Assembly: GCF_000242635.2 (NCBI RefSeq) | Contig: NC_017770.1 | Span: 1,364,001 to 1,428,000, forward strand | Reading direction: 5' to 3' | Length of the DNA stretch: 64,000 nucleotides | DNA from: Solitalea canadensis DSM 3403 | GTDB lineage: Bacteria > Bacteroidota > Bacteroidia > Sphingobacteriales > Sphingobacteriaceae | Shown: positions 1 to 64,000 of the stretch, piece after piece | Numbering within the stretch: the first letter of the stretch is position 1 | Layout of the letters: every line of letters starts with the position of its first letter | Made by a program: the position numbers and the translations under genes | The notes under the pieces: generated by a model | Databases searched by the model: none | What the model was told of the DNA's origin: nothing | Seen by the model: only the letters and a program-made list of their open reading frames with translations

Positions 1-645
1 AGTTTGGCTGTTGATGGTTTTATCTCTCGTGTAGAGAATCGTAAGCTGCCAACTAACATCACTCCATACATTATTGAAGAACGTCCGATGAATGTAGCAT
101 CGATGGACGTGTTCTCTCGTTTGATGATGGATCGTATTATTTTCTTAGGTGACCCGATTTATGATGTAACAGCTAACATTGTTCAGGCACAATTGTTATT
201 TTTGCAGTCTGTAGATGCAAAGCGTGATATTCAATTATACCTGAATAGTCCTGGAGGTTCTGTGTATGCGGGTTTAGGTATTTATGATACCATGCAATTT
301 GTTGAACCGGATGTTGCTACCATCTGTACAGGTATGGCTGCATCAATGGGTGCTGTTTTATTGTGTGCTGGTGCTGCAGGAAAACGTGCAGGTTTAGCAC
401 ATTCACGCGTAATGATTCACCAGCCAATGGGCGGTGCAGAAGGTCAGGCTTCTGATATTGAAATTACTGCTCGTGAGATCGGTAAATTGAAAAAAGAATT
501 ATACGAGATCATTGCACGTCATAGTAGTCAAACATACGAGAAAGTATGGGAATGCTCTGACCGTGATTACTGGATGATTGCTGATGAAGCAAAAGCATTT
601 GGAATGATTGACGAAGTATTGACTTCGAACAGAGATACAAAATAA
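1..645 (+). CDS. clpP: ATP-dependent Clp protease proteolytic subunit (5' end outside window)
   Basis: Serine peptidase of the ClpXP machine, forming the cytoplasmic double-heptamer chamber that degrades unfolded substrates fed by ClpX. Counting from the TTG at base 4, the triad is Ser114 (in GMAASMGAV), His139 (in SRVMIHQP) and Asp188 (in SDRDYW). The substrate-strand motif NSPGGSVYAG is intact. The reading frame is open to base 1 and the first visible codons read Ser-Leu-Ala, which fits the interior of a ClpP N-terminus, so the true start lies upstream and TTG-4 is probably not the start. It lies 87 bases before clpX on the same strand, the usual pairing. Confidence 0.95.
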   Translation, partial: SLAVDGFISRVENRKLPTNITPYIIEERPMNVASMDVFSRLMMDRIIFLGDPIYDVTANIVQAQLLFLQSVDAKRDIQLYLNSPGGSVYAGLGIYDTMQFVEPDVATICTGMAASMGAVLLCAGAAGKRAGLAHSRVMIHQPMGGAEGQASDIEITAREIGKLKKELYEIIARHSSQTYEKVWECSDRDYWMIADEAKAFGMIDEVLTSNRDTK

Positions 646-660
646 TTATAAAACGATCTC

Positions 661-714
661 AGAAAGTATAATGATGATTATAGCTAAGGCTATCAATCAT
701 CATTGTGCTTTTCT
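661..714 (+). other. Long hairpin in the clpP-clpX spacer
   Basis: The 87-base spacer is almost entirely one inverted repeat. ATGATGATT (671-679) pairs with AATCATCAT (695-703), the interior ATAGC/GCTAT closes on a TAAG loop, and an outer AGAAAG/CTTTTCT adds a weaker extension. No U-run follows, so it does not look like a standard intrinsic terminator. It may set the 3' end of a clpP message, act as an RNase processing site or lower read-through into clpX. The structure is seen; the role is inferred. Confidence 0.6.
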
Positions 715-732
715 GATATCTAAATTTAGGTG

Positions 733-1974
733 ATGAGTAAGAATCAAAAAGATGTACGGTGTTCTTTCTGTGGCGCATCAAAACAAGATGTAATGCTAAT
801 GATTGCCGGAATCGACGGACATATCTGTGATCGTTGTTTAGAGCAGGGATACCAGATATTGAACGAAGAAACTGCGCAAAATAAAGCAAAGAAAACCCAG
901 CTTGAACTCAATCTTGTAAAACCATTAGAGATTAAAAAGCATCTTGACCAATATGTGATCGGTCAGGATGATGCAAAACGTGTGCTTTCAGTTGCGGTTT
1001 ATAACCACTATAAACGTTTAAACCAAAAAATTGAAAAGGATGAGGTTGAGATTGAAAAATCTAACATCCTGATGGTGGGAGAAACAGGTACAGGTAAAAC
1101 ATTATTGGCAAAAACAATTGCTAAAATTCTGCATGTTCCTTTTTGTATTTGCGATGCTACGGTATTAACTGAAGCCGGATATGTAGGGGAGGACGTAGAA
1201 AGTATTCTTACCCGATTACTACAAGCAGCAGACTATGATGTAGCAGCAGCTGAACGTGGTATCGTGTATATTGATGAAGTAGATAAAATTGCTCGTAAAA
1301 GTGATAACCCATCGATCACTCGTGACGTTTCAGGTGAAGGTGTACAACAGGCATTATTGAAGATTTTGGAAGGAACAGTAGTGAATGTGCCACCTCAAGG
1401 CGGTCGCAAACACCCTGACCAAAAAATGATTGCTGTTAACACCAGTAATATATTGTTTATCTGTGGTGGAGCATTTGACGGTATTGAAAAGAAAATCGGT
1501 AATCGTCTTCAAACGCAGGCTATCGGTTATGGTACGAATAAACATGCCGAAAAGATCGATAAAAACAATATGCTGCAGTATATAACGCCAAAAGATTTGA
1601 AAAGCTTTGGATTGATTCCTGAGTTGATCGGTCGTGTTCCGGTGCTTACTTACCTGAACCCATTAGATCGTGATACCTTGTTATCAATTTTGGTTGAACC
1701 TAAAAACTCATTGATCAAACAGTATATTAAATTGTTCTCTTACGAGGGAATCAGACTGGAATTTGATCAGGATGTTTTAGAGTATATCGTTGATAAGGCT
1801 ATGGAATTTAAATTAGGCGCCCGCGGTTTAAGATCGATATGTGAAGCGATTATGATCGATCACATGTTTGAACTTCCATCACAATCTGATGTAAAAGAAC
1901 TTTCCATTTCGTTGGATTATGCTAAGGAAAAATTCGAAAAGTCGGCCAGCATGAAGAATTTAAAGGTCGCTTAG
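733..1974 (+). CDS. clpX: ATP-dependent Clp protease ATP-binding subunit ClpX
   Basis: AAA+ unfoldase that recognises tagged substrates and threads them into ClpP. Visible in order: an N-terminal C4 zinc-binding domain (CSFCGA...CDRC), Walker A GETGTGKT, pore loop GYVG, Walker [11 protein letters not shown], the [19 protein letters not shown] segment, an IGYG tripeptide loop at the position of the ClpP-docking IGF loop, and a sensor-2 motif GARGLR. Length of 413 residues is normal. I chose ATG-733 over the adjacent in-frame GTG-730. Probably co-transcribed with clpP unless the spacer hairpin separates them. Confidence 0.96.
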
Positions 1975-1995
1975 TAAATAAAAGTATACAGTTTT

Positions 1996-2032
1996 AAAAG
2001 GAGAAAGATTTCCACATCTTTCTCCTTTTTTT
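1996..2032 (+). terminator. Intrinsic terminator after clpX
   Basis: A perfect 14-bp stem, AAAAGGAGAAAGAT with its complement, closes on a six-base loop and runs into seven T residues. It starts 22 bases after the clpX stop. Confidence 0.9.
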
Positions 2033-2187
2033 GTCTGTTAGCCCTGAAAATGCTATAAATAAGGCAATTGTCACAGGTTTTTCTTTTTGGTCATAAATTT
2101 GTTAAATGTTGATAACTTTTTTTTATTGTGAGAAAATAAATTATATTAGATATCAAATCGTAGCAATGGAATATGAATAACATTTAA

Positions 2188-2301
2188 TATATTTGCCTAA
2201 TAATAAATTTGCTTATAAAATTTCACTTTGAAAAAGCGATTTATTATAATTACCCCATCTATTTTTCCTCTCTCTAAATACTACTGACCGATGTGAATCG
2301 G
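2188..2301 (+). promoter_or_regulatory. Candidate promoter boxes and leader hairpin before the type B adhesin
   Basis: The 370-bp AT-rich gap after the clpX terminator holds two matches to the Bacteroidota -7 box TAnnTTTG, TATATTTG (2188-2195) and TAAATTTG (2204-2211). No convincing TTTG -33 partner sits at the usual spacing of either. A small perfect hairpin (CCGAT-GTGA-ATCGG, 2288-2301) lies in the putative leader about 86 bases before the start codon. No coding ORF is visible here. Confidence 0.3.
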
Positions 2302-2386
2302 CTCGGTTAGAAAATCCATTGCAAATTCGTTTTTAAATCTTTTTGTTATGGAAGAGTTTTACGTTTTAAACACCAAACCAAACCGT

Positions 2387-4909
2387 ATGAAAATCGCTCG
2401 CAGTTTCACATCTCGGCTTGCCGTTTTTGTGAGTTGTTTGTCTTTACTGTTAACAGTAGAACGAACGACTGCATTCCCCTTGGTGCAGACTTCTGCATTA
2501 AGTATACATCAAAAGCTTTATTTTTCATTTCTATATAATTCACCATATTTTGTTGGAATAAGTAACAACACGATTAGTCAGCCCTATATTCCTGGAACAT
2601 GTTCCGCTACTTTTTTTAATCCAACTATTATCGATGGAACTCCAGCTTTTCCTATAACAGGTTACAGATGGGAGAAAAGTACAACCATGGGGGCAACGTG
2701 GGTAAGTGTTGGAGCTGTTACGGAGGATTATGATCCGCCAGGTTTAACAGCAACTACTTGGTATCGTCGTATCGCAATTAACGGAACAGAAGAGTTAGCT
2801 AGTAATATAGTTAAAATCGTAATTGCTCCGGTGCCGTTAACCAAAAATTCAATTACAGCAGATCAGGATATTATTAAAGGAGTTGTACCTGCAGGTTTAA
2901 TCGGTTCGCAACCTGCTGGTGGCGATGGCAAAAGCTATGAATACTTATGGGAGTTTAGCATAGATGCCCAAAGCTGGCAATCTGCTCCCGGAGTAAGTAA
3001 TGCAAAAGATTATCAACCGGTAGCTTTAACAGTTACTACATTCTTTAGAAGAGTGGTTTCAATGGGGGTTTGTAACGACCTAACCAGTAATACTGTTACT
3101 ATTAAGATTGTTCCTGTGAAAATATCTAATAACTCCATTATTCAACCACTTGATAACGAAAAGTGTGGAGTAGATAGTTTTAATCCGGGTGTGATTGATG
3201 GTACTGTAGCTAGTGTAACTACAGGTGCTACCTTTGTTTATCAATGGGAGCAAAGTATTGATGGAGGTAGTTCTTATACTGATATTGCTGGTGCTAGTGC
3301 TAAAAGCTACGATCCGCCTACGCTAACACAAACCACGTTCTTTAGAAGGAAAGTTATCTCAAACGGAACATCGGATACAAGTAAGCACGTATTTATCATT
3401 ATTAATAATGTTGGTGTTTCCAATAATACGATTACCTCGGTTCCAGATGTTATTGCCGGTACAGCACCGGATTTAATTGTGGGCAGCGACCCTCAGCCAA
3501 CTGGAGCTATCTTCGATTATAACTGGGAGCAGAGTACAGATGGGAACAACTGGACAACCGCCTTAGGAAATTCAGATAAGAGAGATTATCAACCTCCGGT
3601 TATTACAGTAGCAACACATTATAGGAGAAAAATAGGTTCAGGCGTTTGTCCAACAAGCATAAGTGAGCCCATTAAGATCAATGTGATTCAGCCGGGAGGC
3701 ATTTCAAATAATAAAATTACCGCACCTCCAACTACGTCATATTGTGGATTGGCGACAGTTGATCCTGATCCGATTACCGGTACAGAAGCGAGGAACGCGA
3801 TCAGTTACCAGTGGCAGAAAAAGACTACTGGTGCGTGGGCAAGCATAACTGATGCAACCGGGCAAAATTACGATCCGTCAGGATTGACCATGAAAACGGA
3901 TTTTCGTCGTATTGCAATTGCGGGAATTAACAAGGATACCAGTAATGTAGTATCGTTCCTGATTACACCGGTGGCTATTGATAATAACACTATTACGTCG
4001 TCGCCACAGGTTATTCCTTCGGGTTCGATTCCGGCAATTATCGCTGGCTCACAACCAACAGGAGGTAGTGGTACTTACACATATCTATGGGAGAAAAGTG
4101 AAGGAGGACAAAATAACTGGGTTCCTGCATCAGGCATGAATAATCAAGTGAATTATCAACCACCTGCACAAAATGCAGCTGTGTATTACAGAAGGACGAT
4201 AACTTCTGGTGCTTGTTCTTCAACCAGTGATAAATACCTCATTTCAATAATAACAACTGCAGATCTTACTATTAAAAAAGAGGGTGGAATAAGTGATGAT
4301 GTTCAGGAGGCTGTTCAGTTTGTGATAACAGCTATTAATAAAGGTCCGCAGGATGCTATGAACATCGTAGTGCGTGACACATTATCCAACGATATTGAGT
4401 ACATCTCCGCAACAACAGATGTTGGTCTAGTGGATTATGACCCTATTAAAAAGATTATTAAGTGGGAGATTGATAGGCTAAATAATCAAGAAGAAAAAAC
4501 ACTTAAGATAACTGCCAAACCTTTGGTTACGCACAATATTGTAAACACAGCTCATATATCTGCTCCGGTAAATGATAGTGACCTTACCAACAATAAATTC
4601 ACTGCCATAATCAGAGAAGTGGTTTTCGGAATAGATGGAACTAAAATTCCGAATATGATTACTCCGAATGCTGATGGTAAAAATGACTTCTTTGTTGTTC
4701 CTCAACTCGAAAGCTTCGCTAATAATGAGCTTACCATAATGGACCGTTGGGGTAACCGTGTGTACACCGTAAAAGGTTATAAGCAGGATTGGGGAGGCGA
4801 AGGGCTTTCAGAAGGAACCTATTTCTATGTGTTAAAAATTACCGTTGGCAGTAAAGTAAAATTATATAAAGGTTTTATAACCCTAATGAGAAGTAGAATA
4901 AGTGGTTAA
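2387..4909 (+). CDS. Modular surface protein with T9SS type B sorting domain (gliding motility-associated C-terminal domain)
   Basis: Predicted secreted adhesin exported by the type IX system. A signal peptide follows the ATG at 2387 (MKIARS..., hydrophobic core FVSCLSLLLTV); an earlier in-frame ATG at 2348 would add 13 residues and is less likely. Six Ig-like modules of about 90 residues follow, each opening near xxNNxIT and carrying a YxWExS strand and a YRR/FRR strand. They alternate in two types (A-B three times). A DUF11-like domain (roughly 625-745) precedes the C-terminal type B sorting domain with ITPNADGKNDFF, DRWGNRVY and GTYFYVL. It is followed after 24 bases by a PorP/SprF gene, the typical partner for type B cargo. 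Confidence 0.9.
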   Translation: MKIARSFTSRLAVFVSCLSLLLTVERTTAFPLVQTSALSIHQKLYFSFLYNSPYFVGISNNTISQPYIPGTCSATFFNPTIIDGTPAFPITGYRWEKSTTMGATWVSVGAVTEDYDPPGLTATTWYRRIAINGTEELASNIVKIVIAPVPLTKNSITADQDIIKGVVPAGLIGSQPAGGDGKSYEYLWEFSIDAQSWQSAPGVSNAKDYQPVALTVTTFFRRVVSMGVCNDLTSNTVTIKIVPVKISNNSIIQPLDNEKCGVDSFNPGVIDGTVASVTTGATFVYQWEQSIDGGSSYTDIAGASAKSYDPPTLTQTTFFRRKVISNGTSDTSKHVFIIINNVGVSNNTITSVPDVIAGTAPDLIVGSDPQPTGAIFDYNWEQSTDGNNWTTALGNSDKRDYQPPVITVATHYRRKIGSGVCPTSISEPIKINVIQPGGISNNKITAPPTTSYCGLATVDPDPITGTEARNAISYQWQKKTTGAWASITDATGQNYDPSGLTMKTDFRRIAIAGINKDTSNVVSFLITPVAIDNNTITSSPQVIPSGSIPAIIAGSQPTGGSGTYTYLWEKSEGGQNNWVPASGMNNQVNYQPPAQNAAVYYRRTITSGACSSTSDKYLISIITTADLTIKKEGGISDDVQEAVQFVITAINKGPQDAMNIVVRDTLSNDIEYISATTDVGLVDYDPIKKIIKWEIDRLNNQEEKTLKITAKPLVTHNIVNTAHISAPVNDSDLTNNKFTAIIREVVFGIDGTKIPNMITPNADGKNDFFVVPQLESFANNELTIMDRWGNRVYTVKGYKQDWGGEGLSEGTYFYVLKITVGSKVKLYKGFITLMRSRISG

Positions 4910-4933
4910 GAGAAAAGTGAAAGATTGAGTTTT

Positions 4934-6724
4934 ATGAAGAAACAATTACAACTTCTTATTGCATTTTGTTTGTTGCTGTCGGCTAAAGTAATGGCCCAAC
5001 AGGATGCGCAATTTAGCCAGTACATGTTTAATGGCATGTACATTAATCCGGCTTATGCAGGCTTTAAGCAAAATCTAAATATAAATGCATTTTATCGTAC
5101 CCAATGGAGTGGTTTTGAAGGTGCGCCTAAAACAATGACGCTTTCTGTGGATGCTCCTATGGCTGATAATAGAATGGGGTTAGGATTCCAGGTGGCCAGT
5201 GATAAGATCGGTATTACCGATGAGTTGGCAGCTTACGGAATTTACTCTTACAGAATACCAGTAAATGACGAATCGTTTTTATCCTTTGGTTTAGGAGTAG
5301 GATTTTATCGCTTTGCATTTAAAGGTAATAACGGTATTGTATCAGACCCAACTGATCCCTTAAGTTCTGAGAACGCCTCAAGCTCTTTTAATCCGGAAGT
5401 TAAATTTGGTTTATTCTATAATACAGAGACATTTTATCTGGGAGTATCAGCAAATAACTTATTGTCTCCATATATAAAATCAGATCCGGATATCAGTACG
5501 CTTGTTCCACGTAAATCAACTCAAATTTATTTAACGTCAGGCGTGGCATTACCACTAAGCGATAATGTGGTAATGAAACCATCATTTCTGTTAAAACAGG
5601 ATATTAAAGGATATTCAACACTCGACCTAAATACATTTTTCTTGTTTTACGACAGATTATGGGTAGGAGCTGCTTATCGTAGTGGTATTAAACTGATCAA
5701 TAAGCAACCAAATCAGCCAACTTTTAACTCTAATGCAGCTATTTTGATGTCGGAGTTATTTCTTGGAGAAAAGTTTAGGGTAGGTTACGCCTATGATATG
5801 TCGTTAAGTGCAGTTAAAGACTTAAATGCCAGCGCTCACGAAATCTCATTGAGTTACAGCTTGGATGTAGAAAACTTGTTTCCTCCAAGTTCTCCGGCTC
5901 CTCGTATTAAAGCTGTAACTGAGCGAAATGATAACAGAGCAGCTGAAAAAGCTCAAAAACAAAAAGAGCGTGAGGTAAAAGAGGCTGCAGATAAGAAAGA
6001 GCGCGAAGCTAAAGAAGCAGCAGATAAAAAAGAACGCGAAACAAGAGAAGCTGATAAAGTAGCTAAACAAAAAGAGCGCGAAGCTAAAGAAGCCGCAGAT
6101 AAAGAGGCGAAGGCTAAACAACGGGAAGCTGTTAAGGAAAAACCAAAAGCACCGGTTGTTGAACCTCCTGTTGAGAAGAAGGAAGAGCCTAAAAAAGAAG
6201 AACCTAAACCTGTTAAAGAAAAACTGGTTAAGGAGAAAAAAATTGTGAAACCTGTAGAAACTCCGAAAGAGGAAAAACCGGTTGAGGAGAAACCAGTTAA
6301 GGAGAAAAAAGAGAAGCCTGTTAAAGAGGTTAAAGAAAAACCAGTTGAAACTCCGAAAGAGGAGAAAGTAGATACGAAAGCTGCAGAGAAAGAAGCTGCA
6401 AAAGCTGCTGCGGCAGAAGCTAAAGCTCGTGAGAAGGCAGAAGCTAAAGAACGTGCAGAAGAAGAAAAACGTGAAAAAGAAGCTAAACGTGTTGAAGAGC
6501 AAAAAGAACGTGAAGCTCAGAAGGAACGTGAAAGGGCTGAAGCTAAGGAGAAAGAAGCTGAGAAAGAACGCGAACGTCTTGAAAAAGCAAAAGCGGAGCA
6601 GGCCAAAGAGGTAGAAACAGCTCAGCAAAAAGAGGAGCGTCGTCAGGCTGAAAAAGAAGAAGCTAAGCGTATTAAGAAATTAAAACGCCAAAAAGGTGCA
6701 ATGGTAACACCACGATATTTCTAA
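4934..6724 (+). CDS. PorP/SprF family T9SS outer-membrane protein with a long Lys/Glu-rich tail
   Basis: PorP/SprF proteins are outer-membrane partners needed for secretion or attachment of type B-sorted proteins. Signal peptide 1-21 (ends KVMA|QQ) leads into the family hallmark QFSQYMFNGMYINPAYAG. The family domain runs to about residue 316, its normal full length. A further 280 residues consist almost only of Lys, Glu, Ala, Arg, Pro and Val, with many KEREAKEAADK-type repeats and a central Pro-Val-rich stretch. Much of it is predicted helix or coiled coil. I chose ATG-4934 over the TTG at 4925. The tail ends in MVTPRYF. It sits between the type B adhesin and an OmpA gene, so the three probably work together. 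Confidence 0.9.
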   Translation: MKKQLQLLIAFCLLLSAKVMAQQDAQFSQYMFNGMYINPAYAGFKQNLNINAFYRTQWSGFEGAPKTMTLSVDAPMADNRMGLGFQVASDKIGITDELAAYGIYSYRIPVNDESFLSFGLGVGFYRFAFKGNNGIVSDPTDPLSSENASSSFNPEVKFGLFYNTETFYLGVSANNLLSPYIKSDPDISTLVPRKSTQIYLTSGVALPLSDNVVMKPSFLLKQDIKGYSTLDLNTFFLFYDRLWVGAAYRSGIKLINKQPNQPTFNSNAAILMSELFLGEKFRVGYAYDMSLSAVKDLNASAHEISLSYSLDVENLFPPSSPAPRIKAVTERNDNRAAEKAQKQKEREVKEAADKKEREAKEAADKKERETREADKVAKQKEREAKEAADKEAKAKQREAVKEKPKAPVVEPPVEKKEEPKKEEPKPVKEKLVKEKKIVKPVETPKEEKPVEEKPVKEKKEKPVKEVKEKPVETPKEEKVDTKAAEKEAAKAAAAEAKAREKAEAKERAEEEKREKEAKRVEEQKEREAQKERERAEAKEKEAEKERERLEKAKAEQAKEVETAQQKEERRQAEKEEAKRIKKLKRQKGAMVTPRYF

Positions 6725-6751
6725 GAAATCAGGGGTAAATCCCTGATTTCT
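6724..6751 (+). terminator. Stem-loop after the PorP/SprF gene
   Basis: AGAAATCAGGG and its complement form an 11-bp stem around a six-base loop, beginning on the last base of the stop codon. No T-run follows, so it may be a weak terminator or an mRNA 3'-end protector. The OmpA gene begins 165 bases later. Confidence 0.5.
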
Positions 6752-6861
6752 ATATGGATATTACCAACAATTAAATGTTAATAACTATAAAGAATTTATT
6801 GATTTACAGCTTTTTATAAATTACTTTAGATTTAATTATCTAATTTTAATTTCACATTTTG

Positions 6862-6891
6862 TTTGTAAAAAAAAATTATATATATATTTTG
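6862..6891 (+). promoter_or_regulatory. Candidate Bacteroidota promoter for the OmpA gene
   Basis: A TTTG (6862-6865) is followed 18 bases later by ATATTTTG (6884-6891), close to the -7 consensus TAnnTTTG but with AT in place of TA. It lies 24 bases before the OmpA start, in a very AT-rich spacer that also follows the stem-loop at 6724. Suggestive only. Confidence 0.3.
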
Positions 6892-6915
6892 GCAATTAAA
6901 TAAACCTAGGGTCAT

Positions 6916-8895
6916 ATGAAACGTTTTCTCGGAATGTTAACATTAGTAGGGTTTATCTGCAGTGCAGAACTCTCCTACGGACAAGTTGAAAAGGCTGATC
7001 AAGAATTCGAACAGCTGAGTTACTTCAGTGCTCTTGAGCTTTACAAAAAAGCATTTGAGCAAACTAAAACAGTTCCAATTCTCCAAAAAATTGTGGAGTG
7101 TTGTAAAAGAACTAATCGTTACAAAGAATGGGAATCTTGGGCTGCTAAACTAATCGCGGCTGATAACAAGAATCCTGATAATTACCTGACTTATGGTGAT
7201 GCTTTGATGCGTAATGGTAAGTATACCGACGCTAAGCAAGCATACTATTTATATGGTCGTTATTCAAATGGTAAGTTATTTGAATCGCAATTCTTACAAG
7301 CTTCTTGTGATAGTGCGTTAAACCAAATGAATTCACCTATTACTACAGCTACTGTTAAAACGCTAGATGTACTAAGTACTCCTTATTCTGACTGGGGATT
7401 GACCAAATACCGTAACGGATTTGTGTTCAGTTCTGATCGTCCTTGGGAGCAAAAAACGATCGATAAAAACGAAAAGAAACTTTACGGCTGGACTGGTCGT
7501 CCTTTCTTGAAAATTTTCTATGTGGAGAGTGATCCTGAGAAAAACTCATGGGGTACTCCTACATTATTCTCAGACTTCTTTAATGGTGAGTACCACACTG
7601 CTGGTGCAGCATTCAACGAGCGTCAAAATACTGTATTCTTTACTCGTACTCGTTTTGTTAACACTCCTGAAACAGGAACTAAACCAGTTTTACGTTTAGA
7701 GATATTTATGTCTGAAGCTTGGAAAGAAGCTAAACCATTTAAATACAACTCAATTCTTAAATACTCTGTAGGTGACCCTGCTGTTACTTCTGATGGTACC
7801 CGCTTGTATTTTGTATCTGATATGCAAGGTGGTTACGGTGGTACAGATATTTACTATTGCGATATGGGTGCTGATGGCGAATGGGGTCCATTTAAAAATG
7901 CGGGTCCTGGTATCAACACTAAAGGTGATGAGCGTTTCCCTACATTAATGGGTGATAACGTTATGTTCTTCTCTTCAAATGGTCGTATCGGTATGGGTGG
8001 TCTTGATATTTATCGTGCTACTCAGGAAAAAGGTGAATGGAAAAACGTACTTCGTATGGACTACCCAATCAACTCGCCTCAAGATGACTTCAGTTTAGTT
8101 GTAACTAAAATTTCAGGTGTTCCTGAAAATGCAGATAAAATCAAATTAGAAGGTTTCTTCTCTTCAGATCGTTTCGATTCTAAAGGTGCTGATGATATTT
8201 ACCAGTTTACTTGTGTTATGCCTCAGTTCCAAAAAGAGTACTACTATAAAGGTCGTACTATGAACAAAGAAACTGGATTGCCAATTACTAATGTTACTAT
8301 TACTGTAACTGATCTTAGCAGCAAAGTATCAACTACGTTCAAATCAAATGATAAAGGTGATTACGAAGTTCCGTTAAAACCTAATCGTCAGTATGAGATC
8401 GTGATGAAGAAAAATAATTATTTTGCTTCAAAACAAATGTTCAATACCGGTGATAAATTACGTATGGATATGTTACAGTCTGACTTAACATTTGATCCTA
8501 TCGTATTGGATCGTTCAATCCGTTTGAATAACATTTATTACGATTTCAACAAATCAACCATCACTGCTGAGTCTCAAGCTGAATTAGATAACTTAGTAGG
8601 TGTAATGAAAGAAAACCCTGAGATTATTGTTGAGTTAGGTGCTCACACTGATTCTCGCGGTGATGCTGCTGTTAACCTTGCATTATCACAAAAACGTGCT
8701 CAAGCGGTTGTTGATTATGTGGTAGGCAAAGGCATTCCTGCTACTCGTATTACAGGTAAAGGTTACGGTAAAACAAAACCACTTGTAATGTGTGAAGGTG
8801 GAAACGAGTGCAGCGAAGCAGAACATGCGTTAAATCGTCGTACTGAGTTTAAAGTAACTCGCGTTCGTACAGATATGGCAGCTGCTACAAAATAA
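6916..8895 (+). CDS. OmpA family protein with TPR-like, PD40 and carboxypeptidase-regulatory-like domains
   Basis: Outer-membrane-associated protein expected to bind peptidoglycan through its OmpA domain. The order is signal peptide (1-22, ends SYGQ), a helical TPR-like region (about 25-130), WD40-like PD40 segments (motifs GTRLYFVSDMQGGYGGTDIY and NVMFFSSNGRIGMGGLDIY), a CarboxypepD_reg-like beta domain (about 445-520) and an OmpA C-terminus (YYDFNKSTI, GAHTDSRGD, NRRTEF) to residue 659. This architecture resembles the PorE-type proteins that anchor the T9SS. As third member of the trio it probably anchors the PorP/SprF-adhesin assembly to the cell wall; that role is inferred from position and domains. 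Confidence 0.88.
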   Translation: MKRFLGMLTLVGFICSAELSYGQVEKADQEFEQLSYFSALELYKKAFEQTKTVPILQKIVECCKRTNRYKEWESWAAKLIAADNKNPDNYLTYGDALMRNGKYTDAKQAYYLYGRYSNGKLFESQFLQASCDSALNQMNSPITTATVKTLDVLSTPYSDWGLTKYRNGFVFSSDRPWEQKTIDKNEKKLYGWTGRPFLKIFYVESDPEKNSWGTPTLFSDFFNGEYHTAGAAFNERQNTVFFTRTRFVNTPETGTKPVLRLEIFMSEAWKEAKPFKYNSILKYSVGDPAVTSDGTRLYFVSDMQGGYGGTDIYYCDMGADGEWGPFKNAGPGINTKGDERFPTLMGDNVMFFSSNGRIGMGGLDIYRATQEKGEWKNVLRMDYPINSPQDDFSLVVTKISGVPENADKIKLEGFFSSDRFDSKGADDIYQFTCVMPQFQKEYYYKGRTMNKETGLPITNVTITVTDLSSKVSTTFKSNDKGDYEVPLKPNRQYEIVMKKNNYFASKQMFNTGDKLRMDMLQSDLTFDPIVLDRSIRLNNIYYDFNKSTITAESQAELDNLVGVMKENPEIIVELGAHTDSRGDAAVNLALSQKRAQAVVDYVVGKGIPATRITGKGYGKTKPLVMCEGGNECSEAEHALNRRTEFKVTRVRTDMAAATK

Positions 8896-8922
8896 GTCGT
8901 ATAGTTAAGTTAGAATAAAAAT

Positions 8923-8957
8923 AAAGTTCGACCTGGTTTTACTGGGTCGAACTTTTT
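8923..8957 (+). terminator. Bidirectional terminator between the OmpA gene and glycogen synthase
   Basis: AAAGTTCGACC (8923-8933) pairs perfectly with GGTCGAACTTT (8945-8955) and T residues follow. The minus strand also runs into a T-rich tract, so the hairpin can serve both convergent genes. Confidence 0.85.
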
Positions 8958-8987
8958 TAGTTTATTTCTAATTGCTCTTAGTAATGT

Positions 8988-10802
8988 TTAAATTTCTTCA
9001 GTAACTGAATCGTCTTCGATAATTAATTGATAAGCATCTCTATAGTATTTAACCAGGTATTTCCAGTCGAAATTTTCCGATGAACTTTCTACCATATTTC
9101 GTTGTGAGATGCGTTCTCGTCGGGTTAGCTGTACAAAACTAAAAAGCATATTAGCTAATGATTCGGCGGCTTTGGTGTAATCGTTATGCCGACGGCGAAC
9201 AATATAGATACCATGTGATTCCTCGCTAGGCAAATTGCTCAATACATAATCGCCAAAGCCGGAAAGATCACTTGTAACAGTAGGAATGCCACTGGCTATA
9301 CATTCTAGCGGTGTGTATCCCCAGGGTTCATAGTAGCTTGGAAATACACCTAAATGGCAACCTCTGATAAATTGATGATATTCCAGGCCAAATAAAGGAT
9401 TGGTAGGAGAGATAAAGTCTGGGTGATAAACGATTTTAACCCTATCATTTTTTTCGTTCACCATGTTTACACGTCGCAGATGATTTACAATCTGATCATT
9501 ATGATTATCTACCAAATCATGCGTAACAATATAGGGTAGTTCGTCATTTTTCCAGCTCAACAATGTTCTACGTAAACGTAATTTCCAGTAATCATCAACA
9601 AAATCATTAAGAGCCGGCATTTTTTGATCAGGATTATAGGCAGAAGCAAGAAAAAGCTTATCGCCAACCTGTTTTCTTATCGCTGTACAGGTATCCCTAA
9701 CTTCTTCCATCAGCGCACGTGAATGCAACACTTTTGAGTTGATGGAATGATACTCTTGTTTGGTAATTATGAATAAAACAACCGTAACATCAATACCTGA
9801 TTTCTTCATTTTTTTATTCAGCCGGTCAATCGCATCTATCGTTAGGTCAAATCCTTTGTTCACATATTCAAATCTTCCGGAAGTAAAAAAGTAAAGCGTA
9901 TTTTCAAGATCAAAAGAATAGTTATGAAAGAAATGTCCCATTACAAACTGATTGATCTTTTGCTTATACTCCACATGTAAATTTTGAAACTCATGCAAGG
10001 CCACAAAACGTTCGATGTTAATTCCATTTGGAGTAATTACATCGGGTTTTCTTCCAATCAGTATTTCACATTCAGAGCCGGTAATTTCACTTACCGTAGT
10101 AAATACATCTGCATTTTGAGCCGCACTTCGTTCAATTAGTACTTTTGATAGGCAATTGAATCTGCGAGCTTCCTTTTCCCAGTTTACACCCGGTAAAATA
10201 TCATAGAATCGTGGTGTTGTAGTAGCAAGATACCTTCCTAATTGGGTGGCGTGAGTGGTAAATACCGTTTTTATCGGTAATGCATTTTTTTTGATATGCG
10301 CTATCGGTGTGCCTACCATCCATTCATGAAAATGTGCATGAATTTTTTTGGTTGTAGTGCCAGGTTGGGCGAGTTGTTCCAGTAATTGTTTTACAGTTTC
10401 TCCAAACGCAATGGTTTGGTCAACTAATTCATCAAAACTGGAAGTATCGATTTTGTGATTTTCCCAAAGGAAATATTTGACCTCATGTAATCGGCTGTAG
10501 ATAGGAGCAAAATTGATCAGGATAACTTTAGGTTTGCCGGATACCAGCCAATAGCCATAATGAACCTCAAAACCAAGTTTTTGCATTTTTAGTACGGCAC
10601 GTCCAAAAGCATCATTGTATTTGTCGGTAGGTTCAAACTCTGCAGGCATTTTTCCTGGGAACATAGGCCCGATCAGGCAATAATTATCGCCCCATATATC
10701 AACCATTGCAGGAGCCTTAGAACGAATAACCGTATAAATGCCCCCAACCTGGTTACATACTTCCCAAGCGATTTCGACTAAAAGTTTCTTCTCTAGCTGC
10801 AT
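8988..10802 (-). CDS. Glycogen synthase, eukaryotic-type GT3 family
   Basis: Retaining glucosyltransferase extending alpha-1,4-glucan from a nucleotide sugar. The N-terminus (LLVEIAWEVCNQVGGIYTV) matches the GT3 (yeast/animal GYS) signature rather than bacterial GlgA (GT5). The E-x7-E catalytic motif is present in YEPWGYTPLE, followed by CIASGIPTVTSDLSGFG. Length of 604 residues is slightly short of eukaryotic enzymes, which carry regulatory tails. It is a single gene with no other glycogen genes nearby and shares a 232-bp divergent promoter region with the cystathionine beta-synthase gene. UDP-glucose as donor is family knowledge, not seen here. Confidence 0.88.
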   Translation of the reverse strand: MQLEKKLLVEIAWEVCNQVGGIYTVIRSKAPAMVDIWGDNYCLIGPMFPGKMPAEFEPTDKYNDAFGRAVLKMQKLGFEVHYGYWLVSGKPKVILINFAPIYSRLHEVKYFLWENHKIDTSSFDELVDQTIAFGETVKQLLEQLAQPGTTTKKIHAHFHEWMVGTPIAHIKKNALPIKTVFTTHATQLGRYLATTTPRFYDILPGVNWEKEARRFNCLSKVLIERSAAQNADVFTTVSEITGSECEILIGRKPDVITPNGINIERFVALHEFQNLHVEYKQKINQFVMGHFFHNYSFDLENTLYFFTSGRFEYVNKGFDLTIDAIDRLNKKMKKSGIDVTVVLFIITKQEYHSINSKVLHSRALMEEVRDTCTAIRKQVGDKLFLASAYNPDQKMPALNDFVDDYWKLRLRRTLLSWKNDELPYIVTHDLVDNHNDQIVNHLRRVNMVNEKNDRVKIVYHPDFISPTNPLFGLEYHQFIRGCHLGVFPSYYEPWGYTPLECIASGIPTVTSDLSGFGDYVLSNLPSEESHGIYIVRRRHNDYTKAAESLANMLFSFVQLTRRERISQRNMVESSSENFDWKYLVKYYRDAYQLIIEDDSVTEEI

Positions 10803-10919
10803 TATAAATAGGCTGTGTTTTAATGTTCGTAACTAATCGTGTTTATGTGCTGCTTTTATGCAGTGTGCTTCTTAAATGCAGATGATTATGTTTTTTGAAA
10901 TTTATCATTTAATAATGCT

Positions 10920-10934
10920 ATATCAAAATGATAT
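10920..10934. promoter_or_regulatory. Perfect 15-nt palindrome in a divergent promoter region
   Basis: ATATCA-AAA-TGATAT lies 118 bases upstream of the glycogen synthase start and 101 bases upstream of the cystathionine beta-synthase start. It could be an operator for a dimeric regulator, but AT-rich DNA yields such palindromes by chance. Confidence 0.25.
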
Positions 10935-11034
10935 TTCACTTTCGTATGCTTTATTATACCTTTTTCCGCACCATAAATCTGTGAACTTTTAAGTATTTTC
11001 GTGGTTTAAGAATACAAAAACATCCAAAGAGAGA

Positions 11035-12390
11035 ATGAAGTATTACAATAATATATTAGAAACTATTGGGAATACGCCAATGGTTAAACTCAATAAATTG
11101 GTTGAAGATATTCCGGCTACTATTTTGGCCAAAGTGGAAACATTTAACCCGGGTAATTCGATTAAAGACCGTATGGCTTTAAAGATGATTGAAGATGCAG
11201 AGAAGGAAGGGAAACTAAAGCCTGGTTATACCATTATTGAAGGCACTTCCGGTAATACCGGTATGGGATTGGCTATTGCAGCCATCATTAAAGGATATAA
11301 ATGTATTTTCACTACAACTGATAAGCAATCAAAAGAAAAGGTGGATGCATTGAAAGCTTTTGGTGCAGAAGTTATTGTTTGTCCGACTAACGTTGATCCG
11401 GAAGATCCTCGCTCTTATTATTCAGTTTCATCGCGTCTAGTGAAAGAAACACCAAATTCATGGAAGGCTAATCAATATGATAATCTTTCCAATTCTCAAG
11501 CGCATTATGAGCAAACCGGTCCTGAAATTTGGGAGCAAACGGAAGGAAAGATTACTCACCTGGTTGTTGGAGTTGGAACAGGCGGTACAATATGTGGTAC
11601 TGGCCGATATTTAAAAGAAAAGAATCCGAATATTAAAGTTTGGGGAATTGATACGTATGGTTCGGTTTTCAAAAAGTATAAGGAAACTGGTGTATTTGAT
11701 AAAAATGAGATTTACCCTTATATAACTGAAGGTATAGGTGAAGATTTCTTGCCTGAGAACGTGGATATGGAGGTAATTGATCTGTTTGAAAAAGTAACGG
11801 ATAAAGATGCCGCAATCTACACTAGAGAAATTGTAAAAAAAGAAGGGATTTTTGTTGGGAATTCTGCAGGTGCAGCTATAGCTGGTATAAAGCAATTAAA
11901 AGACAAACTAACTAAAGACGATGTTGTGGTAGTAATTTTCCATGATCACGGTACTCGGTATTTGGGCAAAATGTTCAATGATGACTGGATGCGTGAGCGT
12001 GGATTCTTGCAAGAAGAGTTTATAACCGCAAAAGATTTAGTTAAGGATCATCCGGCTGCTTTGGTAACAATTGGTTCTGGTGAGCCCGTTTCTAATGCTA
12101 TTGAGAAAATGAAAAAATATGGTATTTCTCAAATCCCGGTTAAACGTGATGGTGAGTTTGCTGGTGTTTTAGATGAAAGTCATTTATTCCGTTTAATGGT
12201 AGGAGATAATCTAACTGCTAATAAATTAATTGAGGATGTAATGTTACCGGCTTTACCGGAAGTTAGCGGAGATGACTCTATTAAAAAGGTAACTAAACAC
12301 ATTAGTCACGGACACAGAGCTGTTTTGGTTAAGCTGGATGATGGGTCTTATCATATCATTACTCAGCAGGATATTATCACTCATATATAG
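11035..12390 (+). CDS. Cystathionine beta-synthase (PLP domain plus CBS pair)
   Basis: PLP-dependent beta-replacement enzyme, expected to condense serine (or acetylserine) with homocysteine. The fold type II domain (1-320) has the PLP lysine at Lys44 in NSIKDR, the substrate loop EGTSGNTG and the phosphate-binding GTGGT. Two CBS domains (about 330-451) form a Bateman module. The catalytic domain is closer in feel to cystathionine beta-synthase than to CysK because of the YDNLSN...HY segment and C-terminal CBS pair. There is no N-terminal heme extension. O-acetylserine sulfhydrylase activity is an alternative. It is a single gene with its own terminator. Confidence 0.85.
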   Translation: MKYYNNILETIGNTPMVKLNKLVEDIPATILAKVETFNPGNSIKDRMALKMIEDAEKEGKLKPGYTIIEGTSGNTGMGLAIAAIIKGYKCIFTTTDKQSKEKVDALKAFGAEVIVCPTNVDPEDPRSYYSVSSRLVKETPNSWKANQYDNLSNSQAHYEQTGPEIWEQTEGKITHLVVGVGTGGTICGTGRYLKEKNPNIKVWGIDTYGSVFKKYKETGVFDKNEIYPYITEGIGEDFLPENVDMEVIDLFEKVTDKDAAIYTREIVKKEGIFVGNSAGAAIAGIKQLKDKLTKDDVVVVIFHDHGTRYLGKMFNDDWMRERGFLQEEFITAKDLVKDHPAALVTIGSGEPVSNAIEKMKKYGISQIPVKRDGEFAGVLDESHLFRLMVGDNLTANKLIEDVMLPALPEVSGDDSIKKVTKHISHGHRAVLVKLDDGSYHIITQQDIITHI

Positions 12391-12410
12391 TAAACTGATA
12401 GATGAAAACA

Positions 12411-12443
12411 AAAAATCCCGGGCTAATTAGTCCGGGATTTTTT
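12411..12443 (+). terminator. Intrinsic terminator after the cystathionine beta-synthase gene
   Basis: AAAAATCCCGG pairs perfectly with CCGGGATTTTT, closing on a TAATTA-centred loop and ending in six T residues. Confidence 0.92.
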
Positions 12444-12444
12444 G

Positions 12445-12545
12445 TTTCACCGGAGGGGAATAGGCTTAGTAGCATATTGGGTCGAAAACATAAGCCTCGG
12501 ATGGCGCGAAACAAGTTTTCAGTTTAGTTTCACTCCATCCGGAGT
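12445..12545. other. Possible structured intergenic element
   Basis: This part of the gap has unusual self-complementarity. GTTTCAC plus a CCGGAG occurs at both ends (12445-12455 and 12527-12544), AGGCTTA (12462-12468) pairs with TAAGCCT (12491-12497), CTCGGATGG (12496-12504) pairs with CCATCCGGAG with one bulge, and ACTCC-ATCC-GGAGT is a local hairpin. It could be a small structured RNA or a decayed repeat element. The ORF that crosses it looks non-coding. Confidence 0.3.
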
Positions 12546-12811
12546 TAAATTTTCAAATCTTTTTATTTCTATTAAGGTTAAACTTCTCCGAAGTTTCTCC
12601 TTAAAAATGAAATTATCTCCTTTTGTCAACAACTTTTTTGTGTTCTGTTTAGCGTGTTTGTTGCCTTTTTCAATATAAATTAATTGATAATAAGGTTGTT
12701 GGTTTCTTATTGCCAGCAAAAAGTGTTATTTCTTGTAACGATTTGTAATTACTGATACTTACTCAGTAATAAAAAGAGAAAAAATAAAACTTCACCTTAT
12801 AATCGAGAAAT

Positions 12812-13360
12812 ATGAAAACTAACGAATTAAGTAATAATGCCATTGTTAACATTGATACTACTTATCCATCGGATTCATTGAGAAAATTAAAGACATTAAT
12901 CGGTACTGAGATATTAATTCAAGTCTTAAGAACCATTGCAATAGGTATATTTCATTTATAATTGGTATTGACTCTCGTTTGTATATGCACTATTATGCAA
13001 TCTACGTCCCTTTCTTTATCATTTGTGTTTTTTTTATCAAGTATGAATTCTTTTCTGAAAGACATACCACCACTGTTACTGCAAGAGAACGGACTGAATA
13101 TTAATGAGGTAGTTAAGAGATATTCTCGGTTATGCACTAACTTTTCAAACTTTATTATTCCTTTCCTGGCAATTGCAGTCTTTTTCATTAGAGTTAACGC
13201 TATCTACAATGGTAATCTGGAAGACTCATTTGCATCTTTATCACGTGAGCAATGGGTTTTATGGGGAGGATTGATGGTATTTATTAGCGGGGTAATGGCT
13301 GTGGGAACCTATTATTGGCTACAAGGCACCTACAATAAAATAATGAGCTGGGATTGGTAG
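12812..13360 (+). pseudogene. Broken gene for a small membrane protein
   Basis: A 49-codon ORF (MKTNELSNNAIVNI...) stops at TAA 12959-12961, and the same frame continues for 132 codons with two hydrophobic segments (NFSNFIIPFLAIAVFF and GGLMVFISGVMAVGTYYWL) to 13360. Either a nonsense codon interrupts one gene of about 180 residues, or two compensating frameshifts occurred: the neighbouring frame from 12961 reads IGIDSRLYMHYYAIYVPFF, which looks more protein-like than the original frame across 12961-13060. No ATG follows the stop before 12995. I do not recognise the family; it is a short soluble N-terminus followed by two or three membrane helices. Confidence 0.5.
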
Positions 13361-13372
13361 TAGTAGTAGTAA
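13358..13372 (+). repeat. Tandem stop codons (TAG)4-TAA
   Basis: The stop codon of the preceding ORF begins a run of TAG TAG TAG TAG TAA, giving five consecutive in-frame stops. It is a short trinucleotide repeat, probably grown by slippage. Confidence 0.7.
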
Positions 13373-13402
13373 CAAGAATAGTTCAACCCCAGACTCATAG
13401 TA

Positions 13403-13439
13403 ACCAAAAAAGTCCTGAAGAGCCACACTCCAGGACTTT
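13403..13439 (-). terminator. Intrinsic terminator of the pta-ackA operon
   Basis: On the minus strand, AAAGTCCTG and its complement CAGGACTTT form a nine-bp stem followed by a T-run, six bases downstream of the ackA stop codon. Confidence 0.85.
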
Positions 13440-13444
13440 CTCAG

Positions 13445-14641
13445 TTAATGAAGTAATTTATGACATTGCTGGGCAATTTCCAGCTCTTCGTTTGTTGGAA
13501 TAACTAAAACTTTAACTTTCGAATCAACGGCATTTATCTCGCGAATTCCTTTTTCACGTTTTAAGTTCTTTTCTTCATCCAGCTGTATACCTAAGTATTC
13601 CAGATTGCTGATAGAAAGTTTACGGGTTAGGGCATCATTTTCTCCCACACCGGCTGTAAACACGATAGCATCAAGTCCGTTTAAAACTGCAGTAAAAGTG
13701 CCAATATATTTACGAATGCGATAAGTATACATATCATACGCCAGTTGAGCATCTTTACTGCCTTTTTGTAGTTCAGCCGTAATGTCACGCATATCACTGT
13801 GTCCGGTTAAACCCACCATGCCGCTTTTCTTATTTAAAATGGTATTCACTTGGTCGAGGTCATATCCCAATTGATTTACAAGATGAAAGATCACCGATTG
13901 ATCAATGTCTCCACAACGAGTACCCATAATTAATCCATTCATAGGGCCAAGTCCCATGCTATTGTCAACACATTTTCCTGAATCAACAGCCGCCATACTA
14001 CAACCATTACCAAGGTGAATGGTGATAACCTTCGCATCTTTTTTATTCAGGTACGTTGCTGCTTGTTCAGAAACATATTTATGACTGGTACCATGAAATC
14101 CATAAGCCCTTATTCCGTGTGTATAATAGAATTCATTAGGAATTGCATATCGGAAAGCTACTTCAGGCATTGTTTGATGAAATGCAGTATCAAATACAGC
14201 AACTTGTTTAGCTTTTTTAAAGATTTTCTCAGCTACATCAATCCCTAAATAGTTGGCGGGATTATGAAGAGGAGCAAGAGGGAATAACTTTTTGATTTGT
14301 TCTTTAACTGCAGGAGAGATAATGGTCGTTACCGCAAACTGCTCTCCTCCATGAACTACACGGTGTCCCACCACTTCAATTTCATCCGTGTCATGAATAA
14401 CACCGATTTTAGGATCAGTTAACAAAGCATTTACTTCTTGTAAGCCAATTGCATGATCTAAAATATCTAGGTTCTTAATGGTAACCTCATCGGTGCCATC
14501 TGTAAATACTTTATGTGTTATGATTGAGTCAGATAAGCCGATACGTTCCACCAATCCACTGCAGATTGTTTTTGCTGCAGGCATTTCAAATAATTGATAT
14601 TTAATGGAACTGCTTCCTGAGTTTATTACGAATATTTTCAT
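13445..14641 (-). CDS. ackA: Acetate kinase
   Basis: Interconverts acetyl phosphate plus ADP with acetate plus ATP in the cytoplasm. The N-terminal signature FVINSGSSSIKYQLF, the GHRVVHGGEQF segment, the ATP-binding TIHLGNGCSMAA and the GLTGHSDMRD and FTAGVGEND motifs are all present. At 398 residues it is full length. It lies downstream of pta on the minus strand, so the two make the classical overflow/acetate-use pathway. The 134-bp spacer between them holds a word-repeat hairpin that might alter the pta:ackA expression ratio. Confidence 0.96.
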   Translation of the reverse strand: MKIFVINSGSSSIKYQLFEMPAAKTICSGLVERIGLSDSIITHKVFTDGTDEVTIKNLDILDHAIGLQEVNALLTDPKIGVIHDTDEIEVVGHRVVHGGEQFAVTTIISPAVKEQIKKLFPLAPLHNPANYLGIDVAEKIFKKAKQVAVFDTAFHQTMPEVAFRYAIPNEFYYTHGIRAYGFHGTSHKYVSEQAATYLNKKDAKVITIHLGNGCSMAAVDSGKCVDNSMGLGPMNGLIMGTRCGDIDQSVIFHLVNQLGYDLDQVNTILNKKSGMVGLTGHSDMRDITAELQKGSKDAQLAYDMYTYRIRKYIGTFTAVLNGLDAIVFTAGVGENDALTRKLSISNLEYLGIQLDEEKNLKREKGIREINAVDSKVKVLVIPTNEELEIAQQCHKLLH

Positions 14642-14670
14642 TCTATTGTTTTACGTCTAACTTTTTGGTT

Positions 14671-14775
14671 CTTAGCTATTAGCCGTTAGCTATTGGCCTT
14701 TGTTTTAGTTTTCAGTGAATAGCATTTAAGCCTCTAGCTTCTAAAAGCTAATTGCTAAAGGCTAATAGCTATTGA
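14671..14775. repeat. Inverted TTAGC-word repeat between pta and ackA
   Basis: A left arm rich in TTAGC words (14671-14702: TAGCTATTAGCC then GTTAGC, ATTGGC) is matched in inverted orientation by 14743-14775, giving an imperfect hairpin of about 28 bp around a 40-base loop that contains further partial words. The same words fill the spacer at 51088-51226. The element ends at the pta stop codon. Confidence 0.75.
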
Positions 14776-16869
14776 CTATTCTTGTGCCTGAATTGCAGTG
14801 ATTACAACGGTGTTAAATATATCATCAACAGTACATCCACGACTTAAGTCATTTACGGGTTTATTTAAACCTTGTAACATAGGACCTATTGCCAATGCGC
14901 CAGTTTCTCGTTGTACCGCTTTATAAGTGTTATTTCCTGTATTCAGATCAGGGAAAATTAACACACTAGCTTGTCCAGCCACATCAGAGTTAGGCATCTT
15001 TTGTTTTCCAACAGTTGGATCAACAGCTGCATCATATTGAATCGGACCTTCAATTTTGAGATCAGGTCGTTTTTCTTTAACAATCTCGGTTGCTTTACGA
15101 ACCTTTTCAACCTCTTCTCCTTGTCCCGATGTTCCTGAAGAGTACGAAAGCATGGCGATTTTAGGTTCAATGCCAAACATTAAACTACTTTCCGCAGAAG
15201 AAATAGCAATTTCCGATAGTTGTTCAGCCGTAGGGTTTGGATTTACGGCGCAATCGCCAAAAACAGAAACGCGATCTGGTAAACACATGAAGAAAACAGA
15301 AGAAACAACTGAAACTCCGGGTTTCGTTTTTACGAATTGTAAAGCCGGACGAATAGTATGCTGAGTGGTGTGAACGGCACCTGAAACCATACCGTCTGCC
15401 AAGCCTTTATACACCATCATCGTTCCGAAATAAGAAACATCACTCATCATATCCCGGGCCATATCCATGTTTACGCCTTTTTCTTTGCGCAGGTCGAAGA
15501 ACGTTTCGACGAAATCCTGAAAATGTTCAGATTCTGTAGGCTTAACGATATTGAACTTATTAATATCTACACTAAGCGCTAAACGCTTAACAGCTGCCTG
15601 AATGTCATCTTTATTTCCAATAACAGTAAGGTCCACAATATCCTGATTAACCAAACGGGCTGCAGCAGTCAAAATACGATCATCATTACCTTCTGGCAAT
15701 ACAATATGTTTACGAGCTTTCTTAGCACGTTTAACCAGTTGATATTGGAACATCCGAGGGGTAATGCCTTCAGGTTCAAATGTGATGATACGCTGATCAA
15801 GTTCTTTTGTATCTACATAACGCTCAAAAGTATTGATTGCCAATTCAATTTTTGTGGTATTATCCGGGTATATTCTTGATCGAACAGAACCGATAAGATT
15901 GGTCGTTTCAAAAGTTCCTTTTTCTGTAGCAATGATTGGAACTTTTGAATCCAGGCCTTCAATCAGATCTAATACAGGTTCATCGGGTAATAAGTCTCCG
16001 GTAAGCACCAATCCGGCAACTGGCGGATAATTTTTAGAAATATTGGCCTGCAGTGCACTGATAATAATATCGGCACGATCACCAGGGGTAACCACCATAG
16101 TATTTTCCCTTAAACGTGTAAGGAAATTACGAAGCATCATAGCACCTACAATCGCATTATCAACCTGGTTAGTCAGTTTATTTTCACCGAATAATAATTT
16201 ACCCTTCAATGTTTCGAAAATCTCCTGCATGGTAGGATTACTCAACTCTTTTATACCCGGAATAACTGATTTTATAGTTCTTGCAGGTAAATTTTCTTTG
16301 AGTAGGGTGGTGAGTTCAAAAGCTTGGGTAGAGTCAATTTTGTTAGCTATAACCCCTAAAACCTGAACCTCCTTGTCGTTAAAACTATTGTGAGCGGTTC
16401 GCATAGCACCCGAAACCTCGTGGATTGTTTTTTCTTCACCCGAAAGAACAATAATAACAGGTACACCTAGATTTTTAGCTATTGATACGTTTAAATCGAA
16501 TTCAAAAGCTGTTCCTTCCCCAATGAAGTCAGAACCTTCTATCAATACAAAATCATAACTCTCTTCCAGTATCTTATACTTACGGATAATAGCATCAATA
16601 ATATCCGCCTCCTTATTCATGTTAATAAGGTGAAAAACCTCACTCCGGGTAAATGCATAAGAAGCAGTATAGTCCTGTTCAAGTTCAAAATAGCGTATTA
16701 TCGTCTGGATCGTACTGTCTTTCTTTAGTTTAACAGGATCGTCATCAACAATTGGCTTAAAATAGGCGATCCTTTTGGCTTTGCTCGAGAGCATGTTCAT
16801 CAGGCCCAATGCAACTACTGATTTCCCACTATAAGGTTCAGAAGTAGCAATGTAAATAGCATTTGTCAT
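14776..16869 (-). CDS. pta: Phosphate acetyltransferase, long form
   Basis: Converts acetyl-CoA and phosphate to acetyl phosphate. The 697-residue protein has the long-form architecture: an N-terminal dethiobiotin-synthetase-like P-loop domain (SEPYSGKSVVALGLM, residues 10-24), a central DRTGG domain (about 215-330) and the C-terminal PTA/PTB catalytic domain (from about 375; motifs LPEGNDDRI, GMVSGAVHTTQHTIRPALQ, SYSSGTSGQGEEVEKV). It is the first gene of pta-ackA. The N-terminal domain is thought to be regulatory in long Pta enzymes. Confidence 0.95.
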   Translation of the reverse strand: MTNAIYIATSEPYSGKSVVALGLMNMLSSKAKRIAYFKPIVDDDPVKLKKDSTIQTIIRYFELEQDYTASYAFTRSEVFHLINMNKEADIIDAIIRKYKILEESYDFVLIEGSDFIGEGTAFEFDLNVSIAKNLGVPVIIVLSGEEKTIHEVSGAMRTAHNSFNDKEVQVLGVIANKIDSTQAFELTTLLKENLPARTIKSVIPGIKELSNPTMQEIFETLKGKLLFGENKLTNQVDNAIVGAMMLRNFLTRLRENTMVVTPGDRADIIISALQANISKNYPPVAGLVLTGDLLPDEPVLDLIEGLDSKVPIIATEKGTFETTNLIGSVRSRIYPDNTTKIELAINTFERYVDTKELDQRIITFEPEGITPRMFQYQLVKRAKKARKHIVLPEGNDDRILTAAARLVNQDIVDLTVIGNKDDIQAAVKRLALSVDINKFNIVKPTESEHFQDFVETFFDLRKEKGVNMDMARDMMSDVSYFGTMMVYKGLADGMVSGAVHTTQHTIRPALQFVKTKPGVSVVSSVFFMCLPDRVSVFGDCAVNPNPTAEQLSEIAISSAESSLMFGIEPKIAMLSYSSGTSGQGEEVEKVRKATEIVKEKRPDLKIEGPIQYDAAVDPTVGKQKMPNSDVAGQASVLIFPDLNTGNNTYKAVQRETGALAIGPMLQGLNKPVNDLSRGCTVDDIFNTVVITAIQAQE

Positions 16870-16975
16870 AAAAGTATTTAAAGGTTTTTGAGAGTTTTAA
16901 GGCTCTTTTTTTACTGGAAATTGAAGATAGGCAAAAAAATACTGTCGACAAATGACTGGTATCAGGTTTTATTAG

Positions 16976-17010
16976 AAACAAAAAACTCCCCGGTGTTTTC
17001 CGGGGAGTTT
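16976..17010 (-). terminator. Intrinsic terminator of the C1B peptidase gene
   Basis: AAACTCCCCGG and CCGGGGAGTTT form a perfect 11-bp stem with a six-base loop. On the minus strand a TTTTTTG tract follows, 33 bases beyond the stop codon of the peptidase. Confidence 0.9.
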
Positions 17011-17042
17011 CGGTCGATTTTTCGTGTAGTTGTAAAAAAATC

Positions 17043-18227
17043 TTACAAACCCAATTTCTTTTTAATGTCTGAAGGTATACCGTCTTTGTGTAATAAAAAG
17101 GCAGTAGTCTTGTATTTTACAAACTCTTTGGTTACGTACAAATATCCTTTATAGTCGTTCGTTTCTCCCCAAGAGTTTTTAACAATGTAGTATTCTTTTC
17201 CGTTTTGATCTTTTGCCAAACCGGTAATTTGCATACCATGATCATCGGTAGTATTATAGTTGTCAAATGCAGCCTGACGAAGTTCCTCTGTGATGATCAT
17301 TTCTTCTCTAGGACCGTTGAACATCGTTCCTTTTTCATCAGCAGTCATCTCTTCAAATTTCTTAGCAGGAACATATGCAACACCATTTTTCCAGCTAAAA
17401 CCTTTTTCACTTACATCAGTAGCCCATGCAACAGTAAACCCTTTTTTAACTGCATTATCAATAATATTGATCATGTCATCCATTTTAACGTTGTAAACCT
17501 GATCCAATGACCAGTTATCAGGTACCATTAACAGCATTTTTTCATAATATGGTTTGTTAATGAAAGATGATAATTCAACATAATCTTTTGGATTAATGCC
17601 AACTCTCTCTTTAGCGAACGATTGCGGAGTATATGTTTTTCCTTCATAAGTGAAAGTTGCTGGAACTTCACCTAAATAAGAATCAATAACAGCAGTATAA
17701 GCTTTTTTCCAGTTTGGAGTTAATTCACCATTCGGGTTTTTAACGACCGCCTGTAAAACAGCTTCGGTAATGGCTGCCATTTCTTTGAACTGATTTTTCT
17801 TAGTGCCATAATTTAAACCGGTATAAACGTCTTGTGGCAGAGCTCCATACTGGGCATACATATTTATAACGTCATGGCATGCACCTCCGTCACCTAGGCT
17901 GATTGCTCCATGCATACGCACGTAATTAACACCTTTTTCAATGTAAGCATTTCTTGCGGTGAAGATCTCTGCTAAATCTACCGGCTTTTTACCCAAACGA
18001 ATCATTTCTGATTCAAGAAATGAGTTAGTAGAATAACTCCAACAAGTGCCTGAACTACCTTGATTTTTAACTGAAGTAGCTTCTGCATTCGTTACAGTAG
18101 TAAAATTGAAGCCTTCTTTACTGCTTGCACTTTGATTGTTCTCTAAACTTTTGATCAGGTTATCCTGGGCATTTACGGCTGTAGCCAGGGCAATGAGAGG
18201 TACAACAAGAAAATATTTAACGTTCAT
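17043..18227 (-). CDS. Secreted C1B family aminopeptidase (bleomycin hydrolase/PepC-like)
   Basis: Papain-like cysteine peptidase. The ATG at 18227 gives a clear signal peptide (MNVKYFLVVPLIALATAVNA|Q); an upstream in-frame start would bury it behind 19 residues. Catalytic Cys62 lies in NQGSSGTCWSYS, the His in DDHGMQITGL and the Asn in KNSWGE, so all three catalytic residues are present. The 394-residue length is slightly short of cytoplasmic PepC (about 445). Export to the periplasm is unusual for classical bleomycin hydrolases but common among Bacteroidota homologues. Single gene with its own terminator. Confidence 0.88.
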   Translation of the reverse strand: MNVKYFLVVPLIALATAVNAQDNLIKSLENNQSASSKEGFNFTTVTNAEATSVKNQGSSGTCWSYSTNSFLESEMIRLGKKPVDLAEIFTARNAYIEKGVNYVRMHGAISLGDGGACHDVINMYAQYGALPQDVYTGLNYGTKKNQFKEMAAITEAVLQAVVKNPNGELTPNWKKAYTAVIDSYLGEVPATFTYEGKTYTPQSFAKERVGINPKDYVELSSFINKPYYEKMLLMVPDNWSLDQVYNVKMDDMINIIDNAVKKGFTVAWATDVSEKGFSWKNGVAYVPAKKFEEMTADEKGTMFNGPREEMIITEELRQAAFDNYNTTDDHGMQITGLAKDQNGKEYYIVKNSWGETNDYKGYLYVTKEFVKYKTTAFLLHKDGIPSDIKKKLGL

Positions 18228-18582
18228 ATACAGTGATTGAGTTTTTTGAAAGCGCCAAATATAAGAATTAAGCAATGGGAGCAAAGGACAATAACTCTTT
18301 GTAACTGATTTATTTCAGTTGGCAACGGAGGTTTAACAAAAAGGAAAATTATTTATTCAGAAAGCTAATAAGACCTACTATGTTTATTCTTTTCGTGCAG
18401 GATCTTTGATTATTCTGTAGACAAATAACGTAACAATAAAAATTTCGGAAGCAAGCAAAGCAATATAAAGCATGGCGCGTAAAATTTAGAGAATGCGAAA
18501 CTAATACTTTTGCTTGTTTTTAAAATAGTTGTTGATAAGTTGTTGATAGGTTGTTGTTTAGGAGATTTATTTGGTGCAAAGT
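18228..18582. other. Intergenic gap without recognised features
   Basis: About 355 bases between the peptidase start and the end of the FMN reductase pseudogene. It is AT-rich, and I see no convincing ORF, terminator or repeat. It presumably holds the promoter of the peptidase. Confidence 0.4.
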
Positions 18583-19093
18583 TTATTTTATTGCGATTAG
18601 TGATTTTAACAAATCTTTTAATTGCTCTTTTAGTTCCGGATTGTTAATTTCTCCTGTGGAATTTAATTTTGATCTAATAAAAGAAATAAGCAATGTTACA
18701 GAATCCGGTGTTTTTGTTGACAAGGCACTCAGAATATTAAGAAGGGCAGCGTGTCCCTTTCTCTCCTTGGGAGGAAGCCGTAATTAAGGCAACTGGTTTT
18801 TCTACAAATTCACCAGACGATACGGTCCAATCGATTGCGTTTTTTAAAGCTCCGGGAACGCCAAAAGCATATTCTGGTGTGCAAATTAATAGTACATCAG
18901 CTTCCTTGATTGCCCTTTTAAAATGTAGAACAGCTTGCGGAACCTCATCGCTATCATCAAATGCAGAAATAGCTGCTAATTTATCGTAAACCTGAAAATC
19001 TACATGCTCGGGAGTTATTGTTGAAATAAAATCTAAGATCTTGTTGGATGAAGAATTATTTCGGAGACTTCCGGGAATTGCTAAGATTTTCAT
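18583..19093 (-). pseudogene. NADPH-dependent FMN reductase, frameshifted
   Basis: Flavodoxin-fold oxidoreductase: AIPGSLRNNSSSNKIL is the FMN phosphate loop and TPEYAFGVPGALKNAIDW the family core. The frame ends early at codon 118. Dropping one G from the GGG of codon 113 (plus-strand CCC 18755-18757) restores a sensible C-terminus (GHAALLNILSALSTKTPDS...) reaching a stop at 18583, total about 169 residues, the normal family length. So this is one gene with a +1 frameshift: genuine decay or a one-base sequencing error. It is last in the murA/lysE minus-strand run, 30 bases after the LysE gene. Confidence 0.85.
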
Positions 19094-19123
19094 AAACAGA
19101 ATGTTTGTTTTTGTTGGTAGTTC

Positions 19124-19771
19124 TTAGATGAGATGCTTGTACCTAAGACCAAAAACTACTAACTGAATAAGTCCTAATACAATAAATACCCAACCGATTG
19201 CTTTATTAATATTTCCGTTCACCAACTTATTGATTCGCTCTTTTTTCCAGTGGGCCACACCGGCGAACAGCATTAATAATCCTAGTGCTCCGGCAGCTGC
19301 ACCAAATACAAACAATGATTTTTCCATCTTATTATCCAGGGAAAAAACATGAATACTTGTATTATAGATTAAAACAGTACTCCAGAACGGTAATAGTAAA
19401 GGATTAACAATTGAAAGCATAAAACCTTTCATAAAGTCGCCAAATAAAGTACTTGGATACTCTTGTGGTTCTGTGTTTTCAGGTTCTTTATATTTAATGA
19501 TTTTGAAAATACCCAACCCTAATAGGAGAGGAACCATAAAAAAGCCTGCATAGGTAAAGAATGAACTTTTAGCATCGATCAGACTTGTTCCGGCAACAGC
19601 AATTAAAGCGTATAGAATTTCAGGTAAGCAACCACCTATTGAAACCCAAAACGCTGCTTTGAAGTTTTTATTGACAGATGTTTGTATTACCGTAAGATTT
19701 ACCGGCCCTAACTGTAAAGAGCCGATAAAACTTGCGACAAATGCAATTGCAAAAATATATAGTTGCTCCAT
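19124..19771 (-). CDS. LysE/RhtB family amino-acid exporter
   Basis: Inner-membrane transporter of 215 residues with about six hydrophobic segments. The N-terminal AFVASFIGSLQLGPVNLTVIQTSV resembles the LysE GxxxGPxN signature region, here with QLGPVN. The substrate cannot be read from sequence. It sits 47 bases after murA and 30 bases before the FMN reductase remnant, so it probably shares their transcript. Confidence 0.8.
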   Translation of the reverse strand: MEQLYIFAIAFVASFIGSLQLGPVNLTVIQTSVNKNFKAAFWVSIGGCLPEILYALIAVAGTSLIDAKSSFFTYAGFFMVPLLLGLGIFKIIKYKEPENTEPQEYPSTLFGDFMKGFMLSIVNPLLLPFWSTVLIYNTSIHVFSLDNKMEKSLFVFGAAAGALGLLMLFAGVAHWKKERINKLVNGNINKAIGWVFIVLGLIQLVVFGLRYKHLI

Positions 19772-19818
19772 TGATGATTAAAAATTATCTGCAAGAGCAA
19801 TATTAGCAGTAGAAAAAA

Positions 19819-21135
19819 TTATTCATTTACGGTAATACGTTTAATATCAGCACCAAGGGCTTGTAATCGTACATCGATATCTTGGTAACCACGATCAATT
19901 TGCTCGATGTTGAATATGGTGCTTTTGCCTTCGGCTGATAAAGCTGCAATAAGCAATGAAACTCCGGCACGAATATCAGGTGAGGTCATTGAAATACCAC
20001 GCAACTGATTGCGGCGACCTAAACCTATAACATTTGCTCTGTGCGGATCACAAAGTATGATCTGAGCTCCCATGTCAATCAGTTTATCTACGAAGAATAA
20101 ACGGCTTTCGAACATTTTCTGGTGGATCAGCACGCTTCCTTTTGCCTGAGTAGCAACTACCAATACAATACTTAATAAGTCGGGAGTGAAGCCTGGCCAA
20201 GGAGCATCAGCTATTGTTAAAATAGAACCGTCGATAAATGTTTCAATTTCGTATACCTCTTGCGAAGGAATAAAAATATCGTCACCTCTGCGTTCTAATT
20301 TGATACCTAAACGTTTGAATACCTCCGGAATAACACCTAACTCCTCGTAGGCTACATTTTTGATGGTAATTTCAGACTTTGTCATGGCGGCTAAACCGAT
20401 AAAACTACCAATTTCAATCATATCAGGCAGCATGCGGTGTTCGGTTCCTCCTAATTTTTCAACTCCTTCAATGGTTAATAAATTAGAACCAATACCTGAA
20501 ATTTTTGCACCCATTCTGTTCAACATTTTACAAAGTTGTTGCAAATAGGGCTCACATGCGGCATTATAGATGGTTGTTGTTCCTTTTGCTAAAACTGCAG
20601 CCATAACTACGTTTGCAGTTCCGGTTACAGAAGCTTCATCTAACAACATATAGGTTCCTTTAAGATCACTTGCGTCAACACTGAAGAAATGATCAACCGG
20701 ATTATAATTAAATTTTGCTCCCAGTTTTTCAAAACCAAGGAAGTGAGTATCTAAACGACGGCGTCCGATTTTGTCGCCACCTGGCTTAGGGATATAAGCT
20801 TTTCCAAAACGAGCCAATAATGGTCCTACGATCATTACTGAACCGCGTAAAGCACCACCTTTTTTCTTAAACTTGTCAGAGTTTAGGTATTCAAGATCGA
20901 TGTTTTTAGCCTCAAAAGTATAAGTGTCTTTTGAAATACGTTCAACATTAACGCCTAAATCTTTTAATAAATCGATCAGTTTATTTACATCCACAATGTC
21001 AGGGATGTTAGAAATTGTGATCTTTTCTTCAGTTAAAAGAACGGCTGAAATGATTTGCAACGCTTCGTTCTTAGCGCCTTGCGGCGTAATTTCTCCTTTA
21101 AGTTTTTTTCCTCCAATTATTTCAAAAGCACTCAT
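19819..21135 (-). CDS. murA: UDP-N-acetylglucosamine 1-carboxyvinyltransferase (Asp-type MurA)
   Basis: First committed step of peptidoglycan synthesis, transferring enolpyruvate from PEP to UDP-GlcNAc. The 438 residues show the EPSP-synthase-like inside-out barrel, with GAKNEALQI (Lys22-Asn23) and RGSVMIVGPLLARFG. The active-site loop reads PKPGGDKIG: Asp121 stands where E. coli has Cys115, the residue alkylated by fosfomycin. The rest of the loop and the RRRLDTHFLG segment are intact, so activity is expected. Its neighbours, DUF4290 and the UvrD-type helicase, are probably in the same operon. Confidence 0.95.
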   Translation of the reverse strand: MSAFEIIGGKKLKGEITPQGAKNEALQIISAVLLTEEKITISNIPDIVDVNKLIDLLKDLGVNVERISKDTYTFEAKNIDLEYLNSDKFKKKGGALRGSVMIVGPLLARFGKAYIPKPGGDKIGRRRLDTHFLGFEKLGAKFNYNPVDHFFSVDASDLKGTYMLLDEASVTGTANVVMAAVLAKGTTTIYNAACEPYLQQLCKMLNRMGAKISGIGSNLLTIEGVEKLGGTEHRMLPDMIEIGSFIGLAAMTKSEITIKNVAYEELGVIPEVFKRLGIKLERRGDDIFIPSQEVYEIETFIDGSILTIADAPWPGFTPDLLSIVLVVATQAKGSVLIHQKMFESRLFFVDKLIDMGAQIILCDPHRANVIGLGRRNQLRGISMTSPDIRAGVSLLIAALSAEGKSTIFNIEQIDRGYQDIDVRLQALGADIKRITVNE

Positions 21136-21195
21136 CTGTGTTGTATCTCAGGATTATTTAAGTATCGATTATGTTGTGCGAAAAAGTAGTTTTAG

Positions 21196-21996
21196 TTAGC
21201 GTTGTGGGGGACGTTTGTTGTACTGTTGTCTGCTATGTCCACGGTCGTTTCTGTCGCCACCTCTATCATTTCTGTCACCACCACGGTCATTTCTATCACC
21301 ACCTCTACTATATCCACCAGAAGAAGATGAGCGTTTATAGTCTTTATAGTCGCTACGATGATCTTTTGACATTTTTTCACGAGCCTCGCGTGTATCGCGG
21401 TTACTGGTTTGACGAGCAATTGCACGGAAGTCCATTTTGCTTAATGCAACTGCAGCTTCCTGAACATCTAACTCGTTTTTAGATAGCTCCGTCAGGTCAG
21501 TGATGATAGTCTCGTCACTTACTGTGTCTTTATTCCATCCGATATACGACATTTTCATAAAGCTTGCCAATGAATTAACAAACTGGCTTTTGCGTTCTGA
21601 ATCAGGCAAGACACGAGCCTTATCAATCATATACTCAAGCGTTTTGCCGTAATGTTTGTATTTTATATGGTTAGAAGGATATTTTAACGGGTGTGGTTTT
21701 GCATAAATAGATTCTTTTGATGGCACCGGAAATGGTGACTCTACATCTAATGCAAAATCAGAGATAATGAACAAGTGATCCCATAATTTATGTTTAAAAT
21801 CAGTGACATCACGTAAATGTGGGTTTAATTGCCCCATTAACTCAATCACCGCTTGCGCATATTTATTACGTTCTTCTTTGTCTTCCAAAGTTAAAACGTA
21901 GTTGATCATGTTCTGAACGTTACGTCCATACTCGGCCATTAACAAGCGCGGACGTGTTGTGTTATAATCGAATGGCTTTTGGTTGTCTTTTGACAT
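21196..21996 (-). CDS. DUF4290 protein with RGG-like tail
   Basis: Conserved Bacteroidota protein of unknown function. Residues 1-200 match DUF4290 (helical; YGRNVQNMINYVLTL, HLRDVTDFKHKLWDHLFIIS). The C-terminal 45 residues are Arg/Gly/Asp/Asn-rich and contain three tandem copies of GGDRNDR, encoded by a 21-bp DNA repeat around 21238-21306. Such tails in other proteins often bind RNA, so nucleic-acid binding is a fair guess. It lies 46 bases after the helicase gene and 60 bases before murA. Confidence 0.85.
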   Translation of the reverse strand: MSKDNQKPFDYNTTRPRLLMAEYGRNVQNMINYVLTLEDKEERNKYAQAVIELMGQLNPHLRDVTDFKHKLWDHLFIISDFALDVESPFPVPSKESIYAKPHPLKYPSNHIKYKHYGKTLEYMIDKARVLPDSERKSQFVNSLASFMKMSYIGWNKDTVSDETIITDLTELSKNELDVQEAAVALSKMDFRAIARQTSNRDTREAREKMSKDHRSDYKDYKRSSSSGGYSRGGDRNDRGGDRNDRGGDRNDRGHSRQQYNKRPPQR

Positions 21997-22042
21997 GTAG
22001 TGGTGTGTTTACGTTCAAGCCTTTTTACAGGGCAATTCTTTT

Positions 22043-24316
22043 TTAAGATACAATCCTTAGTTTGGCAAATTTAAGTAAAAGCTGCTTTTGTCCAAGCTCC
22101 TTAAAGAATATAGTTGCTTTAATATCTGGTTTTTTACCTTCTAAGTTAATTACTTTACCGAAACCAAATCTTTCGTGCTCTACTTCCATGCCAACTTGCA
22201 AATCTGAAGTATCGCTAGGGGCAAATCCTTCCGTCGGAATGTGGGCCTTTGCCAACAATTGAGTCGTTTTCACTTTAGCAGTGATCTTTGGTTTTGAAGC
22301 AAATTCAGTAAAACCTTTTCGCTCATCTCCGAAATCAACCGATAAACTCGACTCTTTTTGTTGTTTCGCCGGGTTAAAGTCGAGATCAAGGAATTTTGGA
22401 TCTATTTCATCCAAAAATCTGCTTGGCTCCGAATTGTTTAAGGTACCAAATTTAAACCTACTTGTTGCATAAGTAAGGGTAAGTTTTTTTTCAGCACGCG
22501 TAGTGGCCACATAAAACAAGCGACGTTCTTCTTCAAGATCTTGTCGTGAGTTTAAGGACATTTGAGAAGGGAAGAGGTTTTCTTCCAAACCAACTATATA
22601 AACATGTGGAAACTCCAATCCTTTTGAGGAGTGAATGGTCATTAAAGAAACTGTGTTTTTTTCTTCCTCTTCAGACTTTTCATCACCGGTTAACAAAGCT
22701 ACATCCATCAAAAACTGGCTGATACTTCTGTCCTCAATGTCTTCACGCTCACTAAACTCCTTTATACCATTCAATAATTCCTGGATGTTTTCATACCTGC
22801 TTAACCCTTCAATCGACTTATCTGCATGTAAATCACGCAAAATTCCCGATTGTTTAGCAATATGTTCGGCAACATCATAAGCAGTATTGTTTTTTGCTAA
22901 TGCCTGGAAACTGCGGATCATAGTGGCAAAGTTCATGATGTTTTCAACACCTCGGCCACTAACGTATAAATGGATATTGGACACAATTTCCCATAATGGC
23001 AGATTCTTTTCATCGGCCAAAACAATAATTTTATCCAAGCTGGTTTTACCAATTCCTCTAACTGGATAATTTATAACTCGTTTTAATGCTTCTTCATCAT
23101 TCGGGTTAACAGTCAAACGGAAATAGGCGATCAGATCTTTGATCTCTTTCCGTTGATAGAAAGACATGCCACCATAAATTTTATAAGGAACATTTAACTT
23201 ACGTAATGCTTCCTCCAATGAACGGGACTGAGCATTGGTACGGTATAAGATCGCAAAGCCGTGATAATCCAGGTTTTTAATCGTGCGTTCCTGCAATATG
23301 GATTCCGCCACGATTTTTCCTTCCTCATTATCACTAAATGCACGTATCACTTTAATTTTTTCACCAGTTTCATTCTCAGAGAATACATTTTTCTCTAACT
23401 GGTTGGTGTTATTTTTAATGATACTATTAGCAATATTTACGATGTTCTGTGTAGAACGATAATTCTGTTCTAATTTGAACACATTCAACTCAGGATAGTC
23501 TTTTTCAAAGTTCAGAATGTTTTCAATATTGGCCCCGCGAAATGCATAAATACTTTGAGCATCATCACCCACCACACAAATATTTCGGTTAACCGCAGCA
23601 AGTTTTTTAACAATGATGTACTGAGAAAAGTTGGTATCTTGATACTCATCCACCATAATATATTTGAACTTATGCTGGTATTTATTTAACACATCAGGAT
23701 ATTGTTTCAGGAGAATATTGGTTTTAAAAAGCAAGTCGTCAAAATCCATAGCACCTGCTTTGTAACAACGTTGTGCATAAATTTCGTACAACTCACCCAT
23801 TTTACCTCTGCCCGAAGAGAAGTCGTCAGCCTGAATAGTTTCATTTTTCTTGTACTCGGCAACCGAAATCAGGTTATTCTTTGCAGATGAAATGCGATTA
23901 AGTACAAAATTTACATTATATAATTTATCATCGAGTTGCTGCTCCTTAATAATCGCTCGCAACAAACTTTTACTATCGTCTGTGTCGTAAATGGTGAAAT
24001 TACTTGGATAACCCAGTTTATCCGCTTCTACACGTAAAATTCTAGCAAATATAGAGTGGAAAGTACCCATCCATATATTTCTGGCGTCGGGACCCACAAT
24101 AGCTGAAATACGTTCGCGCATTTCTCTTGCGGCCTTATTAGTAAATGTAAGGGCTAAAATATTAAACGGATCTACACCTTTATTTATCAGATGCGCTATC
24201 CTATAAGTAATCACTCGAGTTTTACCCGAACCCGCACCGGCAATAATCATTAATGGTCCTTCAGTACATTCAACAGCACTACGTTGGGTAGGGTTTAATT
24301 TATCTAAGTAACTCAA
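22043..24316 (-). CDS. ATP-dependent DNA helicase, UvrD/PcrA type
   Basis: Superfamily 1A 3'-5' helicase acting in repair and replication. Visible are the Q-motif region LNPTQRSAVE, Walker A GAGSGKT, motif Ia ALTFTNKAAREMRERI, Walker B DEYQDTN, motif III GDDAQSIYAFRGA, motif IV EQNYRST, motif V TIHSSKGLEFPHVYIVGLEE and motif VI EERRLFYVATTRA. The 757-residue length and a C-terminal Tudor-like segment (MEVEHERFGFGKVINLEGK) fit PcrA/UvrD. It is the first gene of the minus-strand run leading to murA. Confidence 0.94.
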   Translation of the reverse strand: MSYLDKLNPTQRSAVECTEGPLMIIAGAGSGKTRVITYRIAHLINKGVDPFNILALTFTNKAAREMRERISAIVGPDARNIWMGTFHSIFARILRVEADKLGYPSNFTIYDTDDSKSLLRAIIKEQQLDDKLYNVNFVLNRISSAKNNLISVAEYKKNETIQADDFSSGRGKMGELYEIYAQRCYKAGAMDFDDLLFKTNILLKQYPDVLNKYQHKFKYIMVDEYQDTNFSQYIIVKKLAAVNRNICVVGDDAQSIYAFRGANIENILNFEKDYPELNVFKLEQNYRSTQNIVNIANSIIKNNTNQLEKNVFSENETGEKIKVIRAFSDNEEGKIVAESILQERTIKNLDYHGFAILYRTNAQSRSLEEALRKLNVPYKIYGGMSFYQRKEIKDLIAYFRLTVNPNDEEALKRVINYPVRGIGKTSLDKIIVLADEKNLPLWEIVSNIHLYVSGRGVENIMNFATMIRSFQALAKNNTAYDVAEHIAKQSGILRDLHADKSIEGLSRYENIQELLNGIKEFSEREDIEDRSISQFLMDVALLTGDEKSEEEEKNTVSLMTIHSSKGLEFPHVYIVGLEENLFPSQMSLNSRQDLEEERRLFYVATTRAEKKLTLTYATSRFKFGTLNNSEPSRFLDEIDPKFLDLDFNPAKQQKESSLSVDFGDERKGFTEFASKPKITAKVKTTQLLAKAHIPTEGFAPSDTSDLQVGMEVEHERFGFGKVINLEGKKPDIKATIFFKELGQKQLLLKFAKLRIVS

Positions 24317-24555
24317 TGTATAGTAAGTTATTAAGTATGGTAATTATCCTGAAAAAGCTAGACAATTCTAATCTTTGTCGTAACCAGAATTGCTGATAAC
24401 AACTTTTGAATAAAGCTACAAAGTTCAGGATTTTTAGCCTGCTAAGTTAAGGATTTTTTTATTTTCAGCGTTAAGCAACACCTGCAAACTTCTTTAAAAG
24501 AGACTTCTCCTAACTAATTTTCTGTGTATAGTTATGGCTTTGCAGTTTAAACTAA

Positions 24556-25137
24556 TTATTGGGTTCTAGCCTCTGCTTCTTCTTTTAATCCGTAATCTAC
24601 GGTAATCCAAATGACAACCCGACGGTTTTTGGCTTTTCCTTCCTCATTATTATTAGAGGCAACAGGTTGTGTGTCTCCAACACCGTATGCATTCATACGT
24701 TTTTCTTCAATTCCGTTAAGACTTAAAAAATGCTTTACCTCTTCAGCCCGTTTATAAGATAATGAAAGATTATAATCATCATTACCGGTATCATCGGTAT
24801 GGCCTTGAATAATATTATAGGTCTTTGAATATTTTTTCAGGATGATCACCAATTTTTTAACTGATGATTCGGCTTGAGGCTTGAGAGTATATTGGTTGTG
24901 ATCAAAAAAGATCTCGTTGGTAAATGTAACCTTAATAGAATCGCCAACACGTTCCACTTTACTATCCTTTACTGCACGCTGAATTTCAAAAGCCTCTTTA
25001 TCCATGTATTTTTTAATATACGTATCAGGCGTTGTTTTATGATTTTTGGTAGAATTACATGAATTAAGAAGAAATACGACAGTAAAAAGAGTAAGTAAGA
25101 AAAAAATGCTTTTGGGCTTCTTCAGAAGACTTATCAT
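24556..25137 (-). CDS. OmpA family lipoprotein
   Basis: A lipobox ending at Cys27 (VFLLNSC) marks export and lipidation. Residues about 75-180 form an OmpA/Pal peptidoglycan-binding domain (FFDHNQYTLKPQAESSV, GHTDDTGNDDYNLSLSYKRA, AKNRRVVIWI). The 193 residues fit a simple Pal-like anchor linking a membrane to the cell wall. It is not next to tol genes, so a Tol-Pal role cannot be assumed. A 12-bp hairpin with T-run lies 52 bases upstream of its start. Confidence 0.85.
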   Translation of the reverse strand: MISLLKKPKSIFFLLTLFTVVFLLNSCNSTKNHKTTPDTYIKKYMDKEAFEIQRAVKDSKVERVGDSIKVTFTNEIFFDHNQYTLKPQAESSVKKLVIILKKYSKTYNIIQGHTDDTGNDDYNLSLSYKRAEEVKHFLSLNGIEEKRMNAYGVGDTQPVASNNNEEGKAKNRRVVIWITVDYGLKEEAEARTQ

Positions 25138-25188
25138 AAAGTGTTAATATTCAAGGCTGCAAACAAACCTACGTCATTTGTATCAAAA

Positions 25189-25215
25189 AACAACATTTTT
25201 GGTAAAAATGTTGTT
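25189..25215 (-). promoter_or_regulatory. Perfect 12-bp hairpin with T-run in a divergent promoter region
   Basis: AACAACATTTTT-GGT-AAAAATGTTGTT is a perfect inverted repeat with a three-base loop. On the minus strand it is followed by TTTTTT, the form of an intrinsic terminator, yet it lies upstream of the OmpA lipoprotein gene and not after any minus-strand gene. It may be a leader attenuator, block antisense transcription from the dipeptidase side or be an operator. Confidence 0.5.
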
Positions 25216-25397
25216 ATGTGAATATAATATTCTTAATAGTTAATATTTATGACTATAAATATCTATTATTAGGGTTTGGTCACAAAACCTTACATTTATT
25301 CCAAAAACAAATAACTTTGAACTTCAACGAAAAAAATACTTAACATTCATTCCATATTTATATATTTCTTTATTCCTTTGCCACAAATTCTAATTTC

Positions 25398-26786
25398 ATG
25401 GAAACCATCAAGAACTATATTGAAGCTAACAAACAGCGTTTCTTAGACGAATTGTTTGATATTCTACGCTTCCCTTCAGTAAGTGCTGATCCTCAATATA
25501 AAGAATCAGTATTAAAAACTGCAGATTATATTAAAGCTCGTTTAATTGATGCAGGTGCAGACAAAGTTGAAGTTTGCCCTACAGCAGGTTATCCGATTGT
25601 TTATGGTGAGAAAATTATCGACCCGTCATTGCCAACAGTGGTGGTGTATGGTCATTATGATGTTCAGCCGGCAGATCCGCTTGAATTATGGCATACTCCT
25701 CCATTCGAGCCTACTGTAAAAATTACTGAAGAACATCCTGAAGGCGCTATTTATGCACGCGGTGCATGTGACGATAAAGGTCAGATGTACATGCATGTAA
25801 AGGCATTTGAGTTGATGATGAAAACCAACACCTTGCCTTGTAACGTTAAATTCATGATCGAGGGAGAGGAAGAAGTTGGTTCATCAAATCTTGCAACGTT
25901 TGTTAAAGCAAACAAAGAGCGTTTAAAAGGTGATGTGGTATTAATTTCTGATACTTCGATGATCGCTAATGATGTACCGTCAATTGAATGCGGTTTACGT
26001 GGTTTAGCTTATATGGAAGTTGAAGTTGTTGGTCCGAACCGCGACTTACACTCTGGTGTTTACGGTGGAGCTGTGGCTAATCCGGCAACTATTTTAGCTA
26101 AAATGATCGCTTCATTGCATGATGAAAATAATCATATTACCATTCCGGGTTTTTACGATAAAGTGATTGAGCTTTCGGATGCTGAACGTGCAGAAATGGC
26201 GAAACAACCTTTCAGTGAAGAAGCTTATAAAAAAGACCTGAACATTGATGAGGTTTGGGGTGAAAAAGGTTATACTTCGATTGAAAGAACTTCAATACGT
26301 CCTACATTAGAAGTAAACGGGATTTGGAGTGGTTACATTGGTGAAGGTGCTAAGACGGTATTGCCTTCAAAAGCAAACGCCAAAATCTCAATGCGCTTAG
26401 TTCCGGGACAAAATTCAGATGAGATTTCAGATTTGTTCAAAGCTCACTTTGAGAAAATCGCTCCTAAATATGTTAAAGTAAAAGTTTCGGCTCATCACGG
26501 TGGTGAACCAGTAGTAACTCCTACTGATTCTGTTCCATTTAAAGCTGCAAGCAAAGCAATGGAAGAAAGTTTTGGTAAAAAACCAATCCCTACACGTGGT
26601 GGCGGAAGTATTCCTATAGTTGCTTTATTTGAAAAAGAATTAGGCTTAAAATCAGTATTGATGGGCTTTGGCTTGGATTCAGATGCATTGCACTCTCCTA
26701 ACGAGAAATACGGTTTATTTAACTATTATAAAGGAATTGAAACTATTCCATTGTTCTTTAAACACTATGCTGAAATGACCAAATAA
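25398..26786 (+). CDS. M20 family dipeptidase
   Basis: Cytosolic dinuclear zinc metallopeptidase of 462 residues, without a signal peptide. Metal and catalytic residues appear in VVVYGHYDVQPAD (His and Asp), GACDDKGQMYMH (bridging Asp) and EGEEEVGSS (general-base Glu and metal ligand). RGGGSIPIV and DALHSPNE complete the C-terminal metal site. It resembles CNDP/DUG1-like dipeptidases; exact substrate is unknown. It is transcribed alone, with a strong terminator. Confidence 0.9.
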   Translation: METIKNYIEANKQRFLDELFDILRFPSVSADPQYKESVLKTADYIKARLIDAGADKVEVCPTAGYPIVYGEKIIDPSLPTVVVYGHYDVQPADPLELWHTPPFEPTVKITEEHPEGAIYARGACDDKGQMYMHVKAFELMMKTNTLPCNVKFMIEGEEEVGSSNLATFVKANKERLKGDVVLISDTSMIANDVPSIECGLRGLAYMEVEVVGPNRDLHSGVYGGAVANPATILAKMIASLHDENNHITIPGFYDKVIELSDAERAEMAKQPFSEEAYKKDLNIDEVWGEKGYTSIERTSIRPTLEVNGIWSGYIGEGAKTVLPSKANAKISMRLVPGQNSDEISDLFKAHFEKIAPKYVKVKVSAHHGGEPVVTPTDSVPFKAASKAMEESFGKKPIPTRGGGSIPIVALFEKELGLKSVLMGFGLDSDALHSPNEKYGLFNYYKGIETIPLFFKHYAEMTK

Positions 26787-26806
26787 TAACTTGTAAATAG
26801 TAATTT

Positions 26807-26842
26807 AAAACAAAAGGCAGCTACTTGGCTGCCTTTTGTTTT
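26807..26842 (+). terminator. Intrinsic terminator after the dipeptidase gene
   Basis: AAAACAAAAGGCAG and its complement form a perfect 14-bp stem around an eight-base loop. The distal arm ends in TTTTGTTTT. Confidence 0.9.
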
Positions 26843-26998
26843 AAATATGTTACTGCGTTTTAATGGTAAGCTTAAAGTAAATTGTTTGTTTTGTAATACT
26901 TTATAGTTCATTTTACACGAGGTTAAGAATTTATTTATCTGCAACAATGTGAGTATTGCATTATTCAGTTGGTAGTTAACCCATCAATAGTGCAAATC

Positions 26999-27111
26999 CC
27001 GCCTTGTACAGTTCGGGAATGCGGATTTAAATTCTGGCACTAACTGCGGGAGAACTGTACGCAGTGGCGGCGTTTTTTGCTTACTTTTTTTCGCTGCAGA
27101 AAAAAAGTAAG
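26999..27111. repeat. Compound inverted-repeat element
   Basis: Two hairpins lie side by side in the 437-bp gap between the dipeptidase and sigma factor genes. GTACAGTTC (27006-27014) pairs with GAACTGTAC (27052-27060), flanked by GCC/GGC. Then CTTACTTTTTTTC (27080-27092) pairs perfectly with GAAAAAAAGTAAG (27099-27111) around GCTGCA. It is locally GC-rich compared with the gap. It looks like a dispersed intergenic element, but copy number elsewhere cannot be judged here. Confidence 0.6.
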
Positions 27112-27223
27112 TCTCGCGGAAAGCGACTAAAGAAAATAAAGCACTGTCTAACGTTAAAATTTTACATTTTGTAAGGGATTTATAAAGAATTATTATTCGC
27201 CCTGGAATTAGTTTGCTGACCGT

Positions 27224-27781
27224 ATGGATTTAATTTCTTTAGTTAAGGCAGGAGAGCTTTCTGCTTTTAAAAAAGTGTATGCGAAATTTCATGAGAAGCT
27301 TTATTTCTTTGTTTTAAAGCAAACCAACTCCGCTTATTTAGCCGAAGAAGTAGTTCAGTTGACATTCATTAAATTATGGGAAAGGCGAGAGCAACTTTCT
27401 GATGATTACCTGCTTTCAGTTCAAGTGTTCAGGATTGCACGAACGGTAATGATTGATGAACTGAGAAAGCAAACAACCATCCGTAAAGGAATGGAAAACA
27501 TCCTGGCCGAACAAAAAGAAGAACCTGTAACTCCTTTAGCAGAATCAATTACTTATAAAGAGGCCCTTGCTTCTATAGATAAGGCAATTGAATATTTGCC
27601 TCCAAAAAGAAGAGAAATTTTTAAGCTAAGCCGCTACGAAGGATATAGCCATAAAAAGATTGCTGAACTTCTTTCTATTTCTCCGAAAACTGTTGAAAAT
27701 CAGATCTCTCAGGCTCTTAAGCAGCTTCGTGAGAATATTTCAGACCCTCTTGCAATTGTACTGTTGATATTTATTTGTTAA
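27224..27781 (+). CDS. RNA polymerase ECF sigma factor
   Basis: Sigma-70 family factor of 185 residues with region 2 (YFFVLKQTNSAYLAEEVVQLTFIKLWE) and region 4 (HKKIAELLSISPKTVENQIS, the helix-turn-helix). This size and type usually sit directly upstream of a FecR anti-sigma gene and a SusC/SusD pair. Here the FecR gene begins 833 bases downstream, after two pseudogene fragments on the other strand. It may still serve the SusC locus at 29.7 kb. Confidence 0.9.
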   Translation: MDLISLVKAGELSAFKKVYAKFHEKLYFFVLKQTNSAYLAEEVVQLTFIKLWERREQLSDDYLLSVQVFRIARTVMIDELRKQTTIRKGMENILAEQKEEPVTPLAESITYKEALASIDKAIEYLPPKRREIFKLSRYEGYSHKKIAELLSISPKTVENQISQALKQLRENISDPLAIVLLIFIC

Positions 27782-27825
27782 GAAGATCATTAATTGCAAA
27801 AGTTGCTTACAAAACATTTTCATAG

Positions 27826-28049
27826 TTAGGAATTTGCATTTTGTAATGAACTTGGCAACATTCCAAATTCTTTCTTAAATGCAAATGAGAAATGGGAAAG
27901 GTTTTCAAAACCTAAGTTTAAATAAATATCGGAAACACAATGCTTCATCCTTTGGTAAAGTATTTTCATTTTTTTTCTGCTTTGCAGCCATATTCCCGGC
28001 TAAAATCGCATAAGATGTTATCGTCAAAATGTATGGACAACGATTTCAT
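27826..28049 (-). pseudogene. AraC-type DNA-binding domain remnant
   Basis: An ATG at 28049 starts MKSLSIHFDDNILCDFSREYGCKAEKK, which resembles the first helix-turn-helix of an AraC domain (HFxDNIxxxxLSREYG). It stops after an A8 homopolymer (plus-strand T8, 27969-27976). In another frame the domain resumes as CVSDIYLNLGFENLSHFSFA and FKKEFGMLPS, the hallmark AraC second HTH, to a stop at 27826. The middle of the domain and the whole effector half are missing. The start overlaps the stop of the aldehyde dehydrogenase fragment. Confidence 0.75.
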
Positions 28050-28453
28050 TTCTCCACATTTGATTGTCCCACAATTTTTTCAAAGTCAAAGTGTTTAAGC
28101 GTCTCAATGTTGGTTGTGAAAGCAGATAGGGTAAATTGTAGACTCATTTTACAAAATTGGAGTGTACCTCCGTATTCTTTCACCATTACGGCTACTAATT
28201 CATTCTCTCGTTTTTTTACGGCTTCGTATAGCTTTTCAAGATAAACAATGCGTTCTTCTTTGGTTGTTTTTGAAAATGTTTTGAAAGTCTCTTTAGCAGC
28301 TGCTATTGCAGTTTTTGTATCTGCTTCATCGCCTAATGTAACCTCGCCAATCTTTTTATTTGTGGAAGGATTAATAAGATCGAATATTTCTGTTCCATGC
28401 GACGAGACGAATTCGCCATTGATGTAAATTTGATTTATGGGTATTATTTTTAT
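28046..28453 (-). pseudogene. Aldehyde dehydrogenase N-terminal fragment
   Basis: An open frame of 135 codons reads like residues 1-135 of an NAD(P)-dependent aldehyde dehydrogenase (IYINGEFVSS, LINPSTNKKIGEVTLGDEAD, KTFSKTTKEERIVYLEKL, VMVKEYGGTLQF). It ends abruptly before the EPxGVVGxITPWN region, so cofactor and catalytic domains (about 340 residues) are gone. The likely original start codon is ATA at 28453-28451 (ATA AAA ATA ATA CCC), so even the start appears lost. It is the relic of an insertion/deletion event. Confidence 0.85.
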
Positions 28454-28614
28454 TGAATTTTGATACTACAAAGTTCTGATGAAATTCGAAGCTCAGGTTT
28501 ACTTATGACTCAAATTTGGTTTGTTGTATGGCTCTTTTTGAAAGGATATAATCTTTTTTGAAAAAAAATTAGTGGTCGGATAGGGGATGCTTCATTTTAA
28601 TACGTATTAGAGGT

Positions 28615-29673
28615 ATGAAGATCAGTAAAGCCTTAGTAGGTCGATATCTTAAAGGTGAATGTTCTGTTGAAGAAGCTCAGCAGCTGAGTGATTATTTTAA
28701 TGATAATCCTGAGAAGCTAGAACACTTTTTGTCCGAAAAAGAATGGGAAGCATTTGTTTCTGATGAAAAGATCACTCCTGAGCTATCATCTGGAATCTGG
28801 AACTCAATTCTGCAAAAAATCGAGATTCCTGTTAAGCGATCGTACACACTTAGATATGTTGGTGCTGTTGCCGCGTCAATTGTATTGCTGCTTGCAATTA
28901 GCTGGCTGTTTATGACAAGCAGAAATGATGTTCAGCCTAAAATGACTAATGTTAGCAAAGTTCCAAAAACTGAACTTTTGGATGATACCATTCGATATGC
29001 CAATACTTCAACCCAAACAAAGGTTGTCAATTTGCCTGATGGTTCAATTGTTTCATTATCTCCTGACAGTAAGCTGTCCTATCATGAAGCATCAGTTTAC
29101 AGGAATGTAAACCTGACTGGAGAGGCCACATTTAATGTTGCAAAAGATAAGTCCAGACCATTTACTGTTTTTGCCGGAAAGCTGGCAACTACAGCACTGG
29201 GAACCGTTTTTAAAGTAACAGCTTACAGTTTGTCTGTAAATACCAAGGTACGGCTGATCGAAGGAAAAGTAGTGGTAAAACCAGATGAAGCATTGAGAAA
29301 GAAAGGAGTAAAGGATGTTTATTTAGAGCCTGGTAATGAATTATTGCTGGATAATGAAAAGCAGATTGCCCAGGTTTATGATTATAGTAAAACCATCAAT
29401 AAAAATAAAGTTATCCAAGTTCGGGCAGGTGAAACAGTGATTGAACAGAATAGCATTGTGTTTTACAACCAGCCGCTCCTTACTGTATTTAAAGTCCTGG
29501 AAGATAAGTATGAGATAAAAATTAGCTGTAATGTTAAAAAGGTGGCAAGGAACACGTTTACAGGAAGATTTGAAACGGATAAAGAGTCATTGGACGATTT
29601 CCTGAATACGATAGCCACACTTAATAATTTAAAAGTGACCCATTCTGAAAATGAATTCTTAATAACTCAATAG
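28615..29673 (+). CDS. FecR family anti-sigma factor
   Basis: Inner-membrane regulator that holds an ECF sigma factor until an outer-membrane signal arrives. The cytoplasmic N-terminus (1-80) carries a helical anti-sigma region (RYLKGECSVEEAQQL), followed by one membrane helix (about 83-101), a FecR domain (about 120-220; TKVVNLPDGSIVSLSPDSKL) and a C-terminal DUF4974/STN-like domain (about 285-352). Length of 352 residues is typical. Its sigma partner is presumably the ECF factor at 27224. Confidence 0.92.
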   Translation: MKISKALVGRYLKGECSVEEAQQLSDYFNDNPEKLEHFLSEKEWEAFVSDEKITPELSSGIWNSILQKIEIPVKRSYTLRYVGAVAASIVLLLAISWLFMTSRNDVQPKMTNVSKVPKTELLDDTIRYANTSTQTKVVNLPDGSIVSLSPDSKLSYHEASVYRNVNLTGEATFNVAKDKSRPFTVFAGKLATTALGTVFKVTAYSLSVNTKVRLIEGKVVVKPDEALRKKGVKDVYLEPGNELLLDNEKQIAQVYDYSKTINKNKVIQVRAGETVIEQNSIVFYNQPLLTVFKVLEDKYEIKISCNVKKVARNTFTGRFETDKESLDDFLNTIATLNNLKVTHSENEFLITQ

Positions 29674-29747
29674 CAAAGCATCCTATTGTAAGTTAACTGC
29701 TGTAAAAACAGCAGGTTGGAGATGTATTGCCTCAAAAAACCAGTATT

Positions 29748-32700
29748 ATGATTATAAAAAACTACTTAAACAATCTTAAGACAAGCATGCTGCTGTCATT
29801 TTTGATGATAAGTATGCTTGTGCAATCAGCAACAGCACAAACAACGCCAAGCGTTAAGGGTGTGGTTAAAGACGATTTGGGCGTGCTCGCTGGCGTGTCA
29901 GTAATTGCCGAAAACAAGTCAGCCAACTTTAAACAAGTTTCGGTGGCGAATGAAAACGGGGTATTCACGTTCGCAAAACTCCCTGCAGGAGAAGGTTACT
30001 CATTCACATTTTCCTTTGTAGGTTATGAAACACAAACACTTTCTGGGTATACCATAAAAGATGGCAGTACAGTTTCTCTCGCTGTAACGATGAAAGAATC
30101 TGTAACGTCATTAAACCAGGTGGTTGTAATTGGTTATGGAACACAGAAAAAAGAGAAAACCGTAACTGCAATTTCTTCAGTAGGTCAGGATTTTATTAAT
30201 AAACAACAAGTTCCGCGTATTGAACAGGCTTTGCAGGGAAGTACTCCCGGAGTAATGGTATTAGGTGCAACCGGACAACCAGGTGAAAAGCCGATGATCC
30301 GTATTCGCGGTACAGGAACCAATCAAAACCCTGATCCATTATATGTAGTAGACGGGTTTCCGGTGGAAAGTATTGAGTACCTGAACCCTGGCGATATTGA
30401 TCGTATCGACATTTTGAAAGATGCTGCTTCATCAGCCATTTATGGTTCAAGAGGTGCGAATGGTGTTGTATTAGTAACTACTAAAACCGGTAAAAAAGGC
30501 GAGACATCCATTACATATGATGGTTATTATGGTATTCAGAATAACTGGCGATCGGTTCCGGTGTTAAACGCTACACAGTATGCAGAAATGATGAACGAAG
30601 GTGCATTAAATGCAAAACAACCAATTAAGTATGCAGATCCTTCAGCATTTGGAAATGGTACTAACTGGCAAGATGCTGTGTTCAATAAAAACGCACCAGT
30701 TACCAATCATCAGCTTTCTGTAACGGGTGGAACTGATAAGGCAAATTACATTACATCGTTTTCTTATTTCTCGCAACAAGGCATTGTTGGAGGTGATAAA
30801 TCAAAGTTTGATCGTTACACACTTCGATTCAATGGTGATCAGAAAGTGAAAGATTTCCTGAAAATAGGAGCTAATATCAACTATACTTTTTCGGAGAATA
30901 AAGGTATCAGCAGTAATGCTGCTTACGGAGGTGTTTTAAATAATGCAATTAACCTTGATCCAATTACGCCTGTATATGAAACAGATCCGGTGAAACTTGC
31001 CGGATATCCGGCTGCTGCTGTGGTTGGAAAAAACGGAATTTATGGTATATCTAATATCCTGTTGGATGGTCCTACCAATCCGCTTGCAGGTATTGAAATT
31101 GCCAATGCGTACAATAAAACTGATAAATTATTGAGTAATGCATATGCAGAGCTGAATATCTGGAAAGGTTTGAAATTCAAATCTTCATTTGGTATAGATT
31201 TAAGCAATTATTCGAACAAAAATTATAGTCCAGTTTATTTCATGAATAGTGCTTCGAAAAGAGATATCTCATCAGTAGCACAATCCTATTACAGAAATTA
31301 TACCTGGCAGATCGAAAACGTGTTGTCGTACAGCGAAACATTTGGTAAACATACTTTTGGTGCGGTATTGGGCCAGTCGGCATTAAAGCAAACTGTTGAA
31401 AACATGGGTGGCTCAAGGTTAAACCTGTTAACCAATGATCCGGACATGTCATACATTGATTTAGCTGCTGATATAAACTCGGCTAAAGTAAATGGCGGAG
31501 CTTATAATCGTGCGCTTGCATCATATTTTGGTAGAATTAACTACGATTATGATGGCAAGTACTTGTTGTCTGGATCGATCAGACGTGATGGTTCATCACG
31601 TTTCGGACGTAATAATCCATATGCAACATTCCCTTCAGTATCAGGAGGCTGGGTAATATCAAGAGAAAGTTTCTTTAATGTAAAGGCTATCAATTCATTA
31701 AAGCTTCGTGCTTCATGGGGACAAAACGGTAATGAAAATATTGGTACTAACGTATATCCTTGGGCTGCCGGAGTGCAATTTGGCAATGGTTACACCTTTG
31801 TAAATTCTAGCGGTGCTGAATATTACTATAATGGTGCTGCCTTAGGTCCGATTCCAAATCCGGATTTGAGATGGGAAACATCTGAGCAAACAGATATCGG
31901 AATGGATATCGAATTCCTGAATGGTAAATTCTCATTCTCGGCGGATTACTATGTTAAGAACACTAAAGACTTATTATTCAATCCTTCAATTCCTGCAATT
32001 GTCGGATTCACTGCTCCTTACGTAAACGGAGGTTCTGTAAGCAACAAGGGTGTTGAACTAGGTTTAGGTTACCGTTCATCCATTACATCCGACTGGAAAA
32101 TTAGTGCTAACCTGAACGTATCGTATAACAAAAACGAGGTTACCGCCATTAACACCGCATCACAATCGGTTGCCGGAAGTGGATTTATCGGTGTAGGTTC
32201 AGTAAACCGTATGGAAGTAGGAATGCCAATTGGTTATTTCTGGGGTTTCAAAACCGTTGGATTATTTCAAAATCAGGCAGAGGTTGATGCTTATGTAAAT
32301 GCTGACGGTAAAAAGTTACTTCCTAATGCAGTTCCGGGCGATATCAGATTCCTTGATTTAAATGGTGATGGAGCAATCAATGATAAGGATAAAACGATGA
32401 TCGGTAATCCGAATCCTGATTTTACTACAGGTTTAAATATTACTACCAACTACAAACAATTTGATCTGAGTGTATTCGTGATCGGTATGTTTGGTCAAGA
32501 CCTGATCAATGGCATCTATCGCTATGATATCAGAGAGGCGAACATGCCTTCAAGTTACCTCGACAGATGGACTGGTGAAGGTTCTACTGCCAAATATCCT
32601 CGTTTTACATTCGATGATAAAAACGGAAACCGTAACCGCATGTCGGATATCTATGTGGAGAAAGGTGATTTCATACGCTTTAAAAACGTTCAGTTGGGTT

Positions 32701-32903
32701 ATACATTACCAAATCGCCTTGCTAACAAAGCTAAATTCAGTAATGTGAGAGTTTACTTGGCTGCCGACAACTTATTTACCATTACTAACTACAGTGGTTT
32801 TGATCCCGAAATCGGTGCAACCAATCCATTAAGTATTGGGATTGACCAAGGGGTATATCCACAAGCCCGTACATTCAGATTAGGCATCAGTGCTAAGTTG
32901 TAA
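29748..32903 (+). CDS. SusC/RagA family TonB-linked outer-membrane transporter
   Basis: Outer-membrane importer of oligomeric nutrients, working with SusD. The ATG at 29748 gives MIIKNYL and a signal peptide ending at SATAQ; the upstream TTG is not needed. A CarboxypepD_reg-like domain (about 40-115), the SusC motif LNQVVVIGYGTQKKEKT, a plug domain (PMIRIRGTGTNQNPDPLYVV, DILKDAASSAIYGSRGANGV) and a long barrel follow, for 1051 residues. It lacks the extra N-terminal STN domain found in SusC proteins that signal to FecR, although a FecR gene is immediately upstream (74 bases). Confidence 0.95.
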   Translation: MIIKNYLNNLKTSMLLSFLMISMLVQSATAQTTPSVKGVVKDDLGVLAGVSVIAENKSANFKQVSVANENGVFTFAKLPAGEGYSFTFSFVGYETQTLSGYTIKDGSTVSLAVTMKESVTSLNQVVVIGYGTQKKEKTVTAISSVGQDFINKQQVPRIEQALQGSTPGVMVLGATGQPGEKPMIRIRGTGTNQNPDPLYVVDGFPVESIEYLNPGDIDRIDILKDAASSAIYGSRGANGVVLVTTKTGKKGETSITYDGYYGIQNNWRSVPVLNATQYAEMMNEGALNAKQPIKYADPSAFGNGTNWQDAVFNKNAPVTNHQLSVTGGTDKANYITSFSYFSQQGIVGGDKSKFDRYTLRFNGDQKVKDFLKIGANINYTFSENKGISSNAAYGGVLNNAINLDPITPVYETDPVKLAGYPAAAVVGKNGIYGISNILLDGPTNPLAGIEIANAYNKTDKLLSNAYAELNIWKGLKFKSSFGIDLSNYSNKNYSPVYFMNSASKRDISSVAQSYYRNYTWQIENVLSYSETFGKHTFGAVLGQSALKQTVENMGGSRLNLLTNDPDMSYIDLAADINSAKVNGGAYNRALASYFGRINYDYDGKYLLSGSIRRDGSSRFGRNNPYATFPSVSGGWVISRESFFNVKAINSLKLRASWGQNGNENIGTNVYPWAAGVQFGNGYTFVNSSGAEYYYNGAALGPIPNPDLRWETSEQTDIGMDIEFLNGKFSFSADYYVKNTKDLLFNPSIPAIVGFTAPYVNGGSVSNKGVELGLGYRSSITSDWKISANLNVSYNKNEVTAINTASQSVAGSGFIGVGSVNRMEVGMPIGYFWGFKTVGLFQNQAEVDAYVNADGKKLLPNAVPGDIRFLDLNGDGAINDKDKTMIGNPNPDFTTGLNITTNYKQFDLSVFVIGMFGQDLINGIYRYDIREANMPSSYLDRWTGEGSTAKYPRFTFDDKNGNRNRMSDIYVEKGDFIRFKNVQLGYTLPNRLANKAKFSNVRVYLAADNLFTITNYSGFDPEIGATNPLSIGIDQGVYPQARTFRLGISAKL

Positions 32904-32959
32904 TCGAGTATTTAACTAAATAGTACAGAGGTAGTTGTTGTAATTAAATTGAATTAAAG

Positions 32960-34528
32960 ATGAAAAAAATAAGATCAGTTCGATATTTCATATTAACACT
33001 TTCAATAGTGATGTTGGCCGGTTGCCAGAAATCGTTCCTGGAACTGGATCCGCCTTCGCAAATAGTGGAAAGTAATTTCTATCGTAATGAAAATGAAGCT
33101 ACACAAGCTTTAGCAGGAGTTTATCATGTTTTGCAATGGGGACAATGGTTAGGGTTTCACCCAAGCCATGCCTGGAGCGAAGCTGCTTCTGATGATGCAT
33201 ATTCAGGTGGTGGTAGCCAGAGTGACGGGGTTGGTATAAAAGCCTTAGATCAGCTAAGAACAGTAACATTAGGTGAGCAAACTTACCGTGGTTTATGGAT
33301 GATTTACTATAACGGTATTGCCAGAGCTAACGTGTTCTTGTCTAAAATTGAAAAAGTTTCAGCTTCTGAAGCTTTTAAAAAACAAGCAATTGCTGAAGCA
33401 AAATTCCTTAGAGCATATTTCTATTTTGAATTGGCAAGATGGTATGAAAATGTACCATTGGTAACCGTTCCATTATCAGATCCATCTCAATACAATCAAC
33501 CTCAGGCTACTCCTGAAGCTGTTTTTAATCAGATAGCGAAAGACCTTGAAGAAGCAATTTCGGGTTTGCCAAGACAATCATTAAAACAAACTGGTGCACG
33601 TGCTACTCAATGGGCAGCAAAGGCATTAATGGCAAGAGTATACTTATTCTATAATGGTGTTTATAATAAAGACATGAATGCCGGAGCTGTTGTGGTGAAT
33701 AAAGAGCTTGTAAGAACCTACCTTGAAGATGTTATTACTGCAGGTGGTTTTGTGCTTACACCAAATTTCGCCGACATCTTCAGGAAAAGTAATGAATTAG
33801 GTTTGGAATCAGTTTGGGAAATATCGTTCAGTGATACTAATCCGGCATCAGGTGTAGATAATCAGCGTGCAGGACAAGGTAACTTTAGTGTTCACATGTT
33901 TGCTCCACGTGGTATTACCGATCCTACTTATACAGCAGGATGGAGTTATAGTCCGATTACTGAATCCTTATATGCGGAGTTTGAAGTAGATGATCCTCGT
34001 CGTGATGAGACCGTTTTATACGGCTCTCAGTTCTCAAAAATCACCAAAAGCTGGCAGTATACAGGGTATTTTAATAAAAAGTACAGTACCCATTCAGAGT
34101 ATAAAGCAACAACCGGAATTTCTGATGCAAACTGGGGGAACAACTATAGAGCAATCCGTTATTCGGATGTATTGTTAATGGCTGCTGAATTATGGCTTAA
34201 TACCGATCAGGGCAAAGCAAATCAGTATTTAAAAATGGTTCGTGATCGTGTTAAACTACCGGAAACACCCGCAACAGTTGAAACCATTCGCCATGAACGC
34301 AGAGTAGAGTTAGCCGGTGAAGGCATCAGATACTGGGACTTATTAAGATACGGTCTACCTTATGCAAAACAAAAGATCGATGAATCAAGCTTAAGAGGAG
34401 CTCAGTATGACGGAGATCAAAGTCGATTTAATATGAATTGGGATGTTAGTAAACGCGGTCGTTTGCCAATCCCTCAGGTTGAAATTGATATATCTAAAGG
34501 TGTGTTAAAACAAAATGAGGGATATTAA
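32960..34528 (+). CDS. RagB/SusD family nutrient-binding lipoprotein
   Basis: Surface lipoprotein that closes over the SusC barrel and captures the substrate. The lipobox VMLAGC places the lipidated Cys at 22, followed by the typical SFLELDPPSQ and FYRNENEATQALAGVY. C-terminal SusD signatures are RYSDVLLMAAE and TIRHERRVELAGEGIRYWDL. Length 522 is normal. It is 56 bases after susC and is followed by a strong terminator before the GDPD-GH16 gene. Confidence 0.95.
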   Translation: MKKIRSVRYFILTLSIVMLAGCQKSFLELDPPSQIVESNFYRNENEATQALAGVYHVLQWGQWLGFHPSHAWSEAASDDAYSGGGSQSDGVGIKALDQLRTVTLGEQTYRGLWMIYYNGIARANVFLSKIEKVSASEAFKKQAIAEAKFLRAYFYFELARWYENVPLVTVPLSDPSQYNQPQATPEAVFNQIAKDLEEAISGLPRQSLKQTGARATQWAAKALMARVYLFYNGVYNKDMNAGAVVVNKELVRTYLEDVITAGGFVLTPNFADIFRKSNELGLESVWEISFSDTNPASGVDNQRAGQGNFSVHMFAPRGITDPTYTAGWSYSPITESLYAEFEVDDPRRDETVLYGSQFSKITKSWQYTGYFNKKYSTHSEYKATTGISDANWGNNYRAIRYSDVLLMAAELWLNTDQGKANQYLKMVRDRVKLPETPATVETIRHERRVELAGEGIRYWDLLRYGLPYAKQKIDESSLRGAQYDGDQSRFNMNWDVSKRGRLPIPQVEIDISKGVLKQNEGY

Positions 34529-34550
34529 TCAACAATTAAATTAAGTCTGA

Positions 34551-34591
34551 TAAGGTCATTTTGAGTACGCCTCAAAATGACCTTATTTATT
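34551..34591 (+). terminator. Intrinsic terminator after the SusD gene
   Basis: TAAGGTCATTTTGAG and its complement form a perfect 15-bp stem around a five-base loop, followed by a T-rich tract. It lies between the SusD gene and the GDPD-GH16 gene and may reduce but not abolish read-through. Confidence 0.9.
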
Positions 34592-34615
34592 TATTAGAAT
34601 TATATTTATCCGAAT

Positions 34616-36124
34616 ATGAAATATTTATTTCTGTTATTTACAATCTCTGTATTATCATTTGAGTGCATGGCACAAAAGAATGAATGGAATAACAACCAGG
34701 TTATTGCTCACAGAGGCGCATGGAAAAAGAATAATTTACCTGAAAACTCGGTAGCCGCTTTAAAGGAGGCGATCAGGCTTAAATGTTTCGGTGCTGAGTT
34801 TGATGTACACATGACAGCTGATGAGGTTTTGGTGGTTAATCATGATCCCGATTATTTAGGTATCAGGATAGAAACGTCCACCTATAAACAACTTAAGTCG
34901 AAAAAGCTGCCTAACGGAGAGCAGATCCCGACAGTAGAGAAATTCCTCAAAGAGGGAATGAAGCAACACGGAACTAAACTCATTCTTGAAATTAAGCCTT
35001 CTGTAATTAGTCAGGAGAGGACCTTAGCCCTTACAACCAAGGTTGTCGAAATGGTCAAAAAGTTAAAAGCCCAGGAATGGGTAGAGTACATCAGCTTTAA
35101 TTATGATGCATTAAAGCAAGTGCTTGCCTTACAACCTGATGCGAAAGTCTATTATTTAAATGGAGAGGCATCTCCTGAAAAGCTAAAGCAGGATGGTTTT
35201 GCCGGAGCTGATTATCATTTCTCTGTTTTTCAAAAAAATGACTGGTTGAAAAATCTTAACGAGTTAGGTTTAGTGATCAATGCGTGGACGGTTAACAAGG
35301 CGGAAGACATGCAATGGCTTTTGGCTCATAAGGCTGATTTTATAACAACCAATGAGCCTGAATTGCTTTTTGAGGTAATCAAAAATACTCCTACTGCAAA
35401 TGGCTGGGTGTTAAAATGGGCTGATGAGTTTAATCAAAACGGCTTGCCTGATGAAACTAAATGGACTTATGATATTGGAGGTGATGGCTGGGGTAACAAT
35501 GAGCTTCAATATTATACATCAGCCGATACCAATAATACCGTTGTTAAAAATGGTAGGTTAACTATTATCGCCCAAAATGAAACCAAAGAAAATTCTCAAT
35601 ATACATCAGCTCGCTTATTAACTAAGAATAAATTCGATTTTAAGTACAGTAGGGTTGAGGCTCGTATTAAACTACCAAAAGGAAAAGGGCTGTGGCCTGC
35701 ATTTTGGATGCTTCCTACTGATTGGAAGTACGGAGGATGGCCCAAAAGCGGAGAGATTGACATTATGGAGCATGTGGGGTATGAGCCTGACAGTGTTTAT
35801 GGCAGTATTCATACCGAAAGGTTTAATCATATCAAAAATACACAGGTTACAAAAGGTGTCAGTATAGCTAATCCTTATAGCGATTTTCATGTGTATGCTG
35901 TTGAGTGGACGGCTAACGCTATTGATTTTATTATTGATGGTAGTAAGTATTTAAGCTTCTCAAACAGTAAAACCTCAAGTGATGAATGGCCTTTTGATCA
36001 GAATTTTCATGTGATTCTTAATACTGCAGTTGGTGGAAACTGGGGTGGCAAATATGGTGTAGACCCGGATGTTTTTCCGGCTGCAATGGAGGTTGATTAT
36101 GTGAGGGTTTACACAAAAGAATAA
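34616..36124 (+). CDS. Fusion of glycerophosphodiester phosphodiesterase and GH16 beta-glucanase
   Basis: Exported two-domain enzyme. After a signal peptide (about 1-20), residues 25-255 form a GDPD domain with catalytic IAHRG (His32, Arg33), PENS (Glu43), GAEFDVHMT (Glu61, Asp63) and NHD (His76). Residues 262-502 are a GH16 endo-beta-glucanase domain: GLWPAFWMLP and GEIDIMEHVG, with Glu380 nucleophile, Asp382 and Glu385 acid/base. No frame break joins them and both active sites are complete. It follows susC/susD, so it probably prepares the imported glycan. The combination suggests a beta-glucan with phosphodiester substituents, which is inference. Confidence 0.9.
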   Translation: MKYLFLLFTISVLSFECMAQKNEWNNNQVIAHRGAWKKNNLPENSVAALKEAIRLKCFGAEFDVHMTADEVLVVNHDPDYLGIRIETSTYKQLKSKKLPNGEQIPTVEKFLKEGMKQHGTKLILEIKPSVISQERTLALTTKVVEMVKKLKAQEWVEYISFNYDALKQVLALQPDAKVYYLNGEASPEKLKQDGFAGADYHFSVFQKNDWLKNLNELGLVINAWTVNKAEDMQWLLAHKADFITTNEPELLFEVIKNTPTANGWVLKWADEFNQNGLPDETKWTYDIGGDGWGNNELQYYTSADTNNTVVKNGRLTIIAQNETKENSQYTSARLLTKNKFDFKYSRVEARIKLPKGKGLWPAFWMLPTDWKYGGWPKSGEIDIMEHVGYEPDSVYGSIHTERFNHIKNTQVTKGVSIANPYSDFHVYAVEWTANAIDFIIDGSKYLSFSNSKTSSDEWPFDQNFHVILNTAVGGNWGGKYGVDPDVFPAAMEVDYVRVYTKE

Positions 36125-36156
36125 TAAAACCACTTGTAGAACAAAATAAAAAGCAA

Positions 36157-36195
36157 GCCTCTAAAATCGGATTAAACTGATTAAGAGGCATTTTT
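36157..36195 (+). terminator. Intrinsic terminator after the GDPD-GH16 gene
   Basis: GCCTCT (36157-36162) pairs with AGAGGC (36184-36189), with an inner AATC/GATT pairing and five T residues after. Confidence 0.75.
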
Positions 36196-36329
36196 AATTG
36201 TAATGAATTAGCAAAACATCACAAATTTTATTTCTGTACTTAAATTATTGAAACCATAGTTCAGGATATAAAGTATAAATTAATAATCAACGTTATTCGA
36301 CCAAACCAAAACCTGACGTTGGTTCTTAC

Positions 36330-37166
36330 ATGTTAATACGAGTTTATGAACCTTTTATCCAAAGGATAGGAAGCCGTGTGCGTATTTTTTGGACAGTAAC
36401 CATAACCCTTTTAATTTTTTTAATCGCCGTTCCCAAACATTCTGAACCTATCGGGAATCAAAAACAGCTCTCATTTCTAACACCAAGGTTAATTACATTA
36501 ATTCAATATCGGCTAACAGGCAATTTCGGTATCCATATTCCTACCATGTATTCAGTTCATGGTATTGATATTTCTCGTTATCAGCAGAAGATCAACTGGA
36601 CAAAGCTTAAGGCTGTTGACCACGAGGGGGTTTCGGTTTCTTTCATTTATATAAAGGCAACAGAAGGCCTTGATGCGCTTGATCCGATGTTTGCCACCAA
36701 TTGGCAGGAAAGTAGGAAGGCTGGCTTTTTAAGAGGTGCTTATCATTATTTTAAACCCAAAAAGCCAGGGAAGGAGCAGGCTGAATTTTTCCTTAAGAAT
36801 GTTCAGCACTTGCCAGGTGATCTTCCTCCGGTAATTGATGTGGAAGAACGTGGTAAGATGCCATTAAAACAGTTTCATAGTAATCTTAAAAGTATGATTA
36901 CTGCTATTGAGGATGAAGTAGGCGTAAAGCCGGTTATTTATACAAGCCTTCGTTTTTACCAGGATTTTATAAAACCGAAATTTCCTGATTATCCCTGTTG
37001 GATAGCCAATTATCATCATCCTAAGTTGTTATTTACTGATGAAAAATGGACGCTATGGCAACATTCTGATAAGGGAAAGATCGATGGAATTATAGGTAGG
37101 GTCGATTTTAATACGTTTAATGGTTCTTTGACTGATCTTAAGAAAATGTGTGTAAAAGATTTGTAA
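36330..37166 (+). CDS. GH25 family lysozyme-like protein, membrane-anchored (copy 1)
   Basis: GH25 muramidases cleave the MurNAc-GlcNAc bond of peptidoglycan. An N-terminal hydrophobic segment (about 18-32, FWTVTITLLIFLIAV) looks like a membrane anchor. The domain starts at VHGIDISRYQ and has the family's acidic residues in HGID and PPVIDVEE, a GAYHYFKP strand and the WQHSDKGKIDGI ending, which is full length (278 aa). It is a paralogue of the protein at 39550. The gene has its own terminator. Confidence 0.9.
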   Translation: MLIRVYEPFIQRIGSRVRIFWTVTITLLIFLIAVPKHSEPIGNQKQLSFLTPRLITLIQYRLTGNFGIHIPTMYSVHGIDISRYQQKINWTKLKAVDHEGVSVSFIYIKATEGLDALDPMFATNWQESRKAGFLRGAYHYFKPKKPGKEQAEFFLKNVQHLPGDLPPVIDVEERGKMPLKQFHSNLKSMITAIEDEVGVKPVIYTSLRFYQDFIKPKFPDYPCWIANYHHPKLLFTDEKWTLWQHSDKGKIDGIIGRVDFNTFNGSLTDLKKMCVKDL

Positions 37167-37200
37167 GCTTTTTTTCATAGTAAACATAAATTGGTTCAAG

Positions 37201-37244
37201 GTTCTGCTGTTGACATACTGTTGTCATTCAGCAGGACTTTTTTT
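37201..37244 (+). terminator. Intrinsic terminator after GH25 copy 1
   Basis: GTTCTGCTG (37201-37209) pairs with CAGCAGGAC (37229-37237) with one wobble, an inner GAC/GTC pairing, and seven T residues after. It shows that the region just upstream of ATG-37269 is not coding. Confidence 0.85.
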
Positions 37245-37268
37245 GTATGCATACAAAAAAATTACACA

Positions 37269-37889
37269 ATGAAAATCGATTTAACAAAAGAACACAAGCA
37301 GTATTACGCTGCTAAAAACACTCCTGAAATTATTGAGATAGCACCTGCACAATTTCTTTCAATAGAGGGAAAGGGTGATCCTTCTGCCCAAGAATATGCT
37401 GACCTATTACAGGCTTTGTACGCAACAGCTTATGCTGTTAAATTTATTTATAAAGGATTGGAAAAAGATTTTGTAGTAGCAAAACTTGAAGGTTTATGGT
37501 GGTTCGATGAAAATAAATACAGTGGTTTTGGCATTTCAGATGCTCCTCAGAAGATTCCAAGAAATGAATGGAGTTATCGTATGTTGATCCGAGTGCCCGA
37601 CTTTGTTACAGATGTATCTCTAAAGAAAGCAGTAGAAACGGTTACAAGTAAAAAGGGAATAGCATTAGCCTCATCTGTTGAATTATTTAAAATGAACGAA
37701 GGTAAATCAGTTCAAATGCTACATATTGGTCCGTTTAGCAAGGAACCTGAAACGCTGCAAATAATGAATCAGTTTATGCAAGAAAAGAAGCTACAACGAA
37801 ATGGATTACATCATGAAATTTATCTTTCCGATTTCAGAAAAACGCCTGAAGAGAAACTGAAGACGATATTGAGGGAGCCGGTGAGGTAG
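37269..37889 (+). CDS. GyrI-like small-molecule-binding domain protein
   Basis: Soluble 206-residue protein of the COG4832 type, related to the ligand-binding half of SoHo/GyrI regulators (AQFLSIEGKGDPS, YRMLIRVPDFV, VQMLHIGPFSKEPETL, GLHHEIYLSDFRKTPEEKLKT). It has no DNA-binding domain. An upstream in-frame TTG at 37191 would read through a terminator, so I chose ATG-37269. Function is unknown; homologues are sometimes linked to hydrolysis of small reactive molecules. Confidence 0.85.
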   Translation: MKIDLTKEHKQYYAAKNTPEIIEIAPAQFLSIEGKGDPSAQEYADLLQALYATAYAVKFIYKGLEKDFVVAKLEGLWWFDENKYSGFGISDAPQKIPRNEWSYRMLIRVPDFVTDVSLKKAVETVTSKKGIALASSVELFKMNEGKSVQMLHIGPFSKEPETLQIMNQFMQEKKLQRNGLHHEIYLSDFRKTPEEKLKTILREPVR

Positions 37890-37890
37890 T

Positions 37891-38235
37891 TTTTTTAGTC
37901 CGGAGTCGTGAGTCAGGAGTCGTGAGTCAGGAGTTCGGAGCGTTTATGGATAGATTATAGTTCATGGATAGTTCATGGTTCATGGTTCATGGATCATAGT
38001 GCTTTTTTAGTCCATGGTCCATAGTCCATAGACCATGGTCAATTATATAACGGTAATAAATAATTATTGATAAGAGCTATTGTCTATAGTACTAGACCTA
38101 ATAACTTAACTTCAATCATAAAATGTTAGAGATTGTACTTTAGGCATAGTGGTTTGTATTATCATCATGCTAATTACTATGGTCCATGGACTATGGTCTA
38201 TGGACCCAAATAACACATCACGCAAATCGCCATGA
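37891..38235. repeat. Word-repeat block C (GAGTC, TTCATGG and CCATAGTCC words)
   Basis: It opens with TTTTTTAGTC and four GAGTCG/GAGTCA words (37891-37940), then TTCATGG words (37960-37996), a CCATGGTCCATAG array (38010-38040), about 137 bases of ordinary AT-rich DNA, then an inverted CCAT array (38178-38206) and ATGAACTATGATC words to 38235. The two CCAT arrays are reverse complements and could fold into a long imperfect hairpin. It lies between convergent genes. The first 32 bases match 40804-40835 in inverted orientation at 27 of 32 positions. Confidence 0.8.
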
Positions 38236-38262
38236 ACTATGATCAATGAACTATACGCTCAA

Positions 38263-39408
38263 CTAAAATGCCTCATTAAACGCGAAATAAGTTCCCGATT
38301 CACGGGCCATTCCGTTGGGTTTGTTGCCCCAGGCGAAATCTACGCGCAGGCACATACGGGCTTTCGGATTAAACATATACCTGGCACCAAAGCCGTAAGT
38401 GGGTTTTACATCTTTCCATTCGAACTGTTGATTCATGAACACATTTCCCATTCCGGCAAATCCGGCTAGGGTTATGCGGGATAAAGAAAACAATCCGGTG
38501 TCCTTTCGATCTAGAAATGGGGTATAGCGATATTCAGATTGTAAAACCGAGTAATTTTGTCCAAGGTATCGTCCGTTATAATAACCACGCATTAAATTTG
38601 CACTTCCTAATTGTGCGAGACTATAAAAAGGGATCGTATTTCCTTGTACGGAGCTGAAATACCCTTGAAATCCAATAAACTGATTTTTGGTAACAGGTCT
38701 AAAGATTCGTCCGTCGAATGTAAACTGGTTTGTACTGTATTTGCCTGAACCAATAGTATGTACATTGATAATTCTTAGAAAATAGCCCTTATGTGTTTGA
38801 TTTTCATAATCACGAGTGTCATACGTTACAACGCCTCCAAGGAAAATATCATTTCCTCCATGTTTTCCTTCTAACGTCGAATTTTCTAATGGCTTTGTGG
38901 AACTTAGGTCTGTAAATCGGGCCGACTGATACATGGAGCCAATTCCTGTAAAGAGGTTCTTCGTCACTTTTCGTTCTACAAAAGCAAGTAAATTTTTGCG
39001 GTTGGAGTTAATCTTGGGAAACTCACCATCAGGTAATGCGCCGGCGCCGTAAAAGTATACAGGGTAATCAATAAAACTGAAATTGGCATAAATGTGCCAC
39101 TTGTTACCTTCTGTATAAAGGTTATTCAGCAAATTGATCATTGTTTGTTTATTTACCGTATATGAATTGTAAGAATAAACATAAGAAGGTCGCGTAATCG
39201 TTTTATCGCCTAAATGATAGGATAAAATTGCTCCTGCACCAAACTCAAATTTGGTTACCGGTGATACTCCTATTACAGGAAAAGCGATGAATTGAAAGTT
39301 CTTTTTGGTAGTTGGAGTTTTGAGCGAGGATGAGTCAGTTTGAGCGAGAGATAAAGTTGTGAGAGAGGTAAATAGAGCTAAAAAAACGTAAAAGAGTCTG
39401 GCTTTCAT
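38263..39408 (-). CDS. BamA/TamA family (Omp85-like) outer-membrane barrel protein
   Basis: A signal peptide ending at SLAQ precedes a beta-rich 381-residue protein. The barrel motifs FPVIGVSPVTKFEFGAGA, GGVVTYDTRDYENQTHKG and NLMRGYYNGRYLGQN (the RGY-type Omp85 motif) support the surface-antigen D15 domain. There is no POTRA domain, so it is a bare barrel and not an essential BamA. It lies convergent with the GyrI-like gene across word-repeat block C and divergent from GH25 copy 2. Confidence 0.8.
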   Translation of the reverse strand: MKARLFYVFLALFTSLTTLSLAQTDSSSLKTPTTKKNFQFIAFPVIGVSPVTKFEFGAGAILSYHLGDKTITRPSYVYSYNSYTVNKQTMINLLNNLYTEGNKWHIYANFSFIDYPVYFYGAGALPDGEFPKINSNRKNLLAFVERKVTKNLFTGIGSMYQSARFTDLSSTKPLENSTLEGKHGGNDIFLGGVVTYDTRDYENQTHKGYFLRIINVHTIGSGKYSTNQFTFDGRIFRPVTKNQFIGFQGYFSSVQGNTIPFYSLAQLGSANLMRGYYNGRYLGQNYSVLQSEYRYTPFLDRKDTGLFSLSRITLAGFAGMGNVFMNQQFEWKDVKPTYGFGARYMFNPKARMCLRVDFAWGNKPNGMARESGTYFAFNEAF

Positions 39409-39525
39409 GTATTGCGAAAATTTGCCAAATCTAAGGTATAAGGAGATGTTTATAGTTGTTTAAACATTTTATGACATTGATATTACAAATGAAATTTTAG
39501 CTATGTTATAAGTACTAACAAATTT

Positions 39526-39533
39526 TATCTTTG
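39526..39533 (+). promoter_or_regulatory. Candidate -7 box for GH25 copy 2
   Basis: TATCTTTG matches TAnnTTTG exactly and ends 16 bases before the ATG at 39550. No TTTG -33 element is evident at the expected distance, and the leader would be very short. Confidence 0.3.
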
Positions 39534-39549
39534 CTGCCGAAATAAGCGT

Positions 39550-40401
39550 ATGGCCACACGTAAAAGCAGCTCAACTCGTACATCTTCAAAAAAAAGAACC
39601 CAAGGAATCCCTATTCGTTATTTCTGGTGGAAAGTCAGTGGATTTTTATTCCTAATGTGCTTTATTGTATTCTATGCTCCAATTGTTAAAACTTTCCTTA
39701 CTATTAAAGAAGCTGTATCGGGGGAGTTTACAGATTTCCGCTACACTCATGTAGATTCCTACGGAATTAAAATTCCCAAGCGTTTTAAAGTCCACGGCAT
39801 TGATGTTTCTAAGTACCAGGATCGCATCGATTGGAAAAAAGTAAAAGCCATGCAGGATGAGGGTGTAAAAATCGATTTTGTATTTATAAAAGCTACTGAA
39901 GGTCAGTTTAACATCGATCCGCAATTTCAACGCAACTGGCGACAAAGTAAAAAGGAGGGTATGATCCGAGGTGCATATCATTATTTTAAGCCTCGTAAGT
40001 CAGGTAAGTGGCAAGCTGCTTTATTTTTGCAGACTGTAACCTATGAATCAGGAGACTTACCTCCTGTTATTGATATTGAAGAAACCGGACGATTGGAACC
40101 CGAAGAATTGCGTGAAAATCTTCGTGAATGGTTGGAAGTAGTTGAGAAAAAAGTAGGAGAGAAGCCCATCATTTATACCGGCTATAAATTCTACGAAGAT
40201 TACCTGAAAGGCTATTTTGATGAATATCCTTATTGGATCGCTCATTACTATCAATCGAAACTCAAAATCACTGACGATACTAAATGGAGTTTCTGGCAAC
40301 ATTCAGATATCGGCAAAGTCGACGGAATCCGACAACCGGTAGACTTTAACGTCTATAACGGAAATCTTGAGGATTTGAAAGATTTGTGCCTGGAGTTTTA
40401 G
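39550..40401 (+). CDS. GH25 family lysozyme-like protein, membrane-anchored (copy 2)
   Basis: Paralogue of the GH25 protein at 36330 with the same layout: a basic Ser/Thr/Arg/Lys-rich N-terminus, a membrane anchor (about 30-45, FLFLMCFIVFYAPIV) and a GH25 domain from VHGIDVSKYQ to residue 283. The acidic residues in GIDVS and VIDIEETG and the WQHSDIGKVDGI ending are intact. Orientation suggests a periplasmic domain. It is enclosed, with the BamA-like gene, by inverted word-repeat blocks. Confidence 0.9.
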   Translation: MATRKSSSTRTSSKKRTQGIPIRYFWWKVSGFLFLMCFIVFYAPIVKTFLTIKEAVSGEFTDFRYTHVDSYGIKIPKRFKVHGIDVSKYQDRIDWKKVKAMQDEGVKIDFVFIKATEGQFNIDPQFQRNWRQSKKEGMIRGAYHYFKPRKSGKWQAALFLQTVTYESGDLPPVIDIEETGRLEPEELRENLREWLEVVEKKVGEKPIIYTGYKFYEDYLKGYFDEYPYWIAHYYQSKLKITDDTKWSFWQHSDIGKVDGIRQPVDFNVYNGNLEDLKDLCLEF

Positions 40402-40403
40402 TT

Positions 40404-40835
40404 TGTTGGTTCATGGTTCATAGGGCTTGTATATTGTGATATTTGGTCCATGGTCCATAGTCCATAGACCATGGTGACTTGCTTGCTGTATTAAAAGGAC
40501 CATCTACAATTGTCCTTATACTATTGATCGTGAACTATTGTCTCCTGTTCTTGTCTCTTTTAATCCTACATTTTTAAAGGGAAATAACCAAGTTTTACTA
40601 TGGACTATGGACCATGGTCTATGGACAAAATTATCGCGCTATACAAGCACCATGAACCATGAACTAAAAATCACGACACAATTTCCGATATATAAAAATC
40701 TATGGACTATGGACCATGGTCTATGGACAAAACTATCGCGCTATGCAAGCACCATGAACCATGATCTATGAACCATGAACTAATCATAAACCCAAAAGAT
40801 TCGCGACTTCCGACTCCCGACTCAAGACTAAAAAA
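40404..40835. repeat. Word-repeat block D with a 102-bp tandem duplication
   Basis: After GH25 copy 2 come TTCATGG words and a CCATGGTCCATAG array (40445-40474), then a near-identical segment twice: 40598-40666 and 40700-40768, period 102 bases, each an inverted CCAT array, a TATCGCGCTAT core and CCATGAACC words. Further ATGAACC words follow, and the block ends in GACTC words with TAAAAAA (40803-40835), the inverted counterpart of the start of block C. The remaining bases to the aldo/keto reductase at 40934 hold nothing recognised. Confidence 0.8.
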
Positions 40836-40933
40836 CTTGTCCTTTTCTTCAGATATGTGTATTATCGCTTTTCAGAACCGAATGATGATAACAGATATCT
40901 GATATTTAAAAAGCAACACAAATCGATTATTGA

Positions 40934-41818
40934 ATGAAACAAGTTTATCTAAGTGATTCCGGGCCTAAAGTTTCAGCGGCTATCTATGGTTTTTGGCGTT
41001 GGGGAACGGAAGGGGATGTTAGTGCGCAAGCTCTTGAAGAAATTGTTGACCATTGTATAGGTCTGGGTATTAATACATTTGATCATGCTGATGGTTATGG
41101 CGACCATAGTTGTGAGGAATTATTCGGCAAAGTGATGAAGTCGAAATCCGTTAAACGCAATGAAATCGTCCTGTTTACTAAATGTGGCATTATAAAGAAA
41201 GGGAGTTACGGAGCACGTATCGATCATATTAATTCTTCTGCAGAACATGTTCGAAGAAGCGTTGAAGCCTCATTAAAGAATCTTCAGACAGATTATATTG
41301 ATATCTTTTTATTAGATCATCTTGATGAAATTTCTCCACTTGAAGAAACAGTAAATACTGTTCAACAACTTATAGAAGCAGGAAAGATCAAGCATTTTGG
41401 CGTAGCAAATCTTACTGCAGCTCAACATCAGCTGGTATCTTCCTATCTGCGTATTCCTGTTGTTACCAGTCATATAGAGTTAAACCTTTTAAATACTTCT
41501 GCAATAACTGACGGTAGATTTGATTTTATACGACAACAATACAGTAAGCCATTAGCTTGGTCGCCTTTAGCAGGAGGCAAAATTTTAAATGGTACTGATG
41601 CAAAAGTGCTTAAAGTGCGTGCAAAACTTGAAGAGATAGCTCAAAAATATAATGCTAACGTTGAAGAAACAGCAGTTGCATGGTTAGTGCGCATGGGTGC
41701 ATTGCCAATTATTGGGGCGTTAAACAAACAACGTATCACTAATGCAGCCAGAGCATTTGAAATAGAAATGGAACACGAAGATTGGTACGATCTTTATCAA
41801 ACAACATTATCATTATAA
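40934..41818 (+). CDS. Aldo/keto reductase (YdhF-like)
   Basis: NADPH-dependent cytoplasmic oxidoreductase of 294 residues with a TIM barrel. The catalytic set is visible: Asp50 and Tyr55 in FDHADGYG, Lys83 in FTKCG and His129 in FLLDHLDE. The region SPLAGGKIL and the C-terminal LPIIGALNKQRI are where the cofactor phosphate binds in the family. Substrate unknown. The lipid kinase gene starts 32 bases downstream, so the two may be co-transcribed. Confidence 0.9.
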   Translation: MKQVYLSDSGPKVSAAIYGFWRWGTEGDVSAQALEEIVDHCIGLGINTFDHADGYGDHSCEELFGKVMKSKSVKRNEIVLFTKCGIIKKGSYGARIDHINSSAEHVRRSVEASLKNLQTDYIDIFLLDHLDEISPLEETVNTVQQLIEAGKIKHFGVANLTAAQHQLVSSYLRIPVVTSHIELNLLNTSAITDGRFDFIRQQYSKPLAWSPLAGGKILNGTDAKVLKVRAKLEEIAQKYNANVEETAVAWLVRMGALPIIGALNKQRITNAARAFEIEMEHEDWYDLYQTTLSL

Positions 41819-41850
41819 GTTGGAATTGATTTTGAAGTCCTTTGTGCAAC

Positions 41851-42747
41851 ATGAAAAAGGTATTATTTGTTATAAATCCTTTAGCAGGAGGAACTGATAA
41901 ATCTGTCTTAACCGATCTGATTAACTCAGCCAATGACGAAGGGCGATTTTTATCGTCGATTTATTTAACAACCGGGAAAGAAGATAAGCAGTTGATCCTG
42001 ACACTTATTGTGTCTTTTCAGCCTGATATTATTGCTATTGCTGGCGGTGATGGTACTTTAGTGATGGTTGCTGAAATAATGATGAAAAGTTCTGTAAAGC
42101 TGGCCATTATACCAATGGGCTCAGCAAACGGGATGGCTAAAGAACTGGGAATTTCGACTGATATTGAAATAGCATTTAACTTAATTACAGCAGGTCGTGA
42201 GTTAACCATCGACCTGCTTTCTATTAATAACATAATTTGTCTGCATTTGGCTGATGTAGGGTTGAATGCACGCGTAGTAAGAAGATTTGAACGGGACCCT
42301 AATCGCGGCTTATGGACTTACGGCAAATATGTTCTTCGTGAGTTATCCTTGTTGAGGCGAAATCGATTTTATATTGAAGCTGATGGTGTAAAGTTTAGGA
42401 GAAGCGCTGTCTCAATGATTTTTGCAAATGCATCCCGTTATGGAACAGGGGCAGTAATCAATCCGGTTGGAAGCTTAACAGATGGTAAATTTGAGTTGTG
42501 TATTATTAAACAATTATCCTTTTTACATTTTCTGAACCTGGTATGGAAATCTTTTTTTGGAAGGATTAGTGATTCCGATCAGGTTGAAATCATTAGTGCA
42601 GGTAAAGCCTCACTCAAAGCCAGGAGAAAAATCTTGCTTCAGTCCGATGGAGAAGTAATTGGAAAGGTTAAAAACATTGTTATAGAAGTTATTCCATCGG
42701 CGGTTTCCATTTTAGTACCACCGACTTACCTTAATTCTTCTTCGTAA
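41851..42747 (+). CDS. Diacylglycerol/sphingosine kinase-like lipid kinase (YegS/DagK family)
   Basis: ATP-dependent lipid kinase of 298 residues. The nucleotide-binding signature IAGGDGTL and the following IPMGSANGMAKELG motif are intact, and INPLAGGTDK opens the domain. ATG-41851 was chosen over an in-frame TTG nine bases earlier. The natural substrate in Bacteroidota, which make sphingolipids, could be a diacylglycerol or a sphingoid base; this is inferred. The 3' end overlaps the convergent phosphoesterase gene by 22 bases. Confidence 0.85.
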   Translation: MKKVLFVINPLAGGTDKSVLTDLINSANDEGRFLSSIYLTTGKEDKQLILTLIVSFQPDIIAIAGGDGTLVMVAEIMMKSSVKLAIIPMGSANGMAKELGISTDIEIAFNLITAGRELTIDLLSINNIICLHLADVGLNARVVRRFERDPNRGLWTYGKYVLRELSLLRRNRFYIEADGVKFRRSAVSMIFANASRYGTGAVINPVGSLTDGKFELCIIKQLSFLHFLNLVWKSFFGRISDSDQVEIISAGKASLKARRKILLQSDGEVIGKVKNIVIEVIPSAVSILVPPTYLNSSS

Positions 42748-43766
42748 AATAACTGACCTTTTTCATATTTGGAATTGATTGCCCAGCATTGACATTCAAC
42801 TTTTTGATTTTCTAATTTTAACTTAAAAAAACCTCTCTTTGCTGCTCCGAAACGCAAATATTTCCCTGATTGCACCACATATTTAACCTTACTCCCAGAA
42901 CCACTCACAATAAAATGATTACTGTTTTTTTCGATATACTGTAAGTTGTGCTCATGTCCGCAAGCATAAATTAATCCCGGATAACGTTTAAAAATAAGCT
43001 TAAGTTTAGCTCTCAATCGTCGATAACGAGGATGAGTAATATCTTCTCTTGCTCCATACAACTTACGATACAAAGGAAGTAACGAGCCAATTAATGGTAA
43101 AGGGAGCCAAGCATTTTTTTTATAGATAGTCAGCGGAAATAGGTGATGACGCAATTTATAACGCCCTCCATGTACCGAGTAACTATAAACCGGGGTATGA
43201 CCAACAACCAGTAGTTGCTTATGTTTATTCTGATATAGCACATTATTGAGTTGTGCAAAGAACTGTTGTTCATTATCTACACAACAACCATATTGTTTGC
43301 CTGCCGGTCTAAATCCATCCTGCAGCCACCATTGAGTATTGATCACAATTACAGCTAGCTGATCATTAACATCAATAACTGTTGGTCCGGGACAACCAGA
43401 AAGCGGCTGATAAATATGCTTATCCTCAAACAGTTTTTGAATATATTTTTCTTGTCGAAGTACATACTCGTAACCGTTTGGCTTTCCTTTATTCCAATCG
43501 TGATTGCCGGAAATGAATAGTTTTTTTCCTTTAAAGTCTTTTAGTAAGGTATGATAATAGTTTAATACTTTTTCGGCATGTTTTCGCATGGAGTCGTGCT
43601 CGGGAGGCAATCCCTTTGGGTAAATTAAATCACCCAAAAAAATGACCAGGCTGTTTTCATTTGAGGGCAACTGCTCCTTAAATAAACGTAGCACCGGGTC
43701 AGTGCCATCAGTTCTGATTTCACCTGTATCACCAATTAAAACTACTTCAAAAGCATTACTTACCAT
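42726..43766 (-). CDS. Calcineurin-like metallophosphoesterase
   Basis: Dinuclear metal phosphoesterase of 346 residues. The metal-binding blocks appear in order: LIGDTGE, FLGDLIYPKG, ISGNHDWN, VGHTPVYS and CGHEHN. There is no signal peptide. The start codon overlaps the stop of the DUF2490 gene by one base (TAATG), so the pair is translationally coupled. Substrate unknown. Confidence 0.88.
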   Translation of the reverse strand: MVSNAFEVVLIGDTGEIRTDGTDPVLRLFKEQLPSNENSLVIFLGDLIYPKGLPPEHDSMRKHAEKVLNYYHTLLKDFKGKKLFISGNHDWNKGKPNGYEYVLRQEKYIQKLFEDKHIYQPLSGCPGPTVIDVNDQLAVIVINTQWWLQDGFRPAGKQYGCCVDNEQQFFAQLNNVLYQNKHKQLLVVGHTPVYSYSVHGGRYKLRHHLFPLTIYKKNAWLPLPLIGSLLPLYRKLYGAREDITHPRYRRLRAKLKLIFKRYPGLIYACGHEHNLQYIEKNSNHFIVSGSGSKVKYVVQSGKYLRFGAAKRGFFKLKLENQKVECQCWAINSKYEKGQLFYEEELR

Positions 43767-44551
43767 TAGTTGCCACTTTCATGTTGAAGATGAGGTGTTG
43801 TATTTTTATTGGAAACATCAAGTGTATAATAGAAAAATAGACGCATTGTATTATTACTATCGTACACATTACCACTGGATTTCTGTTGATAGACATTCAT
43901 GTAACCAAAATCAAAATTCAGAGATTTAGTAACGCGTTGCTTTATTCCAATAAAGAAACGATTCTGATCCATGGAATTATATACAACCTGCTTGCCAAAA
44001 TTGAGCAAAATTTCATCGGCGACCATTAGCGCCGGAAGTTTTTCAGCATTCTCACCTTTAAAAACAGGAATTGTTGCACTTAACAGGTACCGAACCCGAT
44101 TGGTAAATTTGGTGCCCGTTTTAACATCATTCGTTAATTGCTCTTGCCAGCGTTGTTCAACCCTTAAACGTTGCATTAATCCAATGGAAGATAGTTTTTG
44201 AGTTAACAGGAACTCTGTATAAAAACGATTTTCATCCTGCCAATTGCTCATTCCTTCCGGAGGAGTTAGCCAAAGATGGGCATAACCGGCAGCCACTCTG
44301 AAATTCGGTTTTATATAATAACCAATACCTGCGCGGGCAAACCAGAAATTAGTTTCAGCCATAAAATCCTGTCGTCGGTTATGTAAGTCGGCCAGAAATA
44401 CCCAATGGTCGCTAACTTTTATTACATTGTTAATGGAAAACCAACTCATGGAATTATGATTAACCACTTTTTGAGTTTGAGCAGAGGCGGTTAATGCTGT
44501 GATAGTTAGTAAGATAGAATAGGGTAGTTTTTTTATAAAGTTACAAAGCAT
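43766..44551 (-). CDS. DUF2490 outer-membrane-like protein
   Basis: Secreted beta-rich protein of 261 residues with a signal peptide ending ALTASAQ. DUF2490 features are visible: WFSINNVIKVSDHW, ENRFYTEFLLTQ and RLRVEQRW. A barrel in the outer membrane is likely. It is first in a two-gene operon with the phosphoesterase. Confidence 0.82.
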   Translation of the reverse strand: MLCNFIKKLPYSILLTITALTASAQTQKVVNHNSMSWFSINNVIKVSDHWVFLADLHNRRQDFMAETNFWFARAGIGYYIKPNFRVAAGYAHLWLTPPEGMSNWQDENRFYTEFLLTQKLSSIGLMQRLRVEQRWQEQLTNDVKTGTKFTNRVRYLLSATIPVFKGENAEKLPALMVADEILLNFGKQVVYNSMDQNRFFIGIKQRVTKSLNFDFGYMNVYQQKSSGNVYDSNNTMRLFFYYTLDVSNKNTTPHLQHESGN

Positions 44552-44867
44552 AAGTAAGAGCTGTTAGAGTTTACTTAAAAATACTAAAGCAAATTAAGAT
44601 ATGATTGAGGGTAGAAATAAAGACCAGAATCACGCGTTTTTTAGAGATTTTTTAGTATGAAAACTTCGTTAAACCAATGATTTTTAGAAAGAACCAATAG
44701 CTTCAAAATCGCGTTATGCAGATATTAATTTTTTGTAAAAAAGAAAATACAAAATAACATTTTAAGCTTTGTAATCACTTCAAAATGATAGTGTTTTCTT
44801 CATTTTTATTAGATAATGCTGAATTAAATTGAACATTTTTGTGACCTGTAATAACCTTAATCGTATT
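44552..44867. other. AT-rich divergent intergenic region
   Basis: The 316 bases between the DUF2490 start and the alanine dehydrogenase start must hold two divergent promoters. I see no ORF, strong hairpin or repeat and no clear TAnnTTTG box. Confidence 0.4.
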
Positions 44868-45980
44868 ATGATCGTCGGATTACCAAAAGAAATTAAAAAC
44901 AACGAAAACCGTGTAGCTCTTACACCCGGGGGGGTAACCGAGCTGGTAAAAAACGGACACACTGTGTACGTTCAAACTTCAGCAGGTAGCGGAAGCGGTT
45001 TTAGTGACGAAGAATACACTGCAGCAGGTGCTACTGTTCTTCCTACAATCGAAGAAGTTTACGCAATCGCAGAAATGATCGTGAAGGTAAAAGAGCCGAT
45101 CGAATCTGAATATAAATTAATTAAAGAAAATCAGTTAGTATTTACATACTTCCACTTTGCTTCACATGAGCCTTTAACAAAAGCAATGATTGAAAGCAAA
45201 GCAGTTTGTTTAGCATACGAAACTGTTGAGAAAAAAGATCGTTCATTGCCATTATTGGTTCCAATGAGCGAAGTTGCCGGCCGTATGGCTGTGCAAAAAG
45301 GTGCTAACTACCTTGAAAAACCATTAGGTGGTCGCGGTGTGTTATTAGGTGGTGTTGCCGGTGTTGCTCCTGCTAAGGTGTTAATCTTAGGTGGTGGTAT
45401 TGTTGGTACAGAAGCTGCTAAAATGGCTGCCGGTTTAGGTGCCGATGTAACCATTATGGATATCAGCTTACCTCGTTTACGTTATTTGTCAGATATTTTA
45501 CCTGCAAACGTAAAAACGGTAATGTCTAACTCTTATAACATTTCACAGGCCATCAAATCATCAAACCTGATCATCGGTTCGGTATTGATTCCTGGTGCAA
45601 AAGCTCCTCACTTGATCACCCGCAACATGTTAAAAGAAATGCAGCCTGGTACTGTATTAGTTGACGTTGCTGTTGACCAAGGTGGATGTATTGAAACTTG
45701 TAAACCTACAACACACGAAAACCCAACCTTCGTAATTGACGGTGTAGTTCATTACTGCGTGGCTAACATGCCAGGTGCAGTTCCTTACACTTCAACGCTG
45801 GCATTAACAAACGCTACTTTACCTTACGTTATCAAATTAGCAAACAAAGGTTGGGTAGATGCTTGTCAGAATGACGAAGAATTACGCAAAGGTTTAAATG
45901 TGATCAATGGTCATATTGTTTACAAACCAGTTGCGGAAGCTTTCGGTATGGGTTATACACCTGTAGAAAACTACTTGTAA
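44868..45980 (+). CDS. ald: Alanine dehydrogenase
   Basis: NAD-dependent interconversion of alanine with pyruvate and ammonia. The 370 residues begin MIVGLPKEIKNNENRVALTPGG, the family N-terminus. Lys in MIVKVKEP and His in TYFHFASHEPL are the known substrate residues. The Rossmann motif is VLILGGGIVGTEAA, and DVAVDQGGCIE is conserved. An upstream TTG at 44829 would add 13 residues not typical of the family, so I start at ATG-44868. Single gene with a GC-rich terminator. Confidence 0.94.
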   Translation: MIVGLPKEIKNNENRVALTPGGVTELVKNGHTVYVQTSAGSGSGFSDEEYTAAGATVLPTIEEVYAIAEMIVKVKEPIESEYKLIKENQLVFTYFHFASHEPLTKAMIESKAVCLAYETVEKKDRSLPLLVPMSEVAGRMAVQKGANYLEKPLGGRGVLLGGVAGVAPAKVLILGGGIVGTEAAKMAAGLGADVTIMDISLPRLRYLSDILPANVKTVMSNSYNISQAIKSSNLIIGSVLIPGAKAPHLITRNMLKEMQPGTVLVDVAVDQGGCIETCKPTTHENPTFVIDGVVHYCVANMPGAVPYTSTLALTNATLPYVIKLANKGWVDACQNDEELRKGLNVINGHIVYKPVAEAFGMGYTPVENYL

Positions 45981-46023
45981 TAGTGAACAATCAATAAATT
46001 TTTCTTCATAGATAGTGGATTAG

Positions 46024-46052
46024 GCGGCTCCGGGGACGGGGTCGCTTTTTTT
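46024..46052 (+). terminator. Intrinsic terminator after ald
   Basis: GCGGCTCC (46024-46031) pairs with GGGGTCGC (46038-46045) with two wobbles, followed by seven T residues. It is the most GC-rich hairpin nearby. Confidence 0.8.
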
Positions 46053-46126
46053 ATGTTATTGTTACACAGGATTTTTAATATCAATCCTAATTAAAGTTAC
46101 ATTCGCCAATCGAATTTAATTTAACT

Positions 46127-48097
46127 ATGAAAAAGATTATTTTAACTATAAGTTATTTATTGGTTGGCTGTTATTTTACTTATGCTCAGGAAGCCGTTCC
46201 TGGAGATTCATTACAAATCAATAATCAACCGGTAATCGTCATCAAAGGAGAGGACTTACAAAAGTTTCCTTCTGGTGACTTAATGATTGCATTAGAAGGC
46301 AGAGTCCCTGGTTTTGATTCGTTTAATCAATCACAAAGTGATTTCTTGTTTATAATTGACGGCATCTATTCTAATAATGTAAACAGTATTTCCACTAGTG
46401 AAATAGAAGAAATAAAATTTTACAAAGGGGGATTAATAGCTAAAGATGGTATTTACTCGTCAACAAATGGGACTTTCGTTGTTACCACCAAAAGAAGTCA
46501 TTATAACCAGCCTCTAACTACAACTTTTTTACTTCAGGGAGGTAGCAATAACGAATCGGGTAACAGCAGTTATTTTTCTCAGAATTATCAGGTTGGTGTG
46601 CACAAAGGATATAAAATAATGAAGTACGGAGCCGGACTTAGTTACTCAAGCAATTATCAAGGTGGCTTAACAAATGTTGATCAATATATCCTTAATGCTA
46701 ATCTAGATGTAAAACCACTTCAATGGTTAGAAACAGGTGTTCATGTAAACTATAATCCCAATAATTTTAGTGATTCGCCTTCATCGCAATTAGAAGGAAA
46801 TATTAAACAACTCAATGGCGATTTCTATTTTACCGTCAAGCCTATGAAGGGTTTAAGCAATACATTTACAATCGCAAAGAGTAAACTTAGTTATAAGTAT
46901 GATCTTATTTATTCTGGAGTTACTACTGAATACATAAATTACTATTCAGCAAACCAAAATGATAATTCGATTACATTTTATGATAATAAACTAAATTACG
47001 AATACGGGTTCTTCAAGAACCATCTAATAGTGGGTGCTAGTTTAACTTATAACAGGATAAAACAAGGTTTTTCAAGCGAAATGACTTACAATAGAATCGA
47101 TGAATATAATCAGCCAACTTTTTCTATTTCAGTTCAAAAAATTGACCGGTCAGTTCAGTCCTACATGGGAGGTTTGTCATTTAACGTTAATAACTGGCTG
47201 ATTCTTGAAGGGGGATTTCGTATTGATGAGCCAAGTTTTGCAAGTGTTAAACATGTAAAATCACCATATGGCGCATTAACAATTGATTATAAGAACATTC
47301 TTTTTAAACAAAGCAATACAATCTCATCCGGTACTTTAAATATTGCTTTTAGTAAGCGTTCTAAGCTTATTGCAACAAATGGCTTAAGCAGTTCAATAGG
47401 TTTTACCAATGGTGTATTTCCGACCGAACCTGGTCCATTGGATAATAAGGTATTTAGTTTGTCGGCAAGCATAGGATTGTTGAAAAATTGTGTTTTAATT
47501 AATGGGGATTGGACAGACAATACCACTTCAACATTTTTTCCAAATTATCTTTCTTCTTCTAATCCATTCTCTGCTCACGAGATCAATACTAAATCCTGGA
47601 GATTATGGCTTAATTCTGAGATTTATAAATCAACTGATTTTTCCTGGAGCATGGGCATTAATTTTAGTAATCAAAAGAATAAGCTAATTCTTTCGGAAGG
47701 GAACCAAAATACTTCTCCAACAGGAGGACTTGCAATTGTAACAACCGAAGATGATGATCAGTCGTACAATAAAGTGTTATTAGGAGGAATTCAGCAAGGT
47801 ATTCGTTTTAAAAAATTATCCCTTGAAATGAATGGATCCGTTTGTTTTAACAGGGATGCGTTGAATGCTTCTGTTTATCAAGTGCCTGGAAGACAGCCTA
47901 TAATTAATGAATTTAAAAATTATCAGTACTTCGCAATCAATTATATGGCGTTGGGTTATTCACTTGGTAATGTATCCAAATACGTGAAAAACTCGTCACT
48001 ATACCTGGTAGGAAGAAATTTAATAAGTACAACAGAGAACCAACTTTATACTAACATACCAAAATATGTTGGTTTAAGTTTAAAAGTTGAATTGTAA
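46127..48097 (+). CDS. Small SusC-like TonB receptor plug/barrel protein (copy 1)
   Basis: Outer-membrane protein of 656 residues. After a signal peptide (ends FTYAQ) the plug domain starts at once (VIVIKGEDLQKFPSGDLMIA, FLFIIDGIYSNNVNSI, FYKGGLIAKDGIYSS), then a barrel ending in a Leu-Lys-Val-Glu-Leu strand. It lacks the CarboxypepD_reg domain and is much shorter than SusC (about 1000). No susD follows. A close paralogue follows at 48299. Ligand unknown. Confidence 0.8.
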   Translation: MKKIILTISYLLVGCYFTYAQEAVPGDSLQINNQPVIVIKGEDLQKFPSGDLMIALEGRVPGFDSFNQSQSDFLFIIDGIYSNNVNSISTSEIEEIKFYKGGLIAKDGIYSSTNGTFVVTTKRSHYNQPLTTTFLLQGGSNNESGNSSYFSQNYQVGVHKGYKIMKYGAGLSYSSNYQGGLTNVDQYILNANLDVKPLQWLETGVHVNYNPNNFSDSPSSQLEGNIKQLNGDFYFTVKPMKGLSNTFTIAKSKLSYKYDLIYSGVTTEYINYYSANQNDNSITFYDNKLNYEYGFFKNHLIVGASLTYNRIKQGFSSEMTYNRIDEYNQPTFSISVQKIDRSVQSYMGGLSFNVNNWLILEGGFRIDEPSFASVKHVKSPYGALTIDYKNILFKQSNTISSGTLNIAFSKRSKLIATNGLSSSIGFTNGVFPTEPGPLDNKVFSLSASIGLLKNCVLINGDWTDNTTSTFFPNYLSSSNPFSAHEINTKSWRLWLNSEIYKSTDFSWSMGINFSNQKNKLILSEGNQNTSPTGGLAIVTTEDDDQSYNKVLLGGIQQGIRFKKLSLEMNGSVCFNRDALNASVYQVPGRQPIINEFKNYQYFAINYMALGYSLGNVSKYVKNSSLYLVGRNLISTTENQLYTNIPKYVGLSLKVEL

Positions 48098-48160
48098 GAG
48101 TTTATTGTGTTTAGTCGGAGAGGGTTATTCAACTTCACTAATCAAGTTATTTTTTTAAGA

Positions 48161-48188
48161 GAGGGCTCTGCATCAGCAGGGTCTTTTT
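48161..48188 (+). terminator. Terminator between the two small SusC-like receptors
   Basis: GAGGGCTCTGC pairs with GCAGGGTCTTTTT with several wobbles around an ATCA loop, ending in five T residues. Confidence 0.7.
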
Positions 48189-48275
48189 AGTTAATAATGT
48201 TTTTCATTGTTATATAGTTTATGGAACCATACTTAAATATTAATTTTTTTTCTTTTAATAAAGCATTTTAAAAAA

Positions 48276-48283
48276 TAATTTTG
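48276..48283 (+). promoter_or_regulatory. Candidate -7 box for receptor copy 2
   Basis: TAATTTTG matches TAnnTTTG exactly, 15 bases before the ATG at 48299. The surrounding AT-rich DNA makes chance matches likely and no -33 TTTG is present. Confidence 0.28.
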
Positions 48284-48298
48284 CTCAAATTATTTTTA

Positions 48299-50341
48299 AT
48301 GAAAAACATTCTACTCGTTTTAAGCTTGTTACTCTCAAGCTTTTCTCTTTATGCGCAATATTCCAATGATTCTTCAAAAGTGAAACTTCAAAAACCGATT
48401 GTAGTTGTAAAAGGAGATGACCTACAGAAATTTCCGTCAAACAACCTATTGGAGGCCCTAGAAGGGCGAATTCCGGGGTACGATTCTTTTTCTCATACTG
48501 CAAATGATTTTTTGTTTATAGTTGATGGTATATATACTACTAACATTAATAGTATTAACATTAATGAAATATCGGAGATTAGCTTTTATAGGGGAGGATT
48601 TACCGGATCTGATGGCATTTATGCTTCCTCTGCCGGAACTTTTGTTATTAGAACAAAGAGAGCTGAATATGAGCAGCCGTTAACCACAACTTTTTTAGTC
48701 CAGGCTGGCAATGATAATCCAACCAACCAAACTGATAATTATCTCTCTCAAAGCTGCCTGTTTGGTGTTCATAAAGGATATTCTATGCTTAAATATGGCT
48801 TCGGTCTTAATTATTCAACTATGTATAATAATGGATCTTTTGCTAATGATAATACATTTAAAGTAAACGCTAATATTGACATAAAGCCTTTAAAATGGAT
48901 AGAAACGGGGCTTTACATCAATTTTAATCCGAACAAAATTAATCAAAATGAACCTTTAACAAAGAGTTCATTAGCTTTCAAACATTCAGAAAAAAGTAAT
49001 TTTCTGAATGGCAATTTTTATTTAACAGTTAATCCCCTGAAAGGATTAATAAACACATTTACTGTAGCTAAGTATAAATCATCATCCGATATTAACAGAA
49101 CCATATATAGTGCCACTTCAGATAACGTTTCACTTTTTGATGGTCACCATGATAATGCTATAATGTTTTATAATAATAAATTAAGTTATAAAAAGGGCTG
49201 GGTTAATGATAAACTAAAGTTCGGTGCCGATTTCATTTACAATAGGATAGTTCAAAATTCAGATAAAGAGGAAAATTTTAGTTATAACTCGACGAATGGT
49301 TTCTCAACATTGGATACCTATAATTTGAATGAATCATTCATTGGAGAGTTGACTCTTAATTTAAATGACATGTTATTATTGGAAGGCGGCTATAGATTGG
49401 ACAAAATGGGGAGTATATCTGTTGGCGACAACATTATTGAATCTCCTTATGCTTCAGTTACGTTTGAATTGCAAAAAGCATTATATAAAAATAGCGAGGT
49501 CATATCTTCCACAAAGTTTAATATTGCTTTCAGTAAACGGCAAGGTACAGTTAGAAATTATGAGACTTTTTATTCAACAGGATATAGACCCGATCTTTTA
49601 CCTTCAGTATCCGATCCATTGGGTAATAAAGTATATAGCTTTTCAACTACTGTTGGACTTTGGAATGATCGTGTTGTTTTTAGTGGAGATTGGTTTAATT
49701 GTAAGCATTCTACTCATATTCCAATAGATATGTCATATATGAGTGTTAATATGATTATAATGCATCCTACTGAGCTCGAAACTAATGGGTGGAGAATTTG
49801 GTTAAATACAGATATTGTTAGGTCTTCTGATTTTTTATGGAAAGCCGGAGTGAATTTTAACAAACAAAAAAGTAAAGCTGATTTGCAAACTAAAATGGTT
49901 AGTCCAGTAATTAGAAATACTAATTTTATTTATAATCCGAATAAGGAAAAAACTTACTTGGGATTATTGCAGCCAATTTTTGACGATTTCTATCAGGGAG
50001 TTGAATATGGTGGAATTCAAAATAATATATCTTATAAGAATTTATCTTTAGAAATAAACGGATCATTCTGTTTAAATAAAAAATCATTTGTTCCGTCACT
50101 AACTCCAAGTTCTACAGTAATTAATGACTTGGTTGTTAGTAATTATGAGTTGATTGACTATAATTCATTTGTGCTGAATTATATGGCTGTTGGGTATAGT
50201 TTAAACAGATCGGTTCTTAAATATGTTAATGATGCCGGTTTATTTTTAGTTGCTAAGAACATCTTAGAAATGAATAATCGTGACAATCTATATATCAGGT
50301 CTCCAAAATATTTAGGGGTAGCACTTAAAGTTATTTTATAA
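48299..50341 (+). CDS. Small SusC-like TonB receptor plug/barrel protein (copy 2)
   Basis: Paralogue of the preceding gene; 680 residues from ATG-48299, which gives a clean signal peptide (MKNILLVLSLLLSSFSLYAQ). The plug mirrors copy 1: VVVKGDDLQKFPSNNLLEAL, GRIPGYDSF, FLFIVDGIYTTNINSI and FYRGGFTGSDGIYAS. The barrel also aligns in short motifs (QPLTTTFL, GVHKGY, LNGNFYLTVNPLKGL) with divergence elsewhere. Again there is no SusD partner, and it has its own terminator. It is likely a duplication that has diversified at the ligand-binding loops. Confidence 0.8.
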   Translation: MKNILLVLSLLLSSFSLYAQYSNDSSKVKLQKPIVVVKGDDLQKFPSNNLLEALEGRIPGYDSFSHTANDFLFIVDGIYTTNINSININEISEISFYRGGFTGSDGIYASSAGTFVIRTKRAEYEQPLTTTFLVQAGNDNPTNQTDNYLSQSCLFGVHKGYSMLKYGFGLNYSTMYNNGSFANDNTFKVNANIDIKPLKWIETGLYINFNPNKINQNEPLTKSSLAFKHSEKSNFLNGNFYLTVNPLKGLINTFTVAKYKSSSDINRTIYSATSDNVSLFDGHHDNAIMFYNNKLSYKKGWVNDKLKFGADFIYNRIVQNSDKEENFSYNSTNGFSTLDTYNLNESFIGELTLNLNDMLLLEGGYRLDKMGSISVGDNIIESPYASVTFELQKALYKNSEVISSTKFNIAFSKRQGTVRNYETFYSTGYRPDLLPSVSDPLGNKVYSFSTTVGLWNDRVVFSGDWFNCKHSTHIPIDMSYMSVNMIIMHPTELETNGWRIWLNTDIVRSSDFLWKAGVNFNKQKSKADLQTKMVSPVIRNTNFIYNPNKEKTYLGLLQPIFDDFYQGVEYGGIQNNISYKNLSLEINGSFCLNKKSFVPSLTPSSTVINDLVVSNYELIDYNSFVLNYMAVGYSLNRSVLKYVNDAGLFLVAKNILEMNNRDNLYIRSPKYLGVALKVIL

Positions 50342-50342
50342 G

Positions 50343-50386
50343 AAAAAAAAGGGCACAGTAATAGTCTGTATTGCAGTGCCTTTTTT
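50343..50386 (+). terminator. Intrinsic terminator after receptor copy 2
   Basis: GGCACAGTAATA pairs with TATTGCAGTGCC with two mismatches, flanked by an A-run and T-run. It starts just after the stop codon. Confidence 0.85.
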
Positions 50387-50538
50387 AAATTAATTCATTA
50401 AAAAATGCCTGTTCTGAATAATTTCTTCCTAAAATTCTAATAGAGTTTATTTGTTTATCTACCTTATCAATGCTTATATTTAAGTAAATGTTGCTAAAAT
50501 TCTAATATCTAACTATTAACTAATCTAAAAACACTCTC

Positions 50539-51087
50539 ATGTTACACTCTCTCGTTCGCAATTGGTGGGTCATTCTGTTAAGAGGATTTATAGCTTTAGT
50601 TTATGGAATAATTGCTTTTATATGGCCTGGTATTACATTGATCACCCTTTTATATTTTCTTGGATTTTATTTGATTGCTGACGGTCTGTTGGGCTTGTTT
50701 ACGGTGATTTCAAGCTGGGGGCATCGTGAAGATAAATGGATATTAGTATTGGATGGTTTATTGAGTTTGGGGGTTGGCCTAATTGCACTAAGATCGCCAA
50801 TAGAAGCTGGAATTGCAATTATCTTTATTGTAGGATTTTGGGCAATTCTAGGCGGAATAACCAAAATCGCATTTGCTATACATGTTCGTAGTGAAATAAA
50901 AGGAGAGGGATGGATTGCTTTTAGTGGAGTATTGTCGATTCTTTTGGGATTCTTTCTAATGGCAAATCCTTTGGCTGGATCCGTAAGCCTGATTTGGCTT
51001 ATCGCCTCCTTTTCTATCGTCATCGGTTTTATTTGGATTGTCACCGCTTTTAGAGTCCGATCGTTTGGCAGACGTTTGAGGTATTAG
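50539..51087 (+). CDS. HdeD family membrane protein (DUF308)
   Basis: Small inner-membrane protein of 182 residues with six hydrophobic helices arranged as repeated pairs. Motifs are WWVILLRGFIALVYGIIAFI, LYFLGFYLIADGL and FSGVLSILLGFFLMANP. HdeD in E. coli is linked to acid resistance, but the biochemical role is not known and may differ here. Single gene facing the LytTR operon across a word-repeat spacer. Confidence 0.85.
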   Translation: MLHSLVRNWWVILLRGFIALVYGIIAFIWPGITLITLLYFLGFYLIADGLLGLFTVISSWGHREDKWILVLDGLLSLGVGLIALRSPIEAGIAIIFIVGFWAILGGITKIAFAIHVRSEIKGEGWIAFSGVLSILLGFFLMANPLAGSVSLIWLIASFSIVIGFIWIVTAFRVRSFGRRLRY

Positions 51088-51226
51088 CTATTAGCCATTA
51101 GCAGTTAGCTTTTAGCTAGTAGGAGCTAATGACTAACTGCTTATAGCTAACAGCTAAACTAATTAACCATTAGCCTTTAGTTAGGATAAGTGCTAATAAC
51201 TAAAAGCTAATAGCTAACCGCTAAAA
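51088..51226. repeat. TTAGC-word repeat block B
   Basis: The whole 139-bp spacer between the convergent HdeD and LytTR genes consists of TTAGC/GCTAA words in both orientations (ATTAGCCATTAGC, AGCTAATGACTAAC, GCTAATAGCTAAC). Several alternate hairpins are possible, and it could terminate or stabilise transcripts from both sides. It shares its words with the pta-ackA spacer. Confidence 0.8.
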
Positions 51227-51976
51227 CTACATATTCAAAGCCTCTTTCAGTTTAAGATAGCCGCTTTTACTTACCGGAATTTGAATTCCCGATTTTAGCA
51301 CAGCTAAGTGAGAGTCTTTATCGTATAAATCAATTCTTACAATTTGATTTAAGTTGATGATGTATGAACGATGGATACGAACAAAATGCTGTGTATCTAA
51401 CGTTTGTTCGAAGAAACTCATTGTTTTATTCTTCAAAAATGCACCTTCAGAAGTTTGAATCTTTACGTAATCATCCGAAGCTTCTAAGTACTGAATCTCA
51501 TTTGTTGGGATGATCTTTATTTTTCCTTCCGCTTTTACTACCACACGGTTATTTTGCGAAGGACTAGCGGCCATGCTTTCGATAACGTTTTGTGTTGATG
51601 CCACCTGCTCTGTGGTATTATTAGTGCGCGATTGAAGCCATTTGGTTATTGCTTTATCAAAACGATCTTTTGAAAAGGGCTTCAATAAGTAATCTATTGC
51701 ATTTGCTTCAAAAGCTTTGATCGCATATTCGTCAAATGCGGTGGTAAATATGATGGAAGGCGGACAATCTAATAATTCCAGCATTTCAAAACCGTTGATT
51801 TTAGGCATTTGAATATCCAAAAATATAAGATCAGGTTTATGCATGCCGATTGCCTTTACACCTTCAAAGCCATCATTACACTCTTGAATGATTTCAATAT
51901 CGGTATAATCTTTTAAGTATTCTTTTACAATGGACCTTGCTAAAGGTTCATCGTCAATTAATATCGCTTTGATCAT
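51227..51976 (-). CDS. LytTR family response regulator
   Basis: Two-domain regulator: receiver domain 1-120 (acidic pocket DDE at 8-10, phospho-Asp54 in IFLDIQMP, Lys in LLKPF) and a LytTR DNA-binding domain at about 145-249 (YLEASDDYVKIQTSEGAFL, FVRIHRSYIINLNQI). It overlaps the histidine kinase gene by 23 bases and ends the minus-strand operon. LytTR regulators typically bind pairs of short direct repeats; I saw no obvious candidate. Confidence 0.95.
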   Translation of the reverse strand: MIKAILIDDEPLARSIVKEYLKDYTDIEIIQECNDGFEGVKAIGMHKPDLIFLDIQMPKINGFEMLELLDCPPSIIFTTAFDEYAIKAFEANAIDYLLKPFSKDRFDKAITKWLQSRTNNTTEQVASTQNVIESMAASPSQNNRVVVKAEGKIKIIPTNEIQYLEASDDYVKIQTSEGAFLKNKTMSFFEQTLDTQHFVRIHRSYIINLNQIVRIDLYDKDSHLAVLKSGIQIPVSKSGYLKLKEALNM

Positions 51977-53012
51977 TGGTTTGTGGAATTTTTAAGGTTG
52001 TACTGAAAATGTTGTTCTCAGCACGGGTTTCTAAAAGGTCGTTTCTGCCAAAAAGCAAATACAAACGTCTGATTATCGAACTTAAACCAAAACCCGTTCC
52101 TTGCGGAATATTTGTCTGTGCGTCAAATGGGTTTTTTACATTTATTTCGAGTTCGTTATTGACGTTTTTACCAACTTTTATACTAATCTCTACTTCCTCA
52201 GTTGTATCGTAAAGTCCAAACTTTATAGCATTCTCTACAATCGGTTGCAATAACATTGGAGGTAACTTCATAAGTTTAGCATCATCTGTTATTTCAATAA
52301 TTGTTTTAAGACGATGACTAAATCTCACTTTCTCTATCTCAAGGTACAATTTAAGGTATTGGATCTCCTCTTCTGCTGTGATCCATTGATTTTCTTCCTT
52401 TTTTAGCGTTCCTCTTAAAAAATCTGAAAGCTGTTGGATCATGGTTCTGGCTTCTTCAGGTTTAACAACCACCAAAGCACTGATAGAATTTAAACTGTTA
52501 AACAAGAAGTGAGGCTGTAGTTGTTGTCTTAATTTAAACAATTCAGCTTCCCGCGCCAGTTTCTCCGTTGATTCATGTACGCGCATATGTTCTTCCTGTT
52601 CTTCTTTTTTATACCATAACAAGCTTAAAATTGCCACCCAACCCACAATAAGAAATCCGATACAAAATCGTAGGCCTAATGAGTTAGAAAGGAATTTTAA
52701 GTATTCAGGTTGATCGTATAATGTTTGTGTTAAACTCACATTACTCAGAAAAAGCCATAATCCGGTAATCGATATTGTTTCTCCCAAGGTAAACAACACT
52801 TTACCTTCAGGTCTGTAGAAAACGAAAATATAGCTGATCAGTGCACAAGCACCAGCTAAAAAAAGGTTAAAAATAATACTGTCTGTCGCCGAGATCCACC
52901 AGTTAAACCCAAATGTGAAATTAAGTATAATCGTATGGAGCACAGCCCAAACAATCCACGAAGAAACGAAGACCATTAAGAATGATCTGTTTTTTAAAGG
53001 ATAAGTGGCCAT
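51954..53012 (-). CDS. LytS/YehU-type sensor histidine kinase
   Basis: Membrane sensor of 352 residues with four helices in the first 135 residues, a short coiled coil (EEQEEHMRVHESTEKLAREA), the His_kinase motif QLQPHFLFNSLN with the phospho-accepting His, and a HATPase domain (PPMLLQPIVENAIKFGL, GTGFGL). It has no extracytoplasmic sensor domain, so the signal may be sensed in the membrane. It is paired with the LytTR regulator, and a LiaF-like gene is upstream. Confidence 0.93.
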   Translation of the reverse strand: MATYPLKNRSFLMVFVSSWIVWAVLHTIILNFTFGFNWWISATDSIIFNLFLAGACALISYIFVFYRPEGKVLFTLGETISITGLWLFLSNVSLTQTLYDQPEYLKFLSNSLGLRFCIGFLIVGWVAILSLLWYKKEEQEEHMRVHESTEKLAREAELFKLRQQLQPHFLFNSLNSISALVVVKPEEARTMIQQLSDFLRGTLKKEENQWITAEEEIQYLKLYLEIEKVRFSHRLKTIIEITDDAKLMKLPPMLLQPIVENAIKFGLYDTTEEVEISIKVGKNVNNELEINVKNPFDAQTNIPQGTGFGLSSIIRRLYLLFGRNDLLETRAENNIFSTTLKIPQTNDQSDIN

Positions 53013-53015
53013 AAG

Positions 53016-53083
53016 TGGTTAATGGTTGATGGATCATAGTTCATAGAAATCTTTATTACCTATGAACTATGATCTATTAACCA
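53016..53083. repeat. Word-repeat hairpin E in the LytTR operon
   Basis: GATCATAGTTCATAG (53032-53046) pairs perfectly with CTATGAACTATGATC (53060-53074) around a 13-base loop, and TGGTTAAT (53016-53023) pairs with ATTAACCA (53076-53083). The words match blocks C and D. It fills the spacer between DUF4288 and the kinase gene, so it may cut or attenuate the operon transcript. Confidence 0.8.
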
Positions 53084-53092
53084 GTTGCTTGA

Positions 53093-53449
53093 TTAAATAT
53101 AATGCTCTAATTGAATAAGTTGTCGTCTTACTTTTCTTGCTCTGATTCTTAAATCATCCAGATATTCTGTGGCACTGTCGGTTTCAACAATTTGAGAATA
53201 TACTTCAGATTTATCACTTACAGATTGAATTTTATCGAGGGCAACTACATCAATAAATCGCCAGTTAACAAGTTCTTTTTTTACATTCAAGAAAGTAGTT
53301 TGTTGATCTAAACCCACTTCCTTAGCTTTAGAGAGCGCAGCTGAAAAATCTGCCGCTTGTATCAATCTCAATTGTTCGTCAAATTGAGGCTGATGATTAC
53401 CTTCTCCTGATTGGATCTGGTAAACAAGTTTTGCAATAAACCATTCCAT
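53093..53449 (-). CDS. DUF4288 protein
   Basis: Small cytoplasmic protein of 118 residues beginning MEWFIAKLVYQI and with the DUF4288 features FDEQLRLIQAADFSAALSKA and WRFIDVVALDKI. Function unknown. It sits between a LiaF-like membrane protein and the sensor kinase, with short spacers, so it is probably in their operon. Confidence 0.78.
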   Translation of the reverse strand: MEWFIAKLVYQIQSGEGNHQPQFDEQLRLIQAADFSAALSKAKEVGLDQQTTFLNVKKELVNWRFIDVVALDKIQSVSDKSEVYSQIVETDSATEYLDDLRIRARKVRRQLIQLEHYI

Positions 53450-53508
53450 AGTAGTTATCAGTTAAATTGTCAGTGAAAAAGCGTTTAATAAAGCCGTAGT
53501 AGTATCAG

Positions 53509-54300
53509 TTAATAACTTTTAATATCGATACCACCAAATACACATGTGCCTTTAATAATCAGTATTTTAGAAGGAGCGTCACTGGCTGGCATAATCGGAC
53601 GTTTGTCGTTAACTCCACCGAATACGCTTACAGTTTCCACTTTAACTTCCCAATTGGCAGGTACAAGTAATTTGGTTCCACCAAATACATTCTCGATATC
53701 CATATAAATGGTACCTTCAAAATCTGCCTGGGTAAGGTTAAGATCAACTCCTCCAAAAACAGAGCTGATTTTTCCTCCTTTAAAGTTTTTGGATAGAACA
53801 GTACGTTTAGATCCACCGAAAACATTGGTAATATCTATTACATCTTCGTCAGAAACACTTTCTGTAACACAATCATAGAACTCCTTGTTCCTTTTTGATC
53901 GAATCATCACAAATACACCCAAAAGAATAATTCCGGTAGGAACAGCATAACGCTGAAATTCGGCTGGTAAAATGCTATTATTGATCATCAGGAAGTAAGT
54001 ACCGATAAGGATAGGGATGATCCAGCCTCCGCCTCTGAAATTATGTTTAGCGCCAACAAAGAGTCCGACAGCAATTAATAACGTATACCATTTGAAAATA
54101 TAGTCGGGGATTAAAGCTGAGTCAATCTGATTAAGTAAATAAATCACACCAATTGCAACCAAAACAAGTCCGCCTAAAACATTATTAGGACGACCGTATT
54201 TTTGCATATGTCTTCTTCTGCGTTCTTGAAATCTATCTTCAAAGTTCGGTTCCATATTTTTATATTCTTTATATTCTTGTTTATAATCTTGATTTTCCAT
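53509..54300 (-). CDS. LiaF-like membrane protein with VFGG repeats
   Basis: The first 130 residues have a charged cytoplasmic start and four membrane helices (LiaI/LiaF-like transmembrane region, DUF5668-like). The C-terminal part (about 150-263) is a beta-helix-like domain with five NVFGG/SVFGG/CVFGG repeats, as in LiaF and 'cell wall-active antibiotics response' proteins. LiaF in Firmicutes restrains a cell-envelope stress kinase; a similar link to the LytS-type kinase downstream is plausible but inferred. Confidence 0.85.
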   Translation of the reverse strand: MENQDYKQEYKEYKNMEPNFEDRFQERRRRHMQKYGRPNNVLGGLVLVAIGVIYLLNQIDSALIPDYIFKWYTLLIAVGLFVGAKHNFRGGGWIIPILIGTYFLMINNSILPAEFQRYAVPTGIILLGVFVMIRSKRNKEFYDCVTESVSDEDVIDITNVFGGSKRTVLSKNFKGGKISSVFGGVDLNLTQADFEGTIYMDIENVFGGTKLLVPANWEVKVETVSVFGGVNDKRPIMPASDAPSKILIIKGTCVFGGIDIKSY

Positions 54301-54390
54301 GATCCAAAAGTAGCAGAGATGTTTAATTGTCCAAATGCATTCCCGATGATAGTTATATAAGTCTCGGTGAATAGTAGGATTTGATCGGTG

Positions 54391-54936
54391 AAATATACCT
54401 CACCCTAAATCCCTCTCCTAAAGGAGAGGGACTTTTGAGACAGTGCAAGCTTGCTGTTTTCAGACGCTTTAGAAGATTTCTTAACTGCGGAATTTCGACT
54501 ATGAAATCTTATCGAACACATATTCCGAGCGCTCCCTTCTCCTTAAGGAGAAGGGCCGGGGATGAGGTGAGCTTACTGTTTCAGACGTTTGAGAAGATTT
54601 CTTAACTACTGAATTTCGACTACGAAATTTTATCGAAATATACCTCACCCTAAATCCCTCTCCTTAAGGAGAGGGACTTTTGAGACAGTGCAAGCTTGCT
54701 GTTTCAGAAGTTTGAGATGATTTCTTAACTACGAAATTTCGACTATTAAATTTATGGAAATATACCTCACCCTAAATCCCTCTCCTTAAGGAGAGGGACT
54801 TTTGAGATAGTGCAAGCTTGCTGTTTTCAGACGTTTGAGAAGATTTCTTAACCAAGGAATTTCGACTATGAAATTTATCGAACACATATTCCGAGCGCTC
54901 CCTTCTCCTTAAGGAGAAGGGCCGGGGATGAGGTAA
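54391..54936. repeat. Five-unit intergenic repeat array F
   Basis: Five units of about 100-125 bp in order A-B-A-A-B. Each centres on a 20-22-bp palindrome: CCCTCTCCTTAAGGAGAGGG (A; 54411, 54655, 54778) or CCCTTCTCC-TTAAGG-AGAAGGG (B; 54534, 54900). A units begin ATATACCTCACCCTAAAT; B units end in GGGGATGAGGT, the inverted counterpart. Spacers share a GCAAGCTTGC palindrome, AGATTTCTTAAC and AATTTCGACTA-GAAATT. It fills the divergent gap, ending 18 bases before the next ORF. Confidence 0.85.
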
Positions 54937-54954
54937 AAAGCTTATATTCGTATT

Positions 54955-56979
54955 ATGCAAACACACACCAATAGTCTTATTCATGAGACCTCGCCTTATT
55001 TACTTCAACATGCGCATAATCCGGTAAACTGGTATCCATGGGGAGCGGAAGCCCTGCAAAAAGCTAAAGATGAAAACAAACTTATATTGGTAAGCGTAGG
55101 CTATTCGGCATGCCATTGGTGTCATGTGATGGAGCATGAATCATTTGAAGATGAGCAGGTGGCGTCAATCATGAATGAACACTTTGTTTGTATAAAAGTT
55201 GACAGAGAAGAGCGACCCGATATAGACCAGGTTTACATGAATGCCGTTCAGTTAATGACCGGCGGGGGAGGGTGGCCATTAAACTGTTTTTGTTTGCCTG
55301 ATCAACGCCCTTTTTATGGAGGTACCTATTTCAGGAAGCAAGATTGGATGCGATTGCTTAATGATCTGCAAGCGTTTTTTGTTAACAAACCCAAAGAAGC
55401 CGAGGAGTATGCCGATCGCTTGCACAAAGGAATCAAACAGTCGGATGTGGTTGGTTTTGTTGCTGAACAGAAAGAGTATTCAGTTAATACCCTAAAAGAG
55501 ATCGTAGACCCATGGACCCGTTATTTTGATTATTCTGACGGTGGATATAATCGTGCACCAAAGTTTCCATTGCCAAATAATTTTCAGTTTTTGTTAAGAT
55601 ATGCACGATTGGCAAAAGATCAGGCTTCAAATGTAATTACGCGTTTAACGCTTGATAAAATGGCCTATGGTGGTATTTATGATCAGCTAGGTGGTGGTTT
55701 TGCAAGGTATTCAGTTGATTCTGTATGGCTGGTGCCACATTTTGAAAAGATGTTGTATGATAATGGTCAGTTGGTAAGTTTATATGCTGAGGCCTATCAA
55801 TACAGTGGTTCTCTTCTGTATAAGAATGTGGTAGCGGAGACGCTTGAGTTTATCAGGCGTGAGCTTACTTCACCTGAAGGGGGCTTTTATTCAGCTTTGG
55901 ATGCGGATAGTGAAGGTGTTGAGGGCAAATTTTATTGCTGGACAAGAGACGAGTTGAAAGGCATTTTGAGTGATGATGAAGAGATTTTTAGTACTTACTA
56001 TAACGTAACGGAAGAAGGTAATTGGGAAGAAACTAATATTCTTCACCGAAAGGAAGATGATAAGGTAATTGCGAATGCGCATGGTTTATCAGAGGATGAG
56101 TTAACAGTGATAATCGATCGCTGTAAGGCAAAGTTGATGAAAGTTCGTGAACACAGGGTTCGCCCCGGACTTGACGATAAAATCCTGACCTCGTGGAATG
56201 GAATTATGCTAAAAGGCTATATTGATGCTTACAGGGTTTTTAGAGTAGATGAATATCTTCAAACAGCTTTAACCAACGCCTCGTTTTTACTTGAAAACCT
56301 GAAACAAGCCGATGGCTCGTGGAAACGTAATTATAAAAATGGTAATGCTACGATCAATGCTTTTTTGGATGATTATGTATTAGTGGCAGAAGCTTTTATA
56401 GAATTATACCAGGCTACTTTCGATGAGCAATGGCTTGCTGAGGCAAAAGCTATAGTTGATTACTGTATCGAACATTTTTATGATCAACAATCAGGAATGT
56501 TTTATTATACCTCAAATACCGATGAGCAATTAATAACCCGAAAGTTTGAGCTCATGGATTCGGTTATTCCTTCATCTAATTCAGTGCTTGCCAGAGTATT
56601 GTTAAAAATTGGTACCTATTATCAGCAGGAGAACTATCTTGAATTAACTGCGCAAATGCTAACGAATATTAGCGAGCATATTAAGAAATATGCATCATCT
56701 TATTCGAACTGGGCATTGTTAATGTTGGAGCGTGTATTTCCTTTTTATGAGGTCGCCATTACCGGAAGTGACTGGCAAATTAAAACAAAAGAACTCGATC
56801 AGTACTATATTCCTAATAAACTCGTTCTTGGAGGAGCGAATGGAACACTACCATTACTCGAAGGTAAAATGTCCACTGAAACGAAGATCTATGTGTGTGT
56901 AAACCGTACCTGCCAGTTACCGGTTACGGAAGTAATCGAAGCAGTCGGACAAATGAAAGAGGATTTTCCACTCGTTTAA
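54955..56979 (+). CDS. Thioredoxin-domain protein of the YyaL/DUF255 (spermatogenesis-associated 20-like) family
   Basis: Cytoplasmic protein of 674 residues. The N-terminal thioredoxin-like DUF255 domain starts with [20 protein letters not shown] and carries a CHWC redox-type motif (Cys53, Cys56), then [10 protein letters not shown] and [10 protein letters not shown]. The rest is an alpha/alpha-barrel resembling six-hairpin glycosidases ([40 protein letters not shown]). Exact activity is unknown; N-acylglucosamine epimerase-like fold is suggested for the family. The HD gene follows after 25 bases. Confidence 0.92.
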
Positions 56980-57004
56980 TTCAATTTAAACTGGTTTACA
57001 ATTT

Positions 57005-57607
57005 ATGCTAACACTCGATTTAGGAAGACAAACATTTGGCGATAACATTAATGTAAATAATGTTTTGAGCAGAGCAGAAGTCAATGAATTACTAAACAGT
57101 TGGGTAAAAAATGATCGTTTATTACTCCATATGAATCAAGTGGGTTACCTCATGAGGCAGTGGGCATTGGAGCAGGAAGGGTTATCTGAAGATGAAGCGT
57201 GGAAGTGGGAGATGGCTGGCTTGCTACATGATGCCGATTGGGATCAGTGGCCCGACCAACATTGTCGTTTAATTATCGAAGAGCTTGAAAAAAGAGCGGT
57301 TGATCCTGAAATTATTCATGCAATTGCTTCGCATGGGCCGTTGTACTTTGGTGTGGAACCGGTAAGCAGAATGGATAAAATGCTTTATGCATTGGATGAA
57401 CTTTCGGGTTTGGTCCACGCTTACTCATTAATGCGGCCCGAAAGATACGCAGGCATGGAGCTGAAAGGAGTAAAAAAGCGATTGAAGGAAAAGAGTTTTG
57501 CTGCAAATGTTTCAAGAGATGATATTCAGGATGCTTGTGAAAGAGCATTCCTGCAACTAGATGATCTGATCCAATTTATTATTAAACATCAGGGAAACGT
57601 TAATTAA
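57005..57607 (+). CDS. HD domain phosphohydrolase
   Basis: Soluble 200-residue HD-superfamily protein. The metal ligands appear as His42 (LLHMNQVG), the His75-Asp76 pair (GLLHDADWDQ), a later His in AIASHGP and an Asp in YALDELSGL, so the site is complete. It resembles small HDIG-type hydrolases acting on nucleotides or other phosphoesters; the substrate is unknown. It probably forms an operon with the YyaL-like gene, and its end overlaps the convergent PepSY gene by four bases. Confidence 0.88.
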   Translation: MLTLDLGRQTFGDNINVNNVLSRAEVNELLNSWVKNDRLLLHMNQVGYLMRQWALEQEGLSEDEAWKWEMAGLLHDADWDQWPDQHCRLIIEELEKRAVDPEIIHAIASHGPLYFGVEPVSRMDKMLYALDELSGLVHAYSLMRPERYAGMELKGVKKRLKEKSFAANVSRDDIQDACERAFLQLDDLIQFIIKHQGNVN

Positions 57608-58701
57608 GCGGATACACTGTAGTTAGGGCTCTTTTTAGGAGCCTTTTTCATTCTGATAGTCCACAACAAAAAGCCAGTAATAGAAAGTAGTGGAATACTT
57701 AACCCTGCAAAGCAATATAAAATCTTTATTGGCAAACCGCCATACTCACCAAAATGTAATGGTTTAATTATTTCATTGAACTTATCGCCGAATGGTTTGG
57801 TTGCAATCGAATTAAGTTTATCCATTTTTCCCGATGCTAATTCAACCTGTATCTTATTGGCATAATGAGAATATAGAAAGAAATCGCCTGGTAAACTTCC
57901 CCCAATTTGCATGGTTTTACTACCGGATGGCACTCGGATAAAATTAGGCTGATAATTAGGATATTGATCTTTTATACTGGCTAATACCTCATCTACAGTA
58001 ATGTTTATCGTTATTTCCTTTGATGCAATCTCTTTTTTAGTTTTCTTTTTTGCTGAAGGAAAAGCTATCGAATAACTAATAAGTACACCTGTAACCGCCA
58101 GAATTAAGTTTAACAATAAACTCCAGACACCGATTGTACGATGCAACGATGATGAAAGCGTTTGCTTGTTCTTTCGATTGATTCTGGACTTGAATTGTAA
58201 GACTTTTAAAATGGATTTACGGTAAATAACAAACCCTGTAATGATTGATAAGATGAATAAAATACCGGTAATAAGTACAACAACCTTACCCGTTTGTCCA
58301 GCATGAAGATTGTAATGAAGATTCAACATCCAAACAATTATCGTGTTGTTGCTATTGATTCTTTTCAGTATTTCTCCGGTAACAGGATGGGTATAGATGC
58401 CCAGTCGCTCTTTGGGTGTACGAATACTAAAACAAAGACTTTCGTTTTCTTTCGGTGTTACATTCGTTAGCCTGATTTCAGCTCCCTGGTATTCTTTTCT
58501 AAGTTTTTTGAAAGAGGTGTCGATATTTAATTGTGCAGGATTATAGTGCACTATGGGAGGCTGTAACTGGGCACGGTCAATCTCCTCTCTGAAAACCAAA
58601 ACAGAACCGCTAAGTCCAATGATCAACAAGACAAGGCCTGAAATCAGGCCTGCCAGTTGATGTATCTTAAAAATATTTTTAGTTACCGCTCTTTTCGACA
58701 T
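57604..58701 (-). CDS. PepSY-associated transmembrane protein
   Basis: Inner-membrane protein of 365 residues with four helices: the first after a basic N-terminus (IHQLAGLISGLVLLIIGLSG), then VVVLITGILFILSIITGFVI, SLLLNLILAVTGVLISYSIA and the C-terminal FAGLSIPLLSITGFLLW. Conserved His residues sit near helices (HQLAG, LHYNLHAG, LHRTIG, LHFGEYGG), as in PiuB-type proteins linked to reduction of siderophore-bound iron. It follows the TonB receptor by 42 bases on the same strand. Confidence 0.88.
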   Translation of the reverse strand: MSKRAVTKNIFKIHQLAGLISGLVLLIIGLSGSVLVFREEIDRAQLQPPIVHYNPAQLNIDTSFKKLRKEYQGAEIRLTNVTPKENESLCFSIRTPKERLGIYTHPVTGEILKRINSNNTIIVWMLNLHYNLHAGQTGKVVVLITGILFILSIITGFVIYRKSILKVLQFKSRINRKNKQTLSSSLHRTIGVWSLLLNLILAVTGVLISYSIAFPSAKKKTKKEIASKEITINITVDEVLASIKDQYPNYQPNFIRVPSGSKTMQIGGSLPGDFFLYSHYANKIQVELASGKMDKLNSIATKPFGDKFNEIIKPLHFGEYGGLPIKILYCFAGLSIPLLSITGFLLWTIRMKKAPKKSPNYSVSA

Positions 58702-58743
58702 TCTTATAAATGATTTTCGTAGCTAATCAACCCTGCTATTCAG

Positions 58744-60900
58744 TTAAAATGAATAGCTTAAAGAAAGGTTATAACGTGTTCCATTTGATTGAGTATAATA
58801 ATCATCACGACCGTAGAATTGTGCATACGGAGTATAGTAAGCCTTGTTTAACAGGTTTTCGATACCTAATGACAGTCTGAGGTCTTTGTTAACACTGTAA
58901 GAACCGTTTAAGTTGAAGATGTTATAAGCATTAACCGGACCTTCTCCTAAGTTATAAGCGCCGGTCTTAGTTTTTTCAAAACGATCACGATTTCCTGAAC
59001 GAACCCAATATAGACTTAGATCTAAAGCATTAATTGGTTTATAATTGATGTAAGCAGTTAATTTTGAAGGAGGAATACGTAATCCTGATAAATAATTATC
59101 TCTATCGTCAAATTCTTTATCATTATTAGTATCGATCTTACCTTCAGTATAAGAGTAGGAAGCTCCGGCTTTTACTTTTGAAGAAATGTAAGCATCAGCC
59201 ACCAACTCAAAACCATAAACGCGTTCTGCTGCACGTTGAGGAACAAACCATCCGTTTTCCTGTACTAAATTGGCTCCTAATTTAGAAGTACTGATATATC
59301 CAACAGCCTCAAAATTAAAAATACCAACACGGCTGTTAAATCCTGCTTCATAATTGTTAGCAATAACAGGTTTGGTATTTAATTGTTCCACTGTATTTTC
59401 TTTTGCAGCTCGCAACGTACGACCTAAGTCGTAAATAGAAAATCCTTGTGAAAAACTAACATATGGCGTAAAAAACTGATATTTTGCCAATCGTAGACCG
59501 AAATTGAAGGTAAGTGGATTGTATACCAGTTTGCCCCCTCTAACTGCAATACTAACTGCATTATTAGGTCCTGTCGCCAATGTATTATAATCCTGAATTT
59601 TTACACTAAGGTTTTCATAACGAACTCCTGCCTTAAAAACAAGATACTCGAAAAAGTAAGTTTTTACCTGTAAGTAGGGAGCTAATGAAAAAGCATTCAT
59701 GTTCGGAACCCAAACACGTCCGTCTAATAAACGTTGTGAGGTAACATCATTCAACACATCGCCACCGTAGATAATATCACCTCTGAAATTAGGAGAGAAG
59801 GCATATGGAGTTACAAAGTTTAAACGAAGTCCCTTTTTATCAGAGTTTACCTTTGACTGTCCCCCGTTGTAGAAGCTTTCTGAGTAGCCAAAAGTAGTTT
59901 CAAACTTCTGCATGTACATCGAATAGTTGAAGTCCGTATTGCCAAAAATGTTTTTCTTGGTAAATTGTAAAGCAGCATTATGGTTAAATGGAGTTCCTTC
60001 CCCATCTGTTTTACGCATACCCGGAACACCAATCGTTGGTCTTTCTCCATATTTACCTAGTTGTACAATATAATCAGACTTTTGCTCACTCCTGAAAAAG
60101 TTATACATCAGTTCAAGACGGCTTTCGTCAGAAAGATTGTAGCCAACTTTAGCAAAACCATTGAATGTATTAGTTTCACCCAAACCAAAGTCGGGACTTA
60201 TAACATTTCCTTCAGCATCTTTTAGTACACCGGTTCTTTCAAAACTAAAGTTGGTTGTATAATCAATGTTTTTACCGTTGCCAAACAAAAGCTGGTTTAA
60301 ACGATAACCGTAAGTATCTTTTGCATTTTTAAGTTGTCCGCTACCACCAATGGTAGTTCTGCCGCCAAATTTTTGTTCTGATGGTTTTCTGGTGATATAA
60401 TTGATTAAACCACCATCTGCACCGTTACCATATATTGAAGTTGCTCCTTTTACTACTTCGATTTTTTCGATTGCAGATGGATCAATAGAGCGCATTTCTC
60501 TTGATGCTGCACGTAAAGGAGTTGATTGAGGGATACCGTCGATTAACACAAGAGCATTACGCCCACGCAAAGTTTGTCCTGTACTATAGGAAGTATTAGT
60601 TGCCAAAGCTAAACCTGGAACGGTCCAGCCCATTACATTCGTTATATTAGAATTGATGGTGGCTTGAGTAGCAATTTCTTTTGCATTAAGAACAGTAATA
60701 GTAACTGGAGTTTCGCTTTTAGTTTCCTTGGTTCTTCCTGCTGATACAACAATTTCATCTAATTGACGCTCCATTTCCTTATCAACTTTTGAGCTGTCTG
60801 CTTTAGAAGTTGATTTTGCTTTAGAGGGTTTATTTTGAGCTTGTACGGCTCCGGAAAGTGTTACACAAATAGCTAAAGCGGAAAGTATATATTTAGTCAT
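58744..60900 (-). CDS. TonB-dependent receptor, siderophore/iron type
   Basis: Outer-membrane transporter of 718 residues, with a signal peptide ending AVQAQ, a plug domain (DEIVVSAGRTKETKSETPVT as TonB-box region, KIEVVKGATSIYGNGADGGL) and a barrel ending in aromatic strand NLSLSYSF. The length fits FhuA/FepA-type receptors rather than SusC. The PepSY gene downstream and the Fur-like palindrome upstream point to iron or heme uptake; the ligand is not identifiable. Confidence 0.92.
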   Translation of the reverse strand: MTKYILSALAICVTLSGAVQAQNKPSKAKSTSKADSSKVDKEMERQLDEIVVSAGRTKETKSETPVTITVLNAKEIATQATINSNITNVMGWTVPGLALATNTSYSTGQTLRGRNALVLIDGIPQSTPLRAASREMRSIDPSAIEKIEVVKGATSIYGNGADGGLINYITRKPSEQKFGGRTTIGGSGQLKNAKDTYGYRLNQLLFGNGKNIDYTTNFSFERTGVLKDAEGNVISPDFGLGETNTFNGFAKVGYNLSDESRLELMYNFFRSEQKSDYIVQLGKYGERPTIGVPGMRKTDGEGTPFNHNAALQFTKKNIFGNTDFNYSMYMQKFETTFGYSESFYNGGQSKVNSDKKGLRLNFVTPYAFSPNFRGDIIYGGDVLNDVTSQRLLDGRVWVPNMNAFSLAPYLQVKTYFFEYLVFKAGVRYENLSVKIQDYNTLATGPNNAVSIAVRGGKLVYNPLTFNFGLRLAKYQFFTPYVSFSQGFSIYDLGRTLRAAKENTVEQLNTKPVIANNYEAGFNSRVGIFNFEAVGYISTSKLGANLVQENGWFVPQRAAERVYGFELVADAYISSKVKAGASYSYTEGKIDTNNDKEFDDRDNYLSGLRIPPSKLTAYINYKPINALDLSLYWVRSGNRDRFEKTKTGAYNLGEGPVNAYNIFNLNGSYSVNKDLRLSLGIENLLNKAYYTPYAQFYGRDDYYTQSNGTRYNLSLSYSF

Positions 60901-60951
60901 TTTTATTTGGACTGATTTTAAAGTGCTGCAAAAGTATAAATATCTATTTTG

Positions 60952-60968
60952 TTTAGAATTATTTTAAA
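60952..60968 (-). promoter_or_regulatory. Probable Fur box before the TonB receptor gene
   Basis: TTTAGAATTATTTTAAA is a 17-nt palindrome with one mismatch (left TTTAGAAT, right ATTTTAAA, expected ATTCTAAA). It lies 52-68 bases upstream of the receptor start and resembles Fur-type iron boxes (A/T-rich with GAAT/ATTC core). Repression by iron is the expected effect; this is inferred. Confidence 0.5.
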
Positions 60969-61071
60969 TAATAAGTTTTCAACATTTCTGTTACAAATAA
61001 ATTGGCTGACATAACAATGGATAATTGTACAGGAATGAGTATTTTTCGTCATCAATTAATCAATTTGCCTT

Positions 61072-62709
61072 ATGTATGAGAATCAAATAGAAACAAGCAG
61101 AAACGAAGACATTAATAAACAGCTGCTTTATGAACTAAATACCCGATGGAAAAAAATAAAGGAGGGTGGCGGTCAAAAGTCAGCAGCTAAACAAAAAGAA
61201 AAGGGCAAATTGCTTGCACGCGAGCGAATTGCATATTTAATTGACCCAACTACTGAGTTTACTGAATTTGGTTCTTTTGCAGCTTACGATATGTATCAGG
61301 CTGAAGGAGGATGTCCTGCGGCTGGAGTAATTACAGGCTTGGGTTATGTGTCAGGGAAGTTGTGTGTAATTGTTGCCAATGATGCTACAGTAAAAGCTGG
61401 TGCATGGTTTCCAATGACCGCAAAAAAGAATTTACGTGCTCAGGAAATAGCCATGGAAAACCGTTTGCCTATTATTTACCTGGTAGACAGCGCAGGCGTT
61501 TATTTGCCAATGCAGGATGAAATTTTCCCTGATAAAGAACATTTCGGACGCATATTTAGAAATAATGCAATTATGTCGTCGATAGGCATTGTTCAAATTG
61601 CAGCAATTATGGGTTCTTGTGTAGCAGGGGGGGCTTATTTGCCGATTATGAGTGATGAAGCGTTAATTGTTAATGGTACAGGATCTGTTTTCTTAGCCGG
61701 TTCCTACCTGGTTAAATCTGCCATTGGTGAAGATATTGATAATGAAACATTAGGTGGAGCAACTACGCATTCTGAAATATCAGGAGTTACGGATTACAAA
61801 TGCGAGGATGACAATGACTGTTTGGATAAAATCCGTTCTATAGTGGATAAAATGGGTGATAATCCGAAAGCAGGATTTAGTCGCATTGAGGCTAAAGTAC
61901 CATCTAAGGATGAAAATGAAATCTATGGTATACTTCCCGACAGTCGTGATAAACCATTTGATATGTTGGATATTATTCATCGTTTGGTAGATAACTCTGA
62001 ATTTGATGAATATAAGGAGTTGTATGGGAAATCAATTTTATGCGGTTATGCACGTATTGATGGCTGGGCTGTAGGAATAATTGCCAATCAACGCAAAGTG
62101 GTTAAATCTAAAAAAGGAGAGATGCAGTTCGGTGGAGTAATTTACTCTGATTCAGCGGATAAGTCTACTCGTTTTATCATGAACTGTAATCAAAAGAAAA
62201 TCCCCTTGGTGTTTTTGCAAGATGTAACGGGTTTTATGGTTGGTTCACGTTCGGAACAAGGTGGTATTATTAAAGATGGGGCCAAAATGGTTAATGCAGT
62301 GGCAAATTCAGTGGTCCCTAAATTCACGGTCGTTATTGGTAATTCATACGGAGCTGGTAATTATGCGATGTGTGGCAAAGCTTATGATCCTCGTTTTATT
62401 GCGGCCTGGCCTAGTGCAAAAATTGCCGTTATGGGCGGTTCGCAGGCTGCAAAAACATTATTGCAAATTCAGGAATCTTCAATGAAGGCAAGGGGCGAAG
62501 AAATAACAGACGAGAAAGAACAGCAATTATTAAAGGAAATTACAGATCGCTATAACAGTCAAACTACTCCATATTATGCAGCAGCTCGTTTATGGGTAGA
62601 TGAGATCATTGATCCGTTATCGACTCGCAAATGGATCTCCACAGGAATTGAAGCCGCTAACCATGCTCCGATTGAGAAGCAATTTAATGTTGGGGTGTTG
62701 CAGGTGTGA
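61072..62709 (+). CDS. Acyl-CoA carboxylase beta subunit (carboxyltransferase, methylcrotonyl/propionyl-CoA type)
   Basis: Biotin-dependent carboxyltransferase of 545 residues, moving CO2 from biotin to an acyl-CoA. N-terminal half: KGKLLARERIAYLIDP and YLVDSAGVYLPMQDEIFPD; C-terminal half: LQDVTGFMVGSRSEQGGIIK, IGNSYGAGNYAMCGKAY and PSAKIAVMGGSQAAKTL. The GxY/PMQxE and 'YAMCGRAY'-like segments resemble methylcrotonyl-CoA carboxylase beta rather than propionyl-CoA carboxylase, so leucine breakdown is favoured. The biotin-carboxylase subunit is not in the window. Confidence 0.88.
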   Translation: MYENQIETSRNEDINKQLLYELNTRWKKIKEGGGQKSAAKQKEKGKLLARERIAYLIDPTTEFTEFGSFAAYDMYQAEGGCPAAGVITGLGYVSGKLCVIVANDATVKAGAWFPMTAKKNLRAQEIAMENRLPIIYLVDSAGVYLPMQDEIFPDKEHFGRIFRNNAIMSSIGIVQIAAIMGSCVAGGAYLPIMSDEALIVNGTGSVFLAGSYLVKSAIGEDIDNETLGGATTHSEISGVTDYKCEDDNDCLDKIRSIVDKMGDNPKAGFSRIEAKVPSKDENEIYGILPDSRDKPFDMLDIIHRLVDNSEFDEYKELYGKSILCGYARIDGWAVGIIANQRKVVKSKKGEMQFGGVIYSDSADKSTRFIMNCNQKKIPLVFLQDVTGFMVGSRSEQGGIIKDGAKMVNAVANSVVPKFTVVIGNSYGAGNYAMCGKAYDPRFIAAWPSAKIAVMGGSQAAKTLLQIQESSMKARGEEITDEKEQQLLKEITDRYNSQTTPYYAAARLWVDEIIDPLSTRKWISTGIEAANHAPIEKQFNVGVLQV

Positions 62710-62712
62710 TAA

Positions 62713-62950
62713 AATTACGGGAGTTATGGGTTGCGGGTTTCGAGTTACGTGTTATGAGTTACATATTTCGAGTTGCTTATAGCAAATTGTAATATATTTC
62801 AAGTTTCAAATTATTTGTGCATGTAGTTTTTAAATTCAAAATTATTCATACAAATCGAAAATTAATTAATAACATATAATCCGCAACCCATAACTCGAAA
62901 CCCGTAACTCAAAACTCGCAACCCATAACTCGAAACCCGTAACCCGCAAT
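62713..62950. repeat. GAGTTACGGGTTTC-word repeat block G
   Basis: The spacer between the carboxylase and GNAT genes has a left arm of GAGTTATGGG, TTGCGGGTTTC and GAGTTACGTG words (62713-62776) and a right arm with the same words inverted (62879-62950). The right arm contains a perfect 27-bp direct repeat (62882-62908 and 62917-62943, starting CGCAACCCATAACTCG). Arms can pair into a long imperfect hairpin around about 100 bases of AT-rich DNA. Confidence 0.8.
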
Positions 62951-62960
62951 TAAAAACCAA

Positions 62961-63524
62961 ATGAACGACCTGGAATTTCAAGAACTAACGATCAAAAACT
63001 GGTTTCAGTTTGAAAAGCTTATGGGAGAAAAGGGTGGATGCGGTGGATGTTGGTGTATGGCTTTTCGATTACCTACCAAAGAGTTTAATGAGTATAAATA
63101 CGATGGTAACAAAGCTTTGATGCATGATTTAGTAAAAGAACAGAAGCCAACTGGTTTGCTTGCTTTTTATGATGAAGAACCTATTGGATGGCTTGCACTA
63201 GCTCCACGTGAAGATTATATCAAAATTGAAAAATCAAGATCGCTTATTCGGGTAGATGACAAACCTGTTTGGTCCATATCTTGTTTCTTTGTTAGAAAAG
63301 AATATCGTAGAGAAGGAATATCCAAAGCGTTGATCAAAGGTGCTATCGATTTTGCCAGAGCGAAAAATATAAAAACTTTAGAAGCTTATCCAGCCTTGCC
63401 CTATGCAGAAAAAATGCCTGATGCTTTTCTTTGGGTGGGACTCTTGAGTAGTTTCTTAGCAAACGGCTTCCAAATTGTTAAACAAAATGGAAAAAGTCGT
63501 GCTATTGTGAGATTAGATGTTTAG
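62961..63524 (+). CDS. GNAT family N-acetyltransferase
   Basis: Cytoplasmic acetyltransferase fold, 187 residues. An N-terminal Cys-rich patch (GGCGGCWCMAF) precedes the GNAT core; WSISCFFVRKEYRREGISKA contains the acetyl-CoA-binding R-x-x-G-I loop, and EAYPALPYAEKMPDAFLWVG follows. The Cys/Trp-rich start is shared with a subset of GNAT proteins of unknown substrate. Single gene; rarA follows after 58 bases. Confidence 0.85.
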   Translation: MNDLEFQELTIKNWFQFEKLMGEKGGCGGCWCMAFRLPTKEFNEYKYDGNKALMHDLVKEQKPTGLLAFYDEEPIGWLALAPREDYIKIEKSRSLIRVDDKPVWSISCFFVRKEYRREGISKALIKGAIDFARAKNIKTLEAYPALPYAEKMPDAFLWVGLLSSFLANGFQIVKQNGKSRAIVRLDV

Positions 63525-63582
63525 ATTTGTTTCCTAAATTTATTAGCATTTTAGTATTATTGCTAAATAAATTAAAGTTGTT

Positions 63583-64000
63583 ATGATGGATACCAATTCT
63601 ATACAGCCTTTAGCGGAGCGCCTTCGACCTAAAACTTTAGATGATTATATCAGCCAGTCACATTTGGTAGGAAATGGAGGTGTGTTGCGTAAAATGATAG
63701 AAATGGATTCATTTCCATCAATGATCTTTTGGGGCCCTCCCGGAACAGGTAAAACAACCCTAGCTTTAATTATTGCCAATACAGCCAAACGCCCATTTTA
63801 TCAGTTAAGTGCAATTAACTCGGGAGTAAAAGATGTGCGCGAAGTTATTGATAAGGCATCTGCAGGAAGAGGGATATTTGCACAGCGACCAATTTTATTT
63901 ATTGATGAAATACATCGTTTTAGCAAGTCGCAGCAAGATTCACTACTTGGCGCAGTTGAAAAAGGCCTGGTTACATTGATCGGAGCAACAACTGAAAATC
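63583..64000 (+). CDS. rarA: Replication-associated recombination protein RarA/MgsA (3' end outside window)
   Basis: AAA+ ATPase linked to stalled replication forks. The first 139 codons begin MMDTNSIQPLAERLRPKTLD, with Walker A WGPPGTGKTTLA and Walker B ILFIDEIHRFSKSQQDSLL, then GLVTLIGATTEN (sensor 1) at the window edge. ATG-63586 is an alternative start one codon downstream. It is truncated by the window end, not broken. Confidence 0.93.
   Translation, partial: MMDTNSIQPLAERLRPKTLDDYISQSHLVGNGGVLRKMIEMDSFPSMIFWGPPGTGKTTLALIIANTAKRPFYQLSAINSGVKDVREVIDKASAGRGIFAQRPILFIDEIHRFSKSQQDSLLGAVEKGLVTLIGATTEN

Follow-up and report, generated by a model that had tools for sequence, protein, structure and literature searches.

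We analyzed a window of 64,000 nt of the genome of Solitalea canadensis DSM 3403 (positions 1364001 to 1428000 of the single 5,202,069-bp contig). At seven intergenic spacers (S1 to S7; Table 1), the DNA is built from words repeated in direct and inverted order, as a first-pass annotation had described for each of them. The genes that flank the spacers have unrelated functions (i.e., acetate kinase, phosphotransacetylase, a GyrI-like protein, GH25, an aldo/keto reductase, a LytTR regulator, a histidine kinase, two DUFs, a carboxyltransferase, an acetyltransferase, and one product without a Pfam match). The closest named relatives of the phosphotransacetylase are those of Solitalea agri (86%) and S. 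longa (84%). A search of the window against Rfam returned no match.

Table 1. Repeat arms and related features in the window (positions counted from its first nucleotide)
Feature	Position	Strand	Description
S1 left arm	14671..14700	+	TTAGC-class heptamers, between acetate kinase and phosphotransacetylase genes
S1 right arm	14729..14780	-	GCTAA words; extends into pta stop codon
S2 outer arm	37897..37940	+	GAGTC class
S2 inner arms	37950..38043	+	TTCAT, then TCCAT class
S2 facing arms	38177..38256	-	TCCAT, then TTCAT class (TTCAT part by eye)
S3 left arms	40396..40472	+	TTCAT, then TCCAT class; begin at GH25 gene stop codon
S3 facing arms	40597..40780	-	TCCAT, then TTCAT class, present twice at a distance of 102 bp
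S3 outer facing arm	40804..40832	-	GAGTC class
S4 first part	51071..51157	+	TTAGC class; left arm crossing upstream gene's stop codon, then first facing arm
S4 last facing arm	51193..51224	-	TTAGC class; preceded by short forward stretch (by eye)
S5 left arm	53016..53046	+	TTCAT class
S5 facing arm	53056..53083	-	
S6	54391..54936	.	Separate element without heptamer array; tandem copies of CTCTCCTTAAGGAGAG palindromic repeat
S7 left arm	62723..62761	+	GAGTT class; 13 nt past carboxyltransferase gene stop codon
S7 facing arm	62878..62949	-	GAGTT class

Autocorrelation revealed an exact 7-nt period in six of the seven spacers, with identities of 0.45 to 0.58 at lag 7 and of 0.13 to 0.34 at lags not divisible by 7. 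The repeated words previously given as 5 to 10 nt long are real, but in these six spacers they follow this one period, and the longer ones correspond to one or two heptamer units (e.g., GAGTTACGGGTTTC consists of two heptamers). The exception is S6, which shows no 7-nt period (lag-7 identity, 0.26) and consists of a palindromic repeat of fixed sequence in tandem copies approximately 122 bp apart. The core of this repeat, CCCTCTCCTTNAGGAGAGGG, gave 18 strand-hits in the host genome (palindromic forms counted twice), while the reversed control gave 0, and it was present in 5 of 99 Bacteroidota genomes, the host being counted among the 5. The seven spacers had been proposed as one class; six of them are heptamer arrays and belong together, while S6 does not.

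The heptamer arrays extend far beyond the window. A scan that presupposed no words, applied to 864 kb (i.e., the window and 40 stretches of the host genome), detected 51 segments at lag 7, 37 at lag 14, and 23 at lag 21, while the other lags from 4 to 20 yielded 0 to 16. When the sample was enlarged by 40 more stretches to 1.664 Mb (32% of the genome), 74 segments were found at lag 7, compared with 1, 1, 8, 4, 15, 1, 3, and 9 at lags 4, 5, 6, 8, 9, 10, 11, and 12, respectively. The repeats are thus not restricted to the few sites of the window. From the 52 array-bearing gaps in this 32%, we infer roughly 160 in the whole genome. Genome-wide, the TTAGC pattern gave 133 strand-hits with at most 2 mismatches, compared with 1 for its reversed control. 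As originally suggested, the repeats avoid coding DNA: a single segment of the 74 extends by more than 30 nt into an open reading frame (ORF; called mechanically). Gaps without arrays show no lag-7 excess in the host genome (z = 0.0 for tandem, -0.4 for convergent, and 0.0 for divergent gaps). The arrays are therefore discrete objects, and a continuum between arrays and ordinary hairpins was rejected.

Six word classes recur at one common register (AGCTATT, AGTCCAT, AGTTCAT, AGTCTTG, AGTTACG, and AGATTTG) and account for 58 of the 74 runs in the 1.664-Mb sample, the other 16 being omitted as mixed or unclear. Classes also merge in register inside one array (L044 12618). The vocabularies, which had been regarded as site specific, are therefore subtypes of one heptad family. 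G occupies position 2 of the heptamer in 81 to 98% of the units, and position 1 is usually a purine (T accounts for up to 14%); since the register was set with six hand-typed AG reference words, a choice that was partly ours, the fixed AG column is in part built in. AG was the most conserved dinucleotide in just 1 of 51 segments, so that its general primacy within arrays was rejected, and the RG register represents one of several fixed columns. The spelling finding that is independent of the register choice concerns position 5, which is the most variable of positions 3 to 7 in all six classes (including TCCAT and TTCAT, which are related), both when units are pooled and as a within-array mean.

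A typical site consists of two facing arms, with RG-words on the 5' side and the reverse-complement class on the 3' side. In the 1.664-Mb sample, a word class occurs in both orientations in 27 class-by-gap cases (not counting the self-complementary TCCAT class), and the RG arm came first in every one of them. A looser scan of the 864-kb sample gave the same polarity except for one GAGTC gap reading +-+, and S4, inspected by eye, reads + - + -. At S2 and S3, the order of the classes is nested.

The arrays are also unevenly distributed among gap types. The 52 array gaps comprise 30 tandem, 19 convergent, and 3 divergent gaps, compared with 542, 141, and 174, respectively, among all gaps of at least 60 bp, which corresponds to enrichment in convergent gaps (P = 2e-4) and depletion in divergent gaps (P = 0.01). 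None of the six heptamer spacers of the window lies in a divergent gap; the divergent occurrence reported earlier refers solely to S6. In 35 of 48 cases, the array is no more than 10 nt away from a stop codon, compared with a mean of 21.8 and a maximum of 32 in 5,000 random placements within those gaps. The stop side is only weakly preferred in tandem gaps (array closer to the stop in 16, closer to the start in 12, and ties in 2). The stop codons that adjoin arrays are TAG in 15 of 29 cases, compared with 122 of 659 elsewhere (P = 9e-5; 864-kb sample), as if the first unit had provided the stop.

We compared the spacers with those of three other Solitalea genomes (G001, G002, and G003, of which G001 and G003 are near-identical at S5). 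At S1 and S3, the spacers of all three relatives lack an array and measure 33 to 63 bp and 113 to 130 bp as cut, respectively. At S4, the stop codons of both genes overlap in G001 and G003, leaving no spacer, and the third relative has a longer array-free stretch. The sister spacers at S1, S3, and (in two of the three relatives) S4 are short and contain no decayed gene, so that derivation of the spacers from a gene decayed in relatives finds no counterpart at these three empty loci; S2 and S7 were incompletely comparable. At S2, G002 has a short hairpin (in a 61- to 62-bp gap found at a lower threshold), the other relatives not being comparable; at S7, the sister genes are separated by about 1.5 kb of other DNA, and a different hairpin lies behind the gene in two relatives. 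At three L044 sites, the flanking genes of the relatives finish in ordinary terminators without arrays. In each of the four Solitalea genomes, the S5 spacer (53013 to 53092) contains a facing hairpin, which is spelled in three different sets of words; the 7-nt RG spacing in the relatives was recognized by eye and, in G001 and G003, also by script. The proposal of a class that is spread over the genome, uniform in shape but variable in its words, is supported. Given the absence of arrays at sister loci and the retention of the S5 hairpin with changed words, arrays were gained within the genus, and the shape of S5 outlived its words. No target-site duplication was seen by eye when S4 was compared with the empty sites of G001 and G003, the flanks of other sites being too diverged for such a comparison. 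Between G001 and G003, the length change at L108/L116 was no clean multiple of 7 (one genome per species).

The spacers, which had been described as folding into hairpins, do so beyond chance expectation. Folded as DNA, positions 62710 to 62960 gave z = -6.3 (0 of 200 shuffles equally good), and positions 51088 to 51226 gave z = -2.3 (4 of 200). As RNA, 31 array gaps had a minimum free energy per nucleotide of -0.287, compared with -0.197 for 385 other gaps (P = 4e-10; 864-kb sample). This strong predicted folding, the placement at gene ends with depletion in divergent gaps, and the S5 hairpin carried by four species with three sets of words would fit selection of the arrays as gene-end elements (i.e., hairpins kept as RNA terminators or 3'-end stabilizers). 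However, among 18 tandem gaps, the sense strand was the better folder in only 4 (P = 0.055, opposite to the direction expected under RNA selection), leaving selection on the sense-strand RNA unsupported. Furthermore, perfect stems of at least 10 bp occur in 6 of 49 gene-end array gaps versus 108 of 616 other gene-end gaps, a T-run linked to the arms was not demonstrated, and the sister genes at S1, S3, and S4 manage without arrays. We therefore regard such selection as an unlikely origin of the arrays.

Some sites nevertheless enclose a terminator. The arms flank an ordinary hairpin terminator at L044 (two sites), L046, L071, and L077 and an imperfect one at L173 (all partly by eye); at L158 and L064 17237, the terminator lies outside the arms. 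Gaps with a perfect stem carried class words on both correct sides in three of six cases by script and in five of six by eye. A terminator core was rejected as a general rule, being present at a minority of sites; since perfect stems are no commoner in array gaps than elsewhere, the terminator-cored sites represent a subtype. In a BLAST search against the 1.664 Mb, the seven perfect-stem hairpins of these six gaps matched only themselves and the local L077 copy.

Comparison of units within arms provided clues about growth. Neighboring units are more alike than units 2 to 7 apart (mean mismatches, 1.81 at distance 1 and 2.67 at distance 4), and the mismatches drop again at distances 8 and 9, where the values are based on few long runs. 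At L156 9986, one arm is a long perfect run of CCGTAAC, and its partner arm is short and varied. Duplication of units within single arms is thus supported. Local growth by duplication and inversion of words had been put forward for these spacers; the duplication part stands, and the inversion part failed in a comparison of 31 arm pairs (self-complementary TCCAT class excluded). The summed similarity of arms within sites was 352, compared with a permuted mean of 384; arms thus seemed at first less alike than expected by chance, but the difference disappeared after length correction (P = 0.17). Loop-proximal identity was 11.13 of 14 within sites and 11.08 of 14 between sites (P = 0.92; 31 pairs). 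Overall, the earlier observation is partly confirmed and its interpretation partly supported.

Inversion would operate by template switching at a hairpin, which copies an arm into its mirror image opposite. The model accords with the facing arms of the same class (27 of 27), with the nested class order at S2 and S3, and with the terminator hairpins inside some sites, which could start the copying. Nevertheless, same-site arms are no more alike than same-class arms of different sites, so that copying by local inversion is unsupported, and random local inversion would yield both polarities. We consider this model quite doubtful.

An origin as MITE-like mobile palindromic elements, whose terminal inverted repeats happen to be heptamers, could explain the facing arms and the empty sister loci. 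Further points in its favor are L077 16588, where an entire arm-terminator-arm unit is duplicated in tandem, five copies of an approximately 100-bp unit made of heptamers in G001 (L120), and a recurring phrase of the TCCAT class, in which one exact 20-mer occurs at 6 places genome-wide (hand count). Similar stretches of 30 to 42 nt of this class are present in the relatives; like the 20-mer, they speak for copying of phrases. For the arrays overall, copying of phrases between sites was rejected, the TCCAT class being a partial exception: two three-unit (21-nt) phrases were common to different sites, compared with 0.68 in shuffles (P = 0.14; 58 of the 74 runs). Against the MITE-like model, arm phrases are thus not shared above shuffles, hairpin cores are not common to different sites, core length between the arms varies from 11 to 332 nt, and matching terminal inverted repeats for each copy were not found among the 31 arm pairs. 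On these grounds, such elements are an improbable source.

The repeats had been likened in concept to REP/BIME elements, which are likewise intergenic, palindromic, and present in many copies. Kinship with such elements mobilized by a RAYT (Y1 transposase), which might be accommodated by the two Y1_Tnp genes of the host, is very improbable, given that no period-7 segment lies within about 1.5 kb of any of the seven Y1_Tnp loci found in three of the four Solitalea genomes, that G001 has arrays and 0 Y1_Tnp matches, that G002 has three Y1_Tnp matches but no TTAGC match genome-wide and no period-7 segment in 80 kb, and that a shared palindromic consensus of 20 to 40 nt was not found in the 21-nt phrase comparison, to which the TCCAT 20-mer is a partial exception.

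In our preferred reading, to which we assign a probability of slightly more than one-half (about 0.55), the six spacers belong to a single class of intergenic heptanucleotide arrays that is spread over the genome and arose by seeding followed by slippage. Short two-armed seeds would have reached many gene ends in this lineage, and each arm would then have lengthened separately by duplication of 7-nt units through replication slippage or unequal exchange. The arms would have drifted, mostly at the fifth position of the word and, for four of the six classes, at the first as well, while insertions elsewhere may have been purged by selection because they disrupted genes or promoters. The arrays probably serve no sequence-specific function, and their hairpins may incidentally terminate or shield transcripts. 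Duplication within single arms, unshared phrases, unmirrored arms, and the lack of a sense-strand advantage favor seeding and 7-nt slippage under weak selection over inversion copying, whole-unit transposition, and RNA selection.

Slippage alone does not explain the single polarity or the same six classes at distant sites, and we found no carrier for the seeds. These features might instead reflect an active polarity-bound process that writes degenerate heptads facing each other around gene ends or terminators, here and elsewhere, with G nearly fixed at position 2 and position 5 free, so that arms would follow one spelling rule without copying each other. Candidate writers would be, for example, repeat synthesis primed by a terminator hairpin or an enzyme adding templated 7-nt steps. 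Such a process is a speculative and rather improbable source of the arrays.

Long simple sequence repeats of prokaryotes were reportedly treated by Mrazek in 2007, and the tandem heptanucleotides of cyanobacteria go by the name STRR. The latter likewise are tandem heptamers with several vocabularies per genome, a likeness drawn from descriptions rather than from compared sequences. According to two reports, heptanucleotide repeats include TAACTGA in Beggiatoaceae, cyanobacteria, and five Bacteroidetes (PMC4679880) as well as GGGAATC in Xanthomonas and GGGGA(C/T)T in Nostoc, with mention of Calothrix heptanucleotides (PMC4692102). The Solitalea arrays share with such repeats an exact 7-nt unit, a mainly intergenic location, heptamers that can be mixed, a sporadic occurrence over species, absence from some spacers of near relatives, and rarity between divergent genes, the Xanthomonas and Nostoc repeats being underrepresented between divergent ORFs (PMC4692102). 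Slippage was proposed as the cause in both reports, without a mechanism being established (PMC4679880, PMC4692102).

Unlike the known repeats as portrayed there, the Solitalea sites have two facing arms, one polarity, and words that vary at certain positions instead of being near-perfect; a few inverted pairs of heptanucleotide repeats are mentioned (PMC4692102). The Solitalea arrays tend to start at stop codons, whereas most TAACTGA repeats in the Beggiatoaceae genome are described as preceding start codons, in one orientation (PMC4679880). The BrickBuilt MITE/minisatellite of Porphyromonas gingivalis is likewise an intergenic element of Bacteroidota with tandem units and small inverted ends, but its unit is 23 nt and it has leader and tail subunits, whereas the Solitalea arrays have 7-nt units and no shared core (PMC4596501). 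In a literature search of limited reach, we recognized no description of heptamer arrays in Solitalea. The arrays are best filed as a two-armed, gene-end variant of the known intergenic heptanucleotide repeats; the facing single-polarity layout and the shared spelling rule are unusual, unlike the repeat type itself. In the host genome, the arrays are dense, two-armed, and biased toward gene ends, and both their spelling rule and their polarity can be measured; since sister species have empty sites, slippage, templated copying, transposition, and selection predict different testable outcomes.

Triple heptamers of the TTAGC word occur in 32 of 198 Bacteroidota genomes (host included), compared with 25 of 198 for the reversed control (hand count). 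Since the control is nearly as frequent, heptamer arrays are widespread and the TTAGC word is only weakly special outside the host genome; the vocabulary was accordingly rejected as a mark of descent across the phylum. At loci of other genomes picked for TTAGC words, and thus selected, the array gaps are mostly tandem and several begin at stops. Twenty-five 10-kb loci not picked for arrays, mostly from Flavobacteriaceae, contained 1 lag-7 segment (other lags, 1 to 5), and a further genome (G178) contained 2 in 200 kb, which suggests that the trait is sporadic. In G028, a genome of the same family as the host, 200 kb contained 13 lag-7 segments with partly different words, and the array gaps (5 tandem, 5 divergent, and 2 convergent) showed no gene-end bias. 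No such bias was seen either among 26 stretches of RGTYCAT words in IMG/VR; ORFs contain 5 of these stretches and divergent gaps contain 6. Both results count against seeding at gene ends followed by slippage.

Triple heptamers of three host word classes formed 26, 37, and 42 stretches on 25, 34, and 38 IMG/VR contigs (hand count, in which some contigs appear twice and near-duplicates are included). Two control heptamers of unmatched base composition formed 9 and 12 stretches on 9 and 11 contigs, so that the host classes are about 2 to 5 times commoner. One IMG/VR contig (L253; 53% G+C) carries words of two classes, together with intermediates, mixed in register.

The palindromic repeat CCCTCTCCTTNAGGAGAGGG is a REP-like element that is separate from the heptamer arrays (i.e., intergenic 7-nt repeats, typically with two facing arms). 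Genome-wide, it yielded 18 strand-hits (palindromic forms counted double), and it was present in 5 of 99 Bacteroidota genomes. The flanks of the repeat in the window are conserved.

Features and their coordinates
Feature	Location	Detail
Palindromic repeat CCCTCTCCTTNAGGAGAGGG, tandem copies	window 54391-54936	copy spacing, about 122 bp
ackA and pta with an array in between	window 13445-16869	
Large complex repeat	L108 1-1250 (G001); L116 1-1000 (G003)	
PorP/SprF-like gene	window 4925-6724	match covers residues 23-311 of 599

Comparison of the orthologous ackA-pta spacers in three relatives revealed a spacing of 33 to 63 bp, without an array. In another stretch of the S. canadensis genome (L077, 16588-16871), an entire arm-terminator-arm unit (~150 bp) is duplicated head to tail 3' of one gene. 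At L156 (9986-10238), perfect CCGTAAC units follow one another in a long series to form the right arm, while the left arm is imperfect and short; this asymmetry resembles a recent expansion on one side.

The complex repeats of two of the sister Solitalea genomes (G001 and G003) combine heptamers with words of the TTCGACTGCGCTCAG type and with 11-nt repeats resembling CGTCGAGTATA, and their lengths are unequal between the two species (alignment inspected by eye). Another G001 stretch (L120, 679-1239) carries five copies of a unit, itself built from heptamers, at a spacing of about 100 bp (185 for the last).

Direct repeats occur within the 3' half of the PorP/SprF-like gene (window 5936-6566), where the repeat part appears by eye to be Lys/Glu/Ala-rich.
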